Assembly: GCA_022072165.1 (NCBI GenBank)
Contig: JAJVIF010000001.1
Span: forward strand, 833,353-897,352
Length of the DNA stretch: 64,000 bases
Reading direction: 5' to 3'
Source: a bacterium
GTDB taxonomy: Bacteria > JAJVIF01
Positions within the stretch are counted from its first letter, which is position 1. The number at the start of each line of letters is the position of its first letter. Below, in pieces: positions 1-64,000 of the stretch. Below the pieces are notes generated by a model. That model did not search any database. It worked only from the letters and a program-made list of their open reading frames with translations, and had not been told where the DNA came from. The position numbers and the translations under genes were made by a program.

Positions 1-1052
1 CAACGAACGCCCTCCGCGGTGTGGTCCATCAGCGCCTGCACGTTCCACCGGTGGTGGAGTATGCTGAGATTCATCGCAACACCGCAGCGTTTGGTCAGGC
101 GTCGACCCAGACTGTGATGACCAGCTTCGGTACGCAGATGTTCGGCCAGCACATTCATCAGCTGGAAGTCGATTCCACCAACCGGGTCCTGTTCGCCCAC
201 AAGACTGGCGACACTACCCAGGGTGCGCCTGCCAGCACCATCTATCCTGCTGGGACTGGCGCGGCGGCAGACATCAAGTACTTTGATTACTCTGGCGCTG
301 TGGTCCCCTGGGCGAGTGTCCAGACCATCAGCACAGGTGGAAATCGCGTGGTGGCGATGGCCCTGGACCAGTCGGACAACGTCTGGATGATCGACACCAA
401 CAACATCCTCCACAAGTACCTGAAGACCAGCGCGTACGCCGAAGATACTTCCGGCGGACTCCCCCTGGACCTGAAGGGTGCTCCTTACAACCTGACTCTC
501 TCAGGCGCAGGCGCGACTGACTGCCGCATCCACGACTTCCTCATCGACTGGCGCACCAACGCGACCCTGATCCTCTACCAGACGCGCGAGGCTGCTGGCA
601 GCCCTGGTAACGGTTATGTGCTGCGTCTGGACTGCGATCTGAGCAAGCCCGCGACAGTCGCCGGCAACCCGAATCCGCTGCGGTTCATCCTCTCGGACTC
701 CACGACCCAGTCCTATCCGGTCGATATCACTATTGACCAGATCAACACGTCTGGGGCGGCTGCGCCTTCGTTACAGACCTCGCAGCAGATCCTCATTTCG
801 GGTACGACAGCCAGCGCGGCTCTGCCTGACTGGTACATTATCGACACCAACCTGTTCACACGGTTCTCGCGTGATGTGGCCCCCTTCGGGCTGTCTTCAA
901 CCTATGGCTGCAAGATGGTTGTCAACGTGCACAACAATCTGCAGCACTCCTGGGGGAACAGCGCCGGTGGCGCAGCAGTTGCATACGCCTACTACTACAA
1001 GCACGGCGAAGCCCTCTCGGGCACGAATGGCAGTCCCCCCGGCTGGCAGTAG
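1..1052 (+). CDS. C-terminal part of a large lipoprotein-family protein (5' end outside window)
   Basis: The reading frame is open from the window edge, so the start lies upstream and only about 349 codons are visible. The segment matches the last third of the next gene (1209-4106) block by block. Shared blocks are DSTNRVLF, a YPAGxG turn, ISTGGNRVxAM, a YxIDTN-like strand, YAEDT, IHDFxxDWR, GYVxRxxCD, ATVAGNPNP and the terminal PGWQ. The repeated short beta-strand blocks look like a beta-propeller-type fold (inference). It ends just before a strong terminator. No catalytic motif was recognised. It is probably the C-module of a secreted lipoprotein arranged in tandem with its paralogue. Confidence 0.8.
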   Translation, partial: TNALRGVVHQRLHVPPVVEYAEIHRNTAAFGQASTQTVMTSFGTQMFGQHIHQLEVDSTNRVLFAHKTGDTTQGAPASTIYPAGTGAAADIKYFDYSGAVVPWASVQTISTGGNRVVAMALDQSDNVWMIDTNNILHKYLKTSAYAEDTSGGLPLDLKGAPYNLTLSGAGATDCRIHDFLIDWRTNATLILYQTREAAGSPGNGYVLRLDCDLSKPATVAGNPNPLRFILSDSTTQSYPVDITIDQINTSGAAAPSLQTSQQILISGTTASAALPDWYIIDTNLFTRFSRDVAPFGLSSTYGCKMVVNVHNNLQHSWGNSAGGAAVAYAYYYKHGEALSGTNGSPPGWQ

Positions 1053-1082
1053 CTCAGGCTCACCCTGCTGAACAAGCTCATC

Positions 1083-1106
1083 GCCCCCTCGTTCGAGGGG
1101 GCTTTT
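1083..1106 (+). terminator. Rho-independent terminator after the first lipoprotein gene
   Basis: A perfect inverted repeat of 9 bp (GCCCCCTCG / CGAGGGGGC) is followed at once by TTTT. It lies 30 nt after the stop codon of the upstream gene and separates it from its tandem paralogue. Confidence 0.85.
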
Positions 1107-1116
1107 GCTTGCCAAT

Positions 1117-1147
1117 TTGACCGGAGCCGTGAGACGTGGCGTAGTAT
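1117..1147 (+). promoter_or_regulatory. possible promoter for the 1209 lipoprotein gene
   Basis: TTGACC (1117-1122) and TAGTAT (1142-1147) resemble -35 and -10 hexamers with a long 19-bp spacer. The position just after a terminator and about 60 nt before the next start codon fits. The spacer length makes this tentative. Confidence 0.35.
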
Positions 1148-1208
1148 CATCGTTAGGTCGCTGTTCCCCCAGTCCTGAACCCTGGATCCACCACCTGAGG
1201 TCTCTTCC

Positions 1209-4106
1209 ATGCGCGACTGCTGGTACCCGGTGAGCCTGCTGCTCCCGTTGTTGCTGTTGGCCTGTTCTGCCGCGGGGCCATCCGCCCCGCAGACAGAGTT
1301 GGACCCGGCAGCGACCGCTGTTCCCCAGGTCTGGCAGCCCGCTGATGATCTGCAAGTCTTTCTTCCGGGCTACTACGAGCTCGCCTGGCAGCCCTCCGGC
1401 GAAGTGGCAACCTCGTGGTTACCGACACGGGGGCTCCAGCAGACCGATGATCTGTATGACCTGAGTGTCGCGCCGTTCTTCACGAAGCAGATGCTGCAGG
1501 CGGTCCGGGTCGATCGACAACCGCAGGAAGTACGGGTGTCGTTCCGGGTCACCCATCCATTTGCCGCACCGACCAGTCTCGATGCACCTCCCAGCGGACG
1601 GAATCGCGCCGATCTGGGCATCGCTGCCCGGCTGCTGGTGCTGCTGGATGCGAATCCGGCGACCGATGGCTACTTTGCGCCGCCTAACCGGGTCATCGCG
1701 CAGACCGGCCTGATTTCCAACGCCGACGGCTACTGGGCTCCCCGGGGTATCCTCGCTCCCCCGCAACCCCTCAGCGCCACGGCATTTCCGTACAAGCTGG
1801 TCGTGGATGAAATGCTGGACAACCGTCTGGCTCATTCCAACGGCGGGCAGGTGACTGGCAATTACGATCCGGTCGAAGGCTGGACCCGGGCGACTATGGG
1901 TCCGGATCTGGCAGGCTGGACGGGCTACGGGGTCCTGCATCAGGGGCAAGCGGCGGAAGTGACGATCGCGTTCGATGCCGTCCAGTTGCAGGCGAGCGGC
2001 TACGCCCCGGTGCTGCTGGCCCCGGTCGCGCTGTACAACGATCCCCGGGGTGGCGCGACTGGGCTGCAGAAGCGGGGGAATCGCCTCCCGCCGGCCACGC
2101 CAGACTGGACCCGCTTTGCGTACCGGATGCCGCATGGAGCGCTGGATGTGGAATCCGTGCGGCTGCTCGCGACCCCGGATCCTCTCCTCGCCAGCACGAT
2201 TTCCGCGACCACGCTGCATCTTCGGGTCACGGACTGGGATGCTCGGGCCACGGCATCAACGGCCACGGATTTGAGCGATGAGCCGGTGCTGTCGCTGGTC
2301 CAGGCCCAGGAGGTCGGACTGCCAGCACTGGAAGCGGTGATCCCGGCATTGGGCATTTCGGAGACCCTGCTCACCTGTCAGGATGACGACACCCTGTTTG
2401 GCGGGGACCTCGCCACAGACTCAGGACTCCCCTCGGACCCGCTCTACTACACCGGCATCCTCACCAATCCCGGACTCGCTGGGCAGCAGGTTGGGACGGT
2501 CTGGGGGATGGTCCGGGCTGTCGATGTCGAGGCCGATCAGGCATGGAACGATGGCTGGCGCTTCGCGCTGGACCCCGGACTTGCGCCACTGACCTCTGAT
2601 CGTCCTGAACCCATCACCTACCAGGCCTTCGCGGTGGCAGTGGAGTCCGGGAATCTGCCGCCCGTCCCCACACTCCTCTCTACGCCGCCGACGATTCCCA
2701 ATGGGAGCAGCACGACGGTCACCCTGGGGATGCTGACAGATCCGGAGAATGATCCGGTGGTGGTCAGCATCGACTGGGACAATGACGGCAGCTTTACAGT
2801 GGTCGACACCCTGACCTGGAGCAGCGGTTACCCGGTCCCGGTGACCTGGGACTCCACCCCCTATACCTACACGTGGACCGGCACGGCGGCGGACAACCGG
2901 ACGATTCCGGTCCGGTTCTTCGATGGCTATAACACGGTCACCGTGAATCTGACGACTCAGGTGATCCGCTGCGTGCCTGACAACTTCACGACGTCCATTA
3001 GCTGGACTTTCCCCGGCTTCTGGCCCTACTACACCATCGCCGCCAGCAGCGACATCCCGCCTGCTGACATGGCCGCTTTGCGGCTGCCTGGTGCGAGTGG
3101 TGGCGTGCTGTACGCGGGATTTGAGACCGGCAAGTTCGATCTCTACCGGTCGCATCTGCCGACACCGGGACCTGGCATCAACGAGCAGGTCACCAACTTC
3201 ACGGGCTTCGGAAGCAAAGCGGGAGCCCAGGTCGAGATTGACTCCACCAATCGCGTCCTGTTCTCCATGCGGGGTGCCGGGGAGTCACGGCTGGGGCCGC
3301 CCTCAGCGCTCTACCCGGCGGGAAGCGGGGTCGAGGCGAACATCTACTGGTTCGACTATGTCGCCGGAAGTCCTGCGACGACCTACAACGTCATCAGCAC
3401 CGGCGGCAACCGGGTCCTGGCAATGACCCTCGATGGCGATGACAACGTGTACTACATCGACACCAATCATCATCTCCATCGTCTGGTAAAGACATCGAGT
3501 CCGACCCCCTACGCTGAGGACACTACCGCCCCATACCCTATCGACCTGACCAGTGCCTCCTATAGCGGCGGCATCACAGTCGCTGGTGCAACCCCGGCAG
3601 AGCGACGCAAGATCCACGACTTCATCCTGGACTGGCGGTCTGGTGCGTTCTTCATCCTGGCCCAGAGCGAGGAAACTCCCACGGCGCTGGTAAAGAACGG
3701 GTATGTCTACCGGATCAACTGCGATGGTGGCTTTCCGGCCACTGTCGCGGGGAACCCGAATCCGTTGCCGCTCTGGCTGACCGACTCGAATGTGCAGGAT
3801 CGCAAGGCAGACATCACCATCGACCAGCTGGATGCCAATGGCGCGACTCTGGCAGGAGATGCCGGGAGTTCGCAAATTCTCGTGTCGGGATACATCCAGG
3901 TCGTCGCCGGAGCGCCGGAGATGCACTTCCTGGACACCAACCTCAGCGTGCTCGCCGAACGTCATGTCGACTACAACGGGGCCGCCCCGGTCGCGATCAA
4001 CACCAGCAACATGATCTCTTCCGGGTTCATCTACTGGTGGCTGTCGTATGTCGACTACACCGACACCATCGGCATCCGGAGCACGCCGATCCCTGGCTGG
4101 CAATAG
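1209..4106 (+). CDS. large secreted lipoprotein, N-module + PKD-like domain + propeller-like C-module
   Basis: 965 aa. A hydrophobic signal ends in a lipobox (LLAC, Cys19), so it should be a lipid-anchored exported protein. The N-module (to about residue 475) has HPFA at 116-119, RADLG at 133-137, an NADGY segment and the block GWTGYGVLHQGQ. It ends with the strand YQAFAVAV, starting at residue 471. Then comes a PKD/Ig-like domain of about 100 residues (TDPENDP, then DNDG). The C-module is shared with the gene at 1-1052 and ends PGWQ. GAGG lies 8 nt before the ATG. The N-module closely matches the convergent shorter gene at 4181-5686. Function unknown; surface display or binding is a guess. 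Confidence 0.85.
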   Translation: MRDCWYPVSLLLPLLLLACSAAGPSAPQTELDPAATAVPQVWQPADDLQVFLPGYYELAWQPSGEVATSWLPTRGLQQTDDLYDLSVAPFFTKQMLQAVRVDRQPQEVRVSFRVTHPFAAPTSLDAPPSGRNRADLGIAARLLVLLDANPATDGYFAPPNRVIAQTGLISNADGYWAPRGILAPPQPLSATAFPYKLVVDEMLDNRLAHSNGGQVTGNYDPVEGWTRATMGPDLAGWTGYGVLHQGQAAEVTIAFDAVQLQASGYAPVLLAPVALYNDPRGGATGLQKRGNRLPPATPDWTRFAYRMPHGALDVESVRLLATPDPLLASTISATTLHLRVTDWDARATASTATDLSDEPVLSLVQAQEVGLPALEAVIPALGISETLLTCQDDDTLFGGDLATDSGLPSDPLYYTGILTNPGLAGQQVGTVWGMVRAVDVEADQAWNDGWRFALDPGLAPLTSDRPEPITYQAFAVAVESGNLPPVPTLLSTPPTIPNGSSTTVTLGMLTDPENDPVVVSIDWDNDGSFTVVDTLTWSSGYPVPVTWDSTPYTYTWTGTAADNRTIPVRFFDGYNTVTVNLTTQVIRCVPDNFTTSISWTFPGFWPYYTIAASSDIPPADMAALRLPGASGGVLYAGFETGKFDLYRSHLPTPGPGINEQVTNFTGFGSKAGAQVEIDSTNRVLFSMRGAGESRLGPPSALYPAGSGVEANIYWFDYVAGSPATTYNVISTGGNRVLAMTLDGDDNVYYIDTNHHLHRLVKTSSPTPYAEDTTAPYPIDLTSASYSGGITVAGATPAERRKIHDFILDWRSGAFFILAQSEETPTALVKNGYVYRINCDGGFPATVAGNPNPLPLWLTDSNVQDRKADITIDQLDANGATLAGDAGSSQILVSGYIQVVAGAPEMHFLDTNLSVLAERHVDYNGAAPVAINTSNMISSGFIYWWLSYVDYTDTIGIRSTPIPGWQ

Positions 4107-4131
4107 CCGCAAGCTCCCTGAGAGATGACAA

Positions 4132-4161
4132 CGCCGCCCGGCATTCCGGGCGGCGCTGTTT
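4132..4161 (+). terminator. terminator between convergent lipoprotein genes
   Basis: A 10-bp perfect stem (4132-4141 / 4146-4155, loop CATT) is followed by CTGTTT. It lies 25 nt after the plus-strand stop and 25 nt before the stop of the minus-strand gene, so it may serve both directions, although the T tract is short. Confidence 0.75.
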
Positions 4162-4180
4162 GTACAGATGCCCCGGCGAG

Positions 4181-5686
4181 CTACTGCTTCAGGATAACGA
4201 TGTGCCCACGACAGCAGGTGTCCTTTTGAGAGGCCTCCTGGATGGGAGCCAGGGCCGGATCGAGCCAGATGGTCCGCTCATCACCCGACAGCGCTTCGTG
4301 GTCAGCTACCACGACAAAACCGTGGTTGATCTGGTCGAAGCCGCCATCAGAGCCGGTATTGTTGGTGATATCGAAGCTCACGAGGAGCGGATCACCGACA
4401 GTCCCGGTGCCAGACAGGATCGTTCCGATTTGGTCAACGATCCCGATATCCGGAATCGACAGACTGACGCTGGAGATGCTGCTGTCGACAGGCACCTGCT
4501 GCAGTCGCCCACCCTCAGGGGCCGGGAACTCCGGATCGACAGTCGCGGCGTGGTCTTCATCCACGATCGCCAGCGTAATGGTGGCCGTTGATCCGACAGT
4601 CGCCCCCAGGACCGTATCACCTGACTGGTAGATCCGTGCGACCTCCGGTGCGCCGTACGGCATCCGGTACGCAAAATCGCGGGGGGAGTCGGTCGGGAGG
4701 CGATGCTCCCGCAACTGACGGCTGTTTTCACCCTGGCGCGGATCGGTGTAATAGGCCACCAGCGCGGTGTCGAGAGTCAGGGCCCCACCGGAGGTCAGTT
4801 GAGCCACCTCATCCAGATCGAAGACCAGCGTGCGACGAGAAGTCTGTCCCTGATGCAGGACTCCGTAACCAGTCCACCCGAGTGTCCGGGTGGAAGCGGC
4901 TGAGGCACCGGCATTGGAGCGATTCCAGCCCGCATCGGGGCCGTAGTTACCACTCGAGCCATTCGTGTTCTCGATGACAGCACCCGTGGAGGTGGAGACG
5001 CGACAGGCAGGATCGGACTCATCGACCAGTTGGATGTAGGGATGCAGGCGATTCGAGCCAGCCTGCCAGAAATCGTAGCCCTTCTTGCTGAGGGCGGCAG
5101 GATTCCCGAAACCATCCGGATTCAGGATGAACTTCGGGTTGGTCGTAAAGAGCTCTCCCCCGCTCTCGAACTGATAGTCCCCGGAGTGATTTGGGGCCAT
5201 CTCATCGATGACAAAGGAAGATGGGACTGGAGCGAAGACGAAGAATCGTCCGCTGATCCCCAGGTCCGCACGGTTCCCGGCGGAAGCTGGACCTTCGAAA
5301 TTGTTGGGACCCGGGAAAGGATGAGCAATCTCGATGTCGAGCTCCAGGTCCAGGTCACCATTGATCCGAACGCCAGTCACAGTCAGGGCATCCTCTCCAG
5401 CGAAATACTGGTGGATCGGCAGCGCAAAACGGTCACCGTTGGCCTGCGCCTCGCGGACTGAAGTGCCAGATTCCACCCTGGCCCGGAGCGGAGCAGCTTC
5501 GACATGAATCTGCCACTCTCCGCCGATGAACTCAGCCCTGGTACCGTGCTCTGTTTCGAAGAGCCCGGCAGTCGTCGGGAATGCAGGATCAGGGAGCGTG
5601 GCAAGCGTGGTAGGTGCGGTGCGTGAGCAGCCCAACATGGTCGCGCAGAGAGCGCAGATCACGGGGACTGGCAGAAATGTGCGCAT
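4181..5686 (-). CDS. short-form lipoprotein made of the family N-module only
   Basis: 501 aa from the ATG at 5686, which has AAGGA 9 nt upstream. A longer frame reaches 5806 but lacks the signal at its front. The signal ends in lipobox MLGC (Cys20). The protein carries the family marks: HPFP at 122-125, RADLG at 139-143, GWTGYGVLHQGQ and FAYRMPYGA. It aligns along its length with the first half of the 1209-4106 product, then stops where that protein passes into its PKD domain (LDPALAP, then about 20 more residues). It therefore looks like a natural one-module version rather than a broken gene. A CCTT/AAGG pair near the start could fold over the ribosome-binding site (weak). Function unknown. 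Confidence 0.85.
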   Translation of the reverse strand: MRTFLPVPVICALCATMLGCSRTAPTTLATLPDPAFPTTAGLFETEHGTRAEFIGGEWQIHVEAAPLRARVESGTSVREAQANGDRFALPIHQYFAGEDALTVTGVRINGDLDLELDIEIAHPFPGPNNFEGPASAGNRADLGISGRFFVFAPVPSSFVIDEMAPNHSGDYQFESGGELFTTNPKFILNPDGFGNPAALSKKGYDFWQAGSNRLHPYIQLVDESDPACRVSTSTGAVIENTNGSSGNYGPDAGWNRSNAGASAASTRTLGWTGYGVLHQGQTSRRTLVFDLDEVAQLTSGGALTLDTALVAYYTDPRQGENSRQLREHRLPTDSPRDFAYRMPYGAPEVARIYQSGDTVLGATVGSTATITLAIVDEDHAATVDPEFPAPEGGRLQQVPVDSSISSVSLSIPDIGIVDQIGTILSGTGTVGDPLLVSFDITNNTGSDGGFDQINHGFVVVADHEALSGDERTIWLDPALAPIQEASQKDTCCRGHIVILKQ

Positions 5687-5869
5687 AGGTTGTCCTTCGC
5701 GAAAGGTATGAGTCCACCCGCTGCGTCTGTCGCAACTGGGCGGATCGTGTTCAGAATGACAGGCGAGAGGCTTCCCGAAGCAGCGCTTCATCTGATCCTC
5801 AGGCATCGCCCGGGCCTGGGAAGACGAACCCCTGCTGGGATTGCGGGGATTTTATTGCCTTTCATACAC

Positions 5870-5897
5870 AAAAGAACAATCCCGGCTGGACCGGGGG
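5870..5897 (-). terminator. probable terminator downstream of tRNA-His
   Basis: On the minus strand a short CCCGG / CCGGG hairpin is followed by a T-rich run (ATTGTTCTTTT), about 65 nt after the tRNA 3' end. The stem is only 5 bp, so this is moderate evidence. The rest of 5687-5960 shows no gene. Confidence 0.45.
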
Positions 5898-5960
5898 ATG
5901 AAGCGGGGCGACGCGTGAAATGTGGAGGAGTCAGCAGGTCTCGGCTCTCAAGTCGACGCG

Positions 5961-6038
5961 TGGGGTGCCTGATGGGACTTGAACCCACGACCCCCAGATC
6001 CACAATCTGGTGCTCTAACCGACTGAGCTACAGGCACC
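5961..6038 (-). tRNA. tRNA-His (GTG)
   Basis: A full cloverleaf can be read on the minus strand. It has the 7-bp acceptor GTGCCTG / CAGGCAC, TA at 8-9, a D arm beginning GCTCAG, anticodon stem CCAGA / TCTGG and loop TTGTGGA. The anticodon is GTG, and the T arm contains GGTTCAAGTC. Two His identity marks are present: an encoded extra G at position -1 and discriminator C73 opposite it. The 3' CCA is encoded in the DNA (5961-5963). Confidence 0.97.
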
Positions 6039-6055
6039 ACGACGTCGGACTCGCG

Positions 6056-6061
6056 ATTCTA
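6056..6061 (-). promoter_or_regulatory. -10 box for tRNA-His
   Basis: TAGAAT on the minus strand ends 17 nt before the tRNA 5' end, a normal distance for a short tRNA leader. No convincing -35 hexamer is seen. Confidence 0.35.
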
Positions 6062-6162
6062 CCCGTTTCCGGTCCGTTGAGGAGCCCCTGACTATTTTTT
6101 TTTCGGGGAGGCATCGAGTCGGCTCCCGGCACCCGGTCCTCAGCGCGCCTGCTGGCCGGCAG

Positions 6163-6192
6163 TGGCAACCGCGATGTCCGGATACGTACACT
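6163..6192 (+). promoter_or_regulatory. promoter for aroK, probably leaderless
   Basis: TGGCAA (6163-6168), an 18-bp spacer and TACACT (6187-6192). The predicted start of transcription falls on or beside the GTG start codon at 6199, and there is no good ribosome-binding site, which fits a leaderless mRNA. Confidence 0.45.
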
Positions 6193-6198
6193 AGGGTC

Positions 6199-6762
6199 GT
6201 GCTATCGAAACTTCCCCTCCTCCCTGAACGGACCCGGCATCTGTATCTGACCGGCTTCATGGGGGCAGGCAAAACAACAGTTGGGCGACTCCTGGCAGAA
6301 CGCCTGGAGTTTCCGTTCCTCGATCTGGATCACGAGCTGGAACTCCGCCGGGGAGAGAGCGTCGCCAGCATGTGGGCGAACGCTGGCGAAGCGATGTTCC
6401 GTCGCTGGGAAAACGAACTCTTCGCCGAGTTGGCGCAGTCGGACGGGGTCTTCGTGCTGGCGACTGGCGGTGGAACCCTTCTGGATCCGGTGAACTTTGA
6501 TCTCGCGCAACGGACTGGCACCACAATCTATCTGATCGTCGACTTCCAGACGGCGCTGGTTCGCGTAGGTTCTTACGAAGTCCATCGCCCGCTGTTACAC
6601 GATGGCGAGCGCCTGCGGTCGCCCGACACCCTACGCAAGCTCTTTCACCAGCGTCTCCCCTTCTACCGGATGGCCCACATTCATGTCGACGCCGCACATG
6701 GAACTCCTGAGGATGTCGTGGAGCGCATTTGCAGGTATCTTCCTCACCTATGCAACTCTTAG
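6199..6762 (+). CDS. aroK: shikimate kinase
   Basis: 187 aa. Transfers the ATP gamma-phosphate to shikimate in the chorismate pathway, in the cytoplasm. Visible marks are the P-loop GFMGAGKTT (residues 19-27), the substrate aspartate region FLDLDHE, GEAMFRRWE, the glycine-rich ATGGGT and the lid/adenine arginine in HRPLL. Size is normal for the family. It starts with GTG close behind a -10 box. The next gene (aroQ) begins 13 nt before its stop, so the two are translated together. Chorismate from this route would also feed the futalosine menaquinone pathway indicated by mqnD at 16.8 kb. Confidence 0.93.
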   Translation: MLSKLPLLPERTRHLYLTGFMGAGKTTVGRLLAERLEFPFLDLDHELELRRGESVASMWANAGEAMFRRWENELFAELAQSDGVFVLATGGGTLLDPVNFDLAQRTGTTIYLIVDFQTALVRVGSYEVHRPLLHDGERLRSPDTLRKLFHQRLPFYRMAHIHVDAAHGTPEDVVERICRYLPHLCNS

Positions 6763-7193
6763 TCCTGCACGGCCCGAATCTGGGCAGCCTGGGGCGACGG
6801 GAACCCGACCTGTACGGGACCATGTCGCTGCTGGAACTGAACCGGGAACTCCACCGGGAAGCCATCGCGCTGCATGCCGGACTGGTCATTCACCAGTCGA
6901 ATCACGAAGGCGATCTCCTCGACTGGCTTGAGGAGTACCGCGACCTTGTGGATGGCTGTCTGTTTAACCCTGGCGCGTATACCCATACCTCCATTGCGCT
7001 CCTCGATGGGGTCCTGGCCTTCGGGAAACCGGTGGTGGAGATCCACCTGACGGAGCCGCTGGCTCGGGAGCCATTCCGTCATGAGAGTTATGTCGGACGG
7101 GGCTGCGTGAAGCGGTTTGCCGGGCAGGGTATGGAGAGCTATCTGGAGGGGATGCGATGGCTACTGGCGTTCCTGCAGGAGTCGCGCTCCTGA
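6750..7193 (+). CDS. aroQ: type II 3-dehydroquinate dehydratase
   Basis: 147 aa. Dehydrates 3-dehydroquinate to 3-dehydroshikimate; type II enzymes are small dodecamers. The N-terminus reads LLVLHGPNLGSLG, then REPDLYG with the catalytic Tyr. NPGAYTHTS and EIHLTEPLAREPFRHES form the substrate pocket. The usual GPNLNLLG is GPNLGSLG here, a change near the flexible active-site loop. The ATG at 6750 gives the normal family N-terminus and overlaps the end of aroK; an earlier start at 6729 is possible but less likely. Confidence 0.92.
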   Translation: MQLLVLHGPNLGSLGRREPDLYGTMSLLELNRELHREAIALHAGLVIHQSNHEGDLLDWLEEYRDLVDGCLFNPGAYTHTSIALLDGVLAFGKPVVEIHLTEPLAREPFRHESYVGRGCVKRFAGQGMESYLEGMRWLLAFLQESRS

Positions 7194-7227
7194 CAGTCTG
7201 CAACGCCACCCGCGTCGTACTTCTGGC

Positions 7228-8067
7228 CTACTGATCGATGAACTTAATGGACCAGTTCACCAGGTCCGCCGCCTGGAATGGTCCGACCAGGTCCGGATTC
7301 CGGGGCAAACGGACTTCTTCGATGTTTTCCTGTGGGTCGGTGTCTTCAGTCCACTCCGGCTTTTGGGTCAGATCGATGAAGACCACATCCTCACGAAACT
7401 TGTCGAAGATGATGCAGTCATCGATGAGATCATCGGGGTTTGAGATGTCGTCAATTGCCTGATTCGCCACGAACATGGCGACTTTCACCTTGCTGGTCCG
7501 CTCCAGCGAAAAAGGGGCGATGGGAAACTCGATGGCCCGAAACTGAATCTGTAATGTGTTGCCGGTCAGGATGTCGACACTGGGATTGCCGGGATTCGTG
7601 GACCCATTGGTGACACTGGCGCTCACAAACTCCAGGGAACTGGAGTCAAAGGGGCGCTGCGGCAGGATGTCGATATACTTCGTTCCCCGGTTGTCCCGAC
7701 GCAAGGGCTTATCCGGCAACGAAGTGTCGTTCCCGCCGAAACCTTTGTAGAACGCCGCAGGCTGGGGTGCCAGGATGTCACCAGGACGTCCATAGACAAA
7801 GTAGATGTCCCAGTACTCGCCAATGCGGCCGCGATCCTGGAAGGCATCGATGTCCACAAAGGGCTTGTGGGCAGGGTCATCATCGAAGTTGAACACGAGG
7901 TAGTAGAAGAAGCGGTCGGGATTGACGCGGTCGGCGAAGGTCATCCGGATTTCGATCAGGTCATTGAGTCCGGTGGTGTCGTCGTTTTCATAGGCACAAC
8001 TGAGCCCACCGACCAGTTGGACCAAAGCGACGAGGAGGAGGAGCAGCGTACGGTAGGCAGCGGACAT
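7228..8067 (-). CDS. small secreted lipoprotein, unknown function
   Basis: 279 aa. A leucine-rich signal ends GGLSC (Cys24), so lipid anchoring is likely. The mature part is acidic and beta-strand-rich (for example IEIRMTFADR, FFYYLVFNFDDD, YIDILPQRPF, DDCIIFDKF). It has no motif I recognise and does not show the HPFP mark of the large lipoproteins. A TACCCT -10-like hexamer (8075-8080) ends 7 nt before the ATG, as in several leaderless genes here. It converges on aroQ with 34 nt between stop codons. Confidence 0.75.
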   Translation of the reverse strand: MSAAYRTLLLLLVALVQLVGGLSCAYENDDTTGLNDLIEIRMTFADRVNPDRFFYYLVFNFDDDPAHKPFVDIDAFQDRGRIGEYWDIYFVYGRPGDILAPQPAAFYKGFGGNDTSLPDKPLRRDNRGTKYIDILPQRPFDSSSLEFVSASVTNGSTNPGNPSVDILTGNTLQIQFRAIEFPIAPFSLERTSKVKVAMFVANQAIDDISNPDDLIDDCIIFDKFREDVVFIDLTQKPEWTEDTDPQENIEEVRLPRNPDLVGPFQAADLVNWSIKFIDQ

Positions 8068-8208
8068 GCCTTACAGGGTACCCGAGACTGAGGCATCGCA
8101 AGTCCTGAAAGCGCTGATTCACCAGAGGAAGCTGTTAGAATCGAAAGAGGCTTACCCAGCCCGTATTCAGTCAAAACTCCACGTTGAGTGCAAAGGATGG
8201 CTGCCACC

Positions 8209-9906
8209 ATGACCCTGTCTCCTGCCGCAGGCTCCGCGCTTGCCGACGTCCTCCTCCCCCAGGTCGAGGGGAAGGACCTGCTGCTGCCGCATCGGTTCGT
8301 GAAGTCGTGGCTGCAGCATGGACCGCGGACCGCCATCATTGATGGCAGTCGGGGCGATACCCCGTTCAGCTACCAGAACTTCGCGCTGGGGACCCACCTG
8401 TTCGCGAGCTGGCTGACTCACAACACCGACATGTCGGCGCAGAACTACGCCATTCTGCTCCCTTCGGGGATGGGATTTGCGACCGCCTTCTTCGCCTGCC
8501 AACTGCTGGGCAAGACCGTGGTGCCGCTGAACTATGCCCTTTCCCCCCGGGAAGTGCTCGACATCGTGAAGGATGCCGAAGCGACCACGGTCATCTCCTT
8601 CGAGCCCGACGCCAATGACCGGGCCTCGAACGCCATTTTTGGGCAGACGCTGGAGTTTCTGAACGATGAAATCCTGGCGCTGACCCCCGTCCTGATAAAT
8701 CATCACCATGTCCAGGGACGCATCCGGCATGAGGAGCCCTGGACACAAATGCCGGACATCACTCCCGATGATCTGGCGGTCCTGCTGTATACGTCCGGGT
8801 CCACTGGAAAGCCCAAGGGGGTCATGCAGACGCACCGGAATCTGGTCACCAATGCTGATGCTGCAGCGGAGCTGCTGAAGGCGGGCGAAGATGATGTTCT
8901 CTTCAGCGCGTTGCCGACCTTCCACTCCTTCGCCCTGACCGCCGGGATGCTCTTCCCCCTGCTGCATGGCCTGACTGCCTTCATGGAACCCCGGTTTATG
9001 CCCCGCTCGGTCCTGAGCCGGCTGGGCCCCAACAAGACCACCATTCATCTGGGGGTCCCGAGCATGTACAAAGCGTTCCTCGGCGTCTCCCGCATGAAGC
9101 CCTCCGAGGCCTTTGCTGGTGTCCGGTACTGCATCTCCGGTGGCGCTCCCATGCCGCCAGAGATCGCAGGAGGCTTCCGGCAGATCTACGGCAAGGACAT
9201 CCATGAAGGCTACGGCTGCACCGAAACCAGTCCGGTGATCTCCCTGAATCCGCTGGACCAGCCCAACCGACTGAGTTCTGTCGGACGGCCAATTCCTGGC
9301 GTAACCGTGGAGATCCGCGATGCCAACGGCCAGGCAGTCCCGCAGGGGGAAACCGGCGAAATCTGGGTGACCGGCCCGAACGTGACGCTCGGGTACTACA
9401 AGAAGCCCGAAGAAACCGCGCAGGTCTTTCACGATGGCTGGTACAACACGCAGGACATGGGGATGATCGACCAGGATGGCTATGTGTTCATCCTTGGGCG
9501 GACCAAGCACATGATCATCGTGGGTGGCGAGAACGTCTACCCCGCCGAGGTGGAAGCAGCGGTCATCAAAGTCCCGGAAGTCCAGGATGTCGCGGTGACT
9601 GGCGCTCCGGATGAAACCCGCGGCGAGATCGTCCACGCCTACGTTGTTCCGGCCGCTGGCTGGACTGGCGATGCCGCGCACATGGAATCGACCATCCGGG
9701 AGTTTCTGTCACACAATAACCTGCTGGGGTCGTACAAGATTCCGCACAAGGTGACGTTGCTGGAGCAGATCCCGTTGCTCCCGACAGGAAAGCCCGACCT
9801 TCCGGCCCTGCGCGGTGAGCGGCAGATGATCACCAATGTGGCAGTCCTGCAGGCGCAGGCCGCTGCAATTCGGGCTGACATGGAAGCCGCAGCGCAGGAG
9901 GGCTAG
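8209..9906 (+). CDS. AMP-forming acyl-CoA ligase (long-chain fatty acid type)
   Basis: 565 aa from the ATG at 8209, with AAAGGATGG upstream. GTG 8188 and ATG 8197 are in-frame alternatives. ANL superfamily: a fatty acid is activated with ATP to an acyl-adenylate and then joined to CoA. Motifs in order are LYTSGSTGKPKGVMQTH (P-loop-like A3), GGAPMPPEI, GYGCTETSP (A5), TQDMGMIDQDGYVFILGR (A7/A8 hinge), IIVGGENVYPAEVE, and LPTGKPD with the catalytic lysine. Substrate specificity cannot be read. A TAGAAT hexamer at 8136-8141 could be its -10. Its TAG stop overlaps the stop of the convergent lipoprotein gene in a CTAG palindrome. Confidence 0.88.
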   Translation: MTLSPAAGSALADVLLPQVEGKDLLLPHRFVKSWLQHGPRTAIIDGSRGDTPFSYQNFALGTHLFASWLTHNTDMSAQNYAILLPSGMGFATAFFACQLLGKTVVPLNYALSPREVLDIVKDAEATTVISFEPDANDRASNAIFGQTLEFLNDEILALTPVLINHHHVQGRIRHEEPWTQMPDITPDDLAVLLYTSGSTGKPKGVMQTHRNLVTNADAAAELLKAGEDDVLFSALPTFHSFALTAGMLFPLLHGLTAFMEPRFMPRSVLSRLGPNKTTIHLGVPSMYKAFLGVSRMKPSEAFAGVRYCISGGAPMPPEIAGGFRQIYGKDIHEGYGCTETSPVISLNPLDQPNRLSSVGRPIPGVTVEIRDANGQAVPQGETGEIWVTGPNVTLGYYKKPEETAQVFHDGWYNTQDMGMIDQDGYVFILGRTKHMIIVGGENVYPAEVEAAVIKVPEVQDVAVTGAPDETRGEIVHAYVVPAAGWTGDAAHMESTIREFLSHNNLLGSYKIPHKVTLLEQIPLLPTGKPDLPALRGERQMITNVAVLQAQAAAIRADMEAAAQEG

Positions 9907-12497
9907 TAGACCGCGCTGAAGAGGTCGGAGTCGTACCCCGGTCCAGGGTCCATGTCCCGTTCCCAGACCACCACGACTTCCCGCGTGACGGGATTGAACA
10001 CGGCTGCGGGTTCATTGTGATCGACGCCGCTCTCTTCGCTGATCACTTCGTACAGGCTGTCACCAATCTGCGCCGCACTGGCATCGTAGGGAAAGCGCTT
10101 GGCCAGGATGCGTCGGTTGGTGACGCCCTGCTGGAAGATGTTTTCCCAGACGAGAGTCACTTCGCTGGTGAGCGGGTCGAGGCAGACCTGCCCAAAGAAG
10201 TTGTACTGCGGCAGGTTCCCGATCCGGGCATGACTCCATGATTGGGCGGTCGCATCCCAGCGGAGGTAGTAGGCCAGCGCACCACCACCGGAGGGATTGT
10301 CGAAGTACGCGCCGATCAGGTCATCGCCCGGTCCCGGCTGCAGCATGAAGCAGAGGTGCGGACCATCCGGCATCCCGATGGGCTGTCGTGCTGGCCAGGA
10401 GGTCGCTCCGGCCGCCTTACGGAGCCAGAGTCCCTGACGGCTGAGACCTGAGCCATCCATGTAGACCACGAAGCACTCGCCGTCGCTGACCGCCGCACCC
10501 ATAAAGGAATGGAAACCGGTCGTGCCCCGGTCATCCGCCAGAATCGGCGCGCTCCAGGTGCCCGCCGCCGGTCGCTCAACACTGAAGAGGTCCATGCCCG
10601 AAGTTTCCAGGATCAGATACTGGTAGCCAGTCGCGAGATCCTGCACCAGACGGCAATAGGAAAAGGACCCGCCTCCCGGAGCGGGCAGATCGCTGACGCT
10701 GACCACCGTTTCAGGCAGGCTGAGTGTCCGGGTTCCCAGATCGAATGTGCGGTACTCCATGATGTTCGCTGTCGGACCGGCGGGATACGCCAGCTGCAGG
10801 ATGTTGCCTTCCTGGGCGACTCCGGGCATCCGGGGGACCTGCAGGTCAGTGGTGGAATACGCTTCTGCAGCACAAGCCGATCCCAAGTGCCCGACCAGGA
10901 CGCTTCCTGAAGGACTCCGAAAAAGGACATGCGCTCCCCCGGTCTCATCAATGAAGACCCGGCGATCAGTCTGTCCTGCCTGCTGCTCCAGCGACTCATT
11001 GCCAGCTGAGAGGGTGAGATTCCGTACATCGCGCCAACCGGGAAGTACCACTGTCAGCGGCAACGTCTCGATATCCGACTGCTGGCTCTCATCGGTGACC
11101 CGCAGCGCCACCATCGCGGCTCCGCTGCCGGGATAGAGATGCTGGGTCCGACGGCCAATCCCCTCGACATCAAACTGGAGCCCGTCGTAGTCAAAGTCCC
11201 ACTCGTAGATCAGGTCTTCCGGAGCGGTCAGGTCATCGCTGGATCCCGTGCCATCGAAGACATAGAGCTTGCTCGCCACCAGCACCTGGGTGCTGCAGGG
11301 CTCGCTGATCACAGCGCTCGGTGGGTTACTGACTTCCTGGATCGTGACAGCGAAAACTTGCCAGGTGCTGTAGTCCGACTGGGCAAAGGGAGTCTGGAGA
11401 TCATCCTGAATCCCGGTCCCGCTGGTCGCGGCATCCTGGATGCGCACCAGCCCCCAGTAGGTCCCTGCCCCCGCAGCGGAGTCGTTGGAGATGGTCGCCT
11501 GGGCGATAAGCGGCGCAGGATCCTTCCCGGTGCCGCTCATGGGCCCGAGGGAGCCGGTGAAGTCCAGTCCCGGCACGAAGACGGTCCCGCCGGTGACATC
11601 CGTGCCGATACCAGCACCATGCCCCCAGTCCCAGACCCGGACTTCGTAGGTCGCACTACTCCCCAGAACTCCCGGAGTCAGCTCATTGGAAAGCTCAGTG
11701 ACCTCGACACGCCAGGGGGCTTGCCCCGCAAAATCGGGCAGGGTGTAGACCGGGGTCTGACGAGTCCGGAAGGTCGCAGACTGGCCATAGTCCGCGGTGA
11801 GATAGAGCCGGACTCCCAGCGAAGCGGTGGCAGAACCCAGCTCGAACTCGATCTCGGACTCATGGGTCGAGCCAGCGGCAAAGACATTCCAGCCAGCGGG
11901 GTTCGTGAATTCAAACGCGGGGGTGCTGGTATCCCGGGAGAAAATCACATACGGCAGCAGGGTGTCGGACGTGCCCGCGTGCCCGGTCCAGAGCGGGGAG
12001 TAGCCATCGGCATTCGTCACAATCCCCGGAGCGAGTCGCTGCGTCCCCAACTGCTGCGAAGCCGAGACCTCCACATGCGCCTTGAGATTGAACGCATGGA
12101 GGTCGGGGCGAAAGGCCGGCTGGAACGGGTGCCGGGTCTCAAAGCGGACCCGGACTCGGGTCGGCGAAATCAGCTCCAGCCCCCGGACCGCGAAGCAGTC
12201 GCACACATCCCCCTTGAGCGCTCCGGTGAGTCCTACTTCGTGATAGCGGTCGCCAATCGCCATGCTGGTGCGCAAGGGGCTGACGGTCGCCACTGGCAGC
12301 CCGGCATCATCGATCGCCAACTGGAGGTCATAAGCTCCAAGCGGCAACTCCGGGCGCGCGAACTGTGGTGTCTGGTCCTGTACGACCGCAGGCGTCACAG
12401 CGGAGGGATTCGTGGATTGCTGACATCCATGAAGAACAAGTCCCAGTACCAGCAGGCTGCTGCTGGTGAGGCATAGCGACAGGGCGTCGAGGCGCAT
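9903..12497 (-). CDS. large secreted lipoprotein, N-module + PKD domain + sialidase-like C-module
   Basis: 864 aa from the ATG at 12497, with AAGGAGGG 7 nt upstream. Lipobox VLHGC (Cys25). The N-module has a CxC (Cys99, Cys101), HPFQ at 123-126, PDLHAFN, NADGYS, WNVFAAGSTHE and YTLPDFAG, and ends near residue 390 with VFAVTI. A PKD domain follows (YEWDFDYDG, then ALRVTD). The rest has repeated blocks suggesting a beta-propeller (FVVYMDGSG, LVWENIF, VVVWERD). Its closest relative is the 14102-16696 gene, which has the same length. It lies 58 nt after the M18 aminopeptidase gene and probably shares its transcript. Function unknown. Confidence 0.85.
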   Translation of the reverse strand: MRLDALSLCLTSSSLLVLGLVLHGCQQSTNPSAVTPAVVQDQTPQFARPELPLGAYDLQLAIDDAGLPVATVSPLRTSMAIGDRYHEVGLTGALKGDVCDCFAVRGLELISPTRVRVRFETRHPFQPAFRPDLHAFNLKAHVEVSASQQLGTQRLAPGIVTNADGYSPLWTGHAGTSDTLLPYVIFSRDTSTPAFEFTNPAGWNVFAAGSTHESEIEFELGSATASLGVRLYLTADYGQSATFRTRQTPVYTLPDFAGQAPWRVEVTELSNELTPGVLGSSATYEVRVWDWGHGAGIGTDVTGGTVFVPGLDFTGSLGPMSGTGKDPAPLIAQATISNDSAAGAGTYWGLVRIQDAATSGTGIQDDLQTPFAQSDYSTWQVFAVTIQEVSNPPSAVISEPCSTQVLVASKLYVFDGTGSSDDLTAPEDLIYEWDFDYDGLQFDVEGIGRRTQHLYPGSGAAMVALRVTDESQQSDIETLPLTVVLPGWRDVRNLTLSAGNESLEQQAGQTDRRVFIDETGGAHVLFRSPSGSVLVGHLGSACAAEAYSTTDLQVPRMPGVAQEGNILQLAYPAGPTANIMEYRTFDLGTRTLSLPETVVSVSDLPAPGGGSFSYCRLVQDLATGYQYLILETSGMDLFSVERPAAGTWSAPILADDRGTTGFHSFMGAAVSDGECFVVYMDGSGLSRQGLWLRKAAGATSWPARQPIGMPDGPHLCFMLQPGPGDDLIGAYFDNPSGGGALAYYLRWDATAQSWSHARIGNLPQYNFFGQVCLDPLTSEVTLVWENIFQQGVTNRRILAKRFPYDASAAQIGDSLYEVISEESGVDHNEPAAVFNPVTREVVVVWERDMDPGPGYDSDLFSAVY

Positions 12498-12555
12498 CGC
12501 GCCCTCCTTGTGAAAGTGCTCCGGATGCTTGGATGCGGTCAGGACACTGATTATT

Positions 12556-14028
12556 TTAGTCCCGCTTGTCTGGCGGCGTGACCTGACGCACGAACTGCGT
12601 GAAGAGTTGATAACCCGCATAGAGATCCTCGACGCTAATCACTTCATAGGGGGCGTGCAGTGACAGAACCGGCACCCCGATGTCGATGACCTCCATCCCT
12701 TCCTGGCTCATGAAGCCGCCGATGGTGCCGCCCCCGCCGGCTCCGTTCCGACCCAGCGGTGCTGCCTGCCACGCGAGACCAGCGTTGTTCCACGATGCTG
12801 CCAGCGCGGCAAAAAAGGCCGGATTGGGGTCCCGACCAGCTCCCCACTTCAGGACTGCCGGACCATCCCCCAGACGAATCGCGTTTCCGGACTCCCAGAC
12901 TCCCGGGAAGATGGGATTCACCGCCGGAGGGGTATCCGCCGACAGCACCCAGGAGCGCCGGAGGGTCGAGCGCAGGAGGTTGTCGCCAAAGCTGCCGGCA
13001 GTCCGGGAATCGGCCTCCAAGAGCCGGGCGATCACACTGTTCAGAAACGTTGACGCCGCCCCGGTATTGTTGATACTCCCTACTTCTTCCTGTCCGACGA
13101 GATAGGCCATGGCGGTCCTCGGCGGAGGAGCAGACAACTCCAGCAGGGCACGGAGGGCGGGATAGCTGTTCGCCCGGTCATCGTGACCATAGCCCGCCAG
13201 CATCGACTCATCGAAGCCGACATAGCGCGAGGGCATCGATGGCGTGAGGTGAAACTGCCCGGTCACCAGATCCGTGACCGTGATGGTCTTGTTCGCCAGC
13301 AGGGGCGCAAGCATCGCCAGGAGCTCATCCTCCGGGACTTCCGGCAACTCAGATACAGGCTGGTCCTTCGCGTTCCAGGGAGGAGACTTCCGTGTCACCA
13401 TGCCGATGATCGGATCTGTTTCCTCCGCACCAATGACATCGCCGGACGTCCGGCCCGCGTAGTCCCGTCCCAAATGGGGCTCAAGGTCCGGAATGAGGAG
13501 TATGGGCTCGCCGGGGTCATCGCCAATGATGACGTGGTGGCTTGCCCCCGCCGCATCGACCCAGTTGCAGTGCAGTTGGAGCGGGATGTTGACCCACTGA
13601 TAACGCTTGATGCCCCCGAACGCATAGGTCTGAAGCTGGTAAAAGCCCTCACTGGTGAAAACCGGATGCGCTTTGAGATCGAGCCGCGGGGAGTCGGTGT
13701 GACCCGCCAGCAGGTTGATCCCATCAGCGACTGGGGCGTCCCCGATCACTGCCAGGATGATGGCCCGGTCGTGATTCCGGATATAGACCCGGTCTCCCGG
13801 CTGGAGTTTGACGTCCTGTGGCAGTGCATTGAGATCGCGGAAGCCGGCTTTCTTTGCCAGCCGCTCTGATTCCAGGGTGAACTCCACTTCGGTACGGCAG
13901 GAGTCCAGCATTCTGAGGTAGGCATCGGCGAACTGGCGCGCCTCCTTGCTGACTGGTGCAGCCATGGCTGGCACAACATTCAGAAAGGTCAGCAACATGG
14001 TGCAGGGAAAAAGCGCACGTGACGCCAT
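12556..14028 (-). CDS. M18-family aminopeptidase with a signal peptide
   Basis: 490 aa from the ATG at 14028 (GGGAG upstream). The mature part matches M18 aspartyl/general aminopeptidases, which use two metal ions to remove N-terminal residues. Marks in order are AGHTDSPRL (metal His), GAEETDP, GYGHDDRANS (bridging Asp), GQEEVGS (catalytic and metal Glu), a LSADTPP segment, GRNGAGGGGTIG and SLHAPYEV (metal His). Unusually for M18, the N-terminus looks like a cleavable signal peptide (hydrophobic stretch, then PAMAAPVS). It sits between two large lipoprotein genes on the same strand, so an envelope peptide-processing role is plausible but inferred. Confidence 0.85.
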   Translation of the reverse strand: MASRALFPCTMLLTFLNVVPAMAAPVSKEARQFADAYLRMLDSCRTEVEFTLESERLAKKAGFRDLNALPQDVKLQPGDRVYIRNHDRAIILAVIGDAPVADGINLLAGHTDSPRLDLKAHPVFTSEGFYQLQTYAFGGIKRYQWVNIPLQLHCNWVDAAGASHHVIIGDDPGEPILLIPDLEPHLGRDYAGRTSGDVIGAEETDPIIGMVTRKSPPWNAKDQPVSELPEVPEDELLAMLAPLLANKTITVTDLVTGQFHLTPSMPSRYVGFDESMLAGYGHDDRANSYPALRALLELSAPPPRTAMAYLVGQEEVGSINNTGAASTFLNSVIARLLEADSRTAGSFGDNLLRSTLRRSWVLSADTPPAVNPIFPGVWESGNAIRLGDGPAVLKWGAGRDPNPAFFAALAASWNNAGLAWQAAPLGRNGAGGGGTIGGFMSQEGMEVIDIGVPVLSLHAPYEVISVEDLYAGYQLFTQFVRQVTPPDKRD

Positions 14029-14101
14029 CGATGGCTCCCGGGTGGTCGGAATACGGGGACTGAAGAGAGAGCGTAGCAAAGGATGGAGCGCTCGCAGCCT
14101 G

Positions 14102-16696
14102 CTAACGGGTCGCCAGCTGGACTCGCCAGACCTGATTCGCTGGAGGCAGGGAGGAGTCGTAGGCGATCCAGGCAGCAGCGAGCAGATCGGACCCGGCAGC
14201 CACTCCGATCTGCGGATCGACGAGCCAGTCTGTGGTCAGGTCCTGGACAATCTCGATGCTGCCACTGCCGATCTCCCCCGCCGGGGCATCGTAGGCAAAG
14301 GCTTTGCTTACCAGCCGATGGCGTTCCTCCCCTTCCGGCTGGTGGACCCACAGGGCTGTCACCTGCCCGGCATCGTTCACCACGCAACGGGGATCCCAGC
14401 CAGCTCCGGACAGGTTGCCCAGCGGGGTCTGCGTCCAATCGGGCGTAAATGGGTCGAACCGGACGTATTGCAGCGCAGGGGCAGCAAGCACCCCGAGGAG
14501 GCCGCTGTCGGGGGCGCTCCGGAGCACCAGGTCCGTCGCGCTCCCGAGGGGCAGGTCGGTCGCTGCTGGTTCTTCGAAGGCTCCGACTCCAAAGCTGGAG
14601 CGGGCGTACCAGAGTTCCCGCTGCTGCAGACTGGTCCCGCCCTCCGGCAGGTCAGCCCAGGCGCAGATCACGCTACCGGCGGACATCGCGAGCGCCAGCT
14701 CTGCCGTGTTTTCCGGAAGAGACCCGTCACGACTGGCAACAAAGAACGGCACGCTCCAGACCCCCTGTGGATTTTTCTCAGCGGCCCAGATCTCGGATTC
14801 CGCAGTGGTCCCATTCCGGAGCGCTGCCGCAGCCATCAGATTGCCGGTGGACGGGTCGATGACCAGCGCCCGGTCGGTGATAAGACTTCCAGCGAGCAGG
14901 GTGCCGGACTCGAACACGGTCGCGACATCCTGCAGGCTCGGCGCCGTGAGATTGATCCGTGCTGATCGCAGCAACGTGGGACTCTCCTGGTACAGCACAT
15001 ATGCCTCTCCATCGCGGACCACGACATCCGGCAGGACCGGGAGATCCAGGGGGAGGCTGAACGGTACAGGAGGACAGGCGCTGCCAGGATGGAGCAACCT
15101 GGTCTGCACTGCTGGTGGGGGCAGCGGACGAGTCAGCAGCCAGGGGGAAGCATCTGGCGCGAAGAAGAGGCTATCTGCCACCATCGACGCCTCGGACAGC
15201 AGGAGGGGCTGCCCGGTCAGGCTATAGAGCGTGGCAGAGTCCGACCAGCCAGGATCCCTTACGACGAGGTCGATGGTGAGCAGGACCCGGTTGAAGTCGG
15301 AGTCAGTCACGGCGAGGGCCAGGGTCTTGGGGCCGCTGGTTTGGTACTGCCAGACTGTCGTTTTACCGCTGGCGCCCGGCAGGAACTTTCCGCCGTTGTA
15401 GTCCGGATCCCATTCATAGGTCAAATCATCTGGCGCATCTTCCGGATCAGTCGTCCCGGTGGCATCAAACACCACCTCCCGATCCACCACCAGCGGGACC
15501 GCGAAGCAGGGACGTGCGATCACCGGGACCGGCGGCTCCCCTACTGGCGGAGCTTCCCCGACTTCCACGGGAAAGAGCTGCCAGGTGGAGTACTCCGAAA
15601 TGGTGAACGGCGTGACCAGATCATCCTGCAGTGCCATCCCTTCCTCGCTCGCTGTCCGGACTTCGACAAAGCCCCAGAAAATGCCCTCCCCCACGCCGTA
15701 GTAGTTCGACACGCCGAACGAGGTGGTGAGCGGGGTCGGCTCGAGCCCGGTGCCCGTGAAAGTCGCGAGTTCCAGATCGGGCTGGAGGTCTGGCACGGCA
15801 ACCCGGACCGGCCGCAGGACATCCCGATTCAGACCTGCCCCTTCGGTCCAGTGGTAGATCTGCAGGCGGTACTCCGCCTGGGTCTCCGGAGCTCCCGCAC
15901 CAAGGTCAGAGCTGAGGAGGGTCGTGGCGATGCGCCAGGGGGCTTTTCCCGCAAAGTCAGGCAGGGTGTACACCGGCGTTTGTCGTGTGCTGAGAGTCGC
16001 CGATTGTCCGAAGTCTGCGGTGAGATAGAGTTGGAGGCTCAGGCTGTTGCCAATCTCCGGGATTTTCACCCTGAGTGTCCCCTGATGAGTAGAGCCTGCA
16101 GCAAAGACATTCCAGCCGGCTGGCGCTGCTGGGTCAAAGGGCCCATGGGACAGGTCCGGGGAGAGGACCAGGTAGGGCAAAAGGTCGATCCAGCCTGCAG
16201 ACTGGGTCGCCCATAGACGCGAGTACCCATCGGCGTTCAGCAGGCGTCCGGGGTCTGCGCTGTAGATGCCAAGGAATCCGGTGCTGGGGGATTCCAGGTG
16301 CACTTTGATGTTAAACGCATGCAAATCAGGACGTTGCTCAATCGGGAATGGGTGCTTCGCCTGCAGATCGAGTTCCAGGGCGTCAGGCTCAGAACGACGG
16401 ACTCCCAGAACGCCGAAAGCGCCAGCGAAGGTCCGCGTCAGCGTGTCAGTCAGCCCGACTTCATGAAAGCTGTCACCGACCGCCGCTCCCGACAGGTCGG
16501 GTTGCCAGTGCCAGTCGCCCGCTGCATCTGCCACCAGGGTCCCGGCCAGATGCGCCAGGAGTGGCGCGGTCGCCAGTCGTTCCTCGGAGCCCTGCACACC
16601 GGTCGGAGAAGTTGGGGCTGGTGCACTCGGCTGACACCCACCCAACACCCCTCCCACACTGACCAATGCCAGTAGTGCCAGCAATCCCTGCTGCAT
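14102..16696 (-). CDS. large secreted lipoprotein, paralogue of 9903-12497
   Basis: 864 aa from the ATG at 16696 with AGGAGG 7 nt upstream. Lipobox VLGGC (Cys21). The N-module shows AVGDSFHEVGLT, HPFP at 115-118, PDLHAFNIK, NADGYS, WNVFAAGSTH and YTLPDFAG. It lacks the Cys pair of its paralogue. It ends near residue 375 with LFPVEV. A PKD-like domain (TYEWDPDYNGG, then LALAVTDSD) and a C-terminal repeated beta-strand module follow. It is the first gene of a likely three-gene unit with the aminopeptidase (gap 73 nt) and the second lipoprotein. A TACAGT hexamer at 16735-16740 (minus strand) may be its -10. Function unknown. Confidence 0.85.
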   Translation of the reverse strand: MQQGLLALLALVSVGGVLGGCQPSAPAPTSPTGVQGSEERLATAPLLAHLAGTLVADAAGDWHWQPDLSGAAVGDSFHEVGLTDTLTRTFAGAFGVLGVRRSEPDALELDLQAKHPFPIEQRPDLHAFNIKVHLESPSTGFLGIYSADPGRLLNADGYSRLWATQSAGWIDLLPYLVLSPDLSHGPFDPAAPAGWNVFAAGSTHQGTLRVKIPEIGNSLSLQLYLTADFGQSATLSTRQTPVYTLPDFAGKAPWRIATTLLSSDLGAGAPETQAEYRLQIYHWTEGAGLNRDVLRPVRVAVPDLQPDLELATFTGTGLEPTPLTTSFGVSNYYGVGEGIFWGFVEVRTASEEGMALQDDLVTPFTISEYSTWQLFPVEVGEAPPVGEPPVPVIARPCFAVPLVVDREVVFDATGTTDPEDAPDDLTYEWDPDYNGGKFLPGASGKTTVWQYQTSGPKTLALAVTDSDFNRVLLTIDLVVRDPGWSDSATLYSLTGQPLLLSEASMVADSLFFAPDASPWLLTRPLPPPAVQTRLLHPGSACPPVPFSLPLDLPVLPDVVVRDGEAYVLYQESPTLLRSARINLTAPSLQDVATVFESGTLLAGSLITDRALVIDPSTGNLMAAAALRNGTTAESEIWAAEKNPQGVWSVPFFVASRDGSLPENTAELALAMSAGSVICAWADLPEGGTSLQQRELWYARSSFGVGAFEEPAATDLPLGSATDLVLRSAPDSGLLGVLAAPALQYVRFDPFTPDWTQTPLGNLSGAGWDPRCVVNDAGQVTALWVHQPEGEERHRLVSKAFAYDAPAGEIGSGSIEIVQDLTTDWLVDPQIGVAAGSDLLAAAWIAYDSSLPPANQVWRVQLATR

Positions 16697-16743
16697 GGAA
16701 CGTCCTCCTGATGACCGACTGGGGCCAGAGGACCACTGTAGGG

Positions 16744-16772
16744 GTGAGACCGACAAAATCTATGAGTAAGAT
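16744..16772 (+). promoter_or_regulatory. promoter for mqnD, probably leaderless
   Basis: GTGAGA (16744-16749, 4 of 6 matches to TTGACA), a 17-bp spacer and TAAGAT (16767-16772). The ATG at 16779 follows after only 6 nt, so transcription should begin at or next to the start codon. Confidence 0.45.
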
Positions 16773-16778
16773 GCTCCC

Positions 16779-17633
16779 ATGTTCTCCACAACGACCAGTC
16801 CCATCGTCATCGCCCACTCACCGGACTCCGACGACGCGTTCATGCACTATGCCCTGACTGCAGGACGCCTCTCCACGGGGGAGCGGCACTACACGCACCT
16901 GCTCCAGGACATCGAGACCCTCAATCAGTGGGCCTTCGAGGGGCGACACCCAGTCACTGCTATCTCGATTCATGCGTATGCCTATTTGCAGGACAAGTAT
17001 GCGCTGCTCTCCTCCGGGGCCAGCATGGGGGATGGCTACGGCCCCCGCCTGATCGCCCAACAGCCTCTTTCTCCAGCAGAACTCCAGGCGTCCGGACAGC
17101 CCATCGCGATCCCCGGTCGCCTCACAAGCGCCCATCTGGCGCTGAAGCTCTGGTATCCGGGGGTGCAGGTGGTAGAGATGCCTTTCGACGAAATCCTTCC
17201 GGCAGTAGTACGGGGCGAGATCGGAGCCGGGGTCATCATCCATGAGGGGCAACTCACCTATGGGCAGGAAGGCGCGCACCTGGTTCTTGACTTCGGAGTC
17301 TGGTGGGGCGAAGAAACTGATGGTCTGCCCCTTCCGCTGGGTGGCAACGCGATTCGCAAGGACCTGGGAGCCGAACAGATGCGCCTGATCGCGGCGGACC
17401 TGAAGGCGAGCATTCAGTGGGCGCTGGAGCATCGGGAAGAAGCCCTCGCCCACGCCCTGCAGTATGGCCGGGGACTCACGCATGAACAGGCCGATGAGTT
17501 TGTCGGTATGTATGTCAACGAACTGACAGTCGACTACGGGGAACGGGGACGGAAAGCGGTCCGGCTCTTCCTGGACCGGGCCTATGACGCCGGCGCGATC
17601 CCGCATCGGGTGACCGTCGAGTTCGTCGATTAA
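16779..17633 (+). CDS. mqnD: 1,4-dihydroxy-6-naphthoate synthase of the futalosine menaquinone pathway
   Basis: 284 aa. Converts cyclic de-hypoxanthine futalosine to 1,4-dihydroxy-6-naphthoate. The N-terminal HSPDSDDAFMHYAL block is typical of MqnD. Also visible are IDETL-like IETLNQWAF, AISIHAYAYL, GYGPRLIA, IAIPGRLTSAHLAL, GVIIHEGQLTYG and PLPLGGNAIRKD. The fold is that of a periplasmic-binding protein used as an enzyme. It stands apart from other mqn genes in the window. The product would be the quinone for the complex I encoded at 27-45 kb (inference). Confidence 0.9.
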   Translation: MFSTTTSPIVIAHSPDSDDAFMHYALTAGRLSTGERHYTHLLQDIETLNQWAFEGRHPVTAISIHAYAYLQDKYALLSSGASMGDGYGPRLIAQQPLSPAELQASGQPIAIPGRLTSAHLALKLWYPGVQVVEMPFDEILPAVVRGEIGAGVIIHEGQLTYGQEGAHLVLDFGVWWGEETDGLPLPLGGNAIRKDLGAEQMRLIAADLKASIQWALEHREEALAHALQYGRGLTHEQADEFVGMYVNELTVDYGERGRKAVRLFLDRAYDAGAIPHRVTVEFVD

Positions 17634-17644
17634 TTCTGCTTCGG

Positions 17645-17650
17645 TACAAT
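17645..17650 (+). promoter_or_regulatory. -10 box before the TPR gene
   Basis: TACAAT lies 9 nt before the ATG at 17660, just after the mqnD stop. No clear -35 is seen. It belongs to the group of -10 boxes set very close to start codons in this window. Confidence 0.4.
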
Positions 17651-17659
17651 AGTGCCGCG

Positions 17660-18214
17660 ATGAGCAGCACCCCCCCCGATCCGGAGTGGCTCGCTGGCCT
17701 GGACCGGGCCGAGCTGGAAGCCATCCAGGAAAGCCCGGAGGGGCGTCGTCTGCTGGCAGCAGCCTGGTTCAAGGAAGCCTACCGGCATCAGATGCGTGGC
17801 GATCTGAAATCGGCTGAACAGTGCTACCTGCGGTCCATCGAACTGAGCCCAACCGCCGAGGCCTACACCTTCCTGGGCTGGACCTATTCGTTTATGGGAC
17901 AGGTCGAGCTCGCCATCGATCAGTGCAAGCTCGCGATTGCGACTGATCCCGAGTTCGGCAATCCCTACAACGACATCGGGGCCTATCTCATCGAACAGGG
18001 GGAGTACGAAGAAGCCATCCCCTGGCTGGAGCAGGCCATGACTGCCCCCCGATACGAAGCGCGGCACTATCCGTACTTCAATCTCGGACGGGTTCAGGAA
18101 GCGCTGGGGGACTGGGAAGCCGCCCTGCAGCTCTATCGTCAGGCCCTTCAGCTCGACCCTGAGTACAAACTGGCGCATCGACGCCTGCTCCAGTTGCAGG
18201 CGCGCCTCAATTAG
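17660..18214 (+). CDS. tetratricopeptide repeat protein
   Basis: 184 aa with no signal peptide, so probably cytoplasmic. After a leader of about 30 residues it has tandem 34-residue TPR units. One is AEQCYLRSIELSPTAEAY. Others contain AIDQCKLAIATDPEFGNPY, AIPWLEQAM and ALQLYRQALQLDPEYKLA. These form a helical scaffold for protein contacts. The partner cannot be read. It follows mqnD by 26 nt and may be read from its own near-leaderless promoter. Confidence 0.85.
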   Translation: MSSTPPDPEWLAGLDRAELEAIQESPEGRRLLAAAWFKEAYRHQMRGDLKSAEQCYLRSIELSPTAEAYTFLGWTYSFMGQVELAIDQCKLAIATDPEFGNPYNDIGAYLIEQGEYEEAIPWLEQAMTAPRYEARHYPYFNLGRVQEALGDWEAALQLYRQALQLDPEYKLAHRRLLQLQARLN

Positions 18215-18298
18215 CATCGCTGTTGCAACCAGACTGCTCGCTGCCTGTCCTGCAGGTGGCTACGCTCTGCTCACTTTCAGTCGCACAGGAGCCCGTCC

Positions 18299-19171
18299 AT
18301 GACCCCGAAGCCTGCCGGATTCCCGGATCTCCCCATGCCCAGCTTCAACCCTGCCCGACTCCTGGCGTTCCCGCTGCTGGTGATCGCTCTGATGATGCTG
18401 ACCTACGGCTGCACCAACGTGCCGGTCGGCTCCGGGACGGTGGTCTTCGACCGCTTCACGCATCGCTTCACCGCAACCCGGGGTCCGGGACTCACCTGGG
18501 TCAACCCCATCAGCCAGTCCAAGGTGTCGTACACCACCCGGACTCAGACCATCCACTTTACGGAAGATTTCTCACTGGAAGGACCAGACCGGCCGATTTC
18601 GGTGCTTTCCAATGACGCGCTGGGGCTCCTGGTGGATCTCACGGTGCAGTACGACCTGCAGCTGGAAGATCTGCAGAAGCTGCATGAAAACATCGGCACG
18701 GACTACCGCAACAAAGTGGTCGTCCCGATGGTCCGGGAAATTGTCCGGGACACGTTTGCGAAGTATGAGGCCACCGAAGCCGCGACCAGCGCCCGGGATA
18801 CGATCAAGCAGGCGATCGAAAACGAGCTCCGCCCCCGACTGGCGACGTACTTCGTCACCCTGGAAGCGGTACTCATCCGCGATGTCCAGTTGCCGGATCA
18901 GGTGATCCAGGCGATTAACGCCAAGAAAGCCGCCCAGCAGGATGCTGAAAAAATGCAGTACGTCCTGCAAAAGTCCGAACGCGAGAAAGAGCAGGTTCGG
19001 ATCGAGGCAATGGCCCAGGCGGAGCGGATCCAGATCATCAACGACGCCCTCGCCAGGAACCCCAACTACCTCAAATGGCTCGCGATCGATAAGCTCAATC
19101 CCAACGTCAACCTGGTTATCAGCGATGGCAAGACCATCCTGAATCTCGATGCCCTGGACAGGCAGGAGTAA
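18299..19171 (+). CDS. SPFH/prohibitin-domain lipoprotein-like protein
   Basis: 290 aa; AGGAG lies 8 nt before the ATG. A hydrophobic segment (residues 20-37) ends LTYGC (Cys38), a plausible but imperfect lipobox, so it is either lipid-anchored or a single-pass membrane protein. The SPFH domain follows: VPVGSGTVVFDRFT, GPGLTWVNPISQS, LSNDALGLLVDLTVQYDL, then a coiled helix rich in AEKMQYVLQKSEREKE. This resembles prohibitins and HflK/HflC, which form membrane ring assemblies. No neighbouring hflC-like partner is present. Function uncertain. Confidence 0.82.
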   Translation: MTPKPAGFPDLPMPSFNPARLLAFPLLVIALMMLTYGCTNVPVGSGTVVFDRFTHRFTATRGPGLTWVNPISQSKVSYTTRTQTIHFTEDFSLEGPDRPISVLSNDALGLLVDLTVQYDLQLEDLQKLHENIGTDYRNKVVVPMVREIVRDTFAKYEATEAATSARDTIKQAIENELRPRLATYFVTLEAVLIRDVQLPDQVIQAINAKKAAQQDAEKMQYVLQKSEREKEQVRIEAMAQAERIQIINDALARNPNYLKWLAIDKLNPNVNLVISDGKTILNLDALDRQE

Positions 19172-19182
19172 CGGCGGCCGCC

Positions 19183-19215
19183 TGACACCATCCTGCCCCT
19201 GGGACAAGATGGTCA
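19183..19215. terminator. imperfect hairpin between convergent genes
   Basis: ACCATC (19187-19192) pairs with GATGGT (19208-19213), with partial extension on both sides. It overlaps the stop of the minus-strand activator gene and follows the SPFH stop by 12 nt. There is no T tract, so a terminator role is uncertain. Confidence 0.3.
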
Positions 19216-20808
19216 GCCTTCTTCCCGCTTCAGCATCCGACCCAGCTTGTCGTAGAGGGTTTTCTCCCCGATGCCGAGCACCTGGGCTGCCTTCCGCTTG
19301 TTCCCTTCGGTCCAGAGCAGAACCCGCAAAATGTGCTGATCCTCTACTTCCTGGAGCGAGGGCGGGGTCCCCTCGAAGGGGGGAAGGTCGTGGAGAGGAT
19401 CGGTCTTCGCGCCGGCCTGCTGCCCGCGAATCTCGATCTCCACCACTTTCCCATCCCCCAGCAACATCGCACGATTCAGCACGCTGCGCAGTTCCCGGAC
19501 ATTCCGGGGCCAGTCGTAGGCCTGAATCTGCTGCAGGGCACTCTCTTCGAGATTGTAGCTGGTACCCGTGTTGTCGTTAAACTCCTGTACCAGGTGGAGC
19601 GCAATGAGCGTGACATCCTCCGGACGAAAGCGGAGCGGCGGAATCTCCAGCTGGATTTCATCAAGACGGGCGTAGAGGTCTTCCCGAAACTTTTTCTCCT
19701 CGACCAGCTTCGGAAGGTCTGCGTTGGTAGCCGCGAGGATGGTGACATCTGCCCGGACCGCTTTGGTCGAGCCTAAGGGGATGTACTCGCGATTTTCCAG
19801 GAGTCGCAGAACCTTCGCCTGGACTTCCAGGGGCATATCGCCGATTTCATCAAAGAAGAGGGTTCCCCCCTCGGCGGCAGCGACCAACCCGGCTTTGTCT
19901 TCGTGGGCGTCGGTAAACGCCCCTTTCTTGGAGCCGAAGAGCTGCGACTCAAAGAGCGACTCGGGGATGGCCGGGCAGTTCACCACGATGAACGGCTTGC
20001 GGCTGCGTCTCCCCTCGTGGTGAAGTGCCCGGGCCAAAACATCCTTCCCGGTGCCCGTTTCGCCCCGGATCAGGATGGTCGCAGCGCCGGCATACTGCGC
20101 CACTTTGCGGGACTTCTTGAGGATCGCCTTCATGGTGGGATTCGCGGTCAGGAACTCCCCGAACTGCATGGGTTCCCCGGTCGCGCCACCCGCCGTTTCC
20201 AGTTGCTGCAGTTTGTGCAGGATGCTGGCCGCGATGGCACAGAAGGCATCGACGAATGAGAGGAGGAAAATGTCATCGCCCACCGCCCGGGTTTTGCTGT
20301 CCAGATAGAGGACTCCGAGCATCTGGTCCTGCTGTTTAATCGGCACGGCGCAGACCGCCGTGAGCCCGAGCTTCTTGATTGACGCAGATTCAATCGTCTG
20401 TGCCGCTTCCGGAGAGAGCAGATCCCGCGAGGCCAGCGCGCTCATCACCGCCGTGCGTGAAAAGTCGCTGTCGCCAGTGACTCCCGGGGTCTGTCCCGGG
20501 GTGAAGACTTTGCCGGTCGAGAGGACCTGCTTCAGGACGGTCCGGCTCAATTCCTCCATATCGGCATGGGCCAGTTGCTGCGAGATCTGAAGCCGGGCGC
20601 CCCCCTCCCGGGAGCGGTCCAGCAGGATGATGAGCCCCCGCTCCATCCCCATGTATGCGATGACCTGCTGCAGGAAATCGTTGAGCGTCAGGGCGAGATC
20701 AGCGCTCTGCTCCAGCGCGAGGGCAAAGTCCTTCAGCAACGCCAGTCCCTGCAGGTGCTGCTGGAGCGTGGGTGAGACCGAGGGGATCCCGACTTTCGAT
20801 GTGTTCAT
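19213..20808 (-). CDS. GAF-domain sigma-54-type transcription activator
   Basis: 531 aa. The N-terminal part (about 20-200) looks like a GAF sensor domain (GMERGLIILLD, then AVCAVPIKQQDQMLGVLYLD). The AAA+ core has Walker A GETGTGKD (249-256), loop 1 GAFTDA (296-301), Walker B GTLFFDEIGD and the arginine-finger region REDLYARL. A Fis-type helix-turn-helix (RKAAQVLGIGEKTLYDKL) ends the protein. Such proteins open sigma-54 RNA polymerase complexes with ATP. The loop reads GAFTDA where GAFTGA is usual, a change in the sigma-54 contact. There is no receiver domain, so the signal is probably a small ligand or partner. Target genes unknown. Confidence 0.9.
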   Translation of the reverse strand: MNTSKVGIPSVSPTLQQHLQGLALLKDFALALEQSADLALTLNDFLQQVIAYMGMERGLIILLDRSREGGARLQISQQLAHADMEELSRTVLKQVLSTGKVFTPGQTPGVTGDSDFSRTAVMSALASRDLLSPEAAQTIESASIKKLGLTAVCAVPIKQQDQMLGVLYLDSKTRAVGDDIFLLSFVDAFCAIAASILHKLQQLETAGGATGEPMQFGEFLTANPTMKAILKKSRKVAQYAGAATILIRGETGTGKDVLARALHHEGRRSRKPFIVVNCPAIPESLFESQLFGSKKGAFTDAHEDKAGLVAAAEGGTLFFDEIGDMPLEVQAKVLRLLENREYIPLGSTKAVRADVTILAATNADLPKLVEEKKFREDLYARLDEIQLEIPPLRFRPEDVTLIALHLVQEFNDNTGTSYNLEESALQQIQAYDWPRNVRELRSVLNRAMLLGDGKVVEIEIRGQQAGAKTDPLHDLPPFEGTPPSLQEVEDQHILRVLLWTEGNKRKAAQVLGIGEKTLYDKLGRMLKREEG

Positions 20809-20868
20809 CCTGACGACTCCAGGGCTCGCGTATTCGTGGCCGCTAAGAAGAGTGCTGCCATACTCAGA

Positions 20869-22302
20869 CTAGCGCAGGCGCTTCTGGAGCTTGGCGATGT
20901 CCTGTGGCGAGAGCTGGCTCAGGTCTTCGGGGAGCCCGCCCGCGAGGTCCTTCATGTTGAGTCCGCCGAGGCCCAGCCCCGCCTTCTCGAAGCGTCGCTG
21001 CATCCCGGCCATCTCTTTCATCATGGTCCGGGAGTTGTGGAACTGCTTTATGAGCATGTTCACTTCGCCGATAGTGACCCCGGCACCGGCAGCAACCCGT
21101 CGCTTACGCGAGCCGGAGTTGCGGAGCAGGTCCGGATTCCGGCGCTCCTCCCGGGTCATCGAGTGGATGATGCACTCCACGCGACCGAGCTCATCCCCTT
21201 TGAGCGCGGAGAGAGCCGGCCCGAGCGCCCGGGACATCCCTGGCAGGAGGCGGATAAGCTGATCGATCGGCCCGAGCTTCTTGATCTGCTGCAGTTGTTC
21301 GAGGAAGTCCTCGTAGTTGAAGGTGGACGAGAGAATCTTTTTCTGAACTGTCTTGGCGGATTCTTCATCGATTTCCCGCTCGACTCGTTCGATCAGGGAG
21401 AGGACGTCGCCCATCCCCAGGATGCGTCCCACGAGGCGATCCGGATGGAAGACATCGAGCCCGTCCAGTGCTTCGCCCGTACCGAAGTACTTGATCGGGA
21501 CGCCGGTGACCGCCCGGATGCTCAGGGCAGCGCCGCCGCGGGCATCGCCATCCATTTTCGAGAGGATCGCTCCCGTGACACCCACCTGCTCTGCGAAGGC
21601 TCGCGCGGTGTTGACGGCATCCTGACCGGTCATGGCATCGACCACCAGCATGATTTCATCGAACTTGCCGGCGGTCCGGATCCCCTGGACTTCTGCCATC
21701 ATCTGCTCATCGATGGTGAGCCGTCCGGCGGTGTCCATGATCAGGACCGTGATGTTCTCTTTGCGTGCCCGGGCAGCAGCCGCTTCATAAATAGCCAGGG
21801 GAGCCTGATCCGGCACTTCGGGGACATGGATTTTGACCCCCAGCTTCTCCGCGTGGGTCTGTAGCTGGTCGATCGCGGCCGGCCGATAGATGTCGCCCGC
21901 GACCAGCAGCACCTGATGCCCCTGCGCCTTGAGGTCCTTTGCGAGCTTTGCGGCTGTGGTCGTTTTTCCGGAGCCCTGCAGCCCCACCATCAGAATCTGA
22001 TTGAAGCGCCCCTTCTGCACCGCCAGGGGCTCTGCCTCCTTGCCCAGCATCTCCACCATGGCATCGCGAACGACTTTGACCAGTTGCTGCGCCGGATTGA
22101 GATTTTTCAGGACCTTTTCGCCCAGGGCCTCCTGCCGCACCTGGTCGAGGAACTGATTCACCACCGCCAGATTGACGTCCGCTTCCAGAAGGGCGAGGCG
22201 GATCTCCTTCAGCCCCTCCTCGATGATCTGTGGCGTCAGTTTGTCCCGACCGCGCAGCTTGTCGAAGACATCCTGGAGACGATTGGAGAGATTCTCGAAC
22301 AT
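20869..22302 (-). CDS. ffh: signal recognition particle GTPase Ffh
   Basis: 477 aa. Binds signal sequences on the ribosome together with 4.5S RNA and delivers them to FtsY. The N domain is followed by the G domain with P-loop GLQGSGKTTTAAKLA, RPAAIDQL, DTAGRL and SKMDGDARGG. The C-terminal M domain carries the RNA-binding part RVAAGAGV and the methionine-rich MMKEMAGMQRRFEK. AAGGAG lies about 13 nt before the ATG, rather far. It lies 130 nt downstream of ftsY on the same strand, so both halves of the targeting cycle are together. This route would serve the many exported proteins of this window. Confidence 0.96.
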   Translation of the reverse strand: MFENLSNRLQDVFDKLRGRDKLTPQIIEEGLKEIRLALLEADVNLAVVNQFLDQVRQEALGEKVLKNLNPAQQLVKVVRDAMVEMLGKEAEPLAVQKGRFNQILMVGLQGSGKTTTAAKLAKDLKAQGHQVLLVAGDIYRPAAIDQLQTHAEKLGVKIHVPEVPDQAPLAIYEAAAARARKENITVLIMDTAGRLTIDEQMMAEVQGIRTAGKFDEIMLVVDAMTGQDAVNTARAFAEQVGVTGAILSKMDGDARGGAALSIRAVTGVPIKYFGTGEALDGLDVFHPDRLVGRILGMGDVLSLIERVEREIDEESAKTVQKKILSSTFNYEDFLEQLQQIKKLGPIDQLIRLLPGMSRALGPALSALKGDELGRVECIIHSMTREERRNPDLLRNSGSRKRRVAAGAGVTIGEVNMLIKQFHNSRTMMKEMAGMQRRFEKAGLGLGGLNMKDLAGGLPEDLSQLSPQDIAKLQKRLR

Positions 22303-22343
22303 GAGCGGGTGCAGGCTCCTTGCAGCTGGACGCGTTCGCAGGC

Positions 22344-22365
22344 AAAAGCCCGCGCTCAGGCGGGC
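22344..22365 (-). terminator. terminator after ftsY
   Basis: Minus strand: GCCCGC, loop CTGAGC, GCGGGC, then TTTTGCC. It separates ftsY from ffh. A TACAAT hexamer (22373-22378) stands just upstream of the stem, so a transcript starting there would begin with this hairpin. Its use as an ffh promoter is therefore doubtful. Confidence 0.7.
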
Positions 22366-22432
22366 TCCGCGTATTGTACCTGTCCTGTAGGACTAACTGA
22401 CGGGATCGATGACTGAGCTGGTGTAACAGAGC

Positions 22433-23524
22433 TTAGGGCTCTACCTCGACCGCCTCCGCATTGATCCCCTCGAAAAGCCCCTCGACATAGGCTTCCGGAT
22501 CGAAGGGAACCAGATCGTCGATGCGTTCCCCAACGCCCACCTCGACTACGGGGAGACCTAACTCCGCCTGAATTGCGACCACGATCCCCCCTTTGGCGGT
22601 GCCATCCAGTTTCGTGAGGACGATCCCATCAAGATCCACGACTTCATTAAAAATGCGTGCCTGTGAAAGCCCATTCTGACCGGTGGTGGCATCGACCACC
22701 AGCAGGCTGGTGATCTGCTCCGCCGGGACTTTTTTCTCCGCGATTCTTCGGACTTTCCGGAGTTCTTCCATCAGGTGCTGCTTGGCCTGCAGGCGTCCTG
22801 CGGTGTCAACAATCACGACGTCGAACTGCCGCGCTACGGCGCGTTCCAGGCCGTCGTAGACCACCGCTGCGGCATCAGAGCCCTGCTGCTGCTTCATGAA
22901 CTCGACATCTGCCCGCCCTGCCCAGACTTCCAGCTGCTCGATGGCGGCCGCCCGGAAGGTGTCCGCCGCGACCAGCAGCACGGATTTCCCGAGTGCTTTG
23001 TAGCGGGCCGCCAGCTTCCCGGCGGTGGTGGTTTTCCCGGAACCGTTGACCCCGGTGAGCATGACCACCCAGGGGCGGGGGGCATCATCCAGCAAGCCGT
23101 CGTAGTCGAAATCGTGTGCCACCCGGACCCGGATCAGTTCCTTCAGTTCCGAAAGAGCCGGCTCGATGTCGTGAATCTTTTTCGCTGTGCAGATCGCCCG
23201 GAGGTCGTCCACCAGGGCGGTGCTGGTCGGGACTCCGATGTCCCCCAGGATCAGCGCTTCCAGGAGCTCGTCATAAAACCCCTCTTCGACCCGTCCCCAG
23301 CGCAAGCCCAGCCGCTGGATCTGTCCCATGAAGCCTTTGCGGGAGGCTTCCAGGCCCGCCTCGATCCGGGTCGCGACCGCTTCTTTGGAGACGGTGTAGA
23401 CATCTTTGACATCCATGTTGAGGACGTCCCATGTCTTTTTACCCGCCTCAGCGAGGCGATCTTTGGCCTTTTGCGCGGATTCCTCGAAGGCTTCCAGGAA
23501 TTTGGGCTTCTTGAAGAGGACCAT
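22433..23524 (-). CDS. ftsY: signal recognition particle receptor FtsY
   Basis: 363 aa. Membrane-associated GTPase that docks the SRP-ribosome complex at the Sec translocon. The short charged N-terminus lacks the long acidic A domain of enterobacteria. NG domains show GVNGSGKTTTAGKLA, AADTFRAAAIEQL, DTAGRLQ and TKLDGTAKGG. The ATG at 23524 follows a TACAGT hexamer (23533-23538) by 8 nt, suggesting a leaderless or near-leaderless transcript. Divergent from murI. Confidence 0.95.
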   Translation of the reverse strand: MVLFKKPKFLEAFEESAQKAKDRLAEAGKKTWDVLNMDVKDVYTVSKEAVATRIEAGLEASRKGFMGQIQRLGLRWGRVEEGFYDELLEALILGDIGVPTSTALVDDLRAICTAKKIHDIEPALSELKELIRVRVAHDFDYDGLLDDAPRPWVVMLTGVNGSGKTTTAGKLAARYKALGKSVLLVAADTFRAAAIEQLEVWAGRADVEFMKQQQGSDAAAVVYDGLERAVARQFDVVIVDTAGRLQAKQHLMEELRKVRRIAEKKVPAEQITSLLVVDATTGQNGLSQARIFNEVVDLDGIVLTKLDGTAKGGIVVAIQAELGLPVVEVGVGERIDDLVPFDPEAYVEGLFEGINAEAVEVEP

Positions 23525-23600
23525 GGGCTCTGACTGTAGCGTACCTTAGGGGGGGAGGACGGGGGGCTTTTGGCCCCCGACGTGCTTTCCATAAGGGCAC

Positions 23601-24434
23601 ATGAGCGACGTTCTGACCGGCGACTGGACCCCCCGAATCGGCCTGTTCGATTCGGGGATTGGCGGACTCACCGTGCTGCGGCATGTCCTGTCGGCCTGCC
23701 CGGGGGTCCCCTGCCTGTATGTCGGGGATCTGAAGCATGTGCCGTATGGACCCCGGACCCTGACGGAGATTCACCAGATCGCTGAAGAGATCATCACTTG
23801 GCTGATACAACAGGGCTGTACACACATCGCGGTCGCCTGCAATACTTCTACCGCCGCACTCAAAGATAACCCCCTGATGTGCCCGGTTCCGTTGGTGAAT
23901 GTTATTGATCCCCTGCGCGACTGGCTTCTGGCCCATCCGGAACTTACCCGTGTCGGCGTGGTAGCGAATCCTGTCACGGCGAAGCGCGCGATTCACGCGC
24001 AGGTGCTGGAAGAAGTCCGGCCACTTCATGTCACCACGAATGCCGCACCGACGCTGGTCTCGCTGCTGGAGTCGCTGAGTCCGGCAGAGGACATCGATGC
24101 TGCTGTCGCGGAGGCGATCGCCCCGCTCCTGGCAGACCGGGTCGAGGCCTGTCTCTATGGGTGCACGCATTACCCGCTAGCGATGGCAGCATTTCGTCGC
24201 GCGCTGGGAGCCGGCATTCCCCTGATCGACTCCGGGGCACTGGTCGCGCAAGCGCTGGCGGATCAGATGCCGGTGGGTCCCGCCGGGAGTCAGCCGGGAC
24301 CGGTCGAGTTTGTGACCACCGCCCCCTCGGATGACTTTGCCCGGTGGGTCGAACAACTCATGCCTCCAACCCTCTCCTGGACCCTGCGCACCTGTGACTT
24401 TTTTGAGCAATCGGCGTCAGTCCTCGCGCAATAA
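23601..24434 (+). CDS. murI: glutamate racemase
   Basis: 277 aa. Interconverts L- and D-glutamate for peptidoglycan. Present are GLFDSGIGG with the Asp-Ser pair (17-18), the catalytic Cys80 in ACNTSTAA and Cys188 in YGCTHYPL. The usual D(T/S)AxxPYG segment reads DLKHVPYG, a change next to the active-site loop, while Tyr49 and Gly50 are kept. It starts a plus-strand run with rph, rdgB and the FliK-like gene. Confidence 0.94.
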   Translation: MSDVLTGDWTPRIGLFDSGIGGLTVLRHVLSACPGVPCLYVGDLKHVPYGPRTLTEIHQIAEEIITWLIQQGCTHIAVACNTSTAALKDNPLMCPVPLVNVIDPLRDWLLAHPELTRVGVVANPVTAKRAIHAQVLEEVRPLHVTTNAAPTLVSLLESLSPAEDIDAAVAEAIAPLLADRVEACLYGCTHYPLAMAAFRRALGAGIPLIDSGALVAQALADQMPVGPAGSQPGPVEFVTTAPSDDFARWVEQLMPPTLSWTLRTCDFFEQSASVLAQ

Positions 24435-24463
24435 CAGTCACCTCACTCTTCCCCTGAATCTGC

Positions 24464-24469
24464 TACATT
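24464..24469 (+). promoter_or_regulatory. -10 box before rph
   Basis: TACATT lies 7 nt before the ATG at 24477, in the short gap after murI. No clear -35 or ribosome-binding site is visible, consistent with a leaderless start. Confidence 0.35.
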
Positions 24470-24476
24470 CCGCGGC

Positions 24477-25217
24477 ATGTACTTCCGTCCGGATGCGCGG
24501 GCTGTGGACGAACACCGCGCTATCTCCATCGAGTTCAACTACCTCCCCAGCGTCCCTGGCTCGGTCCTGTACAAAATGGGCCGGACCTGGATCCTCGCGA
24601 CCGCCAGCGCCGAACAGGGTGTCCCCCGCTGGATGGAGTCCCAGGGCGAGGGGTGGATCACCGCGGAGTACGCCATGATCCCGGCCGCGACCTCCCCCCG
24701 GAAACCCCGGGAGCAGGTGGGGAAGCAGTCCGGGCGGAGCCTGGAGATTCAGCGACTGGTGGGCCGTTCATTGCGGGCCGTCGCGGATCTCTCCGCGATC
24801 CCTGGTCGCACGATCTATCTCGACTGCGAAGTCCTCCAGGCGGATGGCGGGACCCGTTGTGCCAGCATCAATGCGGCGTATCTGGCGCTCATGCTGGCGG
24901 TCAGCGGCCTGATGCGGGAAGAGAACATCAAGCGGAATCCGGTGAAGGAGCCCCTGGGGGCGATTTCGGTCGGGCTGATGCAGGATCGCGCGATCCTCGA
25001 CATGTCCCATCAGGAAGACAGCATGGCCCAGGTCGACATGAATCTTGTGATGACCGCGGGTGGGCGCTTCGCAGAGATTCAGGGCACAGGCGAAGGGGCC
25101 TGCTTCGATGAGTTTCAGCTTCAGGAGCTGCTGCGCATCGGGCGCAAAGGGATTACGGACGTCATTGCCATCGGGCAGGCGGCACTGAAAGAGCGGGTCC
25201 CCAATCTGTCGATTTGA
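24477..25217 (+). CDS. rph: ribonuclease PH
   Basis: 246 aa. Phosphate-dependent 3'-5' exonuclease that trims tRNA and other RNA ends. Visible are RPDAR at the start, GWITAEYAMIPAAT, GKQSGRSLEIQRLVGRSLRA (phosphate and RNA binding), YLDCEVLQADGGTRCASI, the DMSHQEDSMAQVDMN metal region and EIQGTGEG. The usual LPRAT reads IPAAT here, which loses an arginine near the active site. Normal length. Followed by rdgB, a common partner. Confidence 0.94.
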   Translation: MYFRPDARAVDEHRAISIEFNYLPSVPGSVLYKMGRTWILATASAEQGVPRWMESQGEGWITAEYAMIPAATSPRKPREQVGKQSGRSLEIQRLVGRSLRAVADLSAIPGRTIYLDCEVLQADGGTRCASINAAYLALMLAVSGLMREENIKRNPVKEPLGAISVGLMQDRAILDMSHQEDSMAQVDMNLVMTAGGRFAEIQGTGEGACFDEFQLQELLRIGRKGITDVIAIGQAALKERVPNLSI

Positions 25218-25307
25218 CCAGCGCTGCCCCTCCCCTTTTCACGGTCTGATAGGGCATAATGCCGTGTCTCGCCGGGATTTCGTCCGACCACGCGCACCAG
25301 GGTTCAC

Positions 25308-25952
25308 ATGGCCTACGGCATCCCCAAGCAAATCCTCATCGCGACCACCAATCCCGGGAAGTTCAGCGAAATGCTGCAGCTGCTGGATGGGGTTGACACC
25401 ACCTGGGTCTCCCTGCAGGACTTCCCGGACATTGAGCCTCCGGCAGAAACCGGGGCGACCTACGAAGACAACGCCCTCCTCAAAGCCCGGTACTACAGCG
25501 AGAAGACCCAGCTCCCGGCGATCGCAGATGACTCGGGGCTGGAAATCCTGGCCCTCGGGGGTTGGCCCGGACTCCACTCGAATCGCCCGCTGGGTGACAA
25601 TCGCCGCCTGAGCGACAGCGACCTGCTGGCGTTGGTGCTCAAGCGGATGGAAGCGTATCCCCACGAGCCACAGCGACGCGCCCGTATGGTGTGCGCCGCC
25701 GCCTATGTGGATCCCGGGAACGAAATCGAGCTCTGCTATCGCGGTTCCCTGTATGGGGTCATCGGCAAAGCCCCGAAGGGCAAAAACGGCTTTGGCTACG
25801 ATCCGCTGTTCTATGTCCCGGACTGCTGGAAGACTATCGCCCAGATGACCCCCGAAGAGAAGAATCGCTTCTCGCATCGGCGTCATGCCATGGTGACTCT
25901 GAAGCCGCGCATCATCCACGAGTTCACGAAGCGTGAGGGGTTCGCGGTCTGA
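25308..25952 (+). CDS. rdgB: XTP/dITP diphosphatase (non-canonical purine NTP pyrophosphatase)
   Basis: 214 aa. Hydrolyses dITP/XTP to monophosphates to keep wrong bases out of nucleic acids. Marks are TTNPGKFSEM (12-22), ETGATYEDNALLKA, ADDSGLEI (73-80) with the metal Asp, GFGYDPLF and FSHRRHAM. The usual PGVYSARYAG loop reads PGLHSNRPLGD, an altered substrate loop. AGGG precedes the ATG. Lies 90 nt after rph. Confidence 0.9.
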   Translation: MAYGIPKQILIATTNPGKFSEMLQLLDGVDTTWVSLQDFPDIEPPAETGATYEDNALLKARYYSEKTQLPAIADDSGLEILALGGWPGLHSNRPLGDNRRLSDSDLLALVLKRMEAYPHEPQRRARMVCAAAYVDPGNEIELCYRGSLYGVIGKAPKGKNGFGYDPLFYVPDCWKTIAQMTPEEKNRFSHRRHAMVTLKPRIIHEFTKREGFAV

Positions 25953-25970
25953 TTCCGCCGCGACCGCACT

Positions 25971-27050
25971 ATGGGGGTCCCGCCACCCTACATCGCTGAA
26001 TTGCCACTGAAGGTCCCCGAGGCGGGGGCCTTTCGTCTGTTGCCCGGTCAAGTCCTGCGGGCGCGGGTGACCGCAGTGACGGGAGAAGGGGCGACTCTCG
26101 ATTTCGGCTACGCGTCGCTGCAGGTGAAGCTCGCGGTGGGAACCGAGCTCACCGCCGGTGCGCGCGTCCTGTTGCAGGTACAGAGTGTCGGTCCGGATCG
26201 CCTCCAAATCAGCCTGTTGCCCGAAGCCACACCTCCCCAGTCTGCTTCGGTGGCTCTGGCCGTACCGGACAGCGGGACCCTGCTCAGGAGTCTGGGCTTT
26301 CCACAGGATGATCCCCTGCTCGCCCTTGCCCGGCAGTTGCAGCAATCCCCGGCGGGTCAGGGCATCCCCAGTCCGGTGCTGGCGGCGCTGGTCCTGACCT
26401 TCGGTCCCGATGCTGACAAGCTCCTGCCACAGGTAGCGCAGCTGCTCAGGGAGCGGCGTACTGCATCTTCGGTAGCACTTCCATCGTCGCTCCTGCAACG
26501 GCAACAGGTGCCGGTCGGGGAATTCCTGGGATGGCTGGAAGCCCTGCTGCAGGAACGGACCGCGACACCTGAGTCAGTCCGCACTGGACTGGCGTCATGG
26601 CGCACCCTCCAGGACGATGGTGTCGCGACCCTGAGTCTCGCCCTCTCGGGGCTGGCAGGCCACCAGGTCCGGTACATGCGGAGTGAATCCAGGGACTGGT
26701 CCCTCGTGCTGGAAGAGCGCCCCTGGACATCGTCAGCTGAAGGAGCCGTGAGTCGCTTCCTCGCTCAAATGGAGCTGCCCCGCCTCGGAAACGTGAGTCT
26801 CCAATGCCTGTTAACGCCGGTGGTCTGCCTGGGGCGCTGTCATTGCTCCGAGGAAGCTGCTGGTGTCTTGCAGCCGGTGCTGGCGACAGCGGTCCAGCAA
26901 CTCACCGACCGGTTGGGGCGTCCGGTGCATCTGACCATCGATCATGCTCGACCCCAGAGTCCGTTGCAGGAGTGGCTGGATGAGCAACCCTGGCTTGCGC
27001 GTGGCCAGGCGCAGTCAGGGGCGGGAATCTGGGTGGATGAGTCGGTGTAG
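25971..27050 (+). CDS. FliK-like (hook-length control-type) domain protein
   Basis: 359 aa. I do not recognise a precise orthologue. The N-terminal part (LLPGQVLRARVTAVTGEGATLDFGY, shown here in pieces: LPGQVLRARV, TLDFGYASLQVKL, GARVLLQVQSV) resembles the beta-barrel domain seen in FliK-like proteins. The C-terminal part (MELPRLGNVSLQCLL, then a helix pair) resembles the FliK C-terminal domain, which contacts the flagellar export gate. The middle is Gln/Leu-rich. No other flagellar gene is in the window. It begins 18 nt after rdgB and converges on nuoN with stop codons 21 nt apart. Confidence 0.6.
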   Translation: MGVPPPYIAELPLKVPEAGAFRLLPGQVLRARVTAVTGEGATLDFGYASLQVKLAVGTELTAGARVLLQVQSVGPDRLQISLLPEATPPQSASVALAVPDSGTLLRSLGFPQDDPLLALARQLQQSPAGQGIPSPVLAALVLTFGPDADKLLPQVAQLLRERRTASSVALPSSLLQRQQVPVGEFLGWLEALLQERTATPESVRTGLASWRTLQDDGVATLSLALSGLAGHQVRYMRSESRDWSLVLEERPWTSSAEGAVSRFLAQMELPRLGNVSLQCLLTPVVCLGRCHCSEEAAGVLQPVLATAVQQLTDRLGRPVHLTIDHARPQSPLQEWLDEQPWLARGQAQSGAGIWVDESV

Positions 27051-27071
27051 CAAGTCAGCTGAACGAGAAGG

Positions 27072-28685
27072 CTACTTGCCCGCACGGGGAGTCATCGAGG
27101 GCTGCAGGCCATGGACTACCGGCGCGTAGACCGCGTTCAGTGCTTCCTGGACCTGCTGGTCCGGGAGGCTGGGACCGGGGAAGTAGCGCGCTTGCCCATT
27201 CCAGCGGGACGCCCGATACGCCATGTTGTAGATGAGTCCGGGCATGAGGCCGAGGACCAACAGCCAGACCATCACAGCCCGGGCTGCCAGACGTCCGGGA
27301 GCGGGTTCAGTGAGGGAGAGTTGCGCTTGTTCCGGCTCGAACCAGATAGCGACAATCACCCGCAGGTAGTAGTAGACACTCAGGACGCTGGTGAGGACCC
27401 CGAAGACGGCAAGATTGATGAATCCAGCACCGACCGCCGCATGAAAGACATAGGCCTTCCCGAAGAATCCAGCCAGGGGCGGGATCCCGGCCAGTGAGAA
27501 GAGGAGGATGGTGAGGGTCGTCGCCCAGCCAGGATGTCGCTGTCCCGCGCCGGCGAGATCGCTGATTTCCCAGCGTCCTTCCTTCCCCTGCAGCCAGGCG
27601 ATGAGCCCGAACGCCGCCACAATGGTAACCAGATAGGTCGACATGTAGAAGTAGATGGCGCTTTTTGCGAGGACCAGCGTCTGGAGCGAACTCATTGCCA
27701 GGATCCCCAGCAACAGATACCCGGCGTGGGCCACGGAGGAGTACGCCAGCAATCGTTTCAGATTGGTCTGGGCGAGGGCCTGCAGATTACCCAGGAGCAT
27801 GGTGGCGCCGGCGACGAGCGTCAGGCAGGCGGGCAGCGCGGATGGAAGCCCCGTGAAGAAGGGACCCGCCAGTTGCATCAGCGCGCCAAAGGCACCGACT
27901 TTCGCCAGTGCGGCCATGAGGCCGACCTGGCTGTCCGGCGCGCCTTCGTAGACATCCGGACTCCATGCATAGAACGGAAGAAGGCCGCCTTTGAAGAGAA
28001 GTCCTGTGAGGACCATGATGGCTCCGACTCCATACATACGGGAGTCGATCCTGGCGGTGTACAGCTGGTCGTACTGCACCGACCCGACACCGGCGTAGAT
28101 CAGGGCCATGCCGAAGACCATGATCGCCGAGGCGAGGGATCCCAGAATCAGGTACTTCAGTCCCGCTTCCCGGGACCGGCTGCTGTCCTTCCGCAGAGCG
28201 GCGAAGGTGTAGAGGGGCAGGGACAAAAGCTCCAGACCCAGAATCAGCACCAACAGGTGGGAGGCCTCTACCATGATGATGGCGCCCATGGCTGCGATCA
28301 GGGAGAGGGCGTAGAACTCGCTCCGTACGGCGGTCCAGATCTGCCGATGCCAGGTGAAGAGGTACCCCACTAACAGCGTGCCGAGGATGATGCCCCGCAG
28401 GATGCCGGTCCCTGCATCAATCGCCAGGAGTCCATCGAAGGCGACGAAATGGAGGTCATCCGGGGCCAGCTGCACATGCAGGGCAACATTGGTGAGCAAG
28501 GCGAGGATGACTGTCAGCAGGGCCACCAGCGCTTCGGTCCGGCGACGGACCGGCGGACTCGCCAGGGCCTCGATGGCGATGATCATGATGGCCCCGACCG
28601 CGAGCATCAGCTCCGGGACAATCATCTGCAGGGAACCGGTCAGCTCAATGAGCTGGGTAGGCGTCAGCACCGGGGAGTTATTCAT
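27072..28685 (-). CDS. nuoN: NADH-quinone oxidoreductase subunit N
   Basis: 537 aa. An antiporter-like membrane subunit of complex I that pumps protons. About 14 membrane segments. Diagnostic parts are LLGLELLSLPLYTF-like LILGLELLSLPLYTF, the KGGLLPFYAWSPDVYEGAP block with its lysine, TNLKRLLAYSSVAHAGYLLLG and GIPPLAGFFGK. The ATG at 28685 overlaps the end of nuoM by 8 nt, so translation is coupled. Last gene of the operon. Confidence 0.95.
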   Translation of the reverse strand: MNNSPVLTPTQLIELTGSLQMIVPELMLAVGAIMIIAIEALASPPVRRRTEALVALLTVILALLTNVALHVQLAPDDLHFVAFDGLLAIDAGTGILRGIILGTLLVGYLFTWHRQIWTAVRSEFYALSLIAAMGAIIMVEASHLLVLILGLELLSLPLYTFAALRKDSSRSREAGLKYLILGSLASAIMVFGMALIYAGVGSVQYDQLYTARIDSRMYGVGAIMVLTGLLFKGGLLPFYAWSPDVYEGAPDSQVGLMAALAKVGAFGALMQLAGPFFTGLPSALPACLTLVAGATMLLGNLQALAQTNLKRLLAYSSVAHAGYLLLGILAMSSLQTLVLAKSAIYFYMSTYLVTIVAAFGLIAWLQGKEGRWEISDLAGAGQRHPGWATTLTILLFSLAGIPPLAGFFGKAYVFHAAVGAGFINLAVFGVLTSVLSVYYYLRVIVAIWFEPEQAQLSLTEPAPGRLAARAVMVWLLVLGLMPGLIYNMAYRASRWNGQARYFPGPSLPDQQVQEALNAVYAPVVHGLQPSMTPRAGK

Positions 28686-30462
28686 TGGTCCCCTCCCCTG
28701 CCGGCTGATCGGCATCTGCGGCTTCGTCGCTCACCGGCGATTCCGGATCCGCCACGGGTTCAGTGTCTGTTGGAGTATCGATCGGCTCAGCGTCAGTGGT
28801 GGCAGCAGCGTCACTGGCGGATTCCCCGGACGCAACCGCATCCGTAACCTCAGCCGCATCTGTCTCCACTGGAGCAGCATCGGCAGGCTCGGCCGTCGGT
28901 GTAACTGCGGCTTTGGGGGCAAGTCGGCCAGGGATCTGACCAAACTCGTTGGTGGTGCTGAAGGCGATCAGATGCGAGATGCTCGGCCCCATGCTGCGGG
29001 TCACGACTGGAGAGAAGAGCCCCAACAAAACCATGAGGGCGAGGAGCGGCACGATGGCTGTCAGTTCGCCTGGTGTCAGATCGGTCAGCCGGGCATTGGC
29101 GCTGGTGGCATCGACTTTTCCGAGGAAGACTCGCTGGTAGAGCCAGAGCATGTAGATCGCGCCCCAGATGACGCCCGTCACCGAGAGGATCATCCACTCC
29201 CGACTCTGCTGGGCGACACCCATGAAGATCATGAACTCGCCAGGGAAGCCGTTGAGCCCTGGTAGTCCAATGCTCGCGAACAGAGTGATCCAGAAACAGA
29301 TCGCAAAGACCGGCATCACCTGGATGATGCCGCGAAACTCCGCAATCTCCCGGGTATGTCGGCGGTCGTACAGGAACCCGACCAGCATGAACAATGCCCC
29401 GGTCGTGATGCCGTGGTTGATCATCTGGAGCGTCGCGCCCGTGGCTCCGATTTCGTTGACCGCCAGGATCCCCAAGACCACGAAGCCCATGTGACTTACC
29501 GAGGAATACGCCACCAGTCGCTTGATGTCGGTCTGCGCCGCAGCAATCCAGGCGGCGTAGATGATGCCGATGATCGCCAGCGCAGCCAGCCAGGGAGCCC
29601 AGGCCGGAGTCGCCAGCGGAAACAGCGGCAGATTGAATCGGAGGAGCCCGTAGGTCCCCATTTTCAGCAGGACACCCGCCAACAGGATTGACCCCGCAGT
29701 AGGAGCGTCGGTGTGGGCGTCTGGCAGCCAGGTGTGGACCGGGAAGAGCGGCACTTTGATGGCGAAGGCCAGCGCGAACGCTCCAAAGAGCCACCACTGC
29801 TGCCCCGCAGTGAGCGATGTGATGCCGGGATCGGTCAGGAGGATGGTGTAGTCAAAGGACTTCGAAGCCGACACATGCCAGAGGGCGAAGATGGCGACCA
29901 GCATCAGCAGGGAGCCGATCATCGTGTAGACGAAGAACTTCATCGCGCTGTTAACCCGGTGCTGTCCTCCCCAGATGCCGATGAGGAAGTACATCGGAAT
30001 CAGGACCGCTTCCCAGAAGAGGTAGAAGAGGATCAGGTCCAGCGCGACAAAGACCCCAATCAGCGCGGTCTCCAGCCCCAACAGAAGCATGAGGAACTGC
30101 CGATAGCGCTTCGGCGTGTCCACCCCATGAGTCGAGCGAATCGCCAGTGGCATCAGGAGGGTCGTGAGGAGGACCAGCCAGAGGCTGATGCCATCAACCC
30201 CGACTTTCCAGGTCGCGCCCAGCCCGGGAATCCAGGGGTAACTTTCCACCAGTCGGAAGCCTGCCCCGCTGTCGCCAGAGAAGGTGAAGAGGAGGCCGAG
30301 GCTCGCGAGGAAGGTCAGGACCGCCGAGAGCTGGGCAGTCAGGAAGTGCTGCGGGTTGTTTTCCGATTTCTGAAAGTAGAGCGCCGCCACTCCAAGGAGG
30401 GGGAGCACCAGCAGGATGCTGATCCAGGCGGTTTGCACGTCGGTGCCGGGGGAGGCAGGCAT
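28678..30462 (-). CDS. nuoM: NADH-quinone oxidoreductase subunit M with long acidic tail
   Basis: 594 aa. Antiporter-like proton-pumping subunit: YLFWEAVLIPMYFLIG, KVPLFPVHTWLPDAHTDAP, GTYGLLRFNLPLF, DIKRLVAYSSVSHMG and LNGFPGEFMIF are all standard. After the last membrane helix the chain continues for about 78 residues (517-594) of Ala, Asp, Glu, Pro and Thr with about one lysine and over 20 acidic residues (for example AEPIDTPTDTEPVADPESP). Such a tail is not part of the usual subunit. It begins 5 nt after the nuoL stop. Confidence 0.95.
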   Translation of the reverse strand: MPASPGTDVQTAWISILLVLPLLGVAALYFQKSENNPQHFLTAQLSAVLTFLASLGLLFTFSGDSGAGFRLVESYPWIPGLGATWKVGVDGISLWLVLLTTLLMPLAIRSTHGVDTPKRYRQFLMLLLGLETALIGVFVALDLILFYLFWEAVLIPMYFLIGIWGGQHRVNSAMKFFVYTMIGSLLMLVAIFALWHVSASKSFDYTILLTDPGITSLTAGQQWWLFGAFALAFAIKVPLFPVHTWLPDAHTDAPTAGSILLAGVLLKMGTYGLLRFNLPLFPLATPAWAPWLAALAIIGIIYAAWIAAAQTDIKRLVAYSSVSHMGFVVLGILAVNEIGATGATLQMINHGITTGALFMLVGFLYDRRHTREIAEFRGIIQVMPVFAICFWITLFASIGLPGLNGFPGEFMIFMGVAQQSREWMILSVTGVIWGAIYMLWLYQRVFLGKVDATSANARLTDLTPGELTAIVPLLALMVLLGLFSPVVTRSMGPSISHLIAFSTTNEFGQIPGRLAPKAAVTPTAEPADAAPVETDAAEVTDAVASGESASDAAATTDAEPIDTPTDTEPVADPESPVSDEAADADQPAGEGTNE

Positions 30463-30467
30463 GGTGG

Positions 30468-32705
30468 TTATCCCCTCCCCTGCTGGCTGACGAGCCAGCC
30501 GATAAAGAGGAGGGCGACCAGCCCCGCCACGATGTAGAAGGCATAGAGCCGCAGGTAGCCGCCCTGCAGTCGGCGGGACTCCCGGCCGAAGGCAAGCGCG
30601 ACTCGTCCGCTCCCCTCCACGACGGTGTCGTCGATGAAGCCTTCATCGACACCCTTCCAGAGGGCATCAAACATGCGCATTCCCGGCCGGATGAAGAGCG
30701 CGTGATAGGCCTGATCGACCTTCCAGGCCTGGGACGCGAGGGCATACCACGTCGCCCACTGCTGTTTGTATCTGGCGGTCTGCGAAGGGTCAGTACCCCA
30801 AATGGAGCGTGCCAGGCTGATCCCGGCCAGTGCCAGGAGGGTGGAGATCAGATAGAACGGCCAGCTGTTGCCCCAGGTCGCATGCGGCAGGGCGATGGTT
30901 TTCGGCAGCAGGTCAGTCTCGCCATGCGTTTTGTCGTCGTGATGGTCATCCCCGTGATGATCCGCCCCCGCAGCCAGCGCGGCGGGCCCCCACAACGGCG
31001 TGTGCCCCGGCAGGGCGCGAGTCTGAAGAGCGATTACCTGCGCCTTGTGGACCACGGGAGCCAGATAGTGCTCGAACGGCATGAATACCGGGGCGAACAT
31101 CAGAAATCCACTGATGAGCGCGAGGCTCCCCAGCACCTGTAACGGCGCGATCATCGGCAGCGGCGATTCCAGGGATCCGTATGGTTGGTGGTGGGCTGCT
31201 GCACTGTGCGGGTCCGAAGCTGGCACACCACGCCAGGAACCGTGAAAGGTCAGGTAATACATCCGGAACATGTAAACCGCCGTCAGGAACGCGGTGACAT
31301 AGCCGAGGAGGATGACCAGCAGGCGGACCGTATCGGGCGCGAAGGGGTAGATCCAGCTTTCATGCAGGATGGCGTCTTTGGAGAAGAACCCGGCGGTCAG
31401 CGGGAATCCAGCGATGGCCAGACAGCTGACCAGCATCGTCCAGTGCGTCACCGGCATCCGCTCTTTTAGGCCGCCCATGTGACGCATGTCCTGCACCACG
31501 GCGGGGTCATGGGAGCCTGTCTCGTGTTCCATGCCGTGGATCACGGACCCCGCCCCCAGGAAGAGACAGGCCTTGAAGAAGGCATGGGTCATCAGGTGGA
31601 AGATCGCCGGAATGAAGGCCCCGAGGCCTGCTCCGATGAACATGAAACCGAGCTGCGAGATGGTGGAGTACGCCAGCACCCGCTTGATGTCGTACTGGGT
31701 GAGCGCGATGGTTGCGGCAAAAAAGGCCGTCAGCGCTGCGACGATTCCGATGACCGCCATCGTAGTGGGGCTCATCAGGAAGAGGAAGTTGGAGCGGACC
31801 ACCAGGTAGACACCGGCGGTCACCATAGTCGCGGCATGAATGAGGGCCGAGACTGGGGTCGGCCCCTCCATGGCATCAGGGAGCCAGACAAAGAGCGGAA
31901 TCTGCGCGCTCTTGCCGCTTGCTCCCAGGAAGAAGCAGAGGGTGATGGCCGTGACCAGCGCGAGAAGTTCGCCCCTGAGCAGGTAGTTTGAAGAGGTCAG
32001 CAGTTCCATCGCCCGGGGCAGGATGTCGGTGTACGCAGCAGTGATTTGCCCGGCGGCGTTCTGCCCAATGGGGCTGGCCAGGAGCAGTACCAGTCCGGTC
32101 ATGAAGAAGAAGTCCCCGACCCGGTTGACCAGGAAGGCTTTCTTGCCCGCCTGAGTCGCGGACCACTTCTCGTAGTAGAAGCCGATGAGGAGATACGAGG
32201 CGAGCCCGACTCCTTCCCAGCCCACAAACATCAGGACATAGTTGGCCGCCAGCACCAGCACCAGCATCAGACCGGTGAAGAGGTTGAGGTAGCTGAAGAA
32301 CCGGCTGTAGCCCAGGTCATCAACCCGCTTGCCATGACCAGCTGCGGGCTGATGGTGACCGTGGTCCGCTGGCTGATGCGGCGCCATGTACGCCGTGGCG
32401 TACCAGTGAATCAGGCTCCCGACCCCGGTGACGATCAGGGACATCACCAGGCTGAGCTGATCCAGCTGCAGGGCAAAGTCGATCGCAAGGGGTCCCGCGC
32501 TGATCCAGGGGAAGTAGGTGAAAACCAGGGGCTCAGTCAGGTGGAGATGACTGAGGAAAAGGATCAGGGTACAGAGAAAACTGCCAGCCACGGTCCCGAC
32601 CGCGATGGTCGCGACCTGGGAGGGGCGGAGTCCTTTAAACAGCCCCAGCACCACAAACCCCAACAGGGGCAGCAGCGGGATGCTGAGGGCCAGTACCTGA
32701 TCCAT
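30468..32705 (-). CDS. nuoL: NADH-quinone oxidoreductase subunit L with His-rich loops
   Basis: 745 aa. The distal proton-pumping subunit with the long lateral helix near the C-terminus. Markers are GWEGVGLASYLLIGFYY, KSAQIPLFVWLPDAMEGPTP, VSALIHAATMVTAGVYL, DIKRVLAYSTISQLG and LTAGFFSKD. Two hydrophilic loops are rich in His: residues 109-125 (five His) and 581-596 (ADHHGDDHHDDKTHGE). These could bind metal ions, but that is inference. About 130 nt of structured spacer separates it from nuoK. Confidence 0.95.
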   Translation of the reverse strand: MDQVLALSIPLLPLLGFVVLGLFKGLRPSQVATIAVGTVAGSFLCTLILFLSHLHLTEPLVFTYFPWISAGPLAIDFALQLDQLSLVMSLIVTGVGSLIHWYATAYMAPHQPADHGHHQPAAGHGKRVDDLGYSRFFSYLNLFTGLMLVLVLAANYVLMFVGWEGVGLASYLLIGFYYEKWSATQAGKKAFLVNRVGDFFFMTGLVLLLASPIGQNAAGQITAAYTDILPRAMELLTSSNYLLRGELLALVTAITLCFFLGASGKSAQIPLFVWLPDAMEGPTPVSALIHAATMVTAGVYLVVRSNFLFLMSPTTMAVIGIVAALTAFFAATIALTQYDIKRVLAYSTISQLGFMFIGAGLGAFIPAIFHLMTHAFFKACLFLGAGSVIHGMEHETGSHDPAVVQDMRHMGGLKERMPVTHWTMLVSCLAIAGFPLTAGFFSKDAILHESWIYPFAPDTVRLLVILLGYVTAFLTAVYMFRMYYLTFHGSWRGVPASDPHSAAAHHQPYGSLESPLPMIAPLQVLGSLALISGFLMFAPVFMPFEHYLAPVVHKAQVIALQTRALPGHTPLWGPAALAAGADHHGDDHHDDKTHGETDLLPKTIALPHATWGNSWPFYLISTLLALAGISLARSIWGTDPSQTARYKQQWATWYALASQAWKVDQAYHALFIRPGMRMFDALWKGVDEGFIDDTVVEGSGRVALAFGRESRRLQGGYLRLYAFYIVAGLVALLFIGWLVSQQGRG

Positions 32706-32758
32706 AAGTGCGTCGACTCCTCGTCCGCCAGCGGCTTCCCGCGAAGGGAATCCGCCGG

Positions 32759-32837
32759 TCCGCCCGGGTGACGCCAGCGGGCGGAGGGTGTGTGGGGACT
32801 ACCGATGCCTCTGCGCCAATCTGCAGGCGGCGCAGAG
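32759..32837 (-). other. stem-loops in the nuoK-nuoL spacer
   Basis: The only long gap in the nuo operon (32706-32838) holds two clear inverted repeats: TCCGCCC / GGGCGGA (32759-32765, 32779-32785) and a perfect 9-bp CTCTGCGCC / GGCGCAGAG (32809-32817, 32829-32837), which abuts the nuoK stop. Neither has a T tract, so mRNA processing or stabilisation is more likely than termination. Confidence 0.5.
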
Positions 32838-32838
32838 C

Positions 32839-33168
32839 TTACCCGTGCAGTTCGTGGAGTTCATCCACATCGGCACGGGGGGTTGCTTTAAAGATCATGA
32901 CCACCAGGGCGAGGCCCACACCGACTTCGGCGGCAGCAATCGCCATGATCATGAGGGCGATCACCTGCGCCTCCAGGTGGAGCCCGCCATACATCCGGGC
33001 ACTGGTCACCAGAGCCAGATTGGCGGCGTTCAGCATGAGCTCGATGCTCATCAGCACCACCAGCGGATTCCGTCGCAGCAGGACGCCGGCGAGGCCAATG
33101 ATGGCGAGCAGCGTACTGATGATCAGCAGGCAGGACTGGGCGGTGGGAGCAGGCAGGAGGGTTGGCAT
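32839..33168 (-). CDS. nuoK: NADH-quinone oxidoreductase subunit K
   Basis: 109 aa, three membrane helices; matches the MrpC-like subunit. Typical parts are GLAGVLLRRNPLVVLMSIELMLNAANLAL with the conserved membrane Glu in IELMLN, and VIALMIMAIAAAEVGVGLAL with the second Glu. Ends EELHELHG-like DELHELHG. Separated by 24 nt from nuoJ. Confidence 0.95.
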   Translation of the reverse strand: MPTLLPAPTAQSCLLIISTLLAIIGLAGVLLRRNPLVVLMSIELMLNAANLALVTSARMYGGLHLEAQVIALMIMAIAAAEVGVGLALVVMIFKATPRADVDELHELHG

Positions 33169-33192
33169 AGGTCAGTTCGTCACGAGCCCGGG

Positions 33193-33741
33193 CTAATGCG
33201 CGGTCGTGGAGCCCTCCAGTTCCTCGGGATCGAGGTCAAAATTGGGTTCCGGCTCAGCTTCCCGTGTCAGGTAGATCGCGGCGACCAGGGAGACCAGCAG
33301 CAGGAGCCCCGCCAGCTGGAAGAGGTAGATGTACTTGCCCAGCAGGATGCCGCCGATCCCTTCCGGGGTGCCATCGACCGGCATCATGCGCGGCGCGAGG
33401 GGAAAGCGGATAAGCATCTGCTGTAGCCCGAGCCCCAGGGCGATCAGGAGTCCCAGTCCCCACGGGCGCATCCAGGCCAGGGCATCGGCGGCCAGGGGCG
33501 CAACTGGAAAGTTCATCATCGCCAGCAGAAAGAGGACGACAATCGCTCCCGCGTAGACCACCAGCTGCACGAAGCCGACGAACGGCGCGGCGAGCAGGAG
33601 ATAAATCAGTCCCAGGGTCACCATCGTGACGAGGAGGCCCAGGGCGGCACGAATGGGGTCGCGGTGCAGCACCATCGACAATGCTCCGGCAATCGCCAGG
33701 ACACCCAGGAGGAACAGGACCGCGACTTCCAGCCAGCCCAT
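33193..33741 (-). CDS. nuoJ: NADH-quinone oxidoreductase subunit J
   Basis: 182 aa with five predicted membrane helices. The segment FVGFVQLVVYAGAIVVLFLLAMM contains the pi-bulge helix that takes part in coupling. It ends in a short acidic tail (NFDLDPEELEGS). The ATG shares one base with the nuoI stop (TGATG), so it is translated with it. Confidence 0.95.
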   Translation of the reverse strand: MGWLEVAVLFLLGVLAIAGALSMVLHRDPIRAALGLLVTMVTLGLIYLLLAAPFVGFVQLVVYAGAIVVLFLLAMMNFPVAPLAADALAWMRPWGLGLLIALGLGLQQMLIRFPLAPRMMPVDGTPEGIGGILLGKYIYLFQLAGLLLLVSLVAAIYLTREAEPEPNFDLDPEELEGSTTAH

Positions 33742-34253
33742 CAGAAGCCCATCCCCCCGACGTACAGATTTTCGCCGAAGCCCTGATCCGCCTTCACCAG
33801 CAGATCGTCCTTATGGACAATGAACTTGTCCCGACGATCCATGGCGAGCTCGTAGTTCTGTTTCAGGACGACGGCTTCCACAGGGCAGGCATCTTCGCAA
33901 AAGCCGCAGAAGATGCAACGGAGCAGGTTGATTTCGTAGGTTTTGGCGTAGCGCTCGCCGGGACTCACGGGATGCGCCGGGTCGTTTTCAGCCGCTTCCA
34001 CAAAGATGGCATCAGCGGGACAGGCCGCCGAACAGAGATGGCAGCCGACACAGCGCTCCAGCCCATCGGCATAGCGCTGGAGCACATGCAGCCCCCGATG
34101 TCGCAGTGCGACGGGCTTTTTCTGCTCGGGATACTGATAGGTAACTGCCGGACCCCAGAAGTGCCGGAAGGTGGCACCCATGCCCGACAAAATGGCTGAA
34201 ATCGCAGGACCTGCCTCACGCCAAAAGGCGCGGGCATCGTCGCGGATGGTCAT
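33741..34253 (-). CDS. nuoI: NADH-quinone oxidoreductase subunit I (two 4Fe-4S clusters)
   Basis: 170 aa. Carries the N6a and N6b clusters that pass electrons towards NuoB. Two ferredoxin motifs are seen: CVGCHLCSAACP and CIFCGFCEDACPVEAV. The N-terminal amphipathic region and YPEQKKPV agree with the family. The ATG overlaps the stop of the HEAT-like gene (ATGA), an unusual neighbour inserted between nuoH and nuoI. Confidence 0.96.
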   Translation of the reverse strand: MTIRDDARAFWREAGPAISAILSGMGATFRHFWGPAVTYQYPEQKKPVALRHRGLHVLQRYADGLERCVGCHLCSAACPADAIFVEAAENDPAHPVSPGERYAKTYEINLLRCIFCGFCEDACPVEAVVLKQNYELAMDRRDKFIVHKDDLLVKADQGFGENLYVGGMGF

Positions 34254-35851
34254 GTACCCGGTCCTCCTGTGGCGGTGGTGGCCCGACTCCGGGCGGGATA
34301 CAGGGCGCTCATGCGCCCCAGTCCTGGCACGGGCCAGATGAGACGACTGGCCGGCGGCTGACTCGGCTGGGCGGTGGGATCCGCCAGGGCGATCGCCACG
34401 CCGGCAGCATAGGCTGCCAGCCCGGGCTGGGCCGCCGAGTAGTTGCGATAGTAGCGCACGAGGCTTGGCAGACTGGCAGGGTCCATCAGCCGTCCCAGGC
34501 CCTGGAGACAGGCATACTGCACCCGCACCGGCGGGTCGGGACTATTCAGGATGTTTATCAGTTCCGTCGCTACCGCCGGATGATCCAGTTCCGCCAGCGC
34601 ATTCAGCGCCACGATGGTTTCTCGCCGCCACTGATGATCGCTCGTGCGGGACCGAACGGCCGCCAGCAGCCGCTCCAGCGCCGGGGCGTGTCCCAGCCGG
34701 GCGAGGGTGAGCTGCACGAGGTAGTAATCCTCATCCCCCTGCTGCGTCCCGGGCTCCAGCAACGGGATGAAGCGCTGCGGATCGGCCCAGAGATGGAGTT
34801 TCTGCAGAATCCGCCCCCGGGCGTCGTACTCATTCAGCACGACCTGAATTTCGACATCGCTCAGCGGGAGCCCCAGGAGCCCGAGGGCCTCCAGCGCCTG
34901 CCCCCGAATCGTGGGGTCCGGAGACTGCATCAGCCCCCTCAGTTCGGGTTCCCAGTCGGTGCGATTCAGTTCCTTCGCCATCCCCGTCACGATGATGCTC
35001 GGCAGCATCCGGGAAGGGTCCAGCCCCTTGCGCAAGAAGCGGTCGACGGAGTCCTTGTTGATTCCGGCGGCATAGAGCACTTTCGCGGCGTGATAGGGCG
35101 GCGACTGCTCAGGATCACCGTTGAAGATCGCCGCCAACTCCTCGGTGAAGTGCTTCGCCCCGAAGCGCTCTGCCAGCCGGACCCCCTGGATGTTGGCGAT
35201 CACATCGTCAGCGGCTGTGAGCTTTTCTTTGATGATTGCTTTCGTGGCGGGGAATTGCCGTCGTGCCAGCGCTTCGATGGGCGTGGCATCAGTGATGAAT
35301 TCCTGCCGCGGACGGAACGCCATCTCGTGCAGTTCGCTGCGACGCCAGAGGTCATCCCACGCCATATACGGCTCGAGGATGGCGGTCGTGTCCGCTTCCT
35401 GCTGAAACGACAACTGCTGCAGCGCCATCATGACGACCTGCTTATCGGCATCCTTCAACGCGGCTTCCAGCCGAGGCCTGGCGATGCCCCAGGGGACGTT
35501 AATGAGTCCATCGACCGCCAGATAGCGATCTGCCATGTCCTTATCCTGCAGCGCTGAATCAATAGCGCTCAGGGCTTCCTGGATAGTGGTCGCATTCACC
35601 AGCGCTGTGGTTTCGCCGACCGTTTCCAGTGTCACCGGACCAACCGGCCCCAGGTCAGGGACATCGGCGACGTATCCATCCGGGGACTCCGGCACAACTT
35701 CATCGGTGGCAGTGACCCGTCCACCTGAAGGATCTTTGGTCGCGCCGGGTGGTGGATTTTTCTTGCAGAATCCTCCGCTGCTCCCCTGCGCGAGGATGAG
35801 GACCAGGGCCAGCGAGCGCCCCAGGATCATGCCGCGGTGTCCTCTAGGCAT
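34250..35851 (-). CDS. exported HEAT-like repeat protein inside the nuo operon
   Basis: 533 aa from the ATG at 35851, which overlaps the nuoH stop by 8 nt (ATGCCTAG); its own stop overlaps the nuoI start (ATGA). The N-terminus has arginines, a hydrophobic run (SLALVLILAQGSSGG) and Cys, so it is exported and perhaps lipidated, though the lipobox is poor. A Pro/Asp/Glu-rich linker is followed by helical HEAT-type units such as RGQALEALGLLGLPL, RRETIVALNALAELDHPA and VQYACLQGLGRLMDPA. These are scaffolds for protein contacts. Tight coupling on both sides argues for a role in complex I assembly or stability, but this is inferred. It is not a standard Nuo subunit. Confidence 0.8.
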   Translation of the reverse strand: MPRGHRGMILGRSLALVLILAQGSSGGFCKKNPPPGATKDPSGGRVTATDEVVPESPDGYVADVPDLGPVGPVTLETVGETTALVNATTIQEALSAIDSALQDKDMADRYLAVDGLINVPWGIARPRLEAALKDADKQVVMMALQQLSFQQEADTTAILEPYMAWDDLWRRSELHEMAFRPRQEFITDATPIEALARRQFPATKAIIKEKLTAADDVIANIQGVRLAERFGAKHFTEELAAIFNGDPEQSPPYHAAKVLYAAGINKDSVDRFLRKGLDPSRMLPSIIVTGMAKELNRTDWEPELRGLMQSPDPTIRGQALEALGLLGLPLSDVEIQVVLNEYDARGRILQKLHLWADPQRFIPLLEPGTQQGDEDYYLVQLTLARLGHAPALERLLAAVRSRTSDHQWRRETIVALNALAELDHPAVATELINILNSPDPPVRVQYACLQGLGRLMDPASLPSLVRYYRNYSAAQPGLAAYAAGVAIALADPTAQPSQPPASRLIWPVPGLGRMSALYPARSRATTATGGPGT

Positions 35852-36905
35852 GGGGGACCACCTCCGTTGACTGGGCTCTTGAAGGCTGCCCGGTCGGGCT
35901 GGCGGGGGGACCAATGATCGCGAAGATGACACTCAGGAAAAGGATGTAGACCAGAGTCACAGGAAGGAGAACTTTCCAGCCGAAAGCCATCAGCTGGTCA
36001 TAGCGGAACCGGGGAAGAGTCCCACGCACCCAGACGAAGAAGAACATGAAGATCGTGAGCTTGAGCACCAGATAGATGGGACCCAGCCACGGATAGGTGT
36101 CGACCAGGGGTCCCCGGTAGCCGCCGAGGAAGAGCGTGATGGCGAGCGCACTGATGGTGATCATCGCGGCGTACTCGGCGAGGAAGAACATCGCGAACTT
36201 CATGCCGGTGTACTCGGTGTGGAAACCGGCTACCAGTTCGCTTTCGCACTCTGGCAGATCGAAGGGGGCGCGATTCGTCTCCGCCAGCGCGGTGATCATA
36301 AAGATGACCAGCAGGGGAAACGCCAGGATGTACCACCACCAAAGGCCCCGCTGGGCTTCAACAATGGTCGTGAGTTCCATGCTGCCTGCCATGATGACGG
36401 CACCGACCACGCAGAGTCCCATAGCGAGTTCATACGAAATCATCTGGGCGCTCGCCCGCAGCGCACCGAACAGACTGTACTTGTTGGCGCTCGACCAGCC
36501 CGACAGCACCACGGCATAGACCATGATCGAACTCAGGGCCAGGATGACCAGAATCCCCACGCTCAGGCCAGAAACCGCCAGCGGGATCTGGTACCCGTTC
36601 CAGACAATGGGTGGTCCGAAGGGAATCATGCTGATGCCCGCCAGCCCGCAGGCGACGGAGATCACCGGGGCCAGAGTGTGGATGCGCCGGTCGGCTCTGG
36701 CAGGGACGACATCCTCTTTGAGCATCAGCTTGACGCCATCGGCCAGGGGCTGCAGCAGCCCCCGGGGACCGACACGATTCGGGCCGATGCGATCCTGGAT
36801 CCGGGCGATAACAATCCGCTCGAACCAGGTCATGTACGCCGCGCCCCCCATGACAATCAGGAAGGCAAGCAGGGCTTTCACCAGGATGACCAGCGCCAGT
36901 TCCAT
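35844..36905 (-). CDS. nuoH: NADH-quinone oxidoreductase subunit H
   Basis: 353 aa. Membrane subunit that forms the quinone chamber with NuoB and NuoD. Typical parts are RIQDRIGPNRVGPRGLLQPLADG, the SANKYSLFGALRASAQMISYE block, ETNRAPFDLPECESELVAGF, HTEYTGMKFAMFFLAEY and a RFRYDQLMAFGWKVLLP segment. Starts one base inside the nuoG stop (TAATG). Confidence 0.96.
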   Translation of the reverse strand: MELALVILVKALLAFLIVMGGAAYMTWFERIVIARIQDRIGPNRVGPRGLLQPLADGVKLMLKEDVVPARADRRIHTLAPVISVACGLAGISMIPFGPPIVWNGYQIPLAVSGLSVGILVILALSSIMVYAVVLSGWSSANKYSLFGALRASAQMISYELAMGLCVVGAVIMAGSMELTTIVEAQRGLWWWYILAFPLLVIFMITALAETNRAPFDLPECESELVAGFHTEYTGMKFAMFFLAEYAAMITISALAITLFLGGYRGPLVDTYPWLGPIYLVLKLTIFMFFFVWVRGTLPRFRYDQLMAFGWKVLLPVTLVYILFLSVIFAIIGPPASPTGQPSRAQSTEVVPHA

Positions 36906-39436
36906 TAGTGGGTCAGGACCTCCTCCGGCTGCGCTGAGGTCACCTTATCGACCCGCACAGCCAGAACGCCCTGGTCCATCCGGCCCAGGGTCGCCAGGCG
37001 ACCAGCTTCATGCCCCGCATCGACCTCGATGTAGCCCTGCGGGATGCCCCGGGTGAACGCTACCGGTCCGGTCAGGTGGCCAGCACTGGTGGAGAGCGAA
37101 ATAGTGTCGCCGACTTTCATGTTTCGACTGCGTCCATCCGATGGATGCATCCGAATCGCCCAGGGGGTGATGAGTTCCTTCACCGCCGGGCTGTGGTCCA
37201 GAAGAGTACCGGGCTGGTAGAACGGGCGGCGCGTGATCAGGCAGAGTTCCTGCGGACCGCAACCCGGTCGCGGTGATTCCACCAGCGCCCGGATAGTCGG
37301 GATGCCATCGTTACCGGTGGGCTGATACCAACTGTCCACGACCGCAGTGACTTCGTGCAGTCCCTTGAGCCCCGGAACCCGACTCAGGTGCGCGATCAGC
37401 GCTTCACGTCGCGGAGCTAGCGTCTGATTGCAACGGAGGCCGATTTCCGCGCTCCACTCAGTGATCGACCGCACCTTCGACGCCGGTGGTGTCATCCCTC
37501 GGACGCTCTCCTGCAGGCGACCCTCCGCGTTGATGTAGCTTCCACTTTCCTCATATTGGCTCGTGAGCGGGAAGACCACATGGGCATGGTTGGTGACTTC
37601 GTCCAGGAAGTGGGCAGCCGCAATGAAGCATTCCAGCTGCTCCAGTCCTTCAATCGCTTCGGCGGACCACTGATGCCCATGGTCGCCCCCGACCAACAAG
37701 AGAGCACGCAGCGCGCGAGTTGCAATCCGCTCCTGGATTCCCCGTACATCGGCACCGACCGGTCCGCGCTTATCCCATCGCGGCTGCAACCCGAGCGCCA
37801 GACATCCGATGCTGTTGGCTGCAGGCACCGCCAGCAGGAGTCCCAGTGGCTTACCTCGGCCCGCTTCGCGGAGCCGGATCACCAGCTCCAGCAGTTCCAG
37901 ACGTCGCGGGTCCTGCAACAGGATCGACTGTCCGATCACCAGCACGGCATCATCAGCCCGGAACCACTCCGCCAGATCGGCGACTTGCCCCGGATCGGCC
38001 GGTGGCAAGTCCACCCGGAGAAGAGCTTCTTTAGCCTGTGTCAGTGCCGCCTGCAAATCTCTTGAAGGCGAAGATTTCCGGGCAAACTCTTCGGCGAGGG
38101 CGAGCAGGAGACTTTCCTGCGCCAGGTGAGTCAGCGAGGCTTCCTCGATAAAGGGATAGCGACTCTGCAGCGTCCGGACGGTGGAGACCGACCGGACTTT
38201 GGCCGCATTTTTCGCGCCCCAGACACCTGGCACCTGGCTCATCCGGCTTTGCTTCAGGCGCAGGGCCAGCATCGGGAGTTCATCAAACAGATGGCTGTCC
38301 CAAAGGAGCAGATGCTGGGAGTCCACTACCTGCTGGAACGGCACCAGCCGATTTAGAAAGTACTGACTTTGCGCGGGGGTGGTCTGCACTGGCGGCCAGT
38401 GATCGACATGCGGGACATCGAATGCCGCCAGGAGCGCCTGGACGGCCCCCAGGTCTTCCAGCGATCGCTCTGCTCCCAGCACGGCGGCCACCTGATGGGA
38501 CCCTGGGTTCTGGCTGATGCGGGTCAGCTGCTGGGCGCTGAAAGCGATCGCCTCTTCCCAGCTGACTGGCTCGAGTCGCCCGTTTTTGCGGAGGAGCGGT
38601 TCGGTGACGCGCTCCGGATGATCCTTGTACTCGTGGGAGAAGCGACCTTTGTCGCAAATGTAGGGGCCGTTGAGGTCAGCTTTCTCGCGACTGAAAATCC
38701 GGACCACGTTGTTCGCCCGGACATGCAGCGTGTTGGCACAACCCATCGCGCAGTCGTTGCAGACCGAGGGCTTTTCCTTGATTTCCCATGGACGCGCCCG
38801 GAAACGGAACACGGAATCGGTCAGCGCACCGACCGGGCAATACTCGATCACTTCGCCGCCGAAGCGGGAGTTGAACGGCTCATCAGTCTGCGTGCTGATC
38901 TCGGTGTGTGCCCCGCGCTCGCGGAAGATCAGCCGGTCATCATCGGCGATTTCCTCGGTGTACCGGACACAGCGCTTACAGAGGATGCAGCGGTTGTAAT
39001 CGAGCTTGATGGTCGAGGAGAGGTCGAAGTGATGATGGAAACGCTTGACATCGATGACCCGGGAGTCTTCCCGGCCATACAGGAAGGTTTGGTCCTGGAG
39101 TTCGCACTCGCCTCCCTTGTCGCAAACCGGGCAGTCCAGGGGATGCGAGACCAGGATGAACTCCAGCACCCCTTCCCGGGCGAGGCGGACTTTTTCCGTG
39201 GCGGTATGCACCACCATCCCTTCCCCGACCGGTGTTGAACAGGCGGTAGCCAGTTTCGGCATCTTTTCGACATCCACCAGACACATCCGGCAGCCAGCGT
39301 AGGGCACCAGGTGGGGATGCGAGCAGAAGCGGGGAACGTAGGTCCCGATTTGCGCACAGGCATCGATGAGGAGCGTCCCTTTGGGGACATTCACTGCCTG
39401 TCCATCGATGGTCAGATTCACCGTCTCGGGTGCCAT
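36905..39436 (-). CDS. nuoG: NADH-quinone oxidoreductase subunit G
   Basis: 843 aa. The iron-sulfur subunit of the peripheral arm. The N-terminal 2Fe-2S domain shows CSHPHLVPYAGCRMC. Next come HPLDCPVCDKGGECELQDQ, CILCKRCVRYTEEI, and CNDCAMGCANTL in front of the molybdopterin-type domain, which no longer binds a cofactor in complex I. The C-terminal part (INAEGRLQESVRG, then a MopB dinucleotide-like barrel) follows. Starts 28 nt after nuoF. Confidence 0.95.
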   Translation of the reverse strand: MAPETVNLTIDGQAVNVPKGTLLIDACAQIGTYVPRFCSHPHLVPYAGCRMCLVDVEKMPKLATACSTPVGEGMVVHTATEKVRLAREGVLEFILVSHPLDCPVCDKGGECELQDQTFLYGREDSRVIDVKRFHHHFDLSSTIKLDYNRCILCKRCVRYTEEIADDDRLIFRERGAHTEISTQTDEPFNSRFGGEVIEYCPVGALTDSVFRFRARPWEIKEKPSVCNDCAMGCANTLHVRANNVVRIFSREKADLNGPYICDKGRFSHEYKDHPERVTEPLLRKNGRLEPVSWEEAIAFSAQQLTRISQNPGSHQVAAVLGAERSLEDLGAVQALLAAFDVPHVDHWPPVQTTPAQSQYFLNRLVPFQQVVDSQHLLLWDSHLFDELPMLALRLKQSRMSQVPGVWGAKNAAKVRSVSTVRTLQSRYPFIEEASLTHLAQESLLLALAEEFARKSSPSRDLQAALTQAKEALLRVDLPPADPGQVADLAEWFRADDAVLVIGQSILLQDPRRLELLELVIRLREAGRGKPLGLLLAVPAANSIGCLALGLQPRWDKRGPVGADVRGIQERIATRALRALLLVGGDHGHQWSAEAIEGLEQLECFIAAAHFLDEVTNHAHVVFPLTSQYEESGSYINAEGRLQESVRGMTPPASKVRSITEWSAEIGLRCNQTLAPRREALIAHLSRVPGLKGLHEVTAVVDSWYQPTGNDGIPTIRALVESPRPGCGPQELCLITRRPFYQPGTLLDHSPAVKELITPWAIRMHPSDGRSRNMKVGDTISLSTSAGHLTGPVAFTRGIPQGYIEVDAGHEAGRLATLGRMDQGVLAVRVDKVTSAQPEEVLTH

Positions 39437-39464
39437 GCGCGCGGGTCTCCTTCCCTCGGGGTCC

Positions 39465-40862
39465 TTAACTCACGCCTGCCGGCAGGGCAGACACAGTCCC
39501 ATGCTGCGGTAGCAGCGCTGGTCCTGCAGTCACCCAGGGCTGGGGAGTCAGGGGATAGTACTGTCGGATGTAGGCGTGGGCTCCATGCCCCTGCACGAGG
39601 CAGGAGCCAGGATGCAGGATGTGGTGTTCGAATTCTTCCCGCCAGCGCTTGATGGTCGACTGCACCGGCCAGGATGCGGCATCCCCGAAGGGACAGAAGC
39701 TCTTCCCCTCAATGTTCGACGCCGCCGCCACCAGGATATCGAGATCCTCCAGCTTGCCTTCCCCTATGAGAATCCGCCGAAGCATCCGTTCGATCCACCA
39801 GGTCCCCTCAAAGCAGGGGGTGCACTTGCCACAGGATTCATGCTGGAAGAATTTGGCGAGTCGCCAGACCCCCTCAACGATACAGGTGGTCTCATCCATC
39901 GGCATCACTGCACCGGAGCCGAGCATCGTGCCGGCATTTCGCAACGCCTCGTAGTCGAGGGGGACATCCCAGTGCTCCGGACCGAGCCACTGGGAGGAGC
40001 CGCCACCCGGCATGACCGCCTTGAAGGCGCGTCCATGACGCATCCCCTGCCCGTAATCGTTGACGAAGGTCGAGAGCGGGATCCCGAGAGGTACTTCGTA
40101 GTTCCCCGGACGATTCACGTGTCCGGAGAGCGAGAAGATCTTGGTGCCAGGGGACTTCTCAGTCCCGAAGCTGGTGTACCAGGCAGCGCCGTAGCGAATG
40201 ATGGCCGGGACCGCCGCCAGGGTCTCGACATTGTTGATGGTGGTCGGCATCCCGAACGCCCCTGCCTGCGCCGGGAACGGCGGCTTCATACGGGGATGTC
40301 CTCGCTTGCCATCCAGGGAGTCAAGAAGCGCGGTCTCTTCACCACAGATGTAGGCTCCCGCGCCGCGATGCACCACGATGTCGCAGGACCAGCCGCTGTT
40401 GAGGATGTTCTCCCCCAGCAGTCCAGCCTCGTAGCACTCTTTCACTGCGTTCACCACGACGTGGTATTCCTTCCACATCTCGCCCCGGATGTAGATGAAC
40501 GCCTTGTTCGCCCGGATCGCGTGACACCCGATCAGGATGCCCTCGATCATTTTGTGCGGGACCTTTGACAGGATCTCGCGGTCTTTGCAGGTGCCCGGCT
40601 CCCCTTCATCGGCGTTGATCACCAGATAGTGCGGTTTGCCGTCCTCTTTGGGCATAAAGGACCACTTGAGCCCGCAGGGGAAGCCTGCGCCTCCACGACC
40701 CCGCAGGCCAGAAGCCTTCACGACCTCGATGACCTGATCCGGATCGTTCTCCGCCAACACCTGCCGCAGGGACTCGTAGGCCCCGTATTGCCGGGCGACA
40801 CCGAGAGTGTGGCTGCCAGGGATGTCGCGGTACTCAAAGATGGCGAGGCTCGGCTCAGGCAT
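39465..40862 (-). CDS. nuoF: NADH-quinone oxidoreductase subunit F (NADH/FMN site)
   Basis: 465 aa from the ATG at 40862, which overlaps the nuoE stop (ATGCCTGA). The longer frame is not needed. GRGGAGFPCGLKW and the NADH/FMN-binding loop YLVINADEGEPGTCKDR are present, as is GAGAYICGEETALLDSL. The N3 cluster motif ESCGKCTPCFEGT is followed by a distant Cys in SFCPFGDAA. The last 35 residues extend beyond the usual end. It oxidises NADH and passes electrons to the iron-sulfur chain. Confidence 0.96.
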   Translation of the reverse strand: MPEPSLAIFEYRDIPGSHTLGVARQYGAYESLRQVLAENDPDQVIEVVKASGLRGRGGAGFPCGLKWSFMPKEDGKPHYLVINADEGEPGTCKDREILSKVPHKMIEGILIGCHAIRANKAFIYIRGEMWKEYHVVVNAVKECYEAGLLGENILNSGWSCDIVVHRGAGAYICGEETALLDSLDGKRGHPRMKPPFPAQAGAFGMPTTINNVETLAAVPAIIRYGAAWYTSFGTEKSPGTKIFSLSGHVNRPGNYEVPLGIPLSTFVNDYGQGMRHGRAFKAVMPGGGSSQWLGPEHWDVPLDYEALRNAGTMLGSGAVMPMDETTCIVEGVWRLAKFFQHESCGKCTPCFEGTWWIERMLRRILIGEGKLEDLDILVAAASNIEGKSFCPFGDAASWPVQSTIKRWREEFEHHILHPGSCLVQGHGAHAYIRQYYPLTPQPWVTAGPALLPQHGTVSALPAGVS

Positions 40863-42165
40863 TGTTCGCCTCCTCGTCACGCGGAGCTTCCGCCGGGGCC
40901 TCAGGCCCCTGCAGGAATCGCAGGTATGGATTTTCAGGCTGCCAGGTGGGCAGGTCCGGAGCCGTTTCAAGATTGAGCTGCGGCTCGGGCGGACCGACCG
41001 GTTCCGGCTCTGGGTCTGGTACCGGAGCGGGCTCAGCCGCCTCGACCGTTGCGTCTCCATCAGCGGCAGACTCATGGAGCGTCTGGCCGGGGACCAGCCG
41101 AATCAACGGAGGGGCGGCAGAGCCGATGCGCTTGCCCGGCTCCAGCACAGAGAGGTCGACTGGCGCGGCATCAACTGCCGGCTCTTCTTCGGGTTCGGGT
41201 TCGGGCTCGGGCAACGGCGGACGAACCACAGTGAGCTTGGTTGCTTCCAGGAACTTTGCCCGCTCCCGGGCTTCCACTTCAGCCAGCTTCTTTGCATCCG
41301 CCGCCTCGGACTCAAGCCGCAGGGCTTCGCGCTCTGCCGCCCGCTTTGCCGTACGCTCGGCCTCGATGCGTGCCGCATCGGCTACTGCCTGACGCTTCGC
41401 TTCTTCGGCGGCCTGGATGCGGGCGTAGGCCTCCGCCTCGGCCTTCAGCGCAGCCGCAGGGGGTGGTGCATCCGGCGCAGCAGCGATGACCGCGGACGAT
41501 GGGACTTTCGGAGCGGATGGCGCAGCCGCTGGGGCAGACGGTGTCGCGGGGGCTGCCGGTGCGGAGGGCTTGGCTGCTGCTGCTCCCGAGCGGGGCTTGA
41601 TTTCGGCGGGTGTCAGGGGAGCCAGGGGCTCGAAGGCGACGGAACCGGCCCACTCAAGGGGATTGGGCTCCGCCCCAGGACCCGGATGGGTCCCTCCCTG
41701 CCGGTAGTGCGCGATGATCCGGTCGACCTGCTCGATAGTGACCCGCTGGTAGTACTCCCTGTCGCTGATTTGCAGACAGGGGCCGGTATCACAGGCCGCG
41801 AGGCATTCCACTTCCATCAGGCCGAACTGGCCATCCGGCGTCACCTCGCCCGGCGCGATGCCGAGCGTGTTGCGGAGGTGTTCGAGGACCGGATAGGCCC
41901 CCTCCACCATACAGGAGACATTGGTGCAGAGCTGAAAAAGGCACTTTCCCTGCGGCTTGGTGTAGTACATCGTGTAAAAGCTGGCGACTGACTCGACCTC
42001 CGCAGGGTCGAGGTTGAAGAGGTCTCCCAGCTCCGCAAAATCCTCTTTGGCCAGGAACCCTTTCTCTTCCTGGGCGGCATGCAGGGCCATGAGGAGCGCT
42101 CCCCGCTTTTGCGGGTACCGCTGCTGGAGGGCGAGAATCTGGTCGACAGTCTGTTCGCTCAGCAT
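40855..42165 (-). CDS. nuoE: NADH-quinone oxidoreductase subunit E with a long coiled-coil tail
   Basis: 436 aa from the ATG at 42165, 2 nt after the nuoD stop. Residues 1-160 are a normal NuoE thioredoxin-like 2Fe-2S subunit: VASFYTMYYTKPQGK, then Cys80, Cys85, Cys121 and Cys125. The other 270 or so residues are extra. They form an Ala/Pro-rich linker (190-240), a charged alanine-rich helix resembling TolA (239-311, for example AERTAKRAAEREALRLESE with many K/E pairs) and an acidic proline segment (PEPEPEPEEEP). Usual NuoE is about 160-240 aa. The tail stays in frame to a stop that overlaps nuoF, so it is not a sequencing artefact by appearance. Confidence 0.93.
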   Translation of the reverse strand: MLSEQTVDQILALQQRYPQKRGALLMALHAAQEEKGFLAKEDFAELGDLFNLDPAEVESVASFYTMYYTKPQGKCLFQLCTNVSCMVEGAYPVLEHLRNTLGIAPGEVTPDGQFGLMEVECLAACDTGPCLQISDREYYQRVTIEQVDRIIAHYRQGGTHPGPGAEPNPLEWAGSVAFEPLAPLTPAEIKPRSGAAAAKPSAPAAPATPSAPAAAPSAPKVPSSAVIAAAPDAPPPAAALKAEAEAYARIQAAEEAKRQAVADAARIEAERTAKRAAEREALRLESEAADAKKLAEVEARERAKFLEATKLTVVRPPLPEPEPEPEEEPAVDAAPVDLSVLEPGKRIGSAAPPLIRLVPGQTLHESAADGDATVEAAEPAPVPDPEPEPVGPPEPQLNLETAPDLPTWQPENPYLRFLQGPEAPAEAPRDEEANNA

Positions 42166-42167
42166 CG

Positions 42168-43448
42168 TTAGCGGTCGATCTCCCCCAGGACGATATCGAG
42201 ACTGCCGATGATAGCCACCAGGTCGCTCAGCAAATGGCCGAGGCCGATCTTTTCGATGACCTTGAGATTCACGAAGGATGGTGGCCGGACTTTGCAGCGT
42301 CGCGGACGCTCCGTGCCATCGCTCACCAGCCAGAAACCGATCTCCCCCTTGGGGGCCTCGATGGCGACATAGACATCTCCCTTGGGAGGAGCATAGCCGG
42401 AGGTGTAGAACTTGAAGTGCCGAATGAGCGCTTCCATGCTCTCGTGGATGCGCTCCCGAATCGGTGCGACATAGAGCGGATGCTCGCACCGGTACGGTCC
42501 CGTGGCGCTGGCGAGTCGCTGATGGGCCTGTTCGCAAATGCGATGCGACTCCTGCATCTCCATCAGGCGGACCCAGAAGCGGGCGTAGACATCCCCGTCG
42601 GTACTGGTGGGGACATCGAAGTTGTAGGTGTCGTACCCCAGGTACGGATTGGATTTGCGCAGGTCGGTGATGACTCCACTGGCCCGGGCAATCGGCCCGG
42701 TCAGGCCGTAGTCCAGCACATCCTGTTCAGTGATGATCCCGATCCCTTTGGTCCGGGCCACCCAGATCGGATTCTTCTCCAGCAGGAGCCGCAGTTCCGC
42801 ATAAGCCGCAGGGAACTGCCTGAGGAACTTGCCGCTGCTTTCAAGAAAACCCTCTGGGAGGTCCTTCGCAAGGCCGCCTTCCTGAATAAAGGAAGTCATC
42901 ATCCGGACGCCGGAAGCCATCTCGAAGAGGTCGAGGATCTGTTCCCGTTGGATCATGGACCAGAGGAAGGGGGTCGTGGCTCCCAGGTCGATGGCGCTGG
43001 TCCCCAGCCAAACCAGGTGACTGGCGATCCGCTGGAGTTCGATGAGCAGGACCCGGGCATAGATGGCCCGTTCAGGAGGGGTCACGCCGCAGAGCTGCTC
43101 GACCGCCCCGATGTACGCCATGTTGTTCGAGAGGGGGGCGAGGTAGTCCATGCGATCAAAAAGGGTGATCGCCTTGTGGTAGGTCTCTTTCTCGGCGGTT
43201 TTCTCGATGCCTGTATGCAGGTAACCCAGGTGCGGAATGATGTCGGTGACGATCTCGCCATCGACCGTGATTTCCAGGCGGAGCACCCCGTGAGTGGAGG
43301 GATGCTGCGGGCCCATGTTGACCACCATCGTGCCGTCTTCGCCGACCTGTACGCCAAGTGGCCCCTCGACTGGGTCGAGGGCCGACGCCACCAGGTCCGG
43401 GGAGGTCTCCCCGCGTCGCTTCACCACCATGTCTACCTGTGCTGTCAT
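42168..43448 (-). CDS. nuoD: NADH-quinone oxidoreductase subunit D
   Basis: 426 aa from the ATG at 43448; a GTG at 43472 is possible. The 49-kDa-type subunit lining the quinone site: GPQHPSTHGVLRL with the key His residues, PHLGYLHTGIEK, ETYHKAITLFDRMDYL, a DLGATTPFLW segment, and the C-terminal DIVLGEIDR. About 35 residues precede the conserved core. A ferritin-like gene stands 46 nt upstream, between nuoC and nuoD. Confidence 0.95.
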   Translation of the reverse strand: MTAQVDMVVKRRGETSPDLVASALDPVEGPLGVQVGEDGTMVVNMGPQHPSTHGVLRLEITVDGEIVTDIIPHLGYLHTGIEKTAEKETYHKAITLFDRMDYLAPLSNNMAYIGAVEQLCGVTPPERAIYARVLLIELQRIASHLVWLGTSAIDLGATTPFLWSMIQREQILDLFEMASGVRMMTSFIQEGGLAKDLPEGFLESSGKFLRQFPAAYAELRLLLEKNPIWVARTKGIGIITEQDVLDYGLTGPIARASGVITDLRKSNPYLGYDTYNFDVPTSTDGDVYARFWVRLMEMQESHRICEQAHQRLASATGPYRCEHPLYVAPIRERIHESMEALIRHFKFYTSGYAPPKGDVYVAIEAPKGEIGFWLVSDGTERPRRCKVRPPSFVNLKVIEKIGLGHLLSDLVAIIGSLDIVLGEIDR

Positions 43449-43494
43449 AGCCTCGTTTCCGCTCTCTCGCACTCAGTCTGACTGTCGCCCGCCT

Positions 43495-43929
43495 TTACTC
43501 CGGGCGACGCAGCAGCTTTTCGATGTCTTCTATGTGGGCCGTTTCTTCGATGATGATGGAACGGATCAGGTCTTCCAGCGCAACATCCGCCGGGTCAATC
43601 AGCGGCAGCAGATCCTGATACTTGCGGAGGGCTTCCCGTTCAGACTGCAGGTTTTCCTGGAACATCTGTTCCCAGGTATGTACCCCAGGATCTTCCACCG
43701 GATGGACGAGCGTCGTCGGGTGGCCTCCCAGCGCCGTGATTTTTTCGCCCAGCATCGTGGCGTGGGTCATCGCTTCCGTGGCCTGCGTGCGATAGTAGTC
43801 CCGGATGCCAAACCGGTTGGGGCCGAAGACCATGAAGGAATGATGCAGATACCGCACCATCGCTGTCATTTCATAGGCCAGCAGGTCGTTGAGTCGTGCG
43901 AGCAGCGCTTCGCCTGTCAGATACGTCAT
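43495..43929 (-). CDS. ferritin-like diiron protein between nuoC and nuoD
   Basis: 144 aa from the ATG at 43929, 2 nt after the nuoC stop. A four-helix bundle with bacterioferritin-like ligands: Glu20 (AYEMTAMVRY), Glu52 with His56 (TEAMTHA), a Glu in helix 3 (LQSEREALRKY) and EETAH near the C-terminus. The helix-2 pair is spaced ExxxH instead of the usual ExxH, so the iron site may differ. Such proteins store iron or detoxify it with oxygen or peroxide. Its place inside the nuo operon suggests a link to iron supply for, or protection of, the eight or more clusters of complex I (inference). Not a known complex I subunit. Confidence 0.85.
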   Translation of the reverse strand: MTYLTGEALLARLNDLLAYEMTAMVRYLHHSFMVFGPNRFGIRDYYRTQATEAMTHATMLGEKITALGGHPTTLVHPVEDPGVHTWEQMFQENLQSEREALRKYQDLLPLIDPADVALEDLIRSIIIEETAHIEDIEKLLRRPE

Positions 43930-43931
43930 GG

Positions 43932-44561
43932 CTAGCTGTTCCACCTGTCCATCCACTCATCGGCCAGCGACCCGGTGTGGTCGTGGGACTGGCCGCTGTC
44001 GTTCCACTGCGAAATCAGCTTCTGCTGAAAGTCGCGCAGAGGAGCGCCATCGAGGGGGAAATCCCGCCGGAGCGGATACTCGTCGTACATCCCCGGCGTG
44101 AAGAGTCGCCGGAGATTCGGATGCTTTTCAAACGTGATGCCGAAGAGGTCGTAGACCTCGCACTCATGCCACTCAGCGGCGGGATAAACCGCACAGACGC
44201 TGGGAAAATGCACCGGCGCCTGATCCGGAATCCATGTCTCCAGACGAACCCAGGTCGCCAGACTCCGGCAATAAAGCTGCCAGACCATCTGGAACCCTTC
44301 CCCGGACTTTTCCGGCCAGTGGGCGCAGCTCATGAAGCTGAAGTGGTCGTAGTGACTCTCTTCTTTAAGCAGTTTGAGTGCGGCGATGACCGCGCTGGGG
44401 ACCACCCCAATCACGAGGTTGCCCTGGAAGCCCCGCCATCCGACATAGCCCGTTCCCAGGCGCTCTTCCAGGAGGCGGATCTCGGGGCGTTCAGCAAACT
44501 GCTGTTCGTCCTGCAGCGTGATCCACGCCGCCGGCGGAGTTGGTGGGACGTTCGTCAGCAT
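43932..44561 (-). CDS. nuoC: NADH-quinone oxidoreductase subunit C
   Basis: 209 aa. The 30-kDa subunit of the peripheral arm. The diagnostic C-terminal region is WHECEVYDLFGITFEKHPNL followed by RRLFTPGMY and YPLRRDFPL. The N-terminal 90 residues are a typical variable alpha/beta domain. It lies 33 nt after nuoB and almost touches the ferritin-like gene. Confidence 0.94.
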   Translation of the reverse strand: MLTNVPPTPPAAWITLQDEQQFAERPEIRLLEERLGTGYVGWRGFQGNLVIGVVPSAVIAALKLLKEESHYDHFSFMSCAHWPEKSGEGFQMVWQLYCRSLATWVRLETWIPDQAPVHFPSVCAVYPAAEWHECEVYDLFGITFEKHPNLRRLFTPGMYDEYPLRRDFPLDGAPLRDFQQKLISQWNDSGQSHDHTGSLADEWMDRWNS

Positions 44562-44594
44562 GTCGCGAGCCTCCTTTCGTTCGGGCGGTACAGG

Positions 44595-45170
44595 CTAGAA
44601 GATGATGCCGTGCTCGCGGCGAATCTTGGCCTGCAGTTGCATGAGACCATCGATCAAGGCTTCCGGTCGGGGCGGACAGCCGGGGACGTAGATATCCACG
44701 GGCACGATTCGGTCGACTCCCGGCACCACGGCGTAGTTCTGGAACACCCCGGCGCTGGAGGCACAGGCCCCCATACTGATCACCCATTTGGGGTCGGGCA
44801 TCTGGTCGTAGATCCGGCGCAGGACTGGCGCCATCTTCCAGGAGAGGCGGCCCGCCACAATCATGAGGTCCGCCTGTCGCGGTGAGGCGCGGAAGACTTC
44901 CGAGCCAAAGCGCGCCATGTCGTGGTGGGAAGCCGATGCAGACATCATTTCGATGGCGCAGCAGGCGAGGCCAAACAGGACCGGCCAGACGGAGGAGGAA
45001 CGGATGGCGTTGACGGCATTCTCGACCGTCGTCAGCTGAAAGCCACCATCGGCCAGGGCGGCATTGGGGACACGATTTTTGAGGGTGACACCGGGAGGCA
45101 GAACCAACTCCGCCCCCTGTCGGGAGTCCCCTTCAGGATTGAGACGGGGGGTCAGGACCTTTGACGCCAT
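44595..45170 (-). CDS. nuoB: NADH-quinone oxidoreductase subunit B (cluster N2)
   Basis: 191 aa from the ATG at 45170, which has AAGGAG 7 nt upstream and lies inside the end of nuoA by 19 nt. Holds the terminal N2 cluster next to the quinone. The tandem cysteines in [11 protein letters not shown], then [11 protein letters not shown] and [13 protein letters not shown], are complete. Confidence 0.96.
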
Positions 45171-45586
45171 TCCAGCGCTCCTTTCGTCCACTCAAAGAGG
45201 AATCCGACGATGAGGATCACCATGAAGGGCGCCAGCATCAGGAGGCCCGTGACGCCGAGTTGTCTGGCCCAGACCGCCCAGGGGTAGAGGAAAATGAGTT
45301 CCACCCCGAAGATCAGGAACATGATGCTGGTGCGGTAGAACTGGATGTGCATCCGCTGCAACACCGGCGCTTCGGGTTCGATGCCGCATTCGTACGGCTG
45401 CAGCTTCACCTTATGGGGTCGCTTCGGTCCGATTTTCTCGGCCAGCACGATGGTCACGAGTGCAAAGCCTGTCGTGAGCAACAGCATGAGCAGAAAGGCC
45501 CAGGCATGGACCTGGTCTGGCAGCGGCTGTCCGGCTGCGGAGCCGTCGGCAAGGACGGCCACCCATGTGAGCGGCATGAGCTTCAC
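45152..45586 (-). CDS. nuoA: NADH-quinone oxidoreductase subunit A
   Basis: 144 aa, three membrane helices. Markers are [14 protein letters not shown] with the loop cysteine, [23 protein letters not shown] and [13 protein letters not shown]. Start choice: GTG 45586 lies 8 nt after the TATAAT box and would be leaderless, as for aroK. ATG 45577 (141 aa) is the alternative. First gene of the nuo operon. Confidence 0.93.
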
Positions 45587-45594
45587 CCGGCTGC

Positions 45595-45623
45595 ATTATA
45601 GGGATGTCGGTCCGGCTTGTGAA
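45595..45623 (-). promoter_or_regulatory. nuo operon promoter
   Basis: Minus strand: TTCACA (45618-45623; 5 of 6 to consensus), exactly 17 bp, then TATAAT (45595-45600; perfect). This is the best sigma-70-type promoter in the window. Transcription should begin near 45588, leaving 0-11 nt before nuoA. Confidence 0.75.
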
Positions 45624-45636
45624 ATCCATCACAAGC
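45615..45636. promoter_or_regulatory. CRP/FNR-type operator over the nuo -35 box
   Basis: A perfect 8-bp inverted repeat GCTTGTGA-AATCCA-TCACAAGC. The inner part is TGTGA-N6-TCACA, the consensus of CRP-family sites. It covers the -35 hexamer. Its centre lies about 37 bp upstream of the predicted start, close to but not exactly the class II activator position of -41.5. Activation or repression are both possible. The regulator is not in the window. Confidence 0.6.
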
Positions 45637-45702
45637 AAGGGCTGAATCCGGAGCGTTCAACCCTGATCGAGCGTCAGGACTCTTCAGGATGTGGAATACT
45701 CA

Positions 45703-45723
45703 GGGCACCACCACCCGGTGCCC
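45703..45723 (+). other. stem-loop in the leader of the 45743 gene
   Basis: GGGCACC (45703-45709) and GGTGCCC (45717-45723) form a perfect 7-bp stem with a 7-nt loop, 19 nt before the ATG. There is no T tract. A role in translation control or mRNA stability is possible. Confidence 0.35.
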
Positions 45724-45742
45724 CTGACCGGACCCTCACGCT

Positions 45743-46441
45743 ATGACCACCAATCCCACTACTCCCATTCCTGAAAGCACGTCGACGGCCCGCAAGCGGG
45801 GAGCGCCCTATGGCCCTGGCCTGACTCCGGGGGTCCTGATCGTCGCGGCCCTCGCGTTCTTTTTGATGATGGGGAGTGGCTCCATGGTGTTGGTACAGAC
45901 CCTCAAAGCCACCCAGTCGGAGCTGCAGCAGTGGCCGGTGGCGCGACGCCACCTGGTCCCGCTGGAGGGGGGAGCCGGGAGCGGGGCAGCCATCGGCAAC
46001 GACCCCACAGGCGCAATCGCTGGAGACCGGCCTGTGACATCACAGGCACCTACCGGTCCCATGACGGTCTACGCTGATCCTTGGCTGAAGTACTTCCCGG
46101 AAGTCGAGGCGGCGATGGGGAAGAGTCCGGATATGACCCCGCAGCAGTTCAAGAAGTTCCTGTACACCTCTCCCCGGACCGGCTCCTGGGCCTGGGCGCT
46201 GCTGGACCCGAATTCTCCCTTCTCGCGCACCTACCCCGACTCTCCGCATCTTGCCAGGATGCGTGCCCGGGTCGAGGCTGACAAAGAAGCGATGCAGCTC
46301 GGCTGGCCGGAAGACCCGGAAACTGGCAAGTTCACCGTTGAAGAAGAAAAGCAGGCTCAGGCGACGTTTGATGCCTGGGAGAAAAAGCGACGCCAGCTAC
46401 AGGGGAACGCCGGGAGCTCCTCCACGAAGTCCGGACGCTAG
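45743..46441 (+). CDS. single-pass membrane protein, unknown function
   Basis: 232 aa, not recognised. The N-terminus is polar with several basic residues, followed by one membrane helix at about 28-52 (GVLIVAALAFFLMMGSGSM, then VLVQTL) and an outside domain. That domain contains a Gly/Ala/Pro-rich linker and a helical part with charged residues (MTPQQFKKFLYTSP, VEADKEAMQLGWPEDPETG). Starts without a clear ribosome-binding site. Its stop touches the start region of the next lipoprotein gene, so the two are probably one unit. Confidence 0.7.
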   Translation: MTTNPTTPIPESTSTARKRGAPYGPGLTPGVLIVAALAFFLMMGSGSMVLVQTLKATQSELQQWPVARRHLVPLEGGAGSGAAIGNDPTGAIAGDRPVTSQAPTGPMTVYADPWLKYFPEVEAAMGKSPDMTPQQFKKFLYTSPRTGSWAWALLDPNSPFSRTYPDSPHLARMRARVEADKEAMQLGWPEDPETGKFTVEEEKQAQATFDAWEKKRRQLQGNAGSSSTKSGR

Positions 46442-46467
46442 TGGATCCCCTCTCCTGCTCGACTACT

Positions 46468-47085
46468 ATGCGTTTCATGCGACTCCTCGCAGCTCTCTGT
46501 CCCGGACTCACCGTGCTGTTGCTGACCGGCTGCCCGACTCCAGCGGCCAGGCAGGGGGGGGAACCTGTGGAGAAACCACAATCAGGTGCAGTGGCCTCGC
46601 CTGAGGACACCTCGTCGCCAGAGCCGGCCACCAAACCCGGACTCCTCGGCACCCCCAAGGGCGAAACCGATTCGCCGTTGACGCTCCAGCTCTACTTTGA
46701 TTCGCTGGCTATGGATGGTCGGGAGTTCAGCCCTGATGAAGACATCCCGCTGACCATTGTGTTCTGCAACACGGGGAACGTGCCACTGGAAGGGGTACAG
46801 GTTCGGGTCATTACGGGTAGTTTTGCCAAACCAACCGATGACACTTTCACGCAGTTTGCGCCGCTCCCGACCGGACTCCTCCCGGCGGGCATCGACTGCG
46901 CCGATCCCAGTCGGGCGATCCGCATCCCCCTGGTACTGTCCAGCACCAGAACATTGAAGCCCAGGCAAGGGATCAGCATTTCACCGATCGTGGTGGTCCG
47001 CTGGCGTGATTCCCTGGAAACCTACGATTGCCCGTTCAAAATTGTGCTGCGCGCGCCGGCGGAGCCGTCTACCGCATCCGAATAA
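46468..47085 (+). CDS. small secreted lipoprotein with an Ig-like domain
   Basis: 205 aa from the ATG at 46468; an earlier GTG at 46441 is possible. Lipobox LLTGC (Cys22). A Pro/Glu/Ser linker of about 50 residues leads to a domain of beta strands (LTLQLYFDSLAMDGREF, then IPLTIVFCNTGNVPLEGVQV) that resembles bacterial Ig-like or CARDB-type domains. Two Cys could form a disulfide. Unknown role. The last 17 nt overlap the convergent permease gene. Confidence 0.72.
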   Translation: MRFMRLLAALCPGLTVLLLTGCPTPAARQGGEPVEKPQSGAVASPEDTSSPEPATKPGLLGTPKGETDSPLTLQLYFDSLAMDGREFSPDEDIPLTIVFCNTGNVPLEGVQVRVITGSFAKPTDDTFTQFAPLPTGLLPAGIDCADPSRAIRIPLVLSSTRTLKPRQGISISPIVVVRWRDSLETYDCPFKIVLRAPAEPSTASE

Positions 47086-48304
47086 AGAGGTACGAGGCCA
47101 GGACGAAGAAGATGAGGTTGGTTCCCCATGCGGCCAACTCCGGCGGCTGGACGATGCCGGAGTCGCCGAGATTCCGCAGGATCGCGTTGATGATGTAGTA
47201 CCAGAAGATGGTCATCAGGGCGAAAAAGACCCCGGAAAACTTTTCCCGTCGCGGATTGACAATGCCGAAGATAAACGCCACGAAGGCGAAGATCGTGCAG
47301 GCCACCGGCGTGGAGTACTTGAACGCCAGTTGTGTCCTGAGCTTCGTCGGATTCTTCCCGACAGTCTGAAAACGGCGCGCCGTTTCGCTTAAGTCGGCGG
47401 CGGACTGATACTCCGCTGACTGCTCGGACTCTTCGATGTTCTGGAGCTTCTCCGGAAAGGCGAACCGGACAGTCGCTGGCTCCAGCTCTTCTTTGCTCCA
47501 GAGCTCCCATCCCTCAAACTCGGCGGCTGGATTCCAGGCAAACAACTGGTACCGGACCTTGGAGTATTCCCCGACCACCAGGGTGTCGCCATCGAAGCGT
47601 CCTTCCATGGCGGTCCAGTAGTGCAGGCGATCGTCGGTCTTATCGGTGGTTTCTTGGTCTTCGTGCCAGACTACAAACGGGCGCTGCAGGGTTCGGGTCC
47701 GCTTCTCGTAGACTGGCGTATAGATGATGCGTCCCTGCTCATCCCGGAAAAAGACATTGCGCGGGGCGAAGCGATCCTCCTTCGACACATGGGTCCGGCG
47801 GAGTTCTGCCGCATAGCGACCGACTTGGGGCAACCAGCGCTCGGCCAGAAAGTAGTTCAGGATCGACAGCAGAATCCCGACGAAAAGGACCGGCAGCAGG
47901 ATCCGCCCGAGACTGGCCCCTCCGGACCGCATGGCGATGAGTTCCGAGTCCCGCCCCATCCGTCCGATAGCGAGCATGACGCCGAAGGTCGTGGCAATCG
48001 GCAAGGACCGCACCATGGACGCTGGTGCTTCGAGAAGAGACAACAGCGCCAGGATCTGCGCCGGCACCGGGTGGGTCTTGCTGAAAAGGAAGTCCGCGTT
48101 CGCGTAGAAGTTGTTCCCCACGATGAGAATCGCAAAACCCAGGATGCAGAAAAAGACGACTGAGACCATCTCCATTGCGACATACCGGTCGATGATCGGG
48201 ATCGGATTCCGCAGCCAGGCGCGTCGCTGCCGGGTCCGGGCAGGACGCTCGGCGGGGTCCGGGGTTTCATTGATCGCGGCGGGTCGTCGCTTCAACCAGG
48301 TCAT
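47069..48304 (-). CDS. LptF/LptG-family permease (YjgP/YjgQ type)
   Basis: 411 aa. With LptB these permeases extract lipopolysaccharide from the inner membrane. Three N-terminal helices (one contains MEMVSVVFFCILGFAILIVG), a periplasmic beta-jellyroll and three C-terminal helices. The family block is GRMGRDSELIAMRSGGAS. A charged N-terminal extension of about 35 residues precedes the first helix. The start overlaps the stop of the sister gene (ATGA). I cannot say which is LptF and which LptG. This is the main sign of an outer membrane here. Confidence 0.88.
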   Translation of the reverse strand: MTWLKRRPAAINETPDPAERPARTRQRRAWLRNPIPIIDRYVAMEMVSVVFFCILGFAILIVGNNFYANADFLFSKTHPVPAQILALLSLLEAPASMVRSLPIATTFGVMLAIGRMGRDSELIAMRSGGASLGRILLPVLFVGILLSILNYFLAERWLPQVGRYAAELRRTHVSKEDRFAPRNVFFRDEQGRIIYTPVYEKRTRTLQRPFVVWHEDQETTDKTDDRLHYWTAMEGRFDGDTLVVGEYSKVRYQLFAWNPAAEFEGWELWSKEELEPATVRFAFPEKLQNIEESEQSAEYQSAADLSETARRFQTVGKNPTKLRTQLAFKYSTPVACTIFAFVAFIFGIVNPRREKFSGVFFALMTIFWYYIINAILRNLGDSGIVQPPELAAWGTNLIFFVLASYLFIRMR

Positions 48305-49377
48305 CGTCGGCTCATAAACAGCAGGGGCAGCCCGAAGATAAAGAAGACGATGTTCTGGCTCCAGGCTGCGAGCATCGGATCAATTGTCCCCTTCTGCCCG
48401 AGACTTCGGGAAATCGTCATGAGCACCCAATAGACCATGATCAGCACCAGGCCGATGAGGATCCCGGAGTAGTTTTCCTTGCGGGGGGTACTCACGACAA
48501 AGAGCAGCCCGACCATTGCGAAAGCGAGATTTGCCACCGGAATGGAGAACTTGAAGTAGTAGTCGGTTTTGATCGACGACACCGGGATGCCGCTCTCTTC
48601 GTAGTCGTCGATGAAGCTCTTCAGCGAACTGGCGTTCTGCTCCTGCGCCGTTTTTTGATTGCCAAACATCTGCCGGATTTCCCGGGAGATGTCAGTCCGG
48701 TACTCTTCGAAGTTGGCATTCCGTTCGACCGACCCGTTGCCATCGAACTCGAAGGTGGTCCCATCGGTCAGCCGCAGGTAGCGCTCATCGATCGTCCCGG
48801 CACTCGCCATGGTCACATTGGGATACCCGCTGTCCTGACGGATCTCAAAGACCAGGACATTCCCCAGCCCCTGCGATCGCTGGTCATAAGCCGAGGAGTA
48901 GATCACCTTGTCGCCGGGGATTTTGAAGAAGACATTGGCATCGGCCTGCTCCATCACTTCGGTCATCCAGAACTGCCGGATGTAGTTTTGGCTGATGTGG
49001 TTCGCCTGGGGCACGACCACCTCATTCAGCACGAACGAGCCGACACTCACCACAGCGGCCATGCCCAGGACCGGGAGAATGATCCGCTGGAACGAAATGC
49101 CCCCGGTCCGCATGGCGATGAGCTCAGAGTCCTTGCCCAGCCGTCCCATGCAAAGGAAGACCGCAAAGATGGTGGCGACCGGCATCCCCAGGACAATCAT
49201 GGCCGGAGCCCGGAGGAGCAGAATTTGGCTGATGATCCAGAAAGGAATCCGCTTACCCGTGATGAGGTCGCTCATGATGTAGGCGGTGTTGCCGGTCATG
49301 AGCACGACGAAGCCGACGGTCACGGCCACGAAGTAGACCAGGAACTCCTTCACCATGTAGCGGTCGAGAATGCTCAT
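48301..49377 (-). CDS. LptF/LptG-family permease (YjgP/YjgQ type), upstream partner
   Basis: 358 aa from the ATG at 49377 (AAGG upstream); a start at 49395 is less likely. Same architecture as its neighbour: ILDRYMVKEFLVYFVAVTVGF, the block GRLGKDSELIAMRTGGIS, a periplasmic domain and three C-terminal helices. The two genes are coupled by ATGA, as expected for subunits of one heterodimer. lptB is not in the window. Confidence 0.88.
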   Translation of the reverse strand: MSILDRYMVKEFLVYFVAVTVGFVVLMTGNTAYIMSDLITGKRIPFWIISQILLLRAPAMIVLGMPVATIFAVFLCMGRLGKDSELIAMRTGGISFQRIILPVLGMAAVVSVGSFVLNEVVVPQANHISQNYIRQFWMTEVMEQADANVFFKIPGDKVIYSSAYDQRSQGLGNVLVFEIRQDSGYPNVTMASAGTIDERYLRLTDGTTFEFDGNGSVERNANFEEYRTDISREIRQMFGNQKTAQEQNASSLKSFIDDYEESGIPVSSIKTDYYFKFSIPVANLAFAMVGLLFVVSTPRKENYSGILIGLVLIMVYWVLMTISRSLGQKGTIDPMLAAWSQNIVFFIFGLPLLFMSRR

Positions 49378-49437
49378 GAGGCCTTCGCGGGCCACTCCTT
49401 CAGCGAGCCTAAAGGTTCTGGAGTCCAGACAGCAACG

Positions 49438-49461
49438 GCGGGGCCATTGTTCAGGCCCCGC
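49438..49461 (-). terminator. hairpin between hflX and the permease pair
   Basis: GCGGGGCC / GGCCCCGC, 8 bp perfect with an 8-nt loop, in the gap 49378-49522. The minus-strand sequence after it has few T residues, so it may be a weak terminator for hflX or only a leader element. Confidence 0.45.
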
Positions 49462-49522
49462 GCTGCGCCAGCATCGAGTGTAGCAATCCCTGATTCTGAG
49501 GGGGGTTTCTGGACTTTAAGAG

Positions 49523-50719
49523 CTACTCTGGCGATGGGACAGAGTCCGGAGAGTCGACAGGCTCGGGCAACTCCAGCGGCCAGCCGGTATCGATGGCGAT
49601 TTCCTGCAGTTTCAGCGCCACCTGGCTCAGCAGCTGCGGGACTCCATCCCCGGTGAGAGCGGAGACATACGCGGTCCCCTCCCGGGGAGTCGCGGGGACC
49701 TGCGCCGCCTGGTCGATTTTGTTGTAGACCACGAGCATGGGGAGGTCCCCAGCCCCGATTTCTTCCAGTGTTTCCAGGACCACCTGCTCCTTCGCCACAT
49801 ACTCCGGGTCGGAGCGGTCAACTACCACCAGCAGGAGGTCAGCTTCCCGGGCCTCTTCCAGGGTCGACTTAAACGCTTCTACCAGCGTGGTAGGGAGCCG
49901 GGCGATGAAGCCGACCGTGTCGGTCAAAAGGACTTCCCGTCGCAACGCTGGTACGAAACCGCGACGAGTGAGGGGATCCAGGGTGGCGAAGAGGCGATCA
50001 TCCGCGTAGGCCTCCGCTCCAGTGAGCTGATTGAGGAGGGTGCTCTTCCCGGCATTGGTGTACCCAACCAGCGCCACCACTGGCATGCGTCGGGAGCGGC
50101 GACCACTCCGCTGGGTGCTCCGGACCGTCGTGAGCTTTTTCAGTTCCCGGCGCAGCTGATCAATCCGGATCCGGACTCGCCGCCGATCCATTTCCAGCTG
50201 GGACTCTCCTGGCCCCCGGGTCCCGATACCGCCTGTCACGGCACCTGCAGCTTCGTAGAGTTCCCCCATCCGGAGCCGGGGGAGCTCGTAGAGGAGCTGC
50301 GCGAGTTCTACCTGGAGCTTGCCGTCGCTGGAAGTGGCCCGCTGCGCGAAAATATCGAGGATGACTTCGGTCCGGTCCACCACCGGGCGGCGCAGGATTT
50401 TCTCCAGATTGCGTCGCTGCGACCCCTTGAGTTCCCCATCGAAGATAACCAGGGTCGCATCGGCAGCCTCAGCGGCCCCTTTGATACGCTCCACCATGTC
50501 CCGGGAAACGAGTGTCCCGGCCTGGGGCTGGACATCGTGCTGCACCATCACATCCACGATCTCCACCAGTGCTGAGTGGGCCAGGGCGGCCAGTTCCATG
50601 ACGGACTGGTCGGCATCGAAAGATTCGCCGCGCAGGTTGTAGCCGAAGAGAATCGCCCGATCCTGGCGAGTCGCTGCGGTCGAAGGAAGCTCCGGCGCTG
50701 GAACCGACGGTCGTGGCAT
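49523..50719 (-). CDS. hflX: ribosome-associated GTPase HflX
   Basis: 398 aa from the ATG at 50719. HflX binds the 50S subunit and splits stalled ribosomes. The N-terminal HflX domain (ATLVIFDGELKGSQRRNLE, then a TEVILDIFAQRA helix and GPGESQLEMDRRR) is followed by the GTPase domain with GYTNAGKST, DTVGF and NKID. The start shares a base with the stop of the radical SAM gene (TGATG), so translation of the two is linked. Confidence 0.94.
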   Translation of the reverse strand: MPRPSVPAPELPSTAATRQDRAILFGYNLRGESFDADQSVMELAALAHSALVEIVDVMVQHDVQPQAGTLVSRDMVERIKGAAEAADATLVIFDGELKGSQRRNLEKILRRPVVDRTEVILDIFAQRATSSDGKLQVELAQLLYELPRLRMGELYEAAGAVTGGIGTRGPGESQLEMDRRRVRIRIDQLRRELKKLTTVRSTQRSGRRSRRMPVVALVGYTNAGKSTLLNQLTGAEAYADDRLFATLDPLTRRGFVPALRREVLLTDTVGFIARLPTTLVEAFKSTLEEAREADLLLVVVDRSDPEYVAKEQVVLETLEEIGAGDLPMLVVYNKIDQAAQVPATPREGTAYVSALTGDGVPQLLSQVALKLQEIAIDTGWPLELPEPVDSPDSVPSPE

Positions 50720-51876
50720 CAGGCGGTCATTATGCGCACTTTCCGCGGGGTTCGTGTTCGCGATGGGACATGCGCCTGCGCCACGCCCTGGTACCACGTC
50801 ACTTCCCGCAAGTCATCCAGCCAGTAAGCCGATTCGTCCCGGTGACACACCAGGAACCGCCCCTCATCTGCTTTGCGATGGGCCCGGTGATAACGCAGAT
50901 AGAGGAAGCGCTGATCGAGCCCCACGACTTCGACCTTCCCGGTGGCATGGGACATACAGAAGCGGGCGCGGCATTCCAGTCCGCTCAATCCCTGCTTCGC
51001 TTGCTCAAAAAGCTGAAAGCCCTGCACGATGGGGACTTCGAAGGGGGCGTTGCCGGCGGTTGGACGTCCCTGGAAGAGGTAGTACTGCGGCGCACCGATC
51101 CAGGCCATTTGCTGGAAGAGGTCGTGCAGGACCCCGGCATCATCGTTCACGCCCCGAATCAGGGGGCACTGATTCACGACAATCACACCGAGGTTCATTA
51201 CACACTCAAGTCCCTCGATGGCGCTTGGTGTCAGCTCCCTGGGGTGATCAAAATGGGCCATGAGGTAGATGCGCTTGCCAGGAGTCGAGCATTCCCGCAG
51301 GGCCTGCTGCAGGGGGACGTCATCCAGAATGCGCCAGGGATTAAACGCCGGCATCTTGCTCCCCAGCCGGATCGTCCGTACATGATCGACTTCCCTTAAT
51401 GCCTGCAGTATCTCCGTCAGACGCCGGGTCGAAAGCAGCAGCGGATCGCCACCAGTCAGCAGCACATTGGTGATTTCCGGATGCCGGGCGATGTAAGCCA
51501 GCCCAGCCGAGACATCCAGCGACACTTCATCGTTGTCGTTCATAAAGAGCCGCTTGCGGAAGCAGTACCGACAGTACGCGCCGCAGACTTCGTTGCAGAG
51601 CAGCAGCGCCGTGTCCCGGTACTTGTGCTGCAGCCCTTTCACAGGCGTGTGGGCGGCTTCGTTTGAGGCATCCAGCGTCCCCCATTCTTCCAGTTCTCCC
51701 ACATGGGGAATAATCAGCTGACGAATGGGGTCAGCCGGGTCAGCCCAGTCAATCAGCCCCAGGTAGTAATCGTTGACCCGAAAGGCGTAGCGCTGCGCCA
51801 CCGCTTCCAGTGGCCCGCGCTCCGTCTCCGGAATACCGGGAATTTGCGCAAGGTCGGTGATGTATCTGGGAGCCAT
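50719..51876 (-). CDS. KamA-family radical SAM protein (lysine 2,3-aminomutase-like)
   Basis: 385 aa from the ATG at 51876, with GGAGG 5 nt upstream; a GTG at 51882 overlaps that site. Radical SAM cluster motif Cys98-x3-Cys102-x2-Cys105 (CGAYCRYCFRKR), then LLTGGDPLLLS and GVIVVNQCPLIRGVND. The family uses a 4Fe-4S cluster, S-adenosylmethionine and PLP for amino-group migration. The PLP-lysine region reads SHATGKVEVVG in place of the glycine-rich segment of classic lysine 2,3-aminomutase, so the substrate may be something other than free lysine (an EF-P-type target is one option). Coupled to hflX. Confidence 0.86.
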   Translation of the reverse strand: MAPRYITDLAQIPGIPETERGPLEAVAQRYAFRVNDYYLGLIDWADPADPIRQLIIPHVGELEEWGTLDASNEAAHTPVKGLQHKYRDTALLLCNEVCGAYCRYCFRKRLFMNDNDEVSLDVSAGLAYIARHPEITNVLLTGGDPLLLSTRRLTEILQALREVDHVRTIRLGSKMPAFNPWRILDDVPLQQALRECSTPGKRIYLMAHFDHPRELTPSAIEGLECVMNLGVIVVNQCPLIRGVNDDAGVLHDLFQQMAWIGAPQYYLFQGRPTAGNAPFEVPIVQGFQLFEQAKQGLSGLECRARFCMSHATGKVEVVGLDQRFLYLRYHRAHRKADEGRFLVCHRDESAYWLDDLREVTWYQGVAQAHVPSRTRTPRKVRIMTA

Positions 51877-52206
51877 CGGCACCTCCAGCAGGACAGGAGT
51901 GTCAGACAGCCACGCACCGCCGGGCCTACCGCCCAGGCGATCAGCAGTCTGGATGAGCGAAGTCGCGAGTCGTCATCAGGTCAGCACCGGTCGTCACATT
52001 CAGACCGTGATTCCGCACACTCTCCCGAACGCGCAGAGCTGACAGGGGTTCACCATAGCAGACATCTGCAAGAAAGGTTTGGTTGAATTGCCGGGTAACT
52101 GGCTGCCTTTGCGAGGTCGTAGACGGCGCGGGAACCTTTGTCATCGACTATCGTCCAATCTGCAGCTACCCCTGAAACGTGGCTGGGCAGCAAAGGAGGC
52201 GACCCC
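51877..52206. other. 330-nt intergenic region
   Basis: Lies between the divergent radical SAM gene and the four-repeat protein. I see no supported gene: short frames here lack ribosome-binding sites and family motifs. It must hold promoters for both sides, but I found no convincing -35/-10 pair. AAAGGAGG at 52192-52199 is the ribosome-binding site of the next gene. Confidence 0.6.
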
Positions 52207-53148
52207 ATGATGCATCGGGACGTCGGGACAGGTCGTACTGGGAAGCGTCTGGCCGAAAGCTGGATAGCGCTGATCGCATTGGTGATCCTTGTGGGTCCCG
52301 CCAGTGCTGCACCAGGAGGGCAACGGGGGGAGGCTCCCGGTTCGGGACCCCGGATGGCACCGGGGGGACCGCGTGAGCAGGGTCCCCGTCTGAAGCCACT
52401 GCTAATAGAAGTCGTGGAGTTCCTGCTGCAGCAGGGCATCTCCACTGTTTCAGGCCTGAGTGAGGAGCGACGCGAGTCGCTGGCAGAAACTTTTCGTGAG
52501 CAGAAAATCACTGCGGAGCGGCGCGAACTCGCCACATCCCTGATAAAAGCGCTGGTCGAAACAGGCATCCGGACACCTAAGCAGGTCGCGACCATGACCC
52601 CGGAAGCACGTCGCGTGATCATGGAAGCCATCAGGCCGCCTCAACCGGGCCCCGACGCCGATCGCAGGCCACGACCGGCGCTTGGAGGCGGTCCCGAAGG
52701 GATGCGCGGACCGCATCAGGGGCCATCTGAGGGAGGTCCTGGCGGGATGCTCCTGGACCGGCTGGCGGAACGGATGCTGGCCTTGGACATCACGGATCTT
52801 TCCAACGTGTCAGAAAAGCAAAAACTGGACCTGTTCCCGGGACCCGACAGGGACCGGGATCGCGGCCCCGGACGAGAGGGCGACAACCGGGAAGGACGCC
52901 CGGAACCTCCGAGAGGTCAGCAACCACCCCGAGGCCCTGGCAACCGTGAAGAAGGACGCCCAGATCCGCGTGGCGGCTTCCGGGAACCGGTCGGCATGGT
53001 GATCGACTGGCTCATGAAAGAAGGCGTCACCAACCTCCGGGAGCTGTCGGAAGAGGAGTTGCGTTCCCTGCAGCAGGCATTTTTCGAGGCACATCGACCG
53101 GGGCCGCCTCAGGGCGCGGCTGAGAGCGGTCACCGAATGCTCCAGTAG
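52207..53148 (+). CDS. secreted Gly/Pro/Arg-rich protein with four helical repeats
   Basis: 313 aa; AAAGGAGG lies 7 nt before the ATG. A signal peptide is clear (LIALVILVGPASAA, then PGGQRGE). No known domain was recognised. Four helical units of about 28 residues share the pattern helix - GI/DI - short turn - L(S/T) - ExR/K helix. They are VVEFLLQQGISTVSGLSEE, LVETGIRTPKQVATMTPEAR, RMLALDITDLSNVSEKQ and WLMKEGVTNLRELSEEEL. They are separated by disordered stretches rich in Gly, Pro, Arg and Asp. Probably periplasmic. Possibly a scaffold or binding protein. Confidence 0.75.
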   Translation: MMHRDVGTGRTGKRLAESWIALIALVILVGPASAAPGGQRGEAPGSGPRMAPGGPREQGPRLKPLLIEVVEFLLQQGISTVSGLSEERRESLAETFREQKITAERRELATSLIKALVETGIRTPKQVATMTPEARRVIMEAIRPPQPGPDADRRPRPALGGGPEGMRGPHQGPSEGGPGGMLLDRLAERMLALDITDLSNVSEKQKLDLFPGPDRDRDRGPGREGDNREGRPEPPRGQQPPRGPGNREEGRPDPRGGFREPVGMVIDWLMKEGVTNLRELSEEELRSLQQAFFEAHRPGPPQGAAESGHRMLQ

Positions 53149-53248
53149 GGATCCTTACAGAAACTGCCCCGAAGACGAGCCAGACCAGTACACTGAGTCC
53201 GGAGCACCGCCCTTTTGGTCTCTGAATCCTCTGCCGCAAGGACATAAG

Positions 53249-53485
53249 ATGGCCACTGTCACAATCTACTCAACGGTTACCTGCCCCTGGTGCGACAAAG
53301 CGAAGGAGTGGATGGCGTCTGAAGGCATCGCCTATGAAGAAATCGATGTGACAACAGACAGCGAAAAACAGCAGGAATTGATCGCACTGACTCAGCAGCG
53401 GACAGTTCCGGTGATCGCCCGAGATGGGGAGTTTGTGGTCGGGTTTGATCCAGCCAAAATCCGGGCCCTGGCATCGGCTTCCTGA
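53249..53485 (+). CDS. glutaredoxin-like protein
   Basis: 78 aa. Thioredoxin fold with active site CPWC (12-15), the cis-proline segment TVPVI and a final helix. It reduces disulfides with glutathione or another thiol. Similar small proteins are called NrdH-like or Grx-like and cannot be told apart here. AAGGA lies before the ATG; a TACACT (53189-53194) could be its -10. Confidence 0.88.
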   Translation: MATVTIYSTVTCPWCDKAKEWMASEGIAYEEIDVTTDSEKQQELIALTQQRTVPVIARDGEFVVGFDPAKIRALASAS

Positions 53486-53502
53486 TCCTGAGCTGACCAA
53501 CA

Positions 53503-53550
53503 AGAAACGTTGCTGCCTGCCGATTTCCCGACGGCGGGCTTTGCGTTTCT
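53503..53550 (+). other. long stem-loop after the glutaredoxin gene
   Basis: Two nested stems: outer AGAAACG / CGTTTCT (53503-53509, 53544-53550) and inner GCCTGCCG / CGGCGGGC with one G:U pair (53515-53522, 53532-53539). It begins 18 nt after the stop, so it may end transcription, but there is no T run. Confidence 0.5.
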
Positions 53551-53605
53551 GGAGGGGATGGCGCACTATGTGTATTGATCCGCCGCAGCCTGCTTTAGTC
53601 GCCTG

Positions 53606-53741
53606 ATGCTCCCAGATCGCCGCTTCTGATCGCGGAAGCTGGGGCATGAGGTGTAGCATTTTGACCATTCCTGACAGGGCGGTCCAAGGTGCTACATCTT
53701 TGGGGAGATTAAAGAGTCTTTGCATGCGCTCAAGGCGCATG
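53606..53741 (+). other. structured region before the tandem lipoprotein genes
   Basis: Within the 338-nt gap 53486-53823 three further stem-loops follow one another. They are ATGC...GCAT (53606-53647, imperfect), TGTAGCA / TGCTACA (53652-53658, 53690-53696) with an inner GACC / GGTC, and a perfect CATGCGC / GCGCATG (53723-53729, 53735-53741). A TTGACC at 53661 lies inside the second. This could be a regulatory mRNA leader or small RNA. I recognise no known riboswitch class. Confidence 0.4.
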
Positions 53742-53823
53742 TGTCTCACTTAAGAGGCGACCGAGTCCCTTGGGGAGTCCGTAGCCTGTGAACGACGTCG
53801 CTCGCCGTGCTGGAGGAGCTTAC

Positions 53824-56361
53824 ATGGTGCGCTGGTACACCCCCGCCTACTCCTGGTCCCTGGCTGGGGCCATGCTTCTGACACTGACCGCCTGCTCCGG
53901 AGGCGCCCGGCCAACAGAGCCGGTGAAGCCTGCCAGTGCGACCCCTCCGTCGCCTACAGCGACCCTCGCCGAAGGGGTACTCCCCTCGGGAAGTGCCATA
54001 CTGGGCATCGCGAAGATGACGGTGGATCCCGTGACCGGGCAGGCCGATCTGACCCCCCTGCGGAGTCCGGTAGCGGTGGGCGATGCCTACACGGTCGATG
54101 TCACAGGCTTCTTCACGAGCAATCCCTGTATCGATTGCATGAAGATCACGGGATTCGGGCGCGTGACCGGGGCGAACAATCAACTCCGGGTCGACCTCCA
54201 GCTCCGGCATCCCTTCCCCGAAACGAACAAGCGTCGCGATCTGGACGTTTTCGATCCGCGCGTCATTTTGATCAACGCCACTGATGCCCAGCGCCTGGCT
54301 ATGGTCTTCCCCGGGACCCCTGGTACCGATACCGACCGTGATGGCAGCGCGGAGGCGATCGAGGGGAATCTCGATATCCTCGCCAATGCTGATGGATTCA
54401 CCACCCATTTCGATAAGCGGGCGGAAGAAATCGCGGGGATCGCCCTGCCGGGGAATCTGAATCCCTACAAGAACTACTACACCGATATCTTCCCCAACGA
54501 TCCCAATCTCTTTTCGCGCAATGCCAATCACCGGATGGCGCAGACTTCACCGCCTGAAACCCAGTCGTTCCACATCACCTACCCATCCGGGGCCAGCCGA
54601 CTGGAGTACTACCTGATTCTTGAGGCGGCTTGGGGAGTCGCGGCGACCAAGGACACCCGGCTGGTGCCGACTTATCACCTGCCTGAGTTCAACATGAAGG
54701 AAGCCTTCAGCGTGTCGATGAGCGATGTGACACGCAGCCTGACCAGTATTCCTGGCTCCACTACGACTTTTGAAGTCATGGTGGCCGACTGGCAGGCCTA
54801 TGGCGAAGTGAATCCCTCGTACCCGGATCCGGTCAGGACTGACTACCTGCCGACCTTCTCCGACGCCGAGCAAATCTGGCTGGAAGCGCCGGATGTGGCG
54901 AACGTCGCCTTCACCACTTCGACCCGCATTACGGGCATCGGGACCGAAGCAGATCCCTGGCGGTTCCAGGTCTCCTTCACCAACACGCTGGGAGCTACCG
55001 CAGGCCGGTACCCGGCATTGTTGACTGTCCGCGACAGCCGCGATGGTCTCGTGCAGAGCGTGGAAGGGGTCAGCCCGACCCTGGGGTACACCACCGATGT
55101 CCGGGCCTACCGGCTGGTGGAAGTGGTGGTCCAGGACCCAACGACGTACAACGTAGATCCGAGCCGGGAAAATCTGGCGCTCCCCTCGCTGCAGGGCTCG
55201 GTCACCTATGCTGGCACCACGCAGCCGCTGGGCGACTTGGCCGTGTTCAACGATGGCACGGGCACCAAGGGCGTACTGATCCCGAACTACCCCACAGGGG
55301 GGGTCGCGCGATACAACCTGGACTACACGCTCCTGAACGCCTCCTATGGTCCAGGTGCGAAGCCATACAACAGCTACCCTGGCACCAATCCGCATCCGGA
55401 CCCGTTGAGCGACATGCCGATCAGTCGCATCGATGCTGCCGACAACGGCAGCTATGTCGTGACCTTCGCAGACGACAACTTCACGTTCAACCCGGGGGGA
55501 CTCCCCGGCAGCACGCTGACTCGTCCGCTGCCGATGAGCAACTTCGCGGCGTACTACATCAACGAAGGTGGTGTCATCCTGCCCGCTCCCCGCTTCATTG
55601 GCGGCTGTGGGTCCGCGGGGACCACCATCGCTCCCCTGTTCGGCGAAAAGATGCTGGATGTCTGGGATACCCCCGCCTATTCCTCGGCGTACACCGGCCC
55701 CCTGGGATATCTCTCGGGCGGTGAAAGCACCCAGCGCTGCGGCGATACGCTGGATTACTTCGTTTTCGCGTCGCCCTACAACAGCAGCGCTACCACAGTT
55801 CGGCAGGTCAGCGGCAAGGGCAATGTGCTCTTTGATGTACTGCCAGCCGCCTGGCTCACTGACTTCCGAGCCGCTGACAGTGGCACCCGTCAGACCAACG
55901 GCAGCCAGGACCTCTACTGCCTGGTCGGTGGTGATCTTTACATCATCAACAGCCGGGAAGGCATCAACAGCAACAACGTCGCCAGCCCCTCGCCGGTCTC
56001 GCTGCGAAAGCGGACGATCCTCGATACGGTGAATGACATCGGGCTGGAGCCGGTGGACCTGGAAGTCCTGCCGTTCAACCGTAACATCCTTCGGAACTAC
56101 GACGGCATCGGGCAGATCAACGACTGGCTGGTGATTCTCTACCGGGATCAGAGCACGGGTTATGGCCTGCTGCGGGTGTTTGACACCGCAGGATTCACCC
56201 TCCTGACCGAGATCGACAGCCGGGCGGCGGGTGGTCCGATGAACGCCTACGTCACCGCCGTCGATGTCGACAACACCAGCTTCGAGATCCATGTCGCCAT
56301 GGACAGCAACGGGGCCGCCGCCGGTGGCACCTATGTGGTCACGGTCTTCACCCTGAGCTAA
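53824..56361 (+). CDS. large secreted lipoprotein, CxxC type, first of three in tandem
   Basis: 845 aa from the ATG at 53824 with GGAGGAG 6 nt upstream. Lipobox LTAC (Cys24). The N-module shows VAVGDAYTVDVTGFF, a CxxC (Cys102, Cys105), HPFP at 129-132, RRDLDVFDPR, NADGFTTHFD at 188-197, SPPETQSFHI, YHLPEFNMKEA and VADWQ. It ends near residue 430 with AYRLVEVVVQD. The C-module has a TNPHPDP turn, DNGSYVVTFADDNFTFNP and the closing MDSNGAAAGGTYVVTV. The next two genes share both modules. The Cys pair could form a disulfide outside the cell. Function unknown; expression of the trio is probably joint. Confidence 0.87.
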   Translation: MVRWYTPAYSWSLAGAMLLTLTACSGGARPTEPVKPASATPPSPTATLAEGVLPSGSAILGIAKMTVDPVTGQADLTPLRSPVAVGDAYTVDVTGFFTSNPCIDCMKITGFGRVTGANNQLRVDLQLRHPFPETNKRRDLDVFDPRVILINATDAQRLAMVFPGTPGTDTDRDGSAEAIEGNLDILANADGFTTHFDKRAEEIAGIALPGNLNPYKNYYTDIFPNDPNLFSRNANHRMAQTSPPETQSFHITYPSGASRLEYYLILEAAWGVAATKDTRLVPTYHLPEFNMKEAFSVSMSDVTRSLTSIPGSTTTFEVMVADWQAYGEVNPSYPDPVRTDYLPTFSDAEQIWLEAPDVANVAFTTSTRITGIGTEADPWRFQVSFTNTLGATAGRYPALLTVRDSRDGLVQSVEGVSPTLGYTTDVRAYRLVEVVVQDPTTYNVDPSRENLALPSLQGSVTYAGTTQPLGDLAVFNDGTGTKGVLIPNYPTGGVARYNLDYTLLNASYGPGAKPYNSYPGTNPHPDPLSDMPISRIDAADNGSYVVTFADDNFTFNPGGLPGSTLTRPLPMSNFAAYYINEGGVILPAPRFIGGCGSAGTTIAPLFGEKMLDVWDTPAYSSAYTGPLGYLSGGESTQRCGDTLDYFVFASPYNSSATTVRQVSGKGNVLFDVLPAAWLTDFRAADSGTRQTNGSQDLYCLVGGDLYIINSREGINSNNVASPSPVSLRKRTILDTVNDIGLEPVDLEVLPFNRNILRNYDGIGQINDWLVILYRDQSTGYGLLRVFDTAGFTLLTEIDSRAAGGPMNAYVTAVDVDNTSFEIHVAMDSNGAAAGGTYVVTVFTLS

Positions 56362-56379
56362 GAGTCCGGGAGCAGCCTT

Positions 56380-58974
56380 ATGTCTCACACTCGCCTACTG
56401 ACACCGACCGGTCGCCTGATCCGACCCCTCTGGCTCCCCCTCCTGACTCTCCTGGGGACCAGCCTCGCCTGTCAGGGGAGCGGCAACGCGCCCACCACCA
56501 GTAGCCTGCCTGGCACCACGCCAACTCCTGCGCTGGCACCAGCGCTCACGGAAGGCGACAGCGCTGAGGTGTCCTTCGGCATCTGGCGTGTCAAAGCCAG
56601 CGCTGAAGGCGTGGAAATGCTGCCGGTCCGTGACAGCACCCTGTTGGGTGACAGCTATGCGCTGGACGCAACACAGTTTTTCAATCAGTCGCCTTGCTCC
56701 ACCTGCCTGCGGATAACCCATTTTGAGCTGGTCGCCGAGGATCAGATCGATCTCGATATCCGACTGGCGCATCCGTTCCCGGATCAGTCCAAACGGGCGG
56801 ACCTCGACGTTTTCGACCCGCGGCTGATCGTGGTGGCACCTGCCCTGGCGGACTACGGTGCACTCTCGTTTCCCGGCACCCCGGGGTACATTCCCGCGCC
56901 TGGCGAGCTCAACGAGCCCCTGCGGGCAAACACCAACCTGCTGCGCAACGCCTCCGGGTACACCACCCACTTTGACCGACGGGTTAACGAGTTGCTCGGT
57001 GTGAGCTGGGACGGCAACCTGAACCCGTACATCGACTTCGCCGAAGATCTGGATCCAGGGCCAGGGGTACTCCCGAATCCCAATCATCGGCTGAGCCAGG
57101 CTTCGCCTCCGGAAACCCAGACATTCCAGTTGACCCTCCCCAGCAGTGGAGTACTGGAGTTTGCGCTGGTGCTGGAAGTCAGCTATGGCGAATCGGCGCT
57201 GAAGCCGACCCGCCTGAGCCCGGCGTATTACACCCCGGAGTTCAACCGCAAAGAAGCCCACGACATCACTGGCGATTTTCCGCTCGGTAACGTGATCAAC
57301 CGGGCGCACGGCAGTTCCCTGCCGATCCGGGTACGAGTCGCGGACTGGCAGCATTCCGAAACTGTTGACCCGGCATATCCCCAGGTCGCTAATCCGGCAG
57401 GGCTCAAACAGTCATCGCGGGTCACGCAGGTGTATCTGGAAGCGCCGACGCTCTTTACCGGCAGCCTGAGCAACAATATCCCGATCACTGGAAGCGGCAC
57501 CCAGGCCAGCCCCCTGGTCTATCCCTTCACTGTGCCCCGCACCCGCAATTTGCCACCGCCAGCGGGCAAAGCGCCCGTGCTGGTAACAGTCGTCGACGAA
57601 CTCCACAACTCCGCTCAGTCGATCCCCGAGAGCGTAGGCAACTACGGTTACACGCAGGATGTTCGTGGGTACCAGATTCTTTATCTGGAGGTCGAGGAAG
57701 TCGGGCGATTCGAGACTCTATCTCCCGCCTACACCCTCTTTAGTGTAGGCCAGATGCCGCAGGCGGCGTATGGTGGCGGACCGGCCGGTCGCCCCGACAT
57801 TGCGGTCTACAACAATGGCAAGGACCGGAGCGGGGTCTACATCCCGGGAAGCAACAATGTCCTGCGACGCTACCCGCTTTGGTACGGGATCGAAGACATC
57901 ACGATCGTGGATTCGGCACCGGTCACCGGCACCGGGCTGCTTCCGTTCAATGACTACGGTGGTACCAATCCGCATCCTGCGCCCGGCAACTTCATGCCGA
58001 TTCGTGCGGTCGATGCCACCGATAACGGCAGCGTCATCCTGGCGTATGACGATCCCAACTTCACTTTCGATCCGGCCAGGATCGCCAATACTGCACTCAC
58101 CATCGAGCTCCCCAACGACAGCATCGTCACGTTCTTCGATAACGCCCTGGGCGACATGCGCTCCTCGCCCCGCTTCCTGGCGGAGGCTGGCTCCGCCGGC
58201 GCGATCGGTGCCCCGGCATACGGCGAGCGCGTGATGAATGTCGCGGAACCCGGACTGGGATTCCTGTCCGCAACTTCGCCGCTGACCTGGATGGCGGGCG
58301 GTCCTGCCACCGAACTGGATGGCGATACGGTCCAGTGGTTCATGTGGAATGCACCGTTCAGCAACCAGACCAACCGGGTACTGAGCGGGGACGTGGATCC
58401 CAATGTCCTCTCCAGCGGTATGCCTTCCGCATGGACTGACCTGGTGGCTTATGACATTGGTACCTACCAGTCCGGGAGTGGGTCTGCCCGCCAGCTGATG
58501 TACGTGCTGGATCGCACTGGCGATTTGCATGTCCTGGATGTCCTGGCCAACATCGGGGAGAACCGGCAGAGCAACCCAATCATCGAGTTCACCGGGTCGG
58601 TGCAGACCGTCGGCAGCTGGGATGTCGTTGACATCCAGGTGCTGGAATTCAACCCGGCGCGTCCGCTGGTGGCTAATGGCTTCACCCAGCAGCGCGACTG
58701 GTTCGCGGTCCTGTTCCGCAATCAGGATCCTGGGGATCCCGGTGGCAAGTTACGCATCATGGAATACGTGCCCGGCGGCTTAGGTTTCAGCCTGATTCAG
58801 CAGTTTCATGATGGCGGAGGGGCCTCGACACATCCCTACCTGTCGAATGGGGCTGCCGAACCTGTGGCGCTGGATGTCGATGACATCAATGGCGCGATTC
58901 ACATCACGTTCGACTCCAACGGGATGGCGACGCCCGGTGGAGATATCCTGGTGACCGTGATCGCGCCGCTCTAA
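56380..58974 (+). CDS. large secreted lipoprotein, CxxC type, second of three
   Basis: 864 aa. Lipobox SLAC (Cys31). GGGAG lies 8 nt before the ATG, 18 nt after the previous stop, so both are one transcript. N-module: DSYALDATQFF, Cys106 and Cys109, HPFP at 131-134, RADLDVFDPR, SGYTTHFDRR (Asn-Ala-Asp-Gly is Asn-Ala-Ser-Gly here), SPPETQTFQL, YYTPEFNRKEA and VADWQ. C-module: TNPHPAP, DNGSVILAYDDPNFTFDP and FDSNGMATPGGDILVTV. Clear paralogue of its neighbours on both sides, with divergence along the whole length. Function unknown. Confidence 0.87.
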   Translation: MSHTRLLTPTGRLIRPLWLPLLTLLGTSLACQGSGNAPTTSSLPGTTPTPALAPALTEGDSAEVSFGIWRVKASAEGVEMLPVRDSTLLGDSYALDATQFFNQSPCSTCLRITHFELVAEDQIDLDIRLAHPFPDQSKRADLDVFDPRLIVVAPALADYGALSFPGTPGYIPAPGELNEPLRANTNLLRNASGYTTHFDRRVNELLGVSWDGNLNPYIDFAEDLDPGPGVLPNPNHRLSQASPPETQTFQLTLPSSGVLEFALVLEVSYGESALKPTRLSPAYYTPEFNRKEAHDITGDFPLGNVINRAHGSSLPIRVRVADWQHSETVDPAYPQVANPAGLKQSSRVTQVYLEAPTLFTGSLSNNIPITGSGTQASPLVYPFTVPRTRNLPPPAGKAPVLVTVVDELHNSAQSIPESVGNYGYTQDVRGYQILYLEVEEVGRFETLSPAYTLFSVGQMPQAAYGGGPAGRPDIAVYNNGKDRSGVYIPGSNNVLRRYPLWYGIEDITIVDSAPVTGTGLLPFNDYGGTNPHPAPGNFMPIRAVDATDNGSVILAYDDPNFTFDPARIANTALTIELPNDSIVTFFDNALGDMRSSPRFLAEAGSAGAIGAPAYGERVMNVAEPGLGFLSATSPLTWMAGGPATELDGDTVQWFMWNAPFSNQTNRVLSGDVDPNVLSSGMPSAWTDLVAYDIGTYQSGSGSARQLMYVLDRTGDLHVLDVLANIGENRQSNPIIEFTGSVQTVGSWDVVDIQVLEFNPARPLVANGFTQQRDWFAVLFRNQDPGDPGGKLRIMEYVPGGLGFSLIQQFHDGGGASTHPYLSNGAAEPVALDVDDINGAIHITFDSNGMATPGGDILVTVIAPL

Positions 58975-59043
58975 GGCGCACACGGTCGCTGACCGCCGCT
59001 GGCGTCTCGACCACGCCAGGGGAGTTCGGTCCTTTGTTAGATA

Positions 59044-59065
59044 GCATTCGCCGTTGGGCGGATGC
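59044..59065 (+). other. leader stem-loop before the third tandem lipoprotein
   Basis: GCATTCGCC / GGCGGATGC forms a 9-bp stem (one T:G pair) with loop GTTG, 21 nt before the ATG and 7 nt before the GGGGAGG site. It could control translation or stabilise the mRNA. Confidence 0.4.
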
Positions 59066-59086
59066 CGGATCCGGGGAGGTGTGCGC

Positions 59087-61645
59087 ATGGTCGCACGACA
59101 GGTGAGCAGCAGTCTGGCGCTTTTGGGGCTGACACTCTTGCTGGGGTGTCAGGGTGGGACGCAACCCGCAGGACTGGCCCCTGACCCAGCTCAGCCCAAC
59201 GCCGCCGCAGCTCCGGCCCCGGAGGGATCTTTCGGTACAGGGCTGCTCGGTGCAGCACGGCTGACTGTGAATCGACATACCGGCGAGGTGAGTCTGCTGG
59301 CTGCCCCGACTGGTGCTGCGGTCGGTGACTTTTTTGCGCTGGATGCGACTCAGTTTTTCACCTCCGATCCGTGTCGCGACTGCATGCGCCTCACCAGTTT
59401 TGCTTTTGCCGCTGACGAGCTGGAGCTGGAAGTCACCATCCGGCATCCGTTCCCGAATACCAGCCAGCGTCGGGATCTGGATGTATTCGATCCCCGGGTG
59501 ATCGTCTTCGCTCCGGCAAAGACAGAGTGGTCGTATGTCGAGTTCGATACGGCCCCAACCTATTTGCGGCCGAATCCGGTCGGCGGCGCTCCTTCTCCCG
59601 CCAAACTGTCGGCCAACACCAACTTCCTGCTGAAGAACGACGGGTACACCACCCGCTTTGACGAGCGGGTTGATTTCCTCTATGGCGTCAGTTACCAGGG
59701 GACGCTGAATCCGTTCCGTAACTACGCCACGCTGCTGATACCGAACGATGTGCTTTCGGGGCCAAATCCCGAGCGACGCTTCAGTCAGGATCGTGCCCCT
59801 GAATCGGAGACGTTCAACATTTACCTGCCGGATGGTGTAGATGTCTTCGAGGCGATCTTCGTGCTCGAAGCCAGCTACGGCCAGTCCGCAACCCGACCGA
59901 CCCGGATGAGCCCGACGTACTACGTCCCTGCGTTCAATCGCAAAGAGGCGTACGAACTGAAAGCTGCGGTCAGTCCGCCGGTGGCCGGGCTGGAGTATCT
60001 GAGTCAGATGGATGTGTCAGTCTCGGTGTTGGACTGGCAGCAGCAGTCGCCATTGGATCTGACCTACCCCAATCCAGCAAATCTGGATGCCGTCCCGGTG
60101 TCCAGCAAAGTCCGCGATATCACGATTGTCCTGCCTGGCTGGTCGGCCAATCCGATGACGGTGGTTTCACCGAACAGCGGCGTCGGCACCCCCTCTTCTC
60201 CGCTGATCTACTCAGCGGTGCTGGAACGCGACGAAATCTTTCCGCCCCGTCCGGACGCGGTGTTGCCACTGCTGGTCATCGCGACTGATGAGATGCAGGG
60301 GCAGGTCATGAGCAACACCAACCCGGCATTCGACTTGGGGACCTCGTACGATGCGGCCGCATACTACATCGAGCGGATCCCGCTCAACGTAGCCCAGACA
60401 TTCGCCACTGGTCCTTCGGCTCCGGGCATGATGGTTGCGACAACAGGCGCCAGGATTCGGACCGCGCCCTACGCCAACGCAGACGAAGGTGCCGCACAGA
60501 TTGAGCCGGTCTACATCTCCCCCCTGGACAGCCAGGGGCGAGCGCCGGCCCGGGACCTGCGTTTCCTGGTAGCTCCGCTCACCGGTGATTTCCGACTGAT
60601 TACCCCGCCAGGCACGCTCGTTCCGCAAAACGTCGTCTACACCACTGGCGAGAAGCCGATCGACGACTATCCCGATACTCCGAACGCCCATCCCAATCCG
60701 GGTGCGACCATGCCGGTGACATCACTCGCGGCGCTTCCTAACGGGAACTTCATTACAGGCTTCGGGGATCACAACTTCACTGTCAATCCGATTCGCTTCA
60801 GCACAGGACTGACAGACCGGGTGGCGAACAGCGATTTGGTACGTACCTGGCGCACCGGTGGTGCGGGGACCACCCTTGGGCCACGGCTGTCGCAGGGTTG
60901 CGGTAGTGCGCCGGGACCGGCGTTTGGGGCGCGGGTGCGTCAGGTCCTCTCGGCACCTGGGATTGTCCTGGGAAGTCGGAGCAATTTGCTGGGTTTCATC
61001 TCAGCCGGTCTGAATTCTGAAGACTGCGCTAACTTTGTGCGACTGGATTACTACGGCGCGCCTTACTCATCTGAAAGTGACCGGATCTTCTCAGCTAACC
61101 TGAAGACTATCGCGCTTGACCTGTTTGGAGGGGTCGAGACAGAGCCGAACTACCGGCAGTTCCGGGGGGTCGAGCCCCTGGGCTTCAGGAATGCGAATCA
61201 GTGGCTTCATGCGGCGTTCTTCGGCAACCGGGTGGTGCTGTTCAATGTGCTGCAGAACTTCAGTCCAGTGACGCGGAGCTCCGTGCCAAATGTGTTAGGC
61301 ACTCGCAGCACGGGGGTCGAAAACATCGTGGATATGGCCTATGTCCCCTACGACCCGGACTACCCCTTTGCCATTGGCGGTGCTCCCCAGAGTACCGACT
61401 GGCTCCTGCTCCTGGTGCGTGGAGGACTTGGCGGCTACCGGCTGCTGGCCCTGGATGCGACGGATACCTCTCTCCCGCTTGTCGCGGACTGGAATGGCGC
61501 AACGCCGGGGAGCTGGGGCATGGGGACACCGATCATTACCGACATGGACTTCGACCAGGTGAATCGCATCCTTATCCTGAGCTACGACAGCAATGGCGTG
61601 TCAGCCGGTGGCGACATCCTCTCCACCCTGCTGATGACTTTCTGA
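59087..61645 (+). CDS. large secreted lipoprotein, CxxC type, third of three
   Basis: 852 aa from the ATG at 59087 (GGGGAGG upstream). Lipobox LLGC (Cys21). N-module: DFFALDATQFF, Cys96 and Cys99, HPFP at 120-123, RRDLDVFDPR, NDGYTTRFDERV, APESETFNIYLP, YYVPAFNRKEA and VLDWQ. C-module: AHPNPGATMPV, NGNFITGFGDHNFTVNP and SYDSNGVSAGGDILSTL. A 112-nt gap with a leader hairpin separates it from the second gene, and a strong terminator follows. The three genes are a tandem duplication that has since diverged. Function unknown. Confidence 0.87.
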   Translation: MVARQVSSSLALLGLTLLLGCQGGTQPAGLAPDPAQPNAAAAPAPEGSFGTGLLGAARLTVNRHTGEVSLLAAPTGAAVGDFFALDATQFFTSDPCRDCMRLTSFAFAADELELEVTIRHPFPNTSQRRDLDVFDPRVIVFAPAKTEWSYVEFDTAPTYLRPNPVGGAPSPAKLSANTNFLLKNDGYTTRFDERVDFLYGVSYQGTLNPFRNYATLLIPNDVLSGPNPERRFSQDRAPESETFNIYLPDGVDVFEAIFVLEASYGQSATRPTRMSPTYYVPAFNRKEAYELKAAVSPPVAGLEYLSQMDVSVSVLDWQQQSPLDLTYPNPANLDAVPVSSKVRDITIVLPGWSANPMTVVSPNSGVGTPSSPLIYSAVLERDEIFPPRPDAVLPLLVIATDEMQGQVMSNTNPAFDLGTSYDAAAYYIERIPLNVAQTFATGPSAPGMMVATTGARIRTAPYANADEGAAQIEPVYISPLDSQGRAPARDLRFLVAPLTGDFRLITPPGTLVPQNVVYTTGEKPIDDYPDTPNAHPNPGATMPVTSLAALPNGNFITGFGDHNFTVNPIRFSTGLTDRVANSDLVRTWRTGGAGTTLGPRLSQGCGSAPGPAFGARVRQVLSAPGIVLGSRSNLLGFISAGLNSEDCANFVRLDYYGAPYSSESDRIFSANLKTIALDLFGGVETEPNYRQFRGVEPLGFRNANQWLHAAFFGNRVVLFNVLQNFSPVTRSSVPNVLGTRSTGVENIVDMAYVPYDPDYPFAIGGAPQSTDWLLLLVRGGLGGYRLLALDATDTSLPLVADWNGATPGSWGMGTPIITDMDFDQVNRILILSYDSNGVSAGGDILSTLLMTF

Positions 61646-61678
61646 CACCGTCTGCGCACTGTGTCTGCTGCAGTACGA

Positions 61679-61706
61679 AGACCGGCCCTACTGGGGCCGG
61701 TCTTTT
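61679..61706 (+). terminator. Rho-independent terminator after the lipoprotein trio
   Basis: AGACCGGCCC / GGGCCGGTCT, a perfect 10-bp stem with loop TACTG, followed by TTTG. It lies 33 nt after the stop of the third lipoprotein gene. Confidence 0.9.
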
Positions 61707-61745
61707 GTGTTGCTGCTGTCTGCTCTGGCATATGCCGGAAGTCCG

Positions 61746-63818
61746 CTACGCCACTTCTTCCGCCACGAGGTGCTTGCGCGCCTCGATGATCTTAATGGCG
61801 CGATCCGGCGGCACTTCGTCGTAGTGGCTGAAGTTCAGGTTGAAGAGCCCCTGACCCGCCGTGAGGGAGTTGAGATCCGCCGAATAGGTCGAGACTTCCT
61901 CCAGGGGAATTTTCGCCCGGATGATGGAGTTCTTCCCCTTCTGATCAGTCGAGGTGATGCGACCTCGCTTGGAGCTCAGGTCCCCCATGATGTCGCCCAT
62001 GTACTGGGTGGGGACTTCCACTTCGATGTCGTAGATCGGCTCCAGCAGGATCGGCTGGGCCATCAGCACACCCTTCTTGTACCCGATGGAAGCGGCGATC
62101 TTGAAGGCCATTTCGGAGCTGTCGACCGGGTGGTAGCTGCCGTCATAGAGCGAGATCTTCATGTCGACCGCCGGGAACCCGGCGACTGCGCCCCGCTCCA
62201 TGGCTTCGACAAGCCCCTTCTCCACGGCCGGGATGAAGTTGTTCGGGACCACACCACCGACCACGGCATCGACGAACTCGAAGCCACCGCCCCGGGGGAG
62301 AGGCTCCAGGCGAAGCCAGGTGTCGCCGAACTGTCCGCGACCGCCGGACTGCTTCTTGTGGCGTCCCTGGACTTCCGCCCGTCCCTTGATGGTCTCTTTG
62401 TACGCAATCTCCGGGCGATGGGTGTCGACCTGCGTGTTGAAGCGCTTGGCCAGACGTCCCAGCATGATGTCGACATGAAGCTGACCCATGCCGGAGACGA
62501 TGGTCTCGTGGGTTTCCGGGTCGCGATTCCAGTGGAACAGCGGGTCCTCTTCGGCGAGGCGCTGGAGCCCCGAAGAAAGCCGGGTTTCGTCATTCTTGGT
62601 CTTCGGTGTGATGGCGAGAAAGACGACCGGGCTGCTGAGCTTCAGGGGCGGGAAGACCACCGGTGCAGCTTCAGTGGCGAGGCTGTCGCCCGTATGCGCT
62701 GACTCCAGCTTGCCGATCGCGCCGATTTCACCTGCGGAGAGGGAGTCGACCTGGACGACCTCCTTACCCTTGAGCAGGTAACAGTTGCCTGCCTTGCTCC
62801 GCTCGCTCTTGCTGCTGTTGTAGACCTGCATCTCCGGCTTGAAGACGCCGGAAAAGACCCGAATCACCGACAGCTTGCCGATGAACTGATCAATCGAGGT
62901 CTTGATCACCAGAGCTGCCGGCAGGCCGTCGGTCTTGCTATCCACCACGGCATCGCCGCCGTTGAGGGTCGCCGCCTGTGGCGGCATATCGGCAGGGCCG
63001 GGGAAGATATCGACCAGGCTGTCCAGCAGAGATGCCACCCCGAGGAGGTCTTTGGAAGAGCCACAGAGGACCGGAATCACCTCCCCGCGGCTGATCGCTG
63101 CCCGGAGGGCGGCGGTCAGCTGCTCATAGGGAAGATGACCTTCCTCGAGGTACTGATTCATCAGGGCCTCGTCGGAGACCGCGACATTCTCCACCAGCGT
63201 GTTGTGGGCTTCCTGCGCGATATCCGCGAGATCTGCCGGGACATCCTGTTCCACGATCTGGCCGCTGGCATCCTTGATGAAGGCCCGCATCTTCAGGAGA
63301 TTGATGACTCCTTTGAATTCCGCGCCTTCGCCGACCGGGATGCGGAGCGGCGTTATACCGCTGTACATCTCGCTGAGGTCCTTCACCGACTGGTTGAAGT
63401 TCGCATTCTCGGCGGCCATTCGGTCGATGAAGAAGGCCCGGGCTTTTCCGAGGTCGCTCGCCCACTCCATCGGCTTCGAGGTTCCCACCATGAAGCCATC
63501 GACTGCGCTCAGAACGCCAATGGCGATGTCCACACCCCGCAGGATGGCCGCCGCTTCATGAAAGAAGTCCATCGCCCCGGGGCAGTCCGCCAGAGTAATC
63601 CGGTGCCCCCGGTGCTCGATGGGAAAGAAGGCGGTCGACAGCGACTGACGTCGGTCCTTTTCGTCTTCCAGATAGTCGAAGACCGTGTTACCAGCAGCGA
63701 CATCCCCCATCCGGGAGGACCCTCCCGTGACATGGACCATGGCTTCCGCCAGGGAGGTCTTGCCGCTGCCGGCCTGCCCAATGAGGGCGACATTGCGCAG
63801 CTTAGACAGCTCAAACAT
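61746..63818 (-). CDS. elongation factor G-like GTPase with altered G motifs
   Basis: 690 aa from the ATG at 63818 (AAAGGAG 10 nt upstream). Five-domain EF-G architecture: P-loop GQAGSGKTS (14-22), domain II, then a GRGQFGDTWLRLEP-like domain IV region (QSGGRGQFGDTW) and the C-terminal domain V (EPIYDIEVEVPTQYMGDIMGDLSSKRGRI). It belongs with EF-G-like or EF-G2 proteins rather than the main EF-G. G3 reads DCPGAMDF where DTPGHVDF is usual, so the catalytic His is Ala. The G4 NKxD appears as DRMA. Nucleotide specificity or GTP hydrolysis may therefore differ. The canonical fusA is not in the window. Confidence 0.88.
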   Translation of the reverse strand: MFELSKLRNVALIGQAGSGKTSLAEAMVHVTGGSSRMGDVAAGNTVFDYLEDEKDRRQSLSTAFFPIEHRGHRITLADCPGAMDFFHEAAAILRGVDIAIGVLSAVDGFMVGTSKPMEWASDLGKARAFFIDRMAAENANFNQSVKDLSEMYSGITPLRIPVGEGAEFKGVINLLKMRAFIKDASGQIVEQDVPADLADIAQEAHNTLVENVAVSDEALMNQYLEEGHLPYEQLTAALRAAISRGEVIPVLCGSSKDLLGVASLLDSLVDIFPGPADMPPQAATLNGGDAVVDSKTDGLPAALVIKTSIDQFIGKLSVIRVFSGVFKPEMQVYNSSKSERSKAGNCYLLKGKEVVQVDSLSAGEIGAIGKLESAHTGDSLATEAAPVVFPPLKLSSPVVFLAITPKTKNDETRLSSGLQRLAEEDPLFHWNRDPETHETIVSGMGQLHVDIMLGRLAKRFNTQVDTHRPEIAYKETIKGRAEVQGRHKKQSGGRGQFGDTWLRLEPLPRGGGFEFVDAVVGGVVPNNFIPAVEKGLVEAMERGAVAGFPAVDMKISLYDGSYHPVDSSEMAFKIAASIGYKKGVLMAQPILLEPIYDIEVEVPTQYMGDIMGDLSSKRGRITSTDQKGKNSIIRAKIPLEEVSTYSADLNSLTAGQGLFNLNFSHYDEVPPDRAIKIIEARKHLVAEEVA

Positions 63819-63848
63819 CGATGCGAAGCTCCTTTGTGGCTGACGATC

Positions 63849-63869
63849 GCCTCCCAGCGAGTGGGAGGC
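63849..63869 (-). other. leader stem-loop before the EF-G-like gene
   Basis: GCCTCCCA / TGGGAGGC, 8 bp perfect with loop GCGAG, about 30 nt before the start codon on the minus strand. Possible translation control. Confidence 0.4.
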
Positions 63870-63937
63870 CCCTTGGCTTAGGTGGCGATCCGCGTGTCGC
63901 GCATCGCTCCGGACATCCTGCAATGCTGGCAGGGGAA

Positions 63938-63958
63938 GCCCCCGGAAACACCGGGGGC
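63938..63958 (-). terminator. GC-rich hairpin near the window end
   Basis: GCCCCCGG / CCGGGGGC, 8 bp perfect with a 5-nt loop. On the minus strand it is followed by TTCCCC, a weak tail. It probably ends transcription of a gene beyond the window edge that lies upstream of the EF-G-like gene. Confidence 0.5.
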
Positions 63959-64000
63959 CTGACTGGCTCATCTTACGCGGTAACAGCGGTGTTTCTCAAC

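Follow-up and report, generated by a model that had tools for sequence, protein, structure and literature searches.

What binds together a set of large lipoprotein genes that share an N-terminal signature and differ in almost everything behind it, and what could such proteins do for the cell that carries them? The question is raised by a 64,000-nt stretch of bacterial DNA (the window), in which an earlier note had described a family of eight modular lipoproteins. All eight open reading frames were recovered open, at the coordinates given there. The first (gene 1-1052, coding part 3-1052, plus strand) enters the window only with its C-terminal part, a head module 45% identical to residues 649-920 of the gene at 1209-4106 (BLAST, E 1.5e-61). 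Its N-terminal module (N-module) and start lie upstream of the window, and the full gene has 994 codons (C1:831420-834401) and carries both a lipobox and an N-module. The second gene (1209-4106, plus strand) encodes a 965-aa lipoprotein with the N-module at about 1311-2648 and the head at about 2649-4106. The third (4181-5686, minus strand, 501 aa; N-module 4238-5581) is almost headless. The fourth (9903-12497, minus strand, 864 aa; N-module 11268-12395) continues into a PKD-like segment and then a beta-rich, propeller-like head, and the fifth (14102-16696, minus strand, 864 aa; N-module 15449-16582) is its paralogue, with 34% identity over 817 aa (BLAST, E 3e-125). The sixth (53824-56361, plus strand, 845 aa; N-module 53962-55206) stands in tandem with the seventh (56380-58974, plus strand, 864 aa; N-module 56518-57735) and the eighth (59087-61645, plus strand, 852 aa; N-module 59192-60448). 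Profile search revealed no additional members inside the window. Weak APOBEC/deaminase matches in gene 56380 (E 0.06-0.19) fell below the cut-off and were treated as chance.

Every one of the seven genes with a visible start encodes a lipobox cysteine, as the earlier note had proposed (LLAC C19, MLGC C20, LHGC C25, LGGC C21, LTAC C24, SLAC C31 and LLGC C21). Its further claim of an HPF/DL signature in all eight proteins holds for the seven complete ones and not for gene 1-1052, whose N-module is outside the window. In the complete proteins, HPF(A/P/Q) occurs at residues 115-131, followed by R-x-DL at residues 122-139 and by N-x-DG(Y/F) or a similar, NADGY-type segment at residues 154-190; gene 1209-4106, for example, has the lipobox LLAC, HPFA at 116, RADL at 133 and NADGY at 171. 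Since HPF is expected in a given 30-residue stretch with a frequency of 0.0014 per protein, its occurrence at the same place in 7/7 proteins is not due to chance. The N-modules form three subgroups, which we refer to as the RADLGI, PDLHAF and DLDVFDPR types. BLAST connects all seven directly or through intermediates, with links down to E 1e-16, and profile-profile alignment with hhalign joins the three subgroups at E 2.4e-16, 7.7e-13 and 5.8e-9. The N-modules therefore constitute one family rather than convergent motifs, and the mutual similarity on which the earlier note had made the family depend was found by both methods; at the level of sequence, their common ancestry is established. In a diverse alignment of 72 N-modules, each about 350-430 residues long and bearing the signature HPF...R-x-DL...N-x-DGY...Y-x-x-P...DW, the histidine of HPF is present in 72/72, and the Pro, Arg, Asp and Leu of HPF...R-x-DL, together with a few Gly, Pro, Tyr and Asp residues, are 94-99% conserved.

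Is this module already known under another name? No Pfam-A or NCBIfam model matched the window N-modules above its curated cut-off, and a comparison of the 72 N-modules with Pfam returned no family, only PKD_4 in three of them and single stray matches. Likewise, no PHROG family and no PDB sequence matched the N-module (the latter with profiles of 7 and of 72 sequences), and no description of the family was found in a literature search. AlphaFold folded the isolated N-module of gene 9903 into an essentially all-beta structure (pLDDT 78.6, pTM 0.81), which, read from strand order rather than coordinates, probably comprises two beta-sandwich parts, the first containing HPF/R-x-DL and the second Ig-like. 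Foldseek against the PDB gave no match to the whole module: the best hits reached TMq ~0.26 (cut-off TM ~0.5) and were generic partial matches of Ig/FnIII type. A viral structure library contained nothing better than the PDB and nothing that covered the whole module. The earlier note's statement that no named family has this signature thus stands for Pfam, NCBIfam, PHROG and PDB sequences, and the structure prediction it had called for yielded a coherent fold lacking a Pfam match. The N-module defines a domain family that is new and that should be catalogued.

The size of the family is where the earlier note fell short: homology among its eight genes is borne out, but eight is far too low a number. 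The genome of origin (3,260,764 bp in 4 contigs, 99% complete) contains 137-138 matches to the N-module profile, and gene 1209-4106 alone finds 77 matches there when used as a query. These correspond to 136 family ORFs (fragments included), which add up to 388.5 kb and take up 11.9% of the 3.26-Mb genome. Three of them represent only pieces of disrupted or truncated genes, leaving approximately 133 genes. Essentially all intact members have a lipobox, with the consensus C-[SQAN]-[GS]-[GS], followed by a Pro/Thr/Ser-rich linker. The family has clearly expanded, and some 130 genes built on one undescribed domain, filling about 12% of a 3.3-Mb genome, represent an unusual case of such expansion. 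The members are arranged in 83 runs, 51 of which are single dispersed genes; the others contain 2-7 members, mostly in tandem. The median N-module identity among members is 25%.

In contrast to this constant part, the heads are diverse, with 25 clusters that have no BLAST links between them among 121 C-terminal heads. Most heads lack a Pfam domain. PKD matches occur in about a quarter of them, and the other assignments include propeller-type families (SBBP, BNR, Kelch, FG-GAP, PQQ and PD40) as well as GEVED, He_PIG/Big Ig-like domains, GH43, F5/8C and HZS_alpha. The PKD, SBBP, BNR, Kelch and FG-GAP families match several heads and not the N-module. One head matches the MauG di-haem cytochrome peroxidase (E 1.4e-49), and weak matches point to M10/M12/M57 peptidases and to a metallo-beta-lactamase. 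For gene 9903, Foldseek searches with the full-length AlphaFold model returned similarity to sialidase/kelch propellers, which is suggestive only because the head in this low-confidence model is poor (mean pLDDT 59). A role of the heads as binding or enzyme modules is accordingly derived from a minority of them, most being devoid of Pfam domains. We also looked for a C-terminal sorting signal and rejected it; the protein ends are biased towards P, Q and aromatic residues, with no motif common to unrelated heads.

Such an architecture, rich in PKD/Ig domains and propellers and present at sheer gene dosage, might be expected of a protein layer or a periplasmic scaffold in which the heads are spacers. 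Members with next to no head would suit this explanation as well, since nine have fewer than 30 residues behind the N-module and six more have 30-100 (15 below 100 in all). However, a uniform layer has no need for 25 unlinked head clusters or for enzyme-like modules, and no SLH or S-layer family was among the Pfam matches listed. We therefore regard a purely structural function as very improbable.

The genome has three Omp85 matches and the window contains two LptF/LptG genes, which identifies the cell as a diderm. The standard LolA model had no match (LolA_like appeared only below cut-off), and no surface-export signal of a known kind was found in the family. Aspartate is absent from the common residues at position +2 of the family lipoproteins, which, together with the diderm envelope, is compatible with surface-exposed outer-membrane lipoproteins. 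We consider it probable that the family provides a constant, lipid-anchored stalk that displays shuffled binding and enzyme heads on the diderm outer membrane. The precursor would be cleaved and lipidated at the lipobox cysteine, leaving a Ser/Gly/Pro-rich linker that leads into the N-module. The N-module would then act as the constant stalk keeping the variable C-terminal head off the membrane, while the heads (beta-propellers, chains of PKD or Ig domains and certain enzyme-like modules) could bind extracellular material or process it. Duplication, together with recombination where stalk and head meet, would give rise to new proteins, and each cell would thereby carry more than 100 different heads on one type of stalk. 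In this scheme we infer the outer-membrane and surface location, the role of the N-module as a stalk and the function of the heads in binding or catalysis. The heads could instead reside in the periplasm, and the N-module could itself be the ligand-binding part, with the invariant HPF/R-x-DL being functional rather than structural. The display scheme offers a testable route to the surface biology of barely known bacteria.

Lipoproteins with large beta-rich ectodomains also serve nutrient capture in the manner of SusD and surface-glycan-binding proteins (SGBPs), where each head would hand one polymer or nutrient to an outer-membrane transporter and the expansion would reflect many substrates. 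Heads that match BNR/sialidase-like, GH43 and F5/8C families are in line with such a role. Yet the genome encodes a single TonB-dependent receptor barrel against ~133 lipoproteins, with no one-to-one pairing, which excludes a SusC/SusD-like one-to-one arrangement. The family here resembles the SusD/SGBP lipoproteins of Bacteroidota in its lipid anchor, its beta-rich or large ectodomains, its expanded paralogues and its presumed extracellular binding. It differs from them in lacking SusD, SGBP or BACON Pfam matches and in joining interchangeable heads to one constant N-module. Nutrient capture of this type thus appears unlikely, although it is the strongest of the rivals to the display of shuffled heads.

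The shuffling itself has left traces at the DNA level. The tandem neighbours C1:1694601-1698245 and C1:1698503-1701553 have 1,516 bp in common at 98.5% DNA identity. In 150-bp blocks, identity between them is 99-100% from residue 50 to residue 500 and falls to the background of ~40-45% just before the end of the N-module at residue 527; their heads have no protein similarity. C1:1691354 exhibits the same drop at the boundary, starting from 85% identity. A second pair, C1:1016325 and C1:1022273, is 99.9% identical over 2,225 bp and then at background DNA identity, with heads whose overall identity at the protein level is 43%. Conversely, heads that resemble each other from end to end occur on N-modules that are just 22-27% identical and, where two N-modules are 70% identical or more, only 39% of the pairs have a BLAST match between their heads. 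Recombination has occurred at or near the stalk/head junction, and these pairs are direct evidence of domain exchange or of N-module conversion. Head swapping and gene conversion of the N-module would leave the same boundary pattern; the remaining caveat is that misassembly of a tandem repeat could give identical N-modules. The family offers a concrete case of variable heads on one constant, proposed stalk, in which head exchange is caught at the DNA level.

Stalks identical in DNA under unrelated heads, together with the very large copy number and the tandem arrays, raise the possibility of a diversity-generating surface coat. Junction recombination would then alter surface identity and so help the cell to evade phages, predators or recognition of an immune-like kind, much as the variable surface lipoproteins of host-associated bacteria do. 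The mycoplasma and Borrelia families of this kind similarly combine a conserved lipoprotein signal end with a variable remainder and tandem arrays. In the present family, by contrast, a predicted folded domain of ~400 residues is conserved, dispersed genes are common, and the heads come from many unrelated families. The prevalence of single-gene runs and the divergence of the members also speak against a coat, as does the lack of any sign of a single expression site with silent cassettes. In addition, MauG- and peptidase-like heads suggest functions beyond antigen change, and no host is known. We judge this explanation to be slightly less likely again than nutrient capture. Polymorphic toxins, too, have a constant N-module and a C-terminal module exchanged at a sharp DNA boundary. 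Here, the Pfam-assigned heads are mostly propeller, PKD/Ig or enzyme-like, no Rhs, CDI or pre-toxin domain is among the Pfam matches listed, and the tandem neighbours are other family members. The system is a new variation on modular envelope lipoproteins, exceptional in its copy number, its restriction to one phylum and its visible head exchange.

The restriction to one phylum emerged from profile searches. All four phylum genomes examined, from three genera, were positive (138, 93, 109 and 91 matches), whereas 381 other genomes gave none, with at most 4 candidates per genome scored. The same depth of scoring yielded no match in 383 relatives of a distant genome; this set held no positive genome, the same profile having recovered all four phylum genomes in the 381-genome search. 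Deeper scoring of 36 outsider genomes, with up to 44 candidates each, was equally negative. With 4/4 phylum genomes examined against 0/764 other sampled genomes, the family is a candidate hallmark of the phylum. It may be, and we put this forward tentatively as a reading slightly short of even chances, that the envelope of the phylum is built on a private display scaffold. This would consist of ~90-140 lipoproteins per genome on a new all-beta domain, with heads recombined at a fixed junction for plug-in display, taking up about a tenth of the genome. A mobile or viral origin was considered and discarded, no match being found on plasmids or in viral contigs.

In a FastTree phylogeny, 97 of the 134 N-modules from the genome of origin form one single-genome clade and the other 37 are interleaved with those of relatives, a pattern that suggests an ancestral repertoire followed by large lineage expansion in a tree where the other genomes are sampled only partly. 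A peptide-pattern scan of 84,980 species in GTDB r220 recovered the metagenome-assembled genome (MAG) AUK107, also named PB_MBMC_061, as the sole relative; the pattern was built from a subgroup alignment, as the mixed alignment had no conserved peptide. AUK107 comes from hydrothermal sediments of the Auka vent, a site described in PMC9213671. The phylum of the source bacterium is barely sampled. Sampled stretches of the other three phylum genomes have a G+C content of 46% to 49%, compared with 62% in the window.

The clearest site for studying recombination between stalks (N-modules) and heads (the C-terminal parts behind them) is L050, a tandem run of five family members (G000:C1:1683232-1702402), the last four of which share 75-97% protein identity in the N-module and carry mostly unrelated heads. 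At L047, two family genes (G000:C1:1622303-1625245 and 1627718-1630525) spaced ~2.5 kb apart are 99.9% identical across 2.8 kb; either the whole gene was duplicated very recently or the second copy arose in assembly.

Within the window, the family member at 4181-5686 is reduced to the N-module. Its C-terminal residues (EASQKDTCCRGHIVILKQ) are unlike the matching stretch of gene 1209-4106, and its head was seemingly lost through truncation. Truncated or stop-interrupted members occur in the clusters L017 (G000:C1:151694-162741), L062 (G000:C2:410634-425019) and L060 (G000:C2:380286-386105), which suggests family turnover via pseudogenisation.

In the L052 member (G000:C1:1874937-1878428), the head combines a PD40 propeller repeat with a match (E 8e-11) to PF18582, the middle domain of hydrazine synthase alpha.

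The standard LolA model (PF03548) had no match in the whole genome, and LolA_like gave matches below cut-off only, in contrast to the >130 lipoproteins encoded there. The lipoprotein carrier is either divergent or different.

The window also contains the nuo gene cluster for respiratory complex I (27072-41075), within which a HEAT-repeat protein is inserted (34250-35932).

Follow-up and report, generated by a model that had tools for sequence, protein, structure and literature searches.

What does a gene for a helical-repeat protein do between nuoH and nuoI, and is its product a partner of complex I or a neighbour in its operon? The question is raised by a stretch of 64,000 nucleotides of bacterial DNA (lineage JAJVIF01; contig JAJVIF010000001.1 of assembly GCA_022072165.1), referred to here as the window. 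On the minus strand the window carries a complete nuo operon (op1), from nuoA (45577) to nuoN (27072), with 14 nuo genes and two extra genes. One of the extras is a ferritin-like gene between nuoC and nuoD; the other, between nuoH and nuoI, encodes a protein with HEAT repeats (below, the HEAT gene and the HEAT protein). The features of op1 are as follows.

45595..45623, minus strand: promoter-like site TTCACA-17-TATAAT before nuoA, 11/12 match
39465..45577, minus strand: nuoA, nuoB, nuoC, the ferritin-like gene, nuoD, nuoE and nuoF, upstream of nuoG
43495-43956, minus strand: ferritin-like gene (PF00210, E 1.6e-25)
36905..39436, minus strand: nuoG (TIGR01973, 508.9 bits)
35844..36905, minus strand: nuoH (PF00146, NADHdh, E 2.8e-120), sharing 8 nt with the HEAT gene
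35851 (ATG) to 34250 (end of stop codon), minus strand: HEAT gene, open frame of 533 aa
33741..34253, minus strand: nuoI (TIGR01971, 136.7 bits against a cut-off of 113), ATGA overlap with the HEAT gene
27072..33741, minus strand: nuoJ, nuoK, nuoL, nuoM and nuoN, downstream of nuoI, with PF00361 at the places of nuoL, nuoM and nuoN

Within op1, nuoA to nuoD and nuoF were named by translation and order, nuoE by PF01257, and nuoJ and nuoK by ORF order and translation. The presence of the ferritin-like gene means that op1 is not confined to nuo genes. The promoter-like site is the sole good match near the start of op1; the scan as a whole returned 3 sites against 2.8 expected in shuffles, so that the site by itself is no evidence. 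No minus-strand promoter-like site was returned between nuoG and nuoI. The op1 NuoE (40855-42165, minus strand) is 436 aa long; its domain ends at about residue 154 and is followed by a long C-terminal tail rich in Ala, Pro and Glu.

The initial annotation had described a 533-aa protein between nuoH and nuoI, translationally coupled to both neighbours, and the coordinates bear this out: the HEAT gene overlaps nuoH by 8 nt (35851-35844) and nuoI by the ATGA at 34253-34250, on a strand, left unnamed at the time, that is the minus strand. The plus strand at 34250-35851 contains internal stops. A Shine-Dalgarno-like GGAGGT lies just 5' of the HEAT gene ATG and an AGGAGG 5' of the nuoI ATG, and these ribosome-binding-like sites and the two overlaps are those of a gene co-translated with core subunits. 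An alternative start at M8 (35830) is possible. Short overlaps are customary in op1, for example between nuoG and nuoH and between nuoI and nuoJ, and the HEAT gene is not special in this respect. A chance open frame is ruled out by the HEAT profile matches, the codon usage and the length of the frame, the probability of 533 open codons by chance being about 5e-7 at the base composition of the gene. Its third-position GC is 0.75, and its codon-usage score (0.258) compares with 0.139-0.389 for the nuo neighbours and with at most 0.112 for its own five other frames. With codon usage resembling that of the nuo genes, the HEAT gene can be regarded as a settled resident.

Helical HEAT-like repeats had been proposed from the letters of the sequence, and the Pfam scan agrees. 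HEAT_2 (PF13646) matches the HEAT protein in three stretches with 66.9 bits against a curated cut-off of 27.7 (E 2e-18), and the HEAT_PBS, HEAT_EZ and HEAT profiles also exceed their cut-offs. The protein is laid out as follows.

Residues 1-23: signal-like segment
Residues ~30-88: acidic linker rich in Pro and Gly, pI 4.2
Residues ~90-490: helical repeats

When modelled with AlphaFold2 without relatives, the full-length protein came out all-helical, at a pLDDT of 44.7 that is too poor to use. Residues 290-495 modelled alone gave a chain of helices with a pLDDT of 72 and a pTM of 0.59, the last third reaching about 87. Foldseek returned no match to this partial model in the PDB at E ≤0.001. Designed alphaRep/HEAT proteins made up most of the top ranks, none of them better than E 0.0076; deoxyhypusine hydroxylase stood at rank 20, and the ranks between held many poor 14-3-3 matches. 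A PDB search with the sequence of the HEAT protein found two alphaRep designs and nothing else. Thus, on the model, the fold class of the HEAT protein appears HEAT-like, with no specific relative found.

The N-terminus of the HEAT protein is likely export-like and resembles a signal peptide, as judged by eye and from hydropathy alone. A basic n-region (R3, H5, R6, R12) is followed by the hydrophobic stretch LALVLILA and a possible cleavage site, AQG, at residues 21-23; hydropathy peaks at 2.1 in the 15-residue stretch that starts at residue 7. On these features the export signal of the initial annotation still appears likely. A lipoprotein reading was rejected, as C29 is preceded by GGF and there is no canonical lipobox. 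The window also contains the following gene.

47069-48304: LptF/G gene

The presence of LptF/G suggests that the cell is probably diderm, and an exported HEAT protein would hence be periplasmic.

The source genome (3.26 Mb, 4 contigs) was compared with three relatives from the same phylum (G001, G002 and G003). A second copy of NuoH is encoded on contig C4, with nuoI and nuoB nearby (op2), and antiporter-type subunits were found at C4:205-209 kb and on C2. In a NuoH tree the op2 copy falls together with those of the three phylum relatives (SH-aLRT 99). The op1 NuoH sits on a long branch in a poorly resolved group (support 82), together with Chloroflexota, Armatimonadota, Bacillota and one Vulcanimicrobiota row. 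The tree comprises 87 rows and was made with a quick method whose program warns of long branches. As judged from the NuoH sequences, op1 is not the phylum's usual complex I copy, and op2 is of the phylum's own type. The operon op1 was probably imported, from a source that the tree does not indicate. The op2 NuoI (L102:6721-8298, minus strand) has 525 aa and carries a C-terminal tail in which about four similar repeats centre on the motif RKASxLSxDERK.

Alignment of the NuoH proteins of the phylum's own complex I revealed large inserts, with positions and sizes read relative to the op1 NuoH.

L100:2068-4395, plus strand: NuoH of G003, 305-aa insert after residue 104
L099:1770-3944, minus strand: NuoH of G001, 309-aa insert after residue 104
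L101:6826-8565, minus strand: NuoH of G002, 97-aa insert (51+46) around residues 186-190
L102:9153-11474, minus strand: op2 NuoH of the source genome, 137-aa insert (54+83) around residues 186-190

The same NuoH proteins have C-terminal additions as well. Pfam detected NADHdh alone in the NuoH of G003 and G002, and NADHdh with one match below cut-off (E 0.042) in the op2 NuoH. The topology of the inserts was obtained by counting helices by hand from the GPN-containing loop after TM1, which is described as lying on the matrix (cytoplasmic) side (PMC9696053). By this count both insert sites should fall in periplasmic-side loops. Among the best 80 of 584 confirmed NuoH candidates, the matches extend to about 372 aa at most and show no insert of this size, although single-segment matches are biased against showing inserts. 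The inserts in the phylum's own enzyme suggest that decoration of the outer face of complex I may be tolerated in this lineage.

Our preferred reading, to which we give a probability of about 0.4, is that the HEAT protein is an exported HEAT scaffold acting on the outer face of the op1 complex I, where it would probably assist assembly or stability. It is favoured by co-translation, by the retention of a 1.6-kb gene in the core operon and by likely export. Protein binding is the general role of HEAT repeats. The HEAT protein would be made together with op1, a second complex I of the cell, and after export the acidic linker would tether or space the helical-repeat solenoid in the periplasm. The solenoid would then bind the membrane arm on its outer side; the most plausible place is close to NuoH, which is translated just before the HEAT protein. 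Once bound, the HEAT protein would help the assembly or stability of the probably imported op1 enzyme.

Homologues of the HEAT protein were searched for in other genomes. None was present in the three phylum relatives: G002 and G003 gave no match, and G001 gave two short stretches only (E 0.02 and 0.16). Among 384 further genomes, 3 matched at E ≤1e-6 with partial, generic HEAT similarity (29-34% identity); at E 0.001, 6 of 58 other genomes matched. The protein was found in none of the 35 genomes behind 35 of the 80 named nuoH loci described below, a search without a positive control. With regard to an arrival of the HEAT gene with op1 from a Chloroflexota-like source, a homologue was found in 0 of 400 genomes from the phylum of the Ardenticatenia (Chloroflexota) MAG G401, and in 0 of 18 from another phylum, that of G140; the one genome for G034 had none either. 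Each of these searches was without a positive control. In the larger searches (384 and 400 genomes) three candidates were scored per genome, and no plasmid-borne relatives were found. Among the genomes searched, a single one has this arrangement, and the proposal that it is lineage-specific holds in that no counterpart beyond generic HEAT similarity was seen. With one genome only, comparison lends no support to the complex I assembly factor or accessory subunit suggested in the initial annotation.

The nuoH-nuoI junction itself was analyzed in other genomes. In the nuo loci of all three phylum relatives nuoI follows nuoH and the HEAT gene is absent (3/3). The initial annotation had named such absence from near relatives as a refutation of its interpretation. 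As a test it is weak, because the NuoH of these operons is of another lineage; as op1 is not the phylum's usual copy, comparison with the relatives does not show whether the HEAT gene has long accompanied op1. Two wider sets were derived from NuoH matches. The first, the named loci, is made up of the best 80 among 584 confirmed candidates, and 41 of these 80 have nuoI downstream, in 40 cases at most 375 nt away. The other, from a Thermoflexales MAG (L038), has nuoI 936 nt from nuoH with a HEPN gene between them. In 39 of the best 80 (within L019-L098), many of them Acidobacteriota, no nuoI was matched in the stretch covered and nuoJ directly follows nuoH. The second set holds 72 same-contig junctions, derived from 149 NuoH and 149 NuoI rows among the matches listed, with the window's own row excluded. 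Among these matches listed, 69 of the 72 junctions span at most 354 nt and three exceed 1 kb, one with a UbiA-family gene (G061) and two with nuoG. The nuoG of G098 was recognised from a translation closely resembling that of the scanned nuoG of G236, and both nuoG cases were counted as gene order and not as insertions. The genes of other families at this junction are the following.

L038:2475-3008, plus strand: HEPN gene (PF05168) between nuoH and nuoI of the Thermoflexales MAG, on the same strand
L102:8691-9143, plus strand: HEPN gene (PF05168), antiparallel, between nuoH and nuoI of op2, the second complex I of the source genome
L115:4916-5857, minus strand: UbiA-family prenyltransferase gene inside a G061 nuo operon, where the nuoH and nuoI matches stand 1059 nt apart

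No HEAT gene was found at any of the 72 junctions among the matches listed or the 41 among the best 80 of 584, which rules out the HEAT gene as a general, conserved member of nuo operons. Across related genomes the gene is thus not kept with the nuo genes, being absent from the three phylum relatives and from the 72 and 41 junctions, in a sample with no phylum relative of the op1-type nuo lineage.

These data bear directly on a reading that we consider nearly as likely as an outer-face partnership with complex I. The HEAT protein could be a co-expressed passenger, exported to an envelope job of its own, whose gene came to lie between nuoH and nuoI without a physical tie to complex I. Unrelated families sit at this junction in several lineages: the HEPN gene of L038 occupies 1 of the 41 named junctions, the UbiA-family gene of G061 1 of the 72 listed ones, and the antiparallel HEPN gene of op2 stands at the same place in the same genome. 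Position at the junction alone is hence no proof of a functional tie. The ferritin-like gene of op1 and the usual short overlaps of that operon point the same way. In addition, the genome encodes further HEAT proteins, at least two in number, that have export-like N-termini and lie at a distance from nuo genes.

L122:3769-4782, minus strand: HEAT protein of 337 aa, export-like N-terminus
L123:3021-4766, minus strand: HEAT protein of 581 aa, export-like N-terminus with a lipobox-like LVGC

However, the HEAT gene overlaps both neighbours and its codon usage is settled, which suggests that co-translation with nuoH and nuoI has long been selected for and speaks against a passenger. Should the HEAT gene be one, the locus would serve as a caution against reading a role in complex I from operon position alone.

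Two further readings concern what the exported protein would do, or whether it is exported at all. HEAT solenoids are usual docking surfaces and the mature HEAT protein is acidic (pI ~5.2), so that it might act not in assembly but as a periplasmic docking protein that links complex I with some other complex of the respiratory chain or the envelope; this is inference only, and improbable. Least probable is a cytoplasmic or inner-membrane-anchored HEAT protein, with the hydrophobic segment as an uncleaved anchor or no signal: the hydrophobic core is short (~8 residues) and a lipobox is lacking, but the basic residues before the segment, the AQG after it and the linker ahead of the repeats fit a normal signal peptide.

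The outer-face role preferred here can be set in a wider frame, which we regard as unlikely but worth stating. Complex I in this phylum might carry lineage-specific modules on its periplasmic face, as NuoH inserts of 97-309 aa in the phylum's own enzyme and, in the op1 enzyme, as the separate exported HEAT protein. Together they would form an outer-face layer that serves stability or docking and does not figure among the accessory subunits of the cited work.

How would such a protein compare with known systems? It resembles HEAT_2/HEAT_PBS proteins (PF13646, PF03130) in its repeats, which score above the cut-offs, and in its all-helical model, and differs from them in the export-like segment and linker, in its place in a nuo operon and in that no full-length relative was found. 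Through its repeats it also gives weak NCBIfam matches to HEAT proteins of the phycobilisome lyase/NblB type (20.0 and 16.3 bits). Identity as an NblB/CpeY lyase was rejected, since these scores are far under the equivalog cut-offs of 300 and 600 bits, respectively; membership of the adenylosuccinate-lyase family was likewise far under cut-off. A full-text literature search, to which subscription papers are mostly outside coverage, returned no HEAT protein tied to nuo genes.

The N-module is the cytoplasmic arm of complex I. The nuo operons of Paracoccus denitrificans and Rhodobacter capsulatus have been described with extra reading frames too, the majority of which do not encode complex I subunits. 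Accessory subunits of bacterial complex I include NDUFS4, NDUFS6 and NDUFA12 in P. denitrificans, with protein L-isoaspartyl-O-methyltransferase as a further Paracoccus subunit, Nqo15 and Nqo16 in Thermus thermophilus (PMC11522691) and A9 in Mycobacterium smegmatis (PMC12361115). S4, S6 and A12 are discussed in connection with N-module assembly (PMC11522691). As a candidate, the HEAT protein would share with these subunits the character of a lineage-limited extra beyond the 14 core subunits. It would differ in that none of them is described as a HEAT protein in the passages cited, and in its site: the accessory subunits are mostly discussed there with the N-module side, whereas the HEAT protein, if it binds complex I, would act as an accessory factor of HEAT type on the outer side of the bacterial enzyme. 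A parallel in place is the P. denitrificans complex I, which has periplasmic extensions in loops of ND4, ND2 and ND5 (PMC11522691). These extensions add mass to the outer face, as the HEAT protein would; they are parts of core subunits, whereas the HEAT protein is encoded by a separate gene.

Follow-up and report, generated by a model that had tools for sequence, protein, structure and literature searches.

A long C-terminal extension of NuoE with a predicted single alpha-helix in a bacterial complex I operon

The nuoE gene described here encodes a complete NuoE domain followed by an unusually long tail (~278 residues past residue 157/158; 311 residues after the fourth Cys), which raises the questions of whether this tail is really a part of the protein, what it looks like and what it could do for respiratory complex I. 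The window, i.e., the whole stretch of DNA analyzed (64,000 nucleotides), carries a nuo operon on the minus strand in the order nuoA, nuoB, nuoC, a ferritin-like gene, nuoD, nuoE, nuoF, nuoG, nuoH, a HEAT-repeat protein gene, nuoI, nuoJ and onward, in which nuoB, nuoC, nuoD, nuoF and nuoG were confirmed by Pfam and nuoA, nuoH, nuoI and nuoJ were read from open reading frames (ORFs). The ferritin-like protein (PF00210, 1.6e-25; 43495-43956, minus strand) is an unusual insertion in a nuo operon, and the HEAT-repeat protein (PF13646, 1.2e-18; 34250-35932, minus strand) has a signal-like N-terminus.

Membership of nuoE in this operon is clear from the adjoining nuoD and nuoF genes, with only 2 nt between the nuoD stop codon and the nuoE start codon. 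The gene is a single open frame of 436 codons, from ATG at 42165 to TGA at 40855. Residues 14-154 match the 2Fe-2S_thioredx family (PF01257, 2.8e-44), residues 13-155 score above the cut-off of the nuoE_fam model TIGR01958 (147.7 bits vs 142.4), and Cys80, Cys85, Cys121 and Cys125 are invariant across an alignment of 47 NuoE sequences, all of which bears out the complete 2Fe-2S domain that a preliminary description of this DNA had claimed. The four Cys residues in the thioredoxin-like fold domain of NuoE are the ligands of cluster N1a. In our best explanation, this protein is a functional and otherwise ordinary complex I NuoE that carries a lineage-specific C-terminal extension within one translated chain.

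Table 1. Location of nuoE, its predicted segments and nuoF in the window
Feature	Position	Strand	Basis
nuoE, 436 aa, NADH-quinone oxidoreductase subunit E with C-terminal extension	40855..42165	-	Open frame, Pfam, TIGR01958
NuoE thioredoxin-like [2Fe-2S] core, residues 1-157, Cys80/85/121/125	41695..42165	-	Pfam 14-154, invariant Cys, pLDDT 87-98
Ala/Pro linker, residues 158-236	41458..41694	-	pLDDT ~42-58 from residue 161, rising only beside the helix
Predicted single long charged Ala-rich alpha-helix, residues 237-310, ~11 nm	41236..41457	-	pLDDT 93-98, no heptad, ion-pair enrichment
Acidic Pro/Glu-rich segment, residues 315-436, net charge -20	40858..41223	-	Composition, pLDDT
nuoF, 465 aa, start codon overlapping the end of the NuoE tail by 8 nt	39465..40862	-	

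A tail that is unique to one lineage and differs in composition from the core might be suspected to be no part of NuoE at all but the product of a frameshift, a misassembly or a separate gene. The tail frame (residues ~160-436, 41688-40855) contains no stop codon, compared with 4 and 11 in the other two frames of the same strand, and its coding score (trained on 214 ORFs) is higher than that of any of the other five frames (0.108 vs -0.02 to -0.51) and in the range of the training genes (0.14 +/- 0.06). Synonymous codons in all segments of NuoE are used nearly as predicted from genome usage. There is no ATG in the tail frame, and its GTG/TTG codons (297, 313, 318, 340, and 354) have no obvious Shine-Dalgarno sequence upstream, so a hidden second gene within the tail is unlikely. 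Moreover, the nuoF Shine-Dalgarno sequence (GAGGAGG) and ATG sit within the last codons of the tail, and the genome is assembled in 4 contigs and is 99.1% complete. Considering the uninterrupted frame that runs into the nuoF start, the coding-like codon usage, the missing start signals and the quality of the assembly, we rejected a frameshift or a separate gene, and a tail that is no part of NuoE appears extremely improbable. The fusion of the tail to NuoE in one frame and its extension up to a coupled nuoF start, as had been described, were thus both confirmed, and no frame break was seen in the sequence. An antisense frame of 394 codons (40807-41991, plus strand) is also open across the tail, but with a low coding score (-0.02) that fits a GC-rich shadow ORF.

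The layout of the tail in three parts (an Ala/Pro linker, a charged Ala-rich helix and a PE-rich acidic segment), which had been read from the letters, was supported by both composition and an AlphaFold2 model built with 47 NuoE rows in the alignment. The core was modeled with pLDDT of 87-98, the linker (~161-230) with low confidence and the flanks of the helix mostly below 60, whereas an uninterrupted helix of 74 residues (237-310; ~11 nm) was predicted with pLDDT of 93-98, a value that reflects this one sequence because the remaining rows of the alignment do not extend over the helix. The segment after the helix was again of low confidence except for a short helix (413-418, pLDDT ~60), and the model suggests that the segments on both sides of the long helix are probably disordered. 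An Ala-rich helix is therefore predicted where it had been proposed, but its boundaries move from 239-311 to 237-310. Residues 239-314 contain 32% Ala and no Pro and are charge-balanced (16 positive and 16 negative residues); residues 315-436 contain 26 D/E, 6 K/R and 23% Pro, giving the net charge of -20. Near the end of the protein lies a lone aromatic cluster, W408..Y414..F417 (LPTWQPENPYLRFLQ), which is weakly non-random (p ~0.015-0.04, assessed post hoc) and may possibly be a short docking motif.

Not all of the tail is unusual. Its first 15 to 30 residues align with the C-terminus of NDUFV2, to approximately residue 175 (PGP...EPAG vs PGP...LEWAG), and may be regarded as the ordinary short C-terminal extension of NDUFV2/NuoE. 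Thus, although an in-frame extension spanning residues ~158-436 is real, the truly extra part is nearer to 250 residues than to the ~270 first estimated.

The helix had been labeled a coiled coil, which would imply a different role for the tail: dimerizing complex I or joining it to another coiled-coil protein. The helix is indeed long, charged and Ala-rich, and Alacoil-type pairs are possible for Ala-rich helices (PMC5347031). However, no hydrophobic heptad or hendecad seam was found in it, with or without counting Ala (p 0.09-0.46 vs shuffles), while GCN4, the positive control, was detected by the same test (p 0.002); the period-3.5 power of the helix is also low. Instead, pairs of opposite charges at i,i+3/i+4 are in excess (21 vs 13.4 expected, p 0.006) and pairs of like charges are depleted (7 vs 12.5 expected, p 0.034). 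Single alpha-helices have been described as showing this pattern (PMC5347031), and the sequence has the features of the ER/K-type single alpha-helix (SAH), i.e., it is long and Pro-free, with an excess of ion pairs and no seam. The lack of a seam together with enriched ion pairing points to a monomeric single helix, and residues 237-310 probably form such a helix of ~11 nm according to sequence and model. We therefore did not retain the coiled-coil label, and a dimeric or trimeric coiled coil seems very unlikely.

How widespread is this tail? No comparable tail was present in three other genomes of the class, whose NuoE-type genes were read; the longest extra part in these relatives is a different C-terminal domain, zinc-ribbon-like, of ~130 residues with CxxC pairs (L088 and L092; G001 and G003). 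Among ~150 listed NuoE-type matches from 385 genomes, none of those inspected had a tail to equal it. The number of residues after the fourth Cys is usually ~29, compared with 311 here, and the next longest inspected value is 118 (G265), setting aside NuoE-NuoF fusions and the zinc-ribbon-like domain of the class relatives. Inspection covered most of the listed matches with an open frame longer than 206 aa (G102 and G354 being among those left out), and frames of 206 aa or less have no room for a tail of more than ~60 residues. The suggested check for the tail in homologues did not reveal a conserved extension: no homologous tail was found in any genome searched, no relatives of it in the collections of genome contigs and viral contigs, and the plasmid matches to NuoE (25 listed) end at residue 169 or earlier. 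Within its own genome, only one low-complexity match was found (E 0.02); it contains a stop codon, and the idea that further proteins encoded here share the tail was rejected. Among 346 sampled ORFs (~464 kb of the genome), the helix is the strongest Ala/charged Pro-free helix, with one other, weaker ORF passing the same threshold. The tail is probably a lineage-specific extension, and no dedicated study of NuoE tails was found in the literature searched.

Domain II of TolA is a long charged Ala-rich helix, and the PE-rich stretch recalls the Pro-rich spacers of TonB. The likeness to these periplasmic and unrelated proteins lies in composition only: no TolA match was found in Pfam, NCBIfam or PDB sequences, and the tail gave only chance low-complexity matches to PDB sequences. 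Hence the earlier term TolA-like can be kept for composition and does not express a sequence relation.

NuoE tails as such are already known, and the version here, with a single helix and an acidic end, differs from them. The alphaproteobacterial NuoE family PRK12373 (NF009040; 400 aa) also has a complete NuoE domain followed, at the same position, by an Ala/Pro/Glu-rich tail of ~230 residues; however, the last part of that tail is a module to which L21, S2 and phasin models also match, whereas the present NuoE has a long single helix instead. Against NF009040, the present protein scores 96.2 bits, far below the cut-off of 514, and the match ends at query residue 296 in the low-complexity part, which places it outside this family. 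An Alterinioella protein (L046; 5917-7116, plus strand) matches PRK12373 over its full length, and the end of its tail also matches the NCBIfam models of ribosomal proteins L21 and S2 and of phasin, as though a single C-terminal module had been joined to various proteins without a common origin (NuoE, L21, S2, and phasin).

Structures of complex I provide further parallels. The C-terminus of Paracoccus denitrificans NuoE (Pd-NDUFV2) overlies the NDUFV3 site, and core-subunit extensions stand in for NDUFS4/NDUFS6 in other lineages (PMC11522691). The Paracoccus extension belongs to the same subunit and the same tip of the NADH module as the tail here; it is ordered, lies partly over the NDUFV3 site and makes the subunit 29 residues longer than mammalian NDUFV2, whereas the present tail is several times longer and has a helix and an acidic end (PMC11522691). 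NDUFV3 itself adjoins NDUFV1 and NDUFV2, and its 50-kDa isoform contains a large insertion predicted to be disordered (PMC5293009). Like the tail here, this long isoform (NDUFV3-L) adds a large and for the most part disordered stretch at the cleft between NDUFV1 and NDUFV2, but it is a separate, animal-specific and substoichiometric subunit arising from alternative splicing, with no sequence relation to the tail shown (PMC5293009). In Escherichia coli, the tails of NuoB, NuoI and NuoF (22-45 residues) and the G-loop of NuoG (94 residues) strap the peripheral arm; these are also lineage-specific extensions of peripheral-arm core subunits, but they are on other subunits and have little secondary structure, and E. 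coli NuoE (166 aa) is tail-less (PMC8357420). In mycobacteria, an insertion in NuoD docks a response regulator, which is often operon-linked (PMC9274095).

Based on these parallels, we propose that the first 15-30 residues of the tail would pack against the surface of NuoE and NuoF where the NADH module has its tip, in the manner of NDUFV2 and the NuoE of Paracoccus, that the Ala/Pro linker would free the stiff helix of ~11 nm, and that this helix would serve as a spacer holding the acidic end off the enzyme. The acidic end, perhaps via the aromatic cluster in LPTWQPENPYLRFLQ, might then dock a soluble partner or pack back on the arm to stabilize the N-module, and the cytoplasmic ferritin-like protein of the same operon would be the first candidate partner. 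The HEAT-repeat protein is an unlikely partner because its signal-like N-terminus suggests that it is exported. In this proposal, the geometry of the tail follows from sequence and structure prediction, its attachment at the NADH tip from homology, including the alignment of the tail start with the NDUFV2 C-terminus, and a partner or strap role is inferred. The earlier suggestion that the tail projects from the tip of the NADH arm is plausible in that NuoE belongs to the peripheral arm and its extension in Paracoccus is found at the NDUFV3 site (PMC11522691), but the first 15-30 residues probably pack on the module.

A lineage-specific arm for stabilization or docking, taken broadly, may be right or wrong with about equal probability. 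Its narrower form, in which a docking arm would be the built-in equivalent of NDUFV3-L and the 11-nm helix would hold out an acidic end with an aromatic tip and so bring a soluble partner (for example, the ferritin-like protein or an enzyme that produces NADH) to the tip of complex I where NADH is oxidized, is rather unlikely. The whole tail could also be a strap only, folding back on the peripheral arm to reinforce the contact between NuoEFG and NuoICDB in place of accessory subunits and with no outside partner. Such a role is known for the E. coli NuoB, NuoI and NuoF tails and the G-loop (PMC8357420) and fits the replacement of NDUFS4/NDUFS6 in other lineages (PMC11522691); however, an 11-nm helix whose prediction is highly confident in isolation and which has no hydrophobic face would make a poor strap, and the E. 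coli straps are 22-45 residues long and mostly without secondary structure. Alternatively, the tail might be a neutral low-complexity outgrowth (an entropic bristle) without specific function, expanded through slippage at repeats of a GC-rich genome. Its low-complexity composition, the lack of homologues and its absence from class relatives agree with this, and the unrelated A/P/E-rich tail of alphaproteobacterial NuoE implies that the NuoE end tolerates extensions, whereas the length of the helix and the significant order of its charge pairs, the rarity of such a tail among the sampled ORFs of the genome and the cost of adding 275 residues to a core subunit of an enzyme argue against it. We weighted the strap and the neutral outgrowth equally, each as improbable, and ahead of a true coiled coil.

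Complex I core subunits gain lineage-specific extensions that act as straps of the peripheral arm or as docking sites for regulators. If NuoE does carry a stiff helical spacer with an acidic end, no other extension of this kind in the survey would be as long. Should the tail bind a partner, one could test directly whether redox proteins or those producing NADH are scaffolded at complex I in bacteria; should it be neutral, it would be a measure of how freely the C-terminal end of NuoE tolerates extensions. The same genome also encodes a second NuoE-like domain (L002; G000:C1:671811-672257 and downstream, minus strand), fused in frame to a NuoF-like domain in an open frame of 634 aa, which may belong to a further NAD-linked dehydrogenase or hydrogenase.
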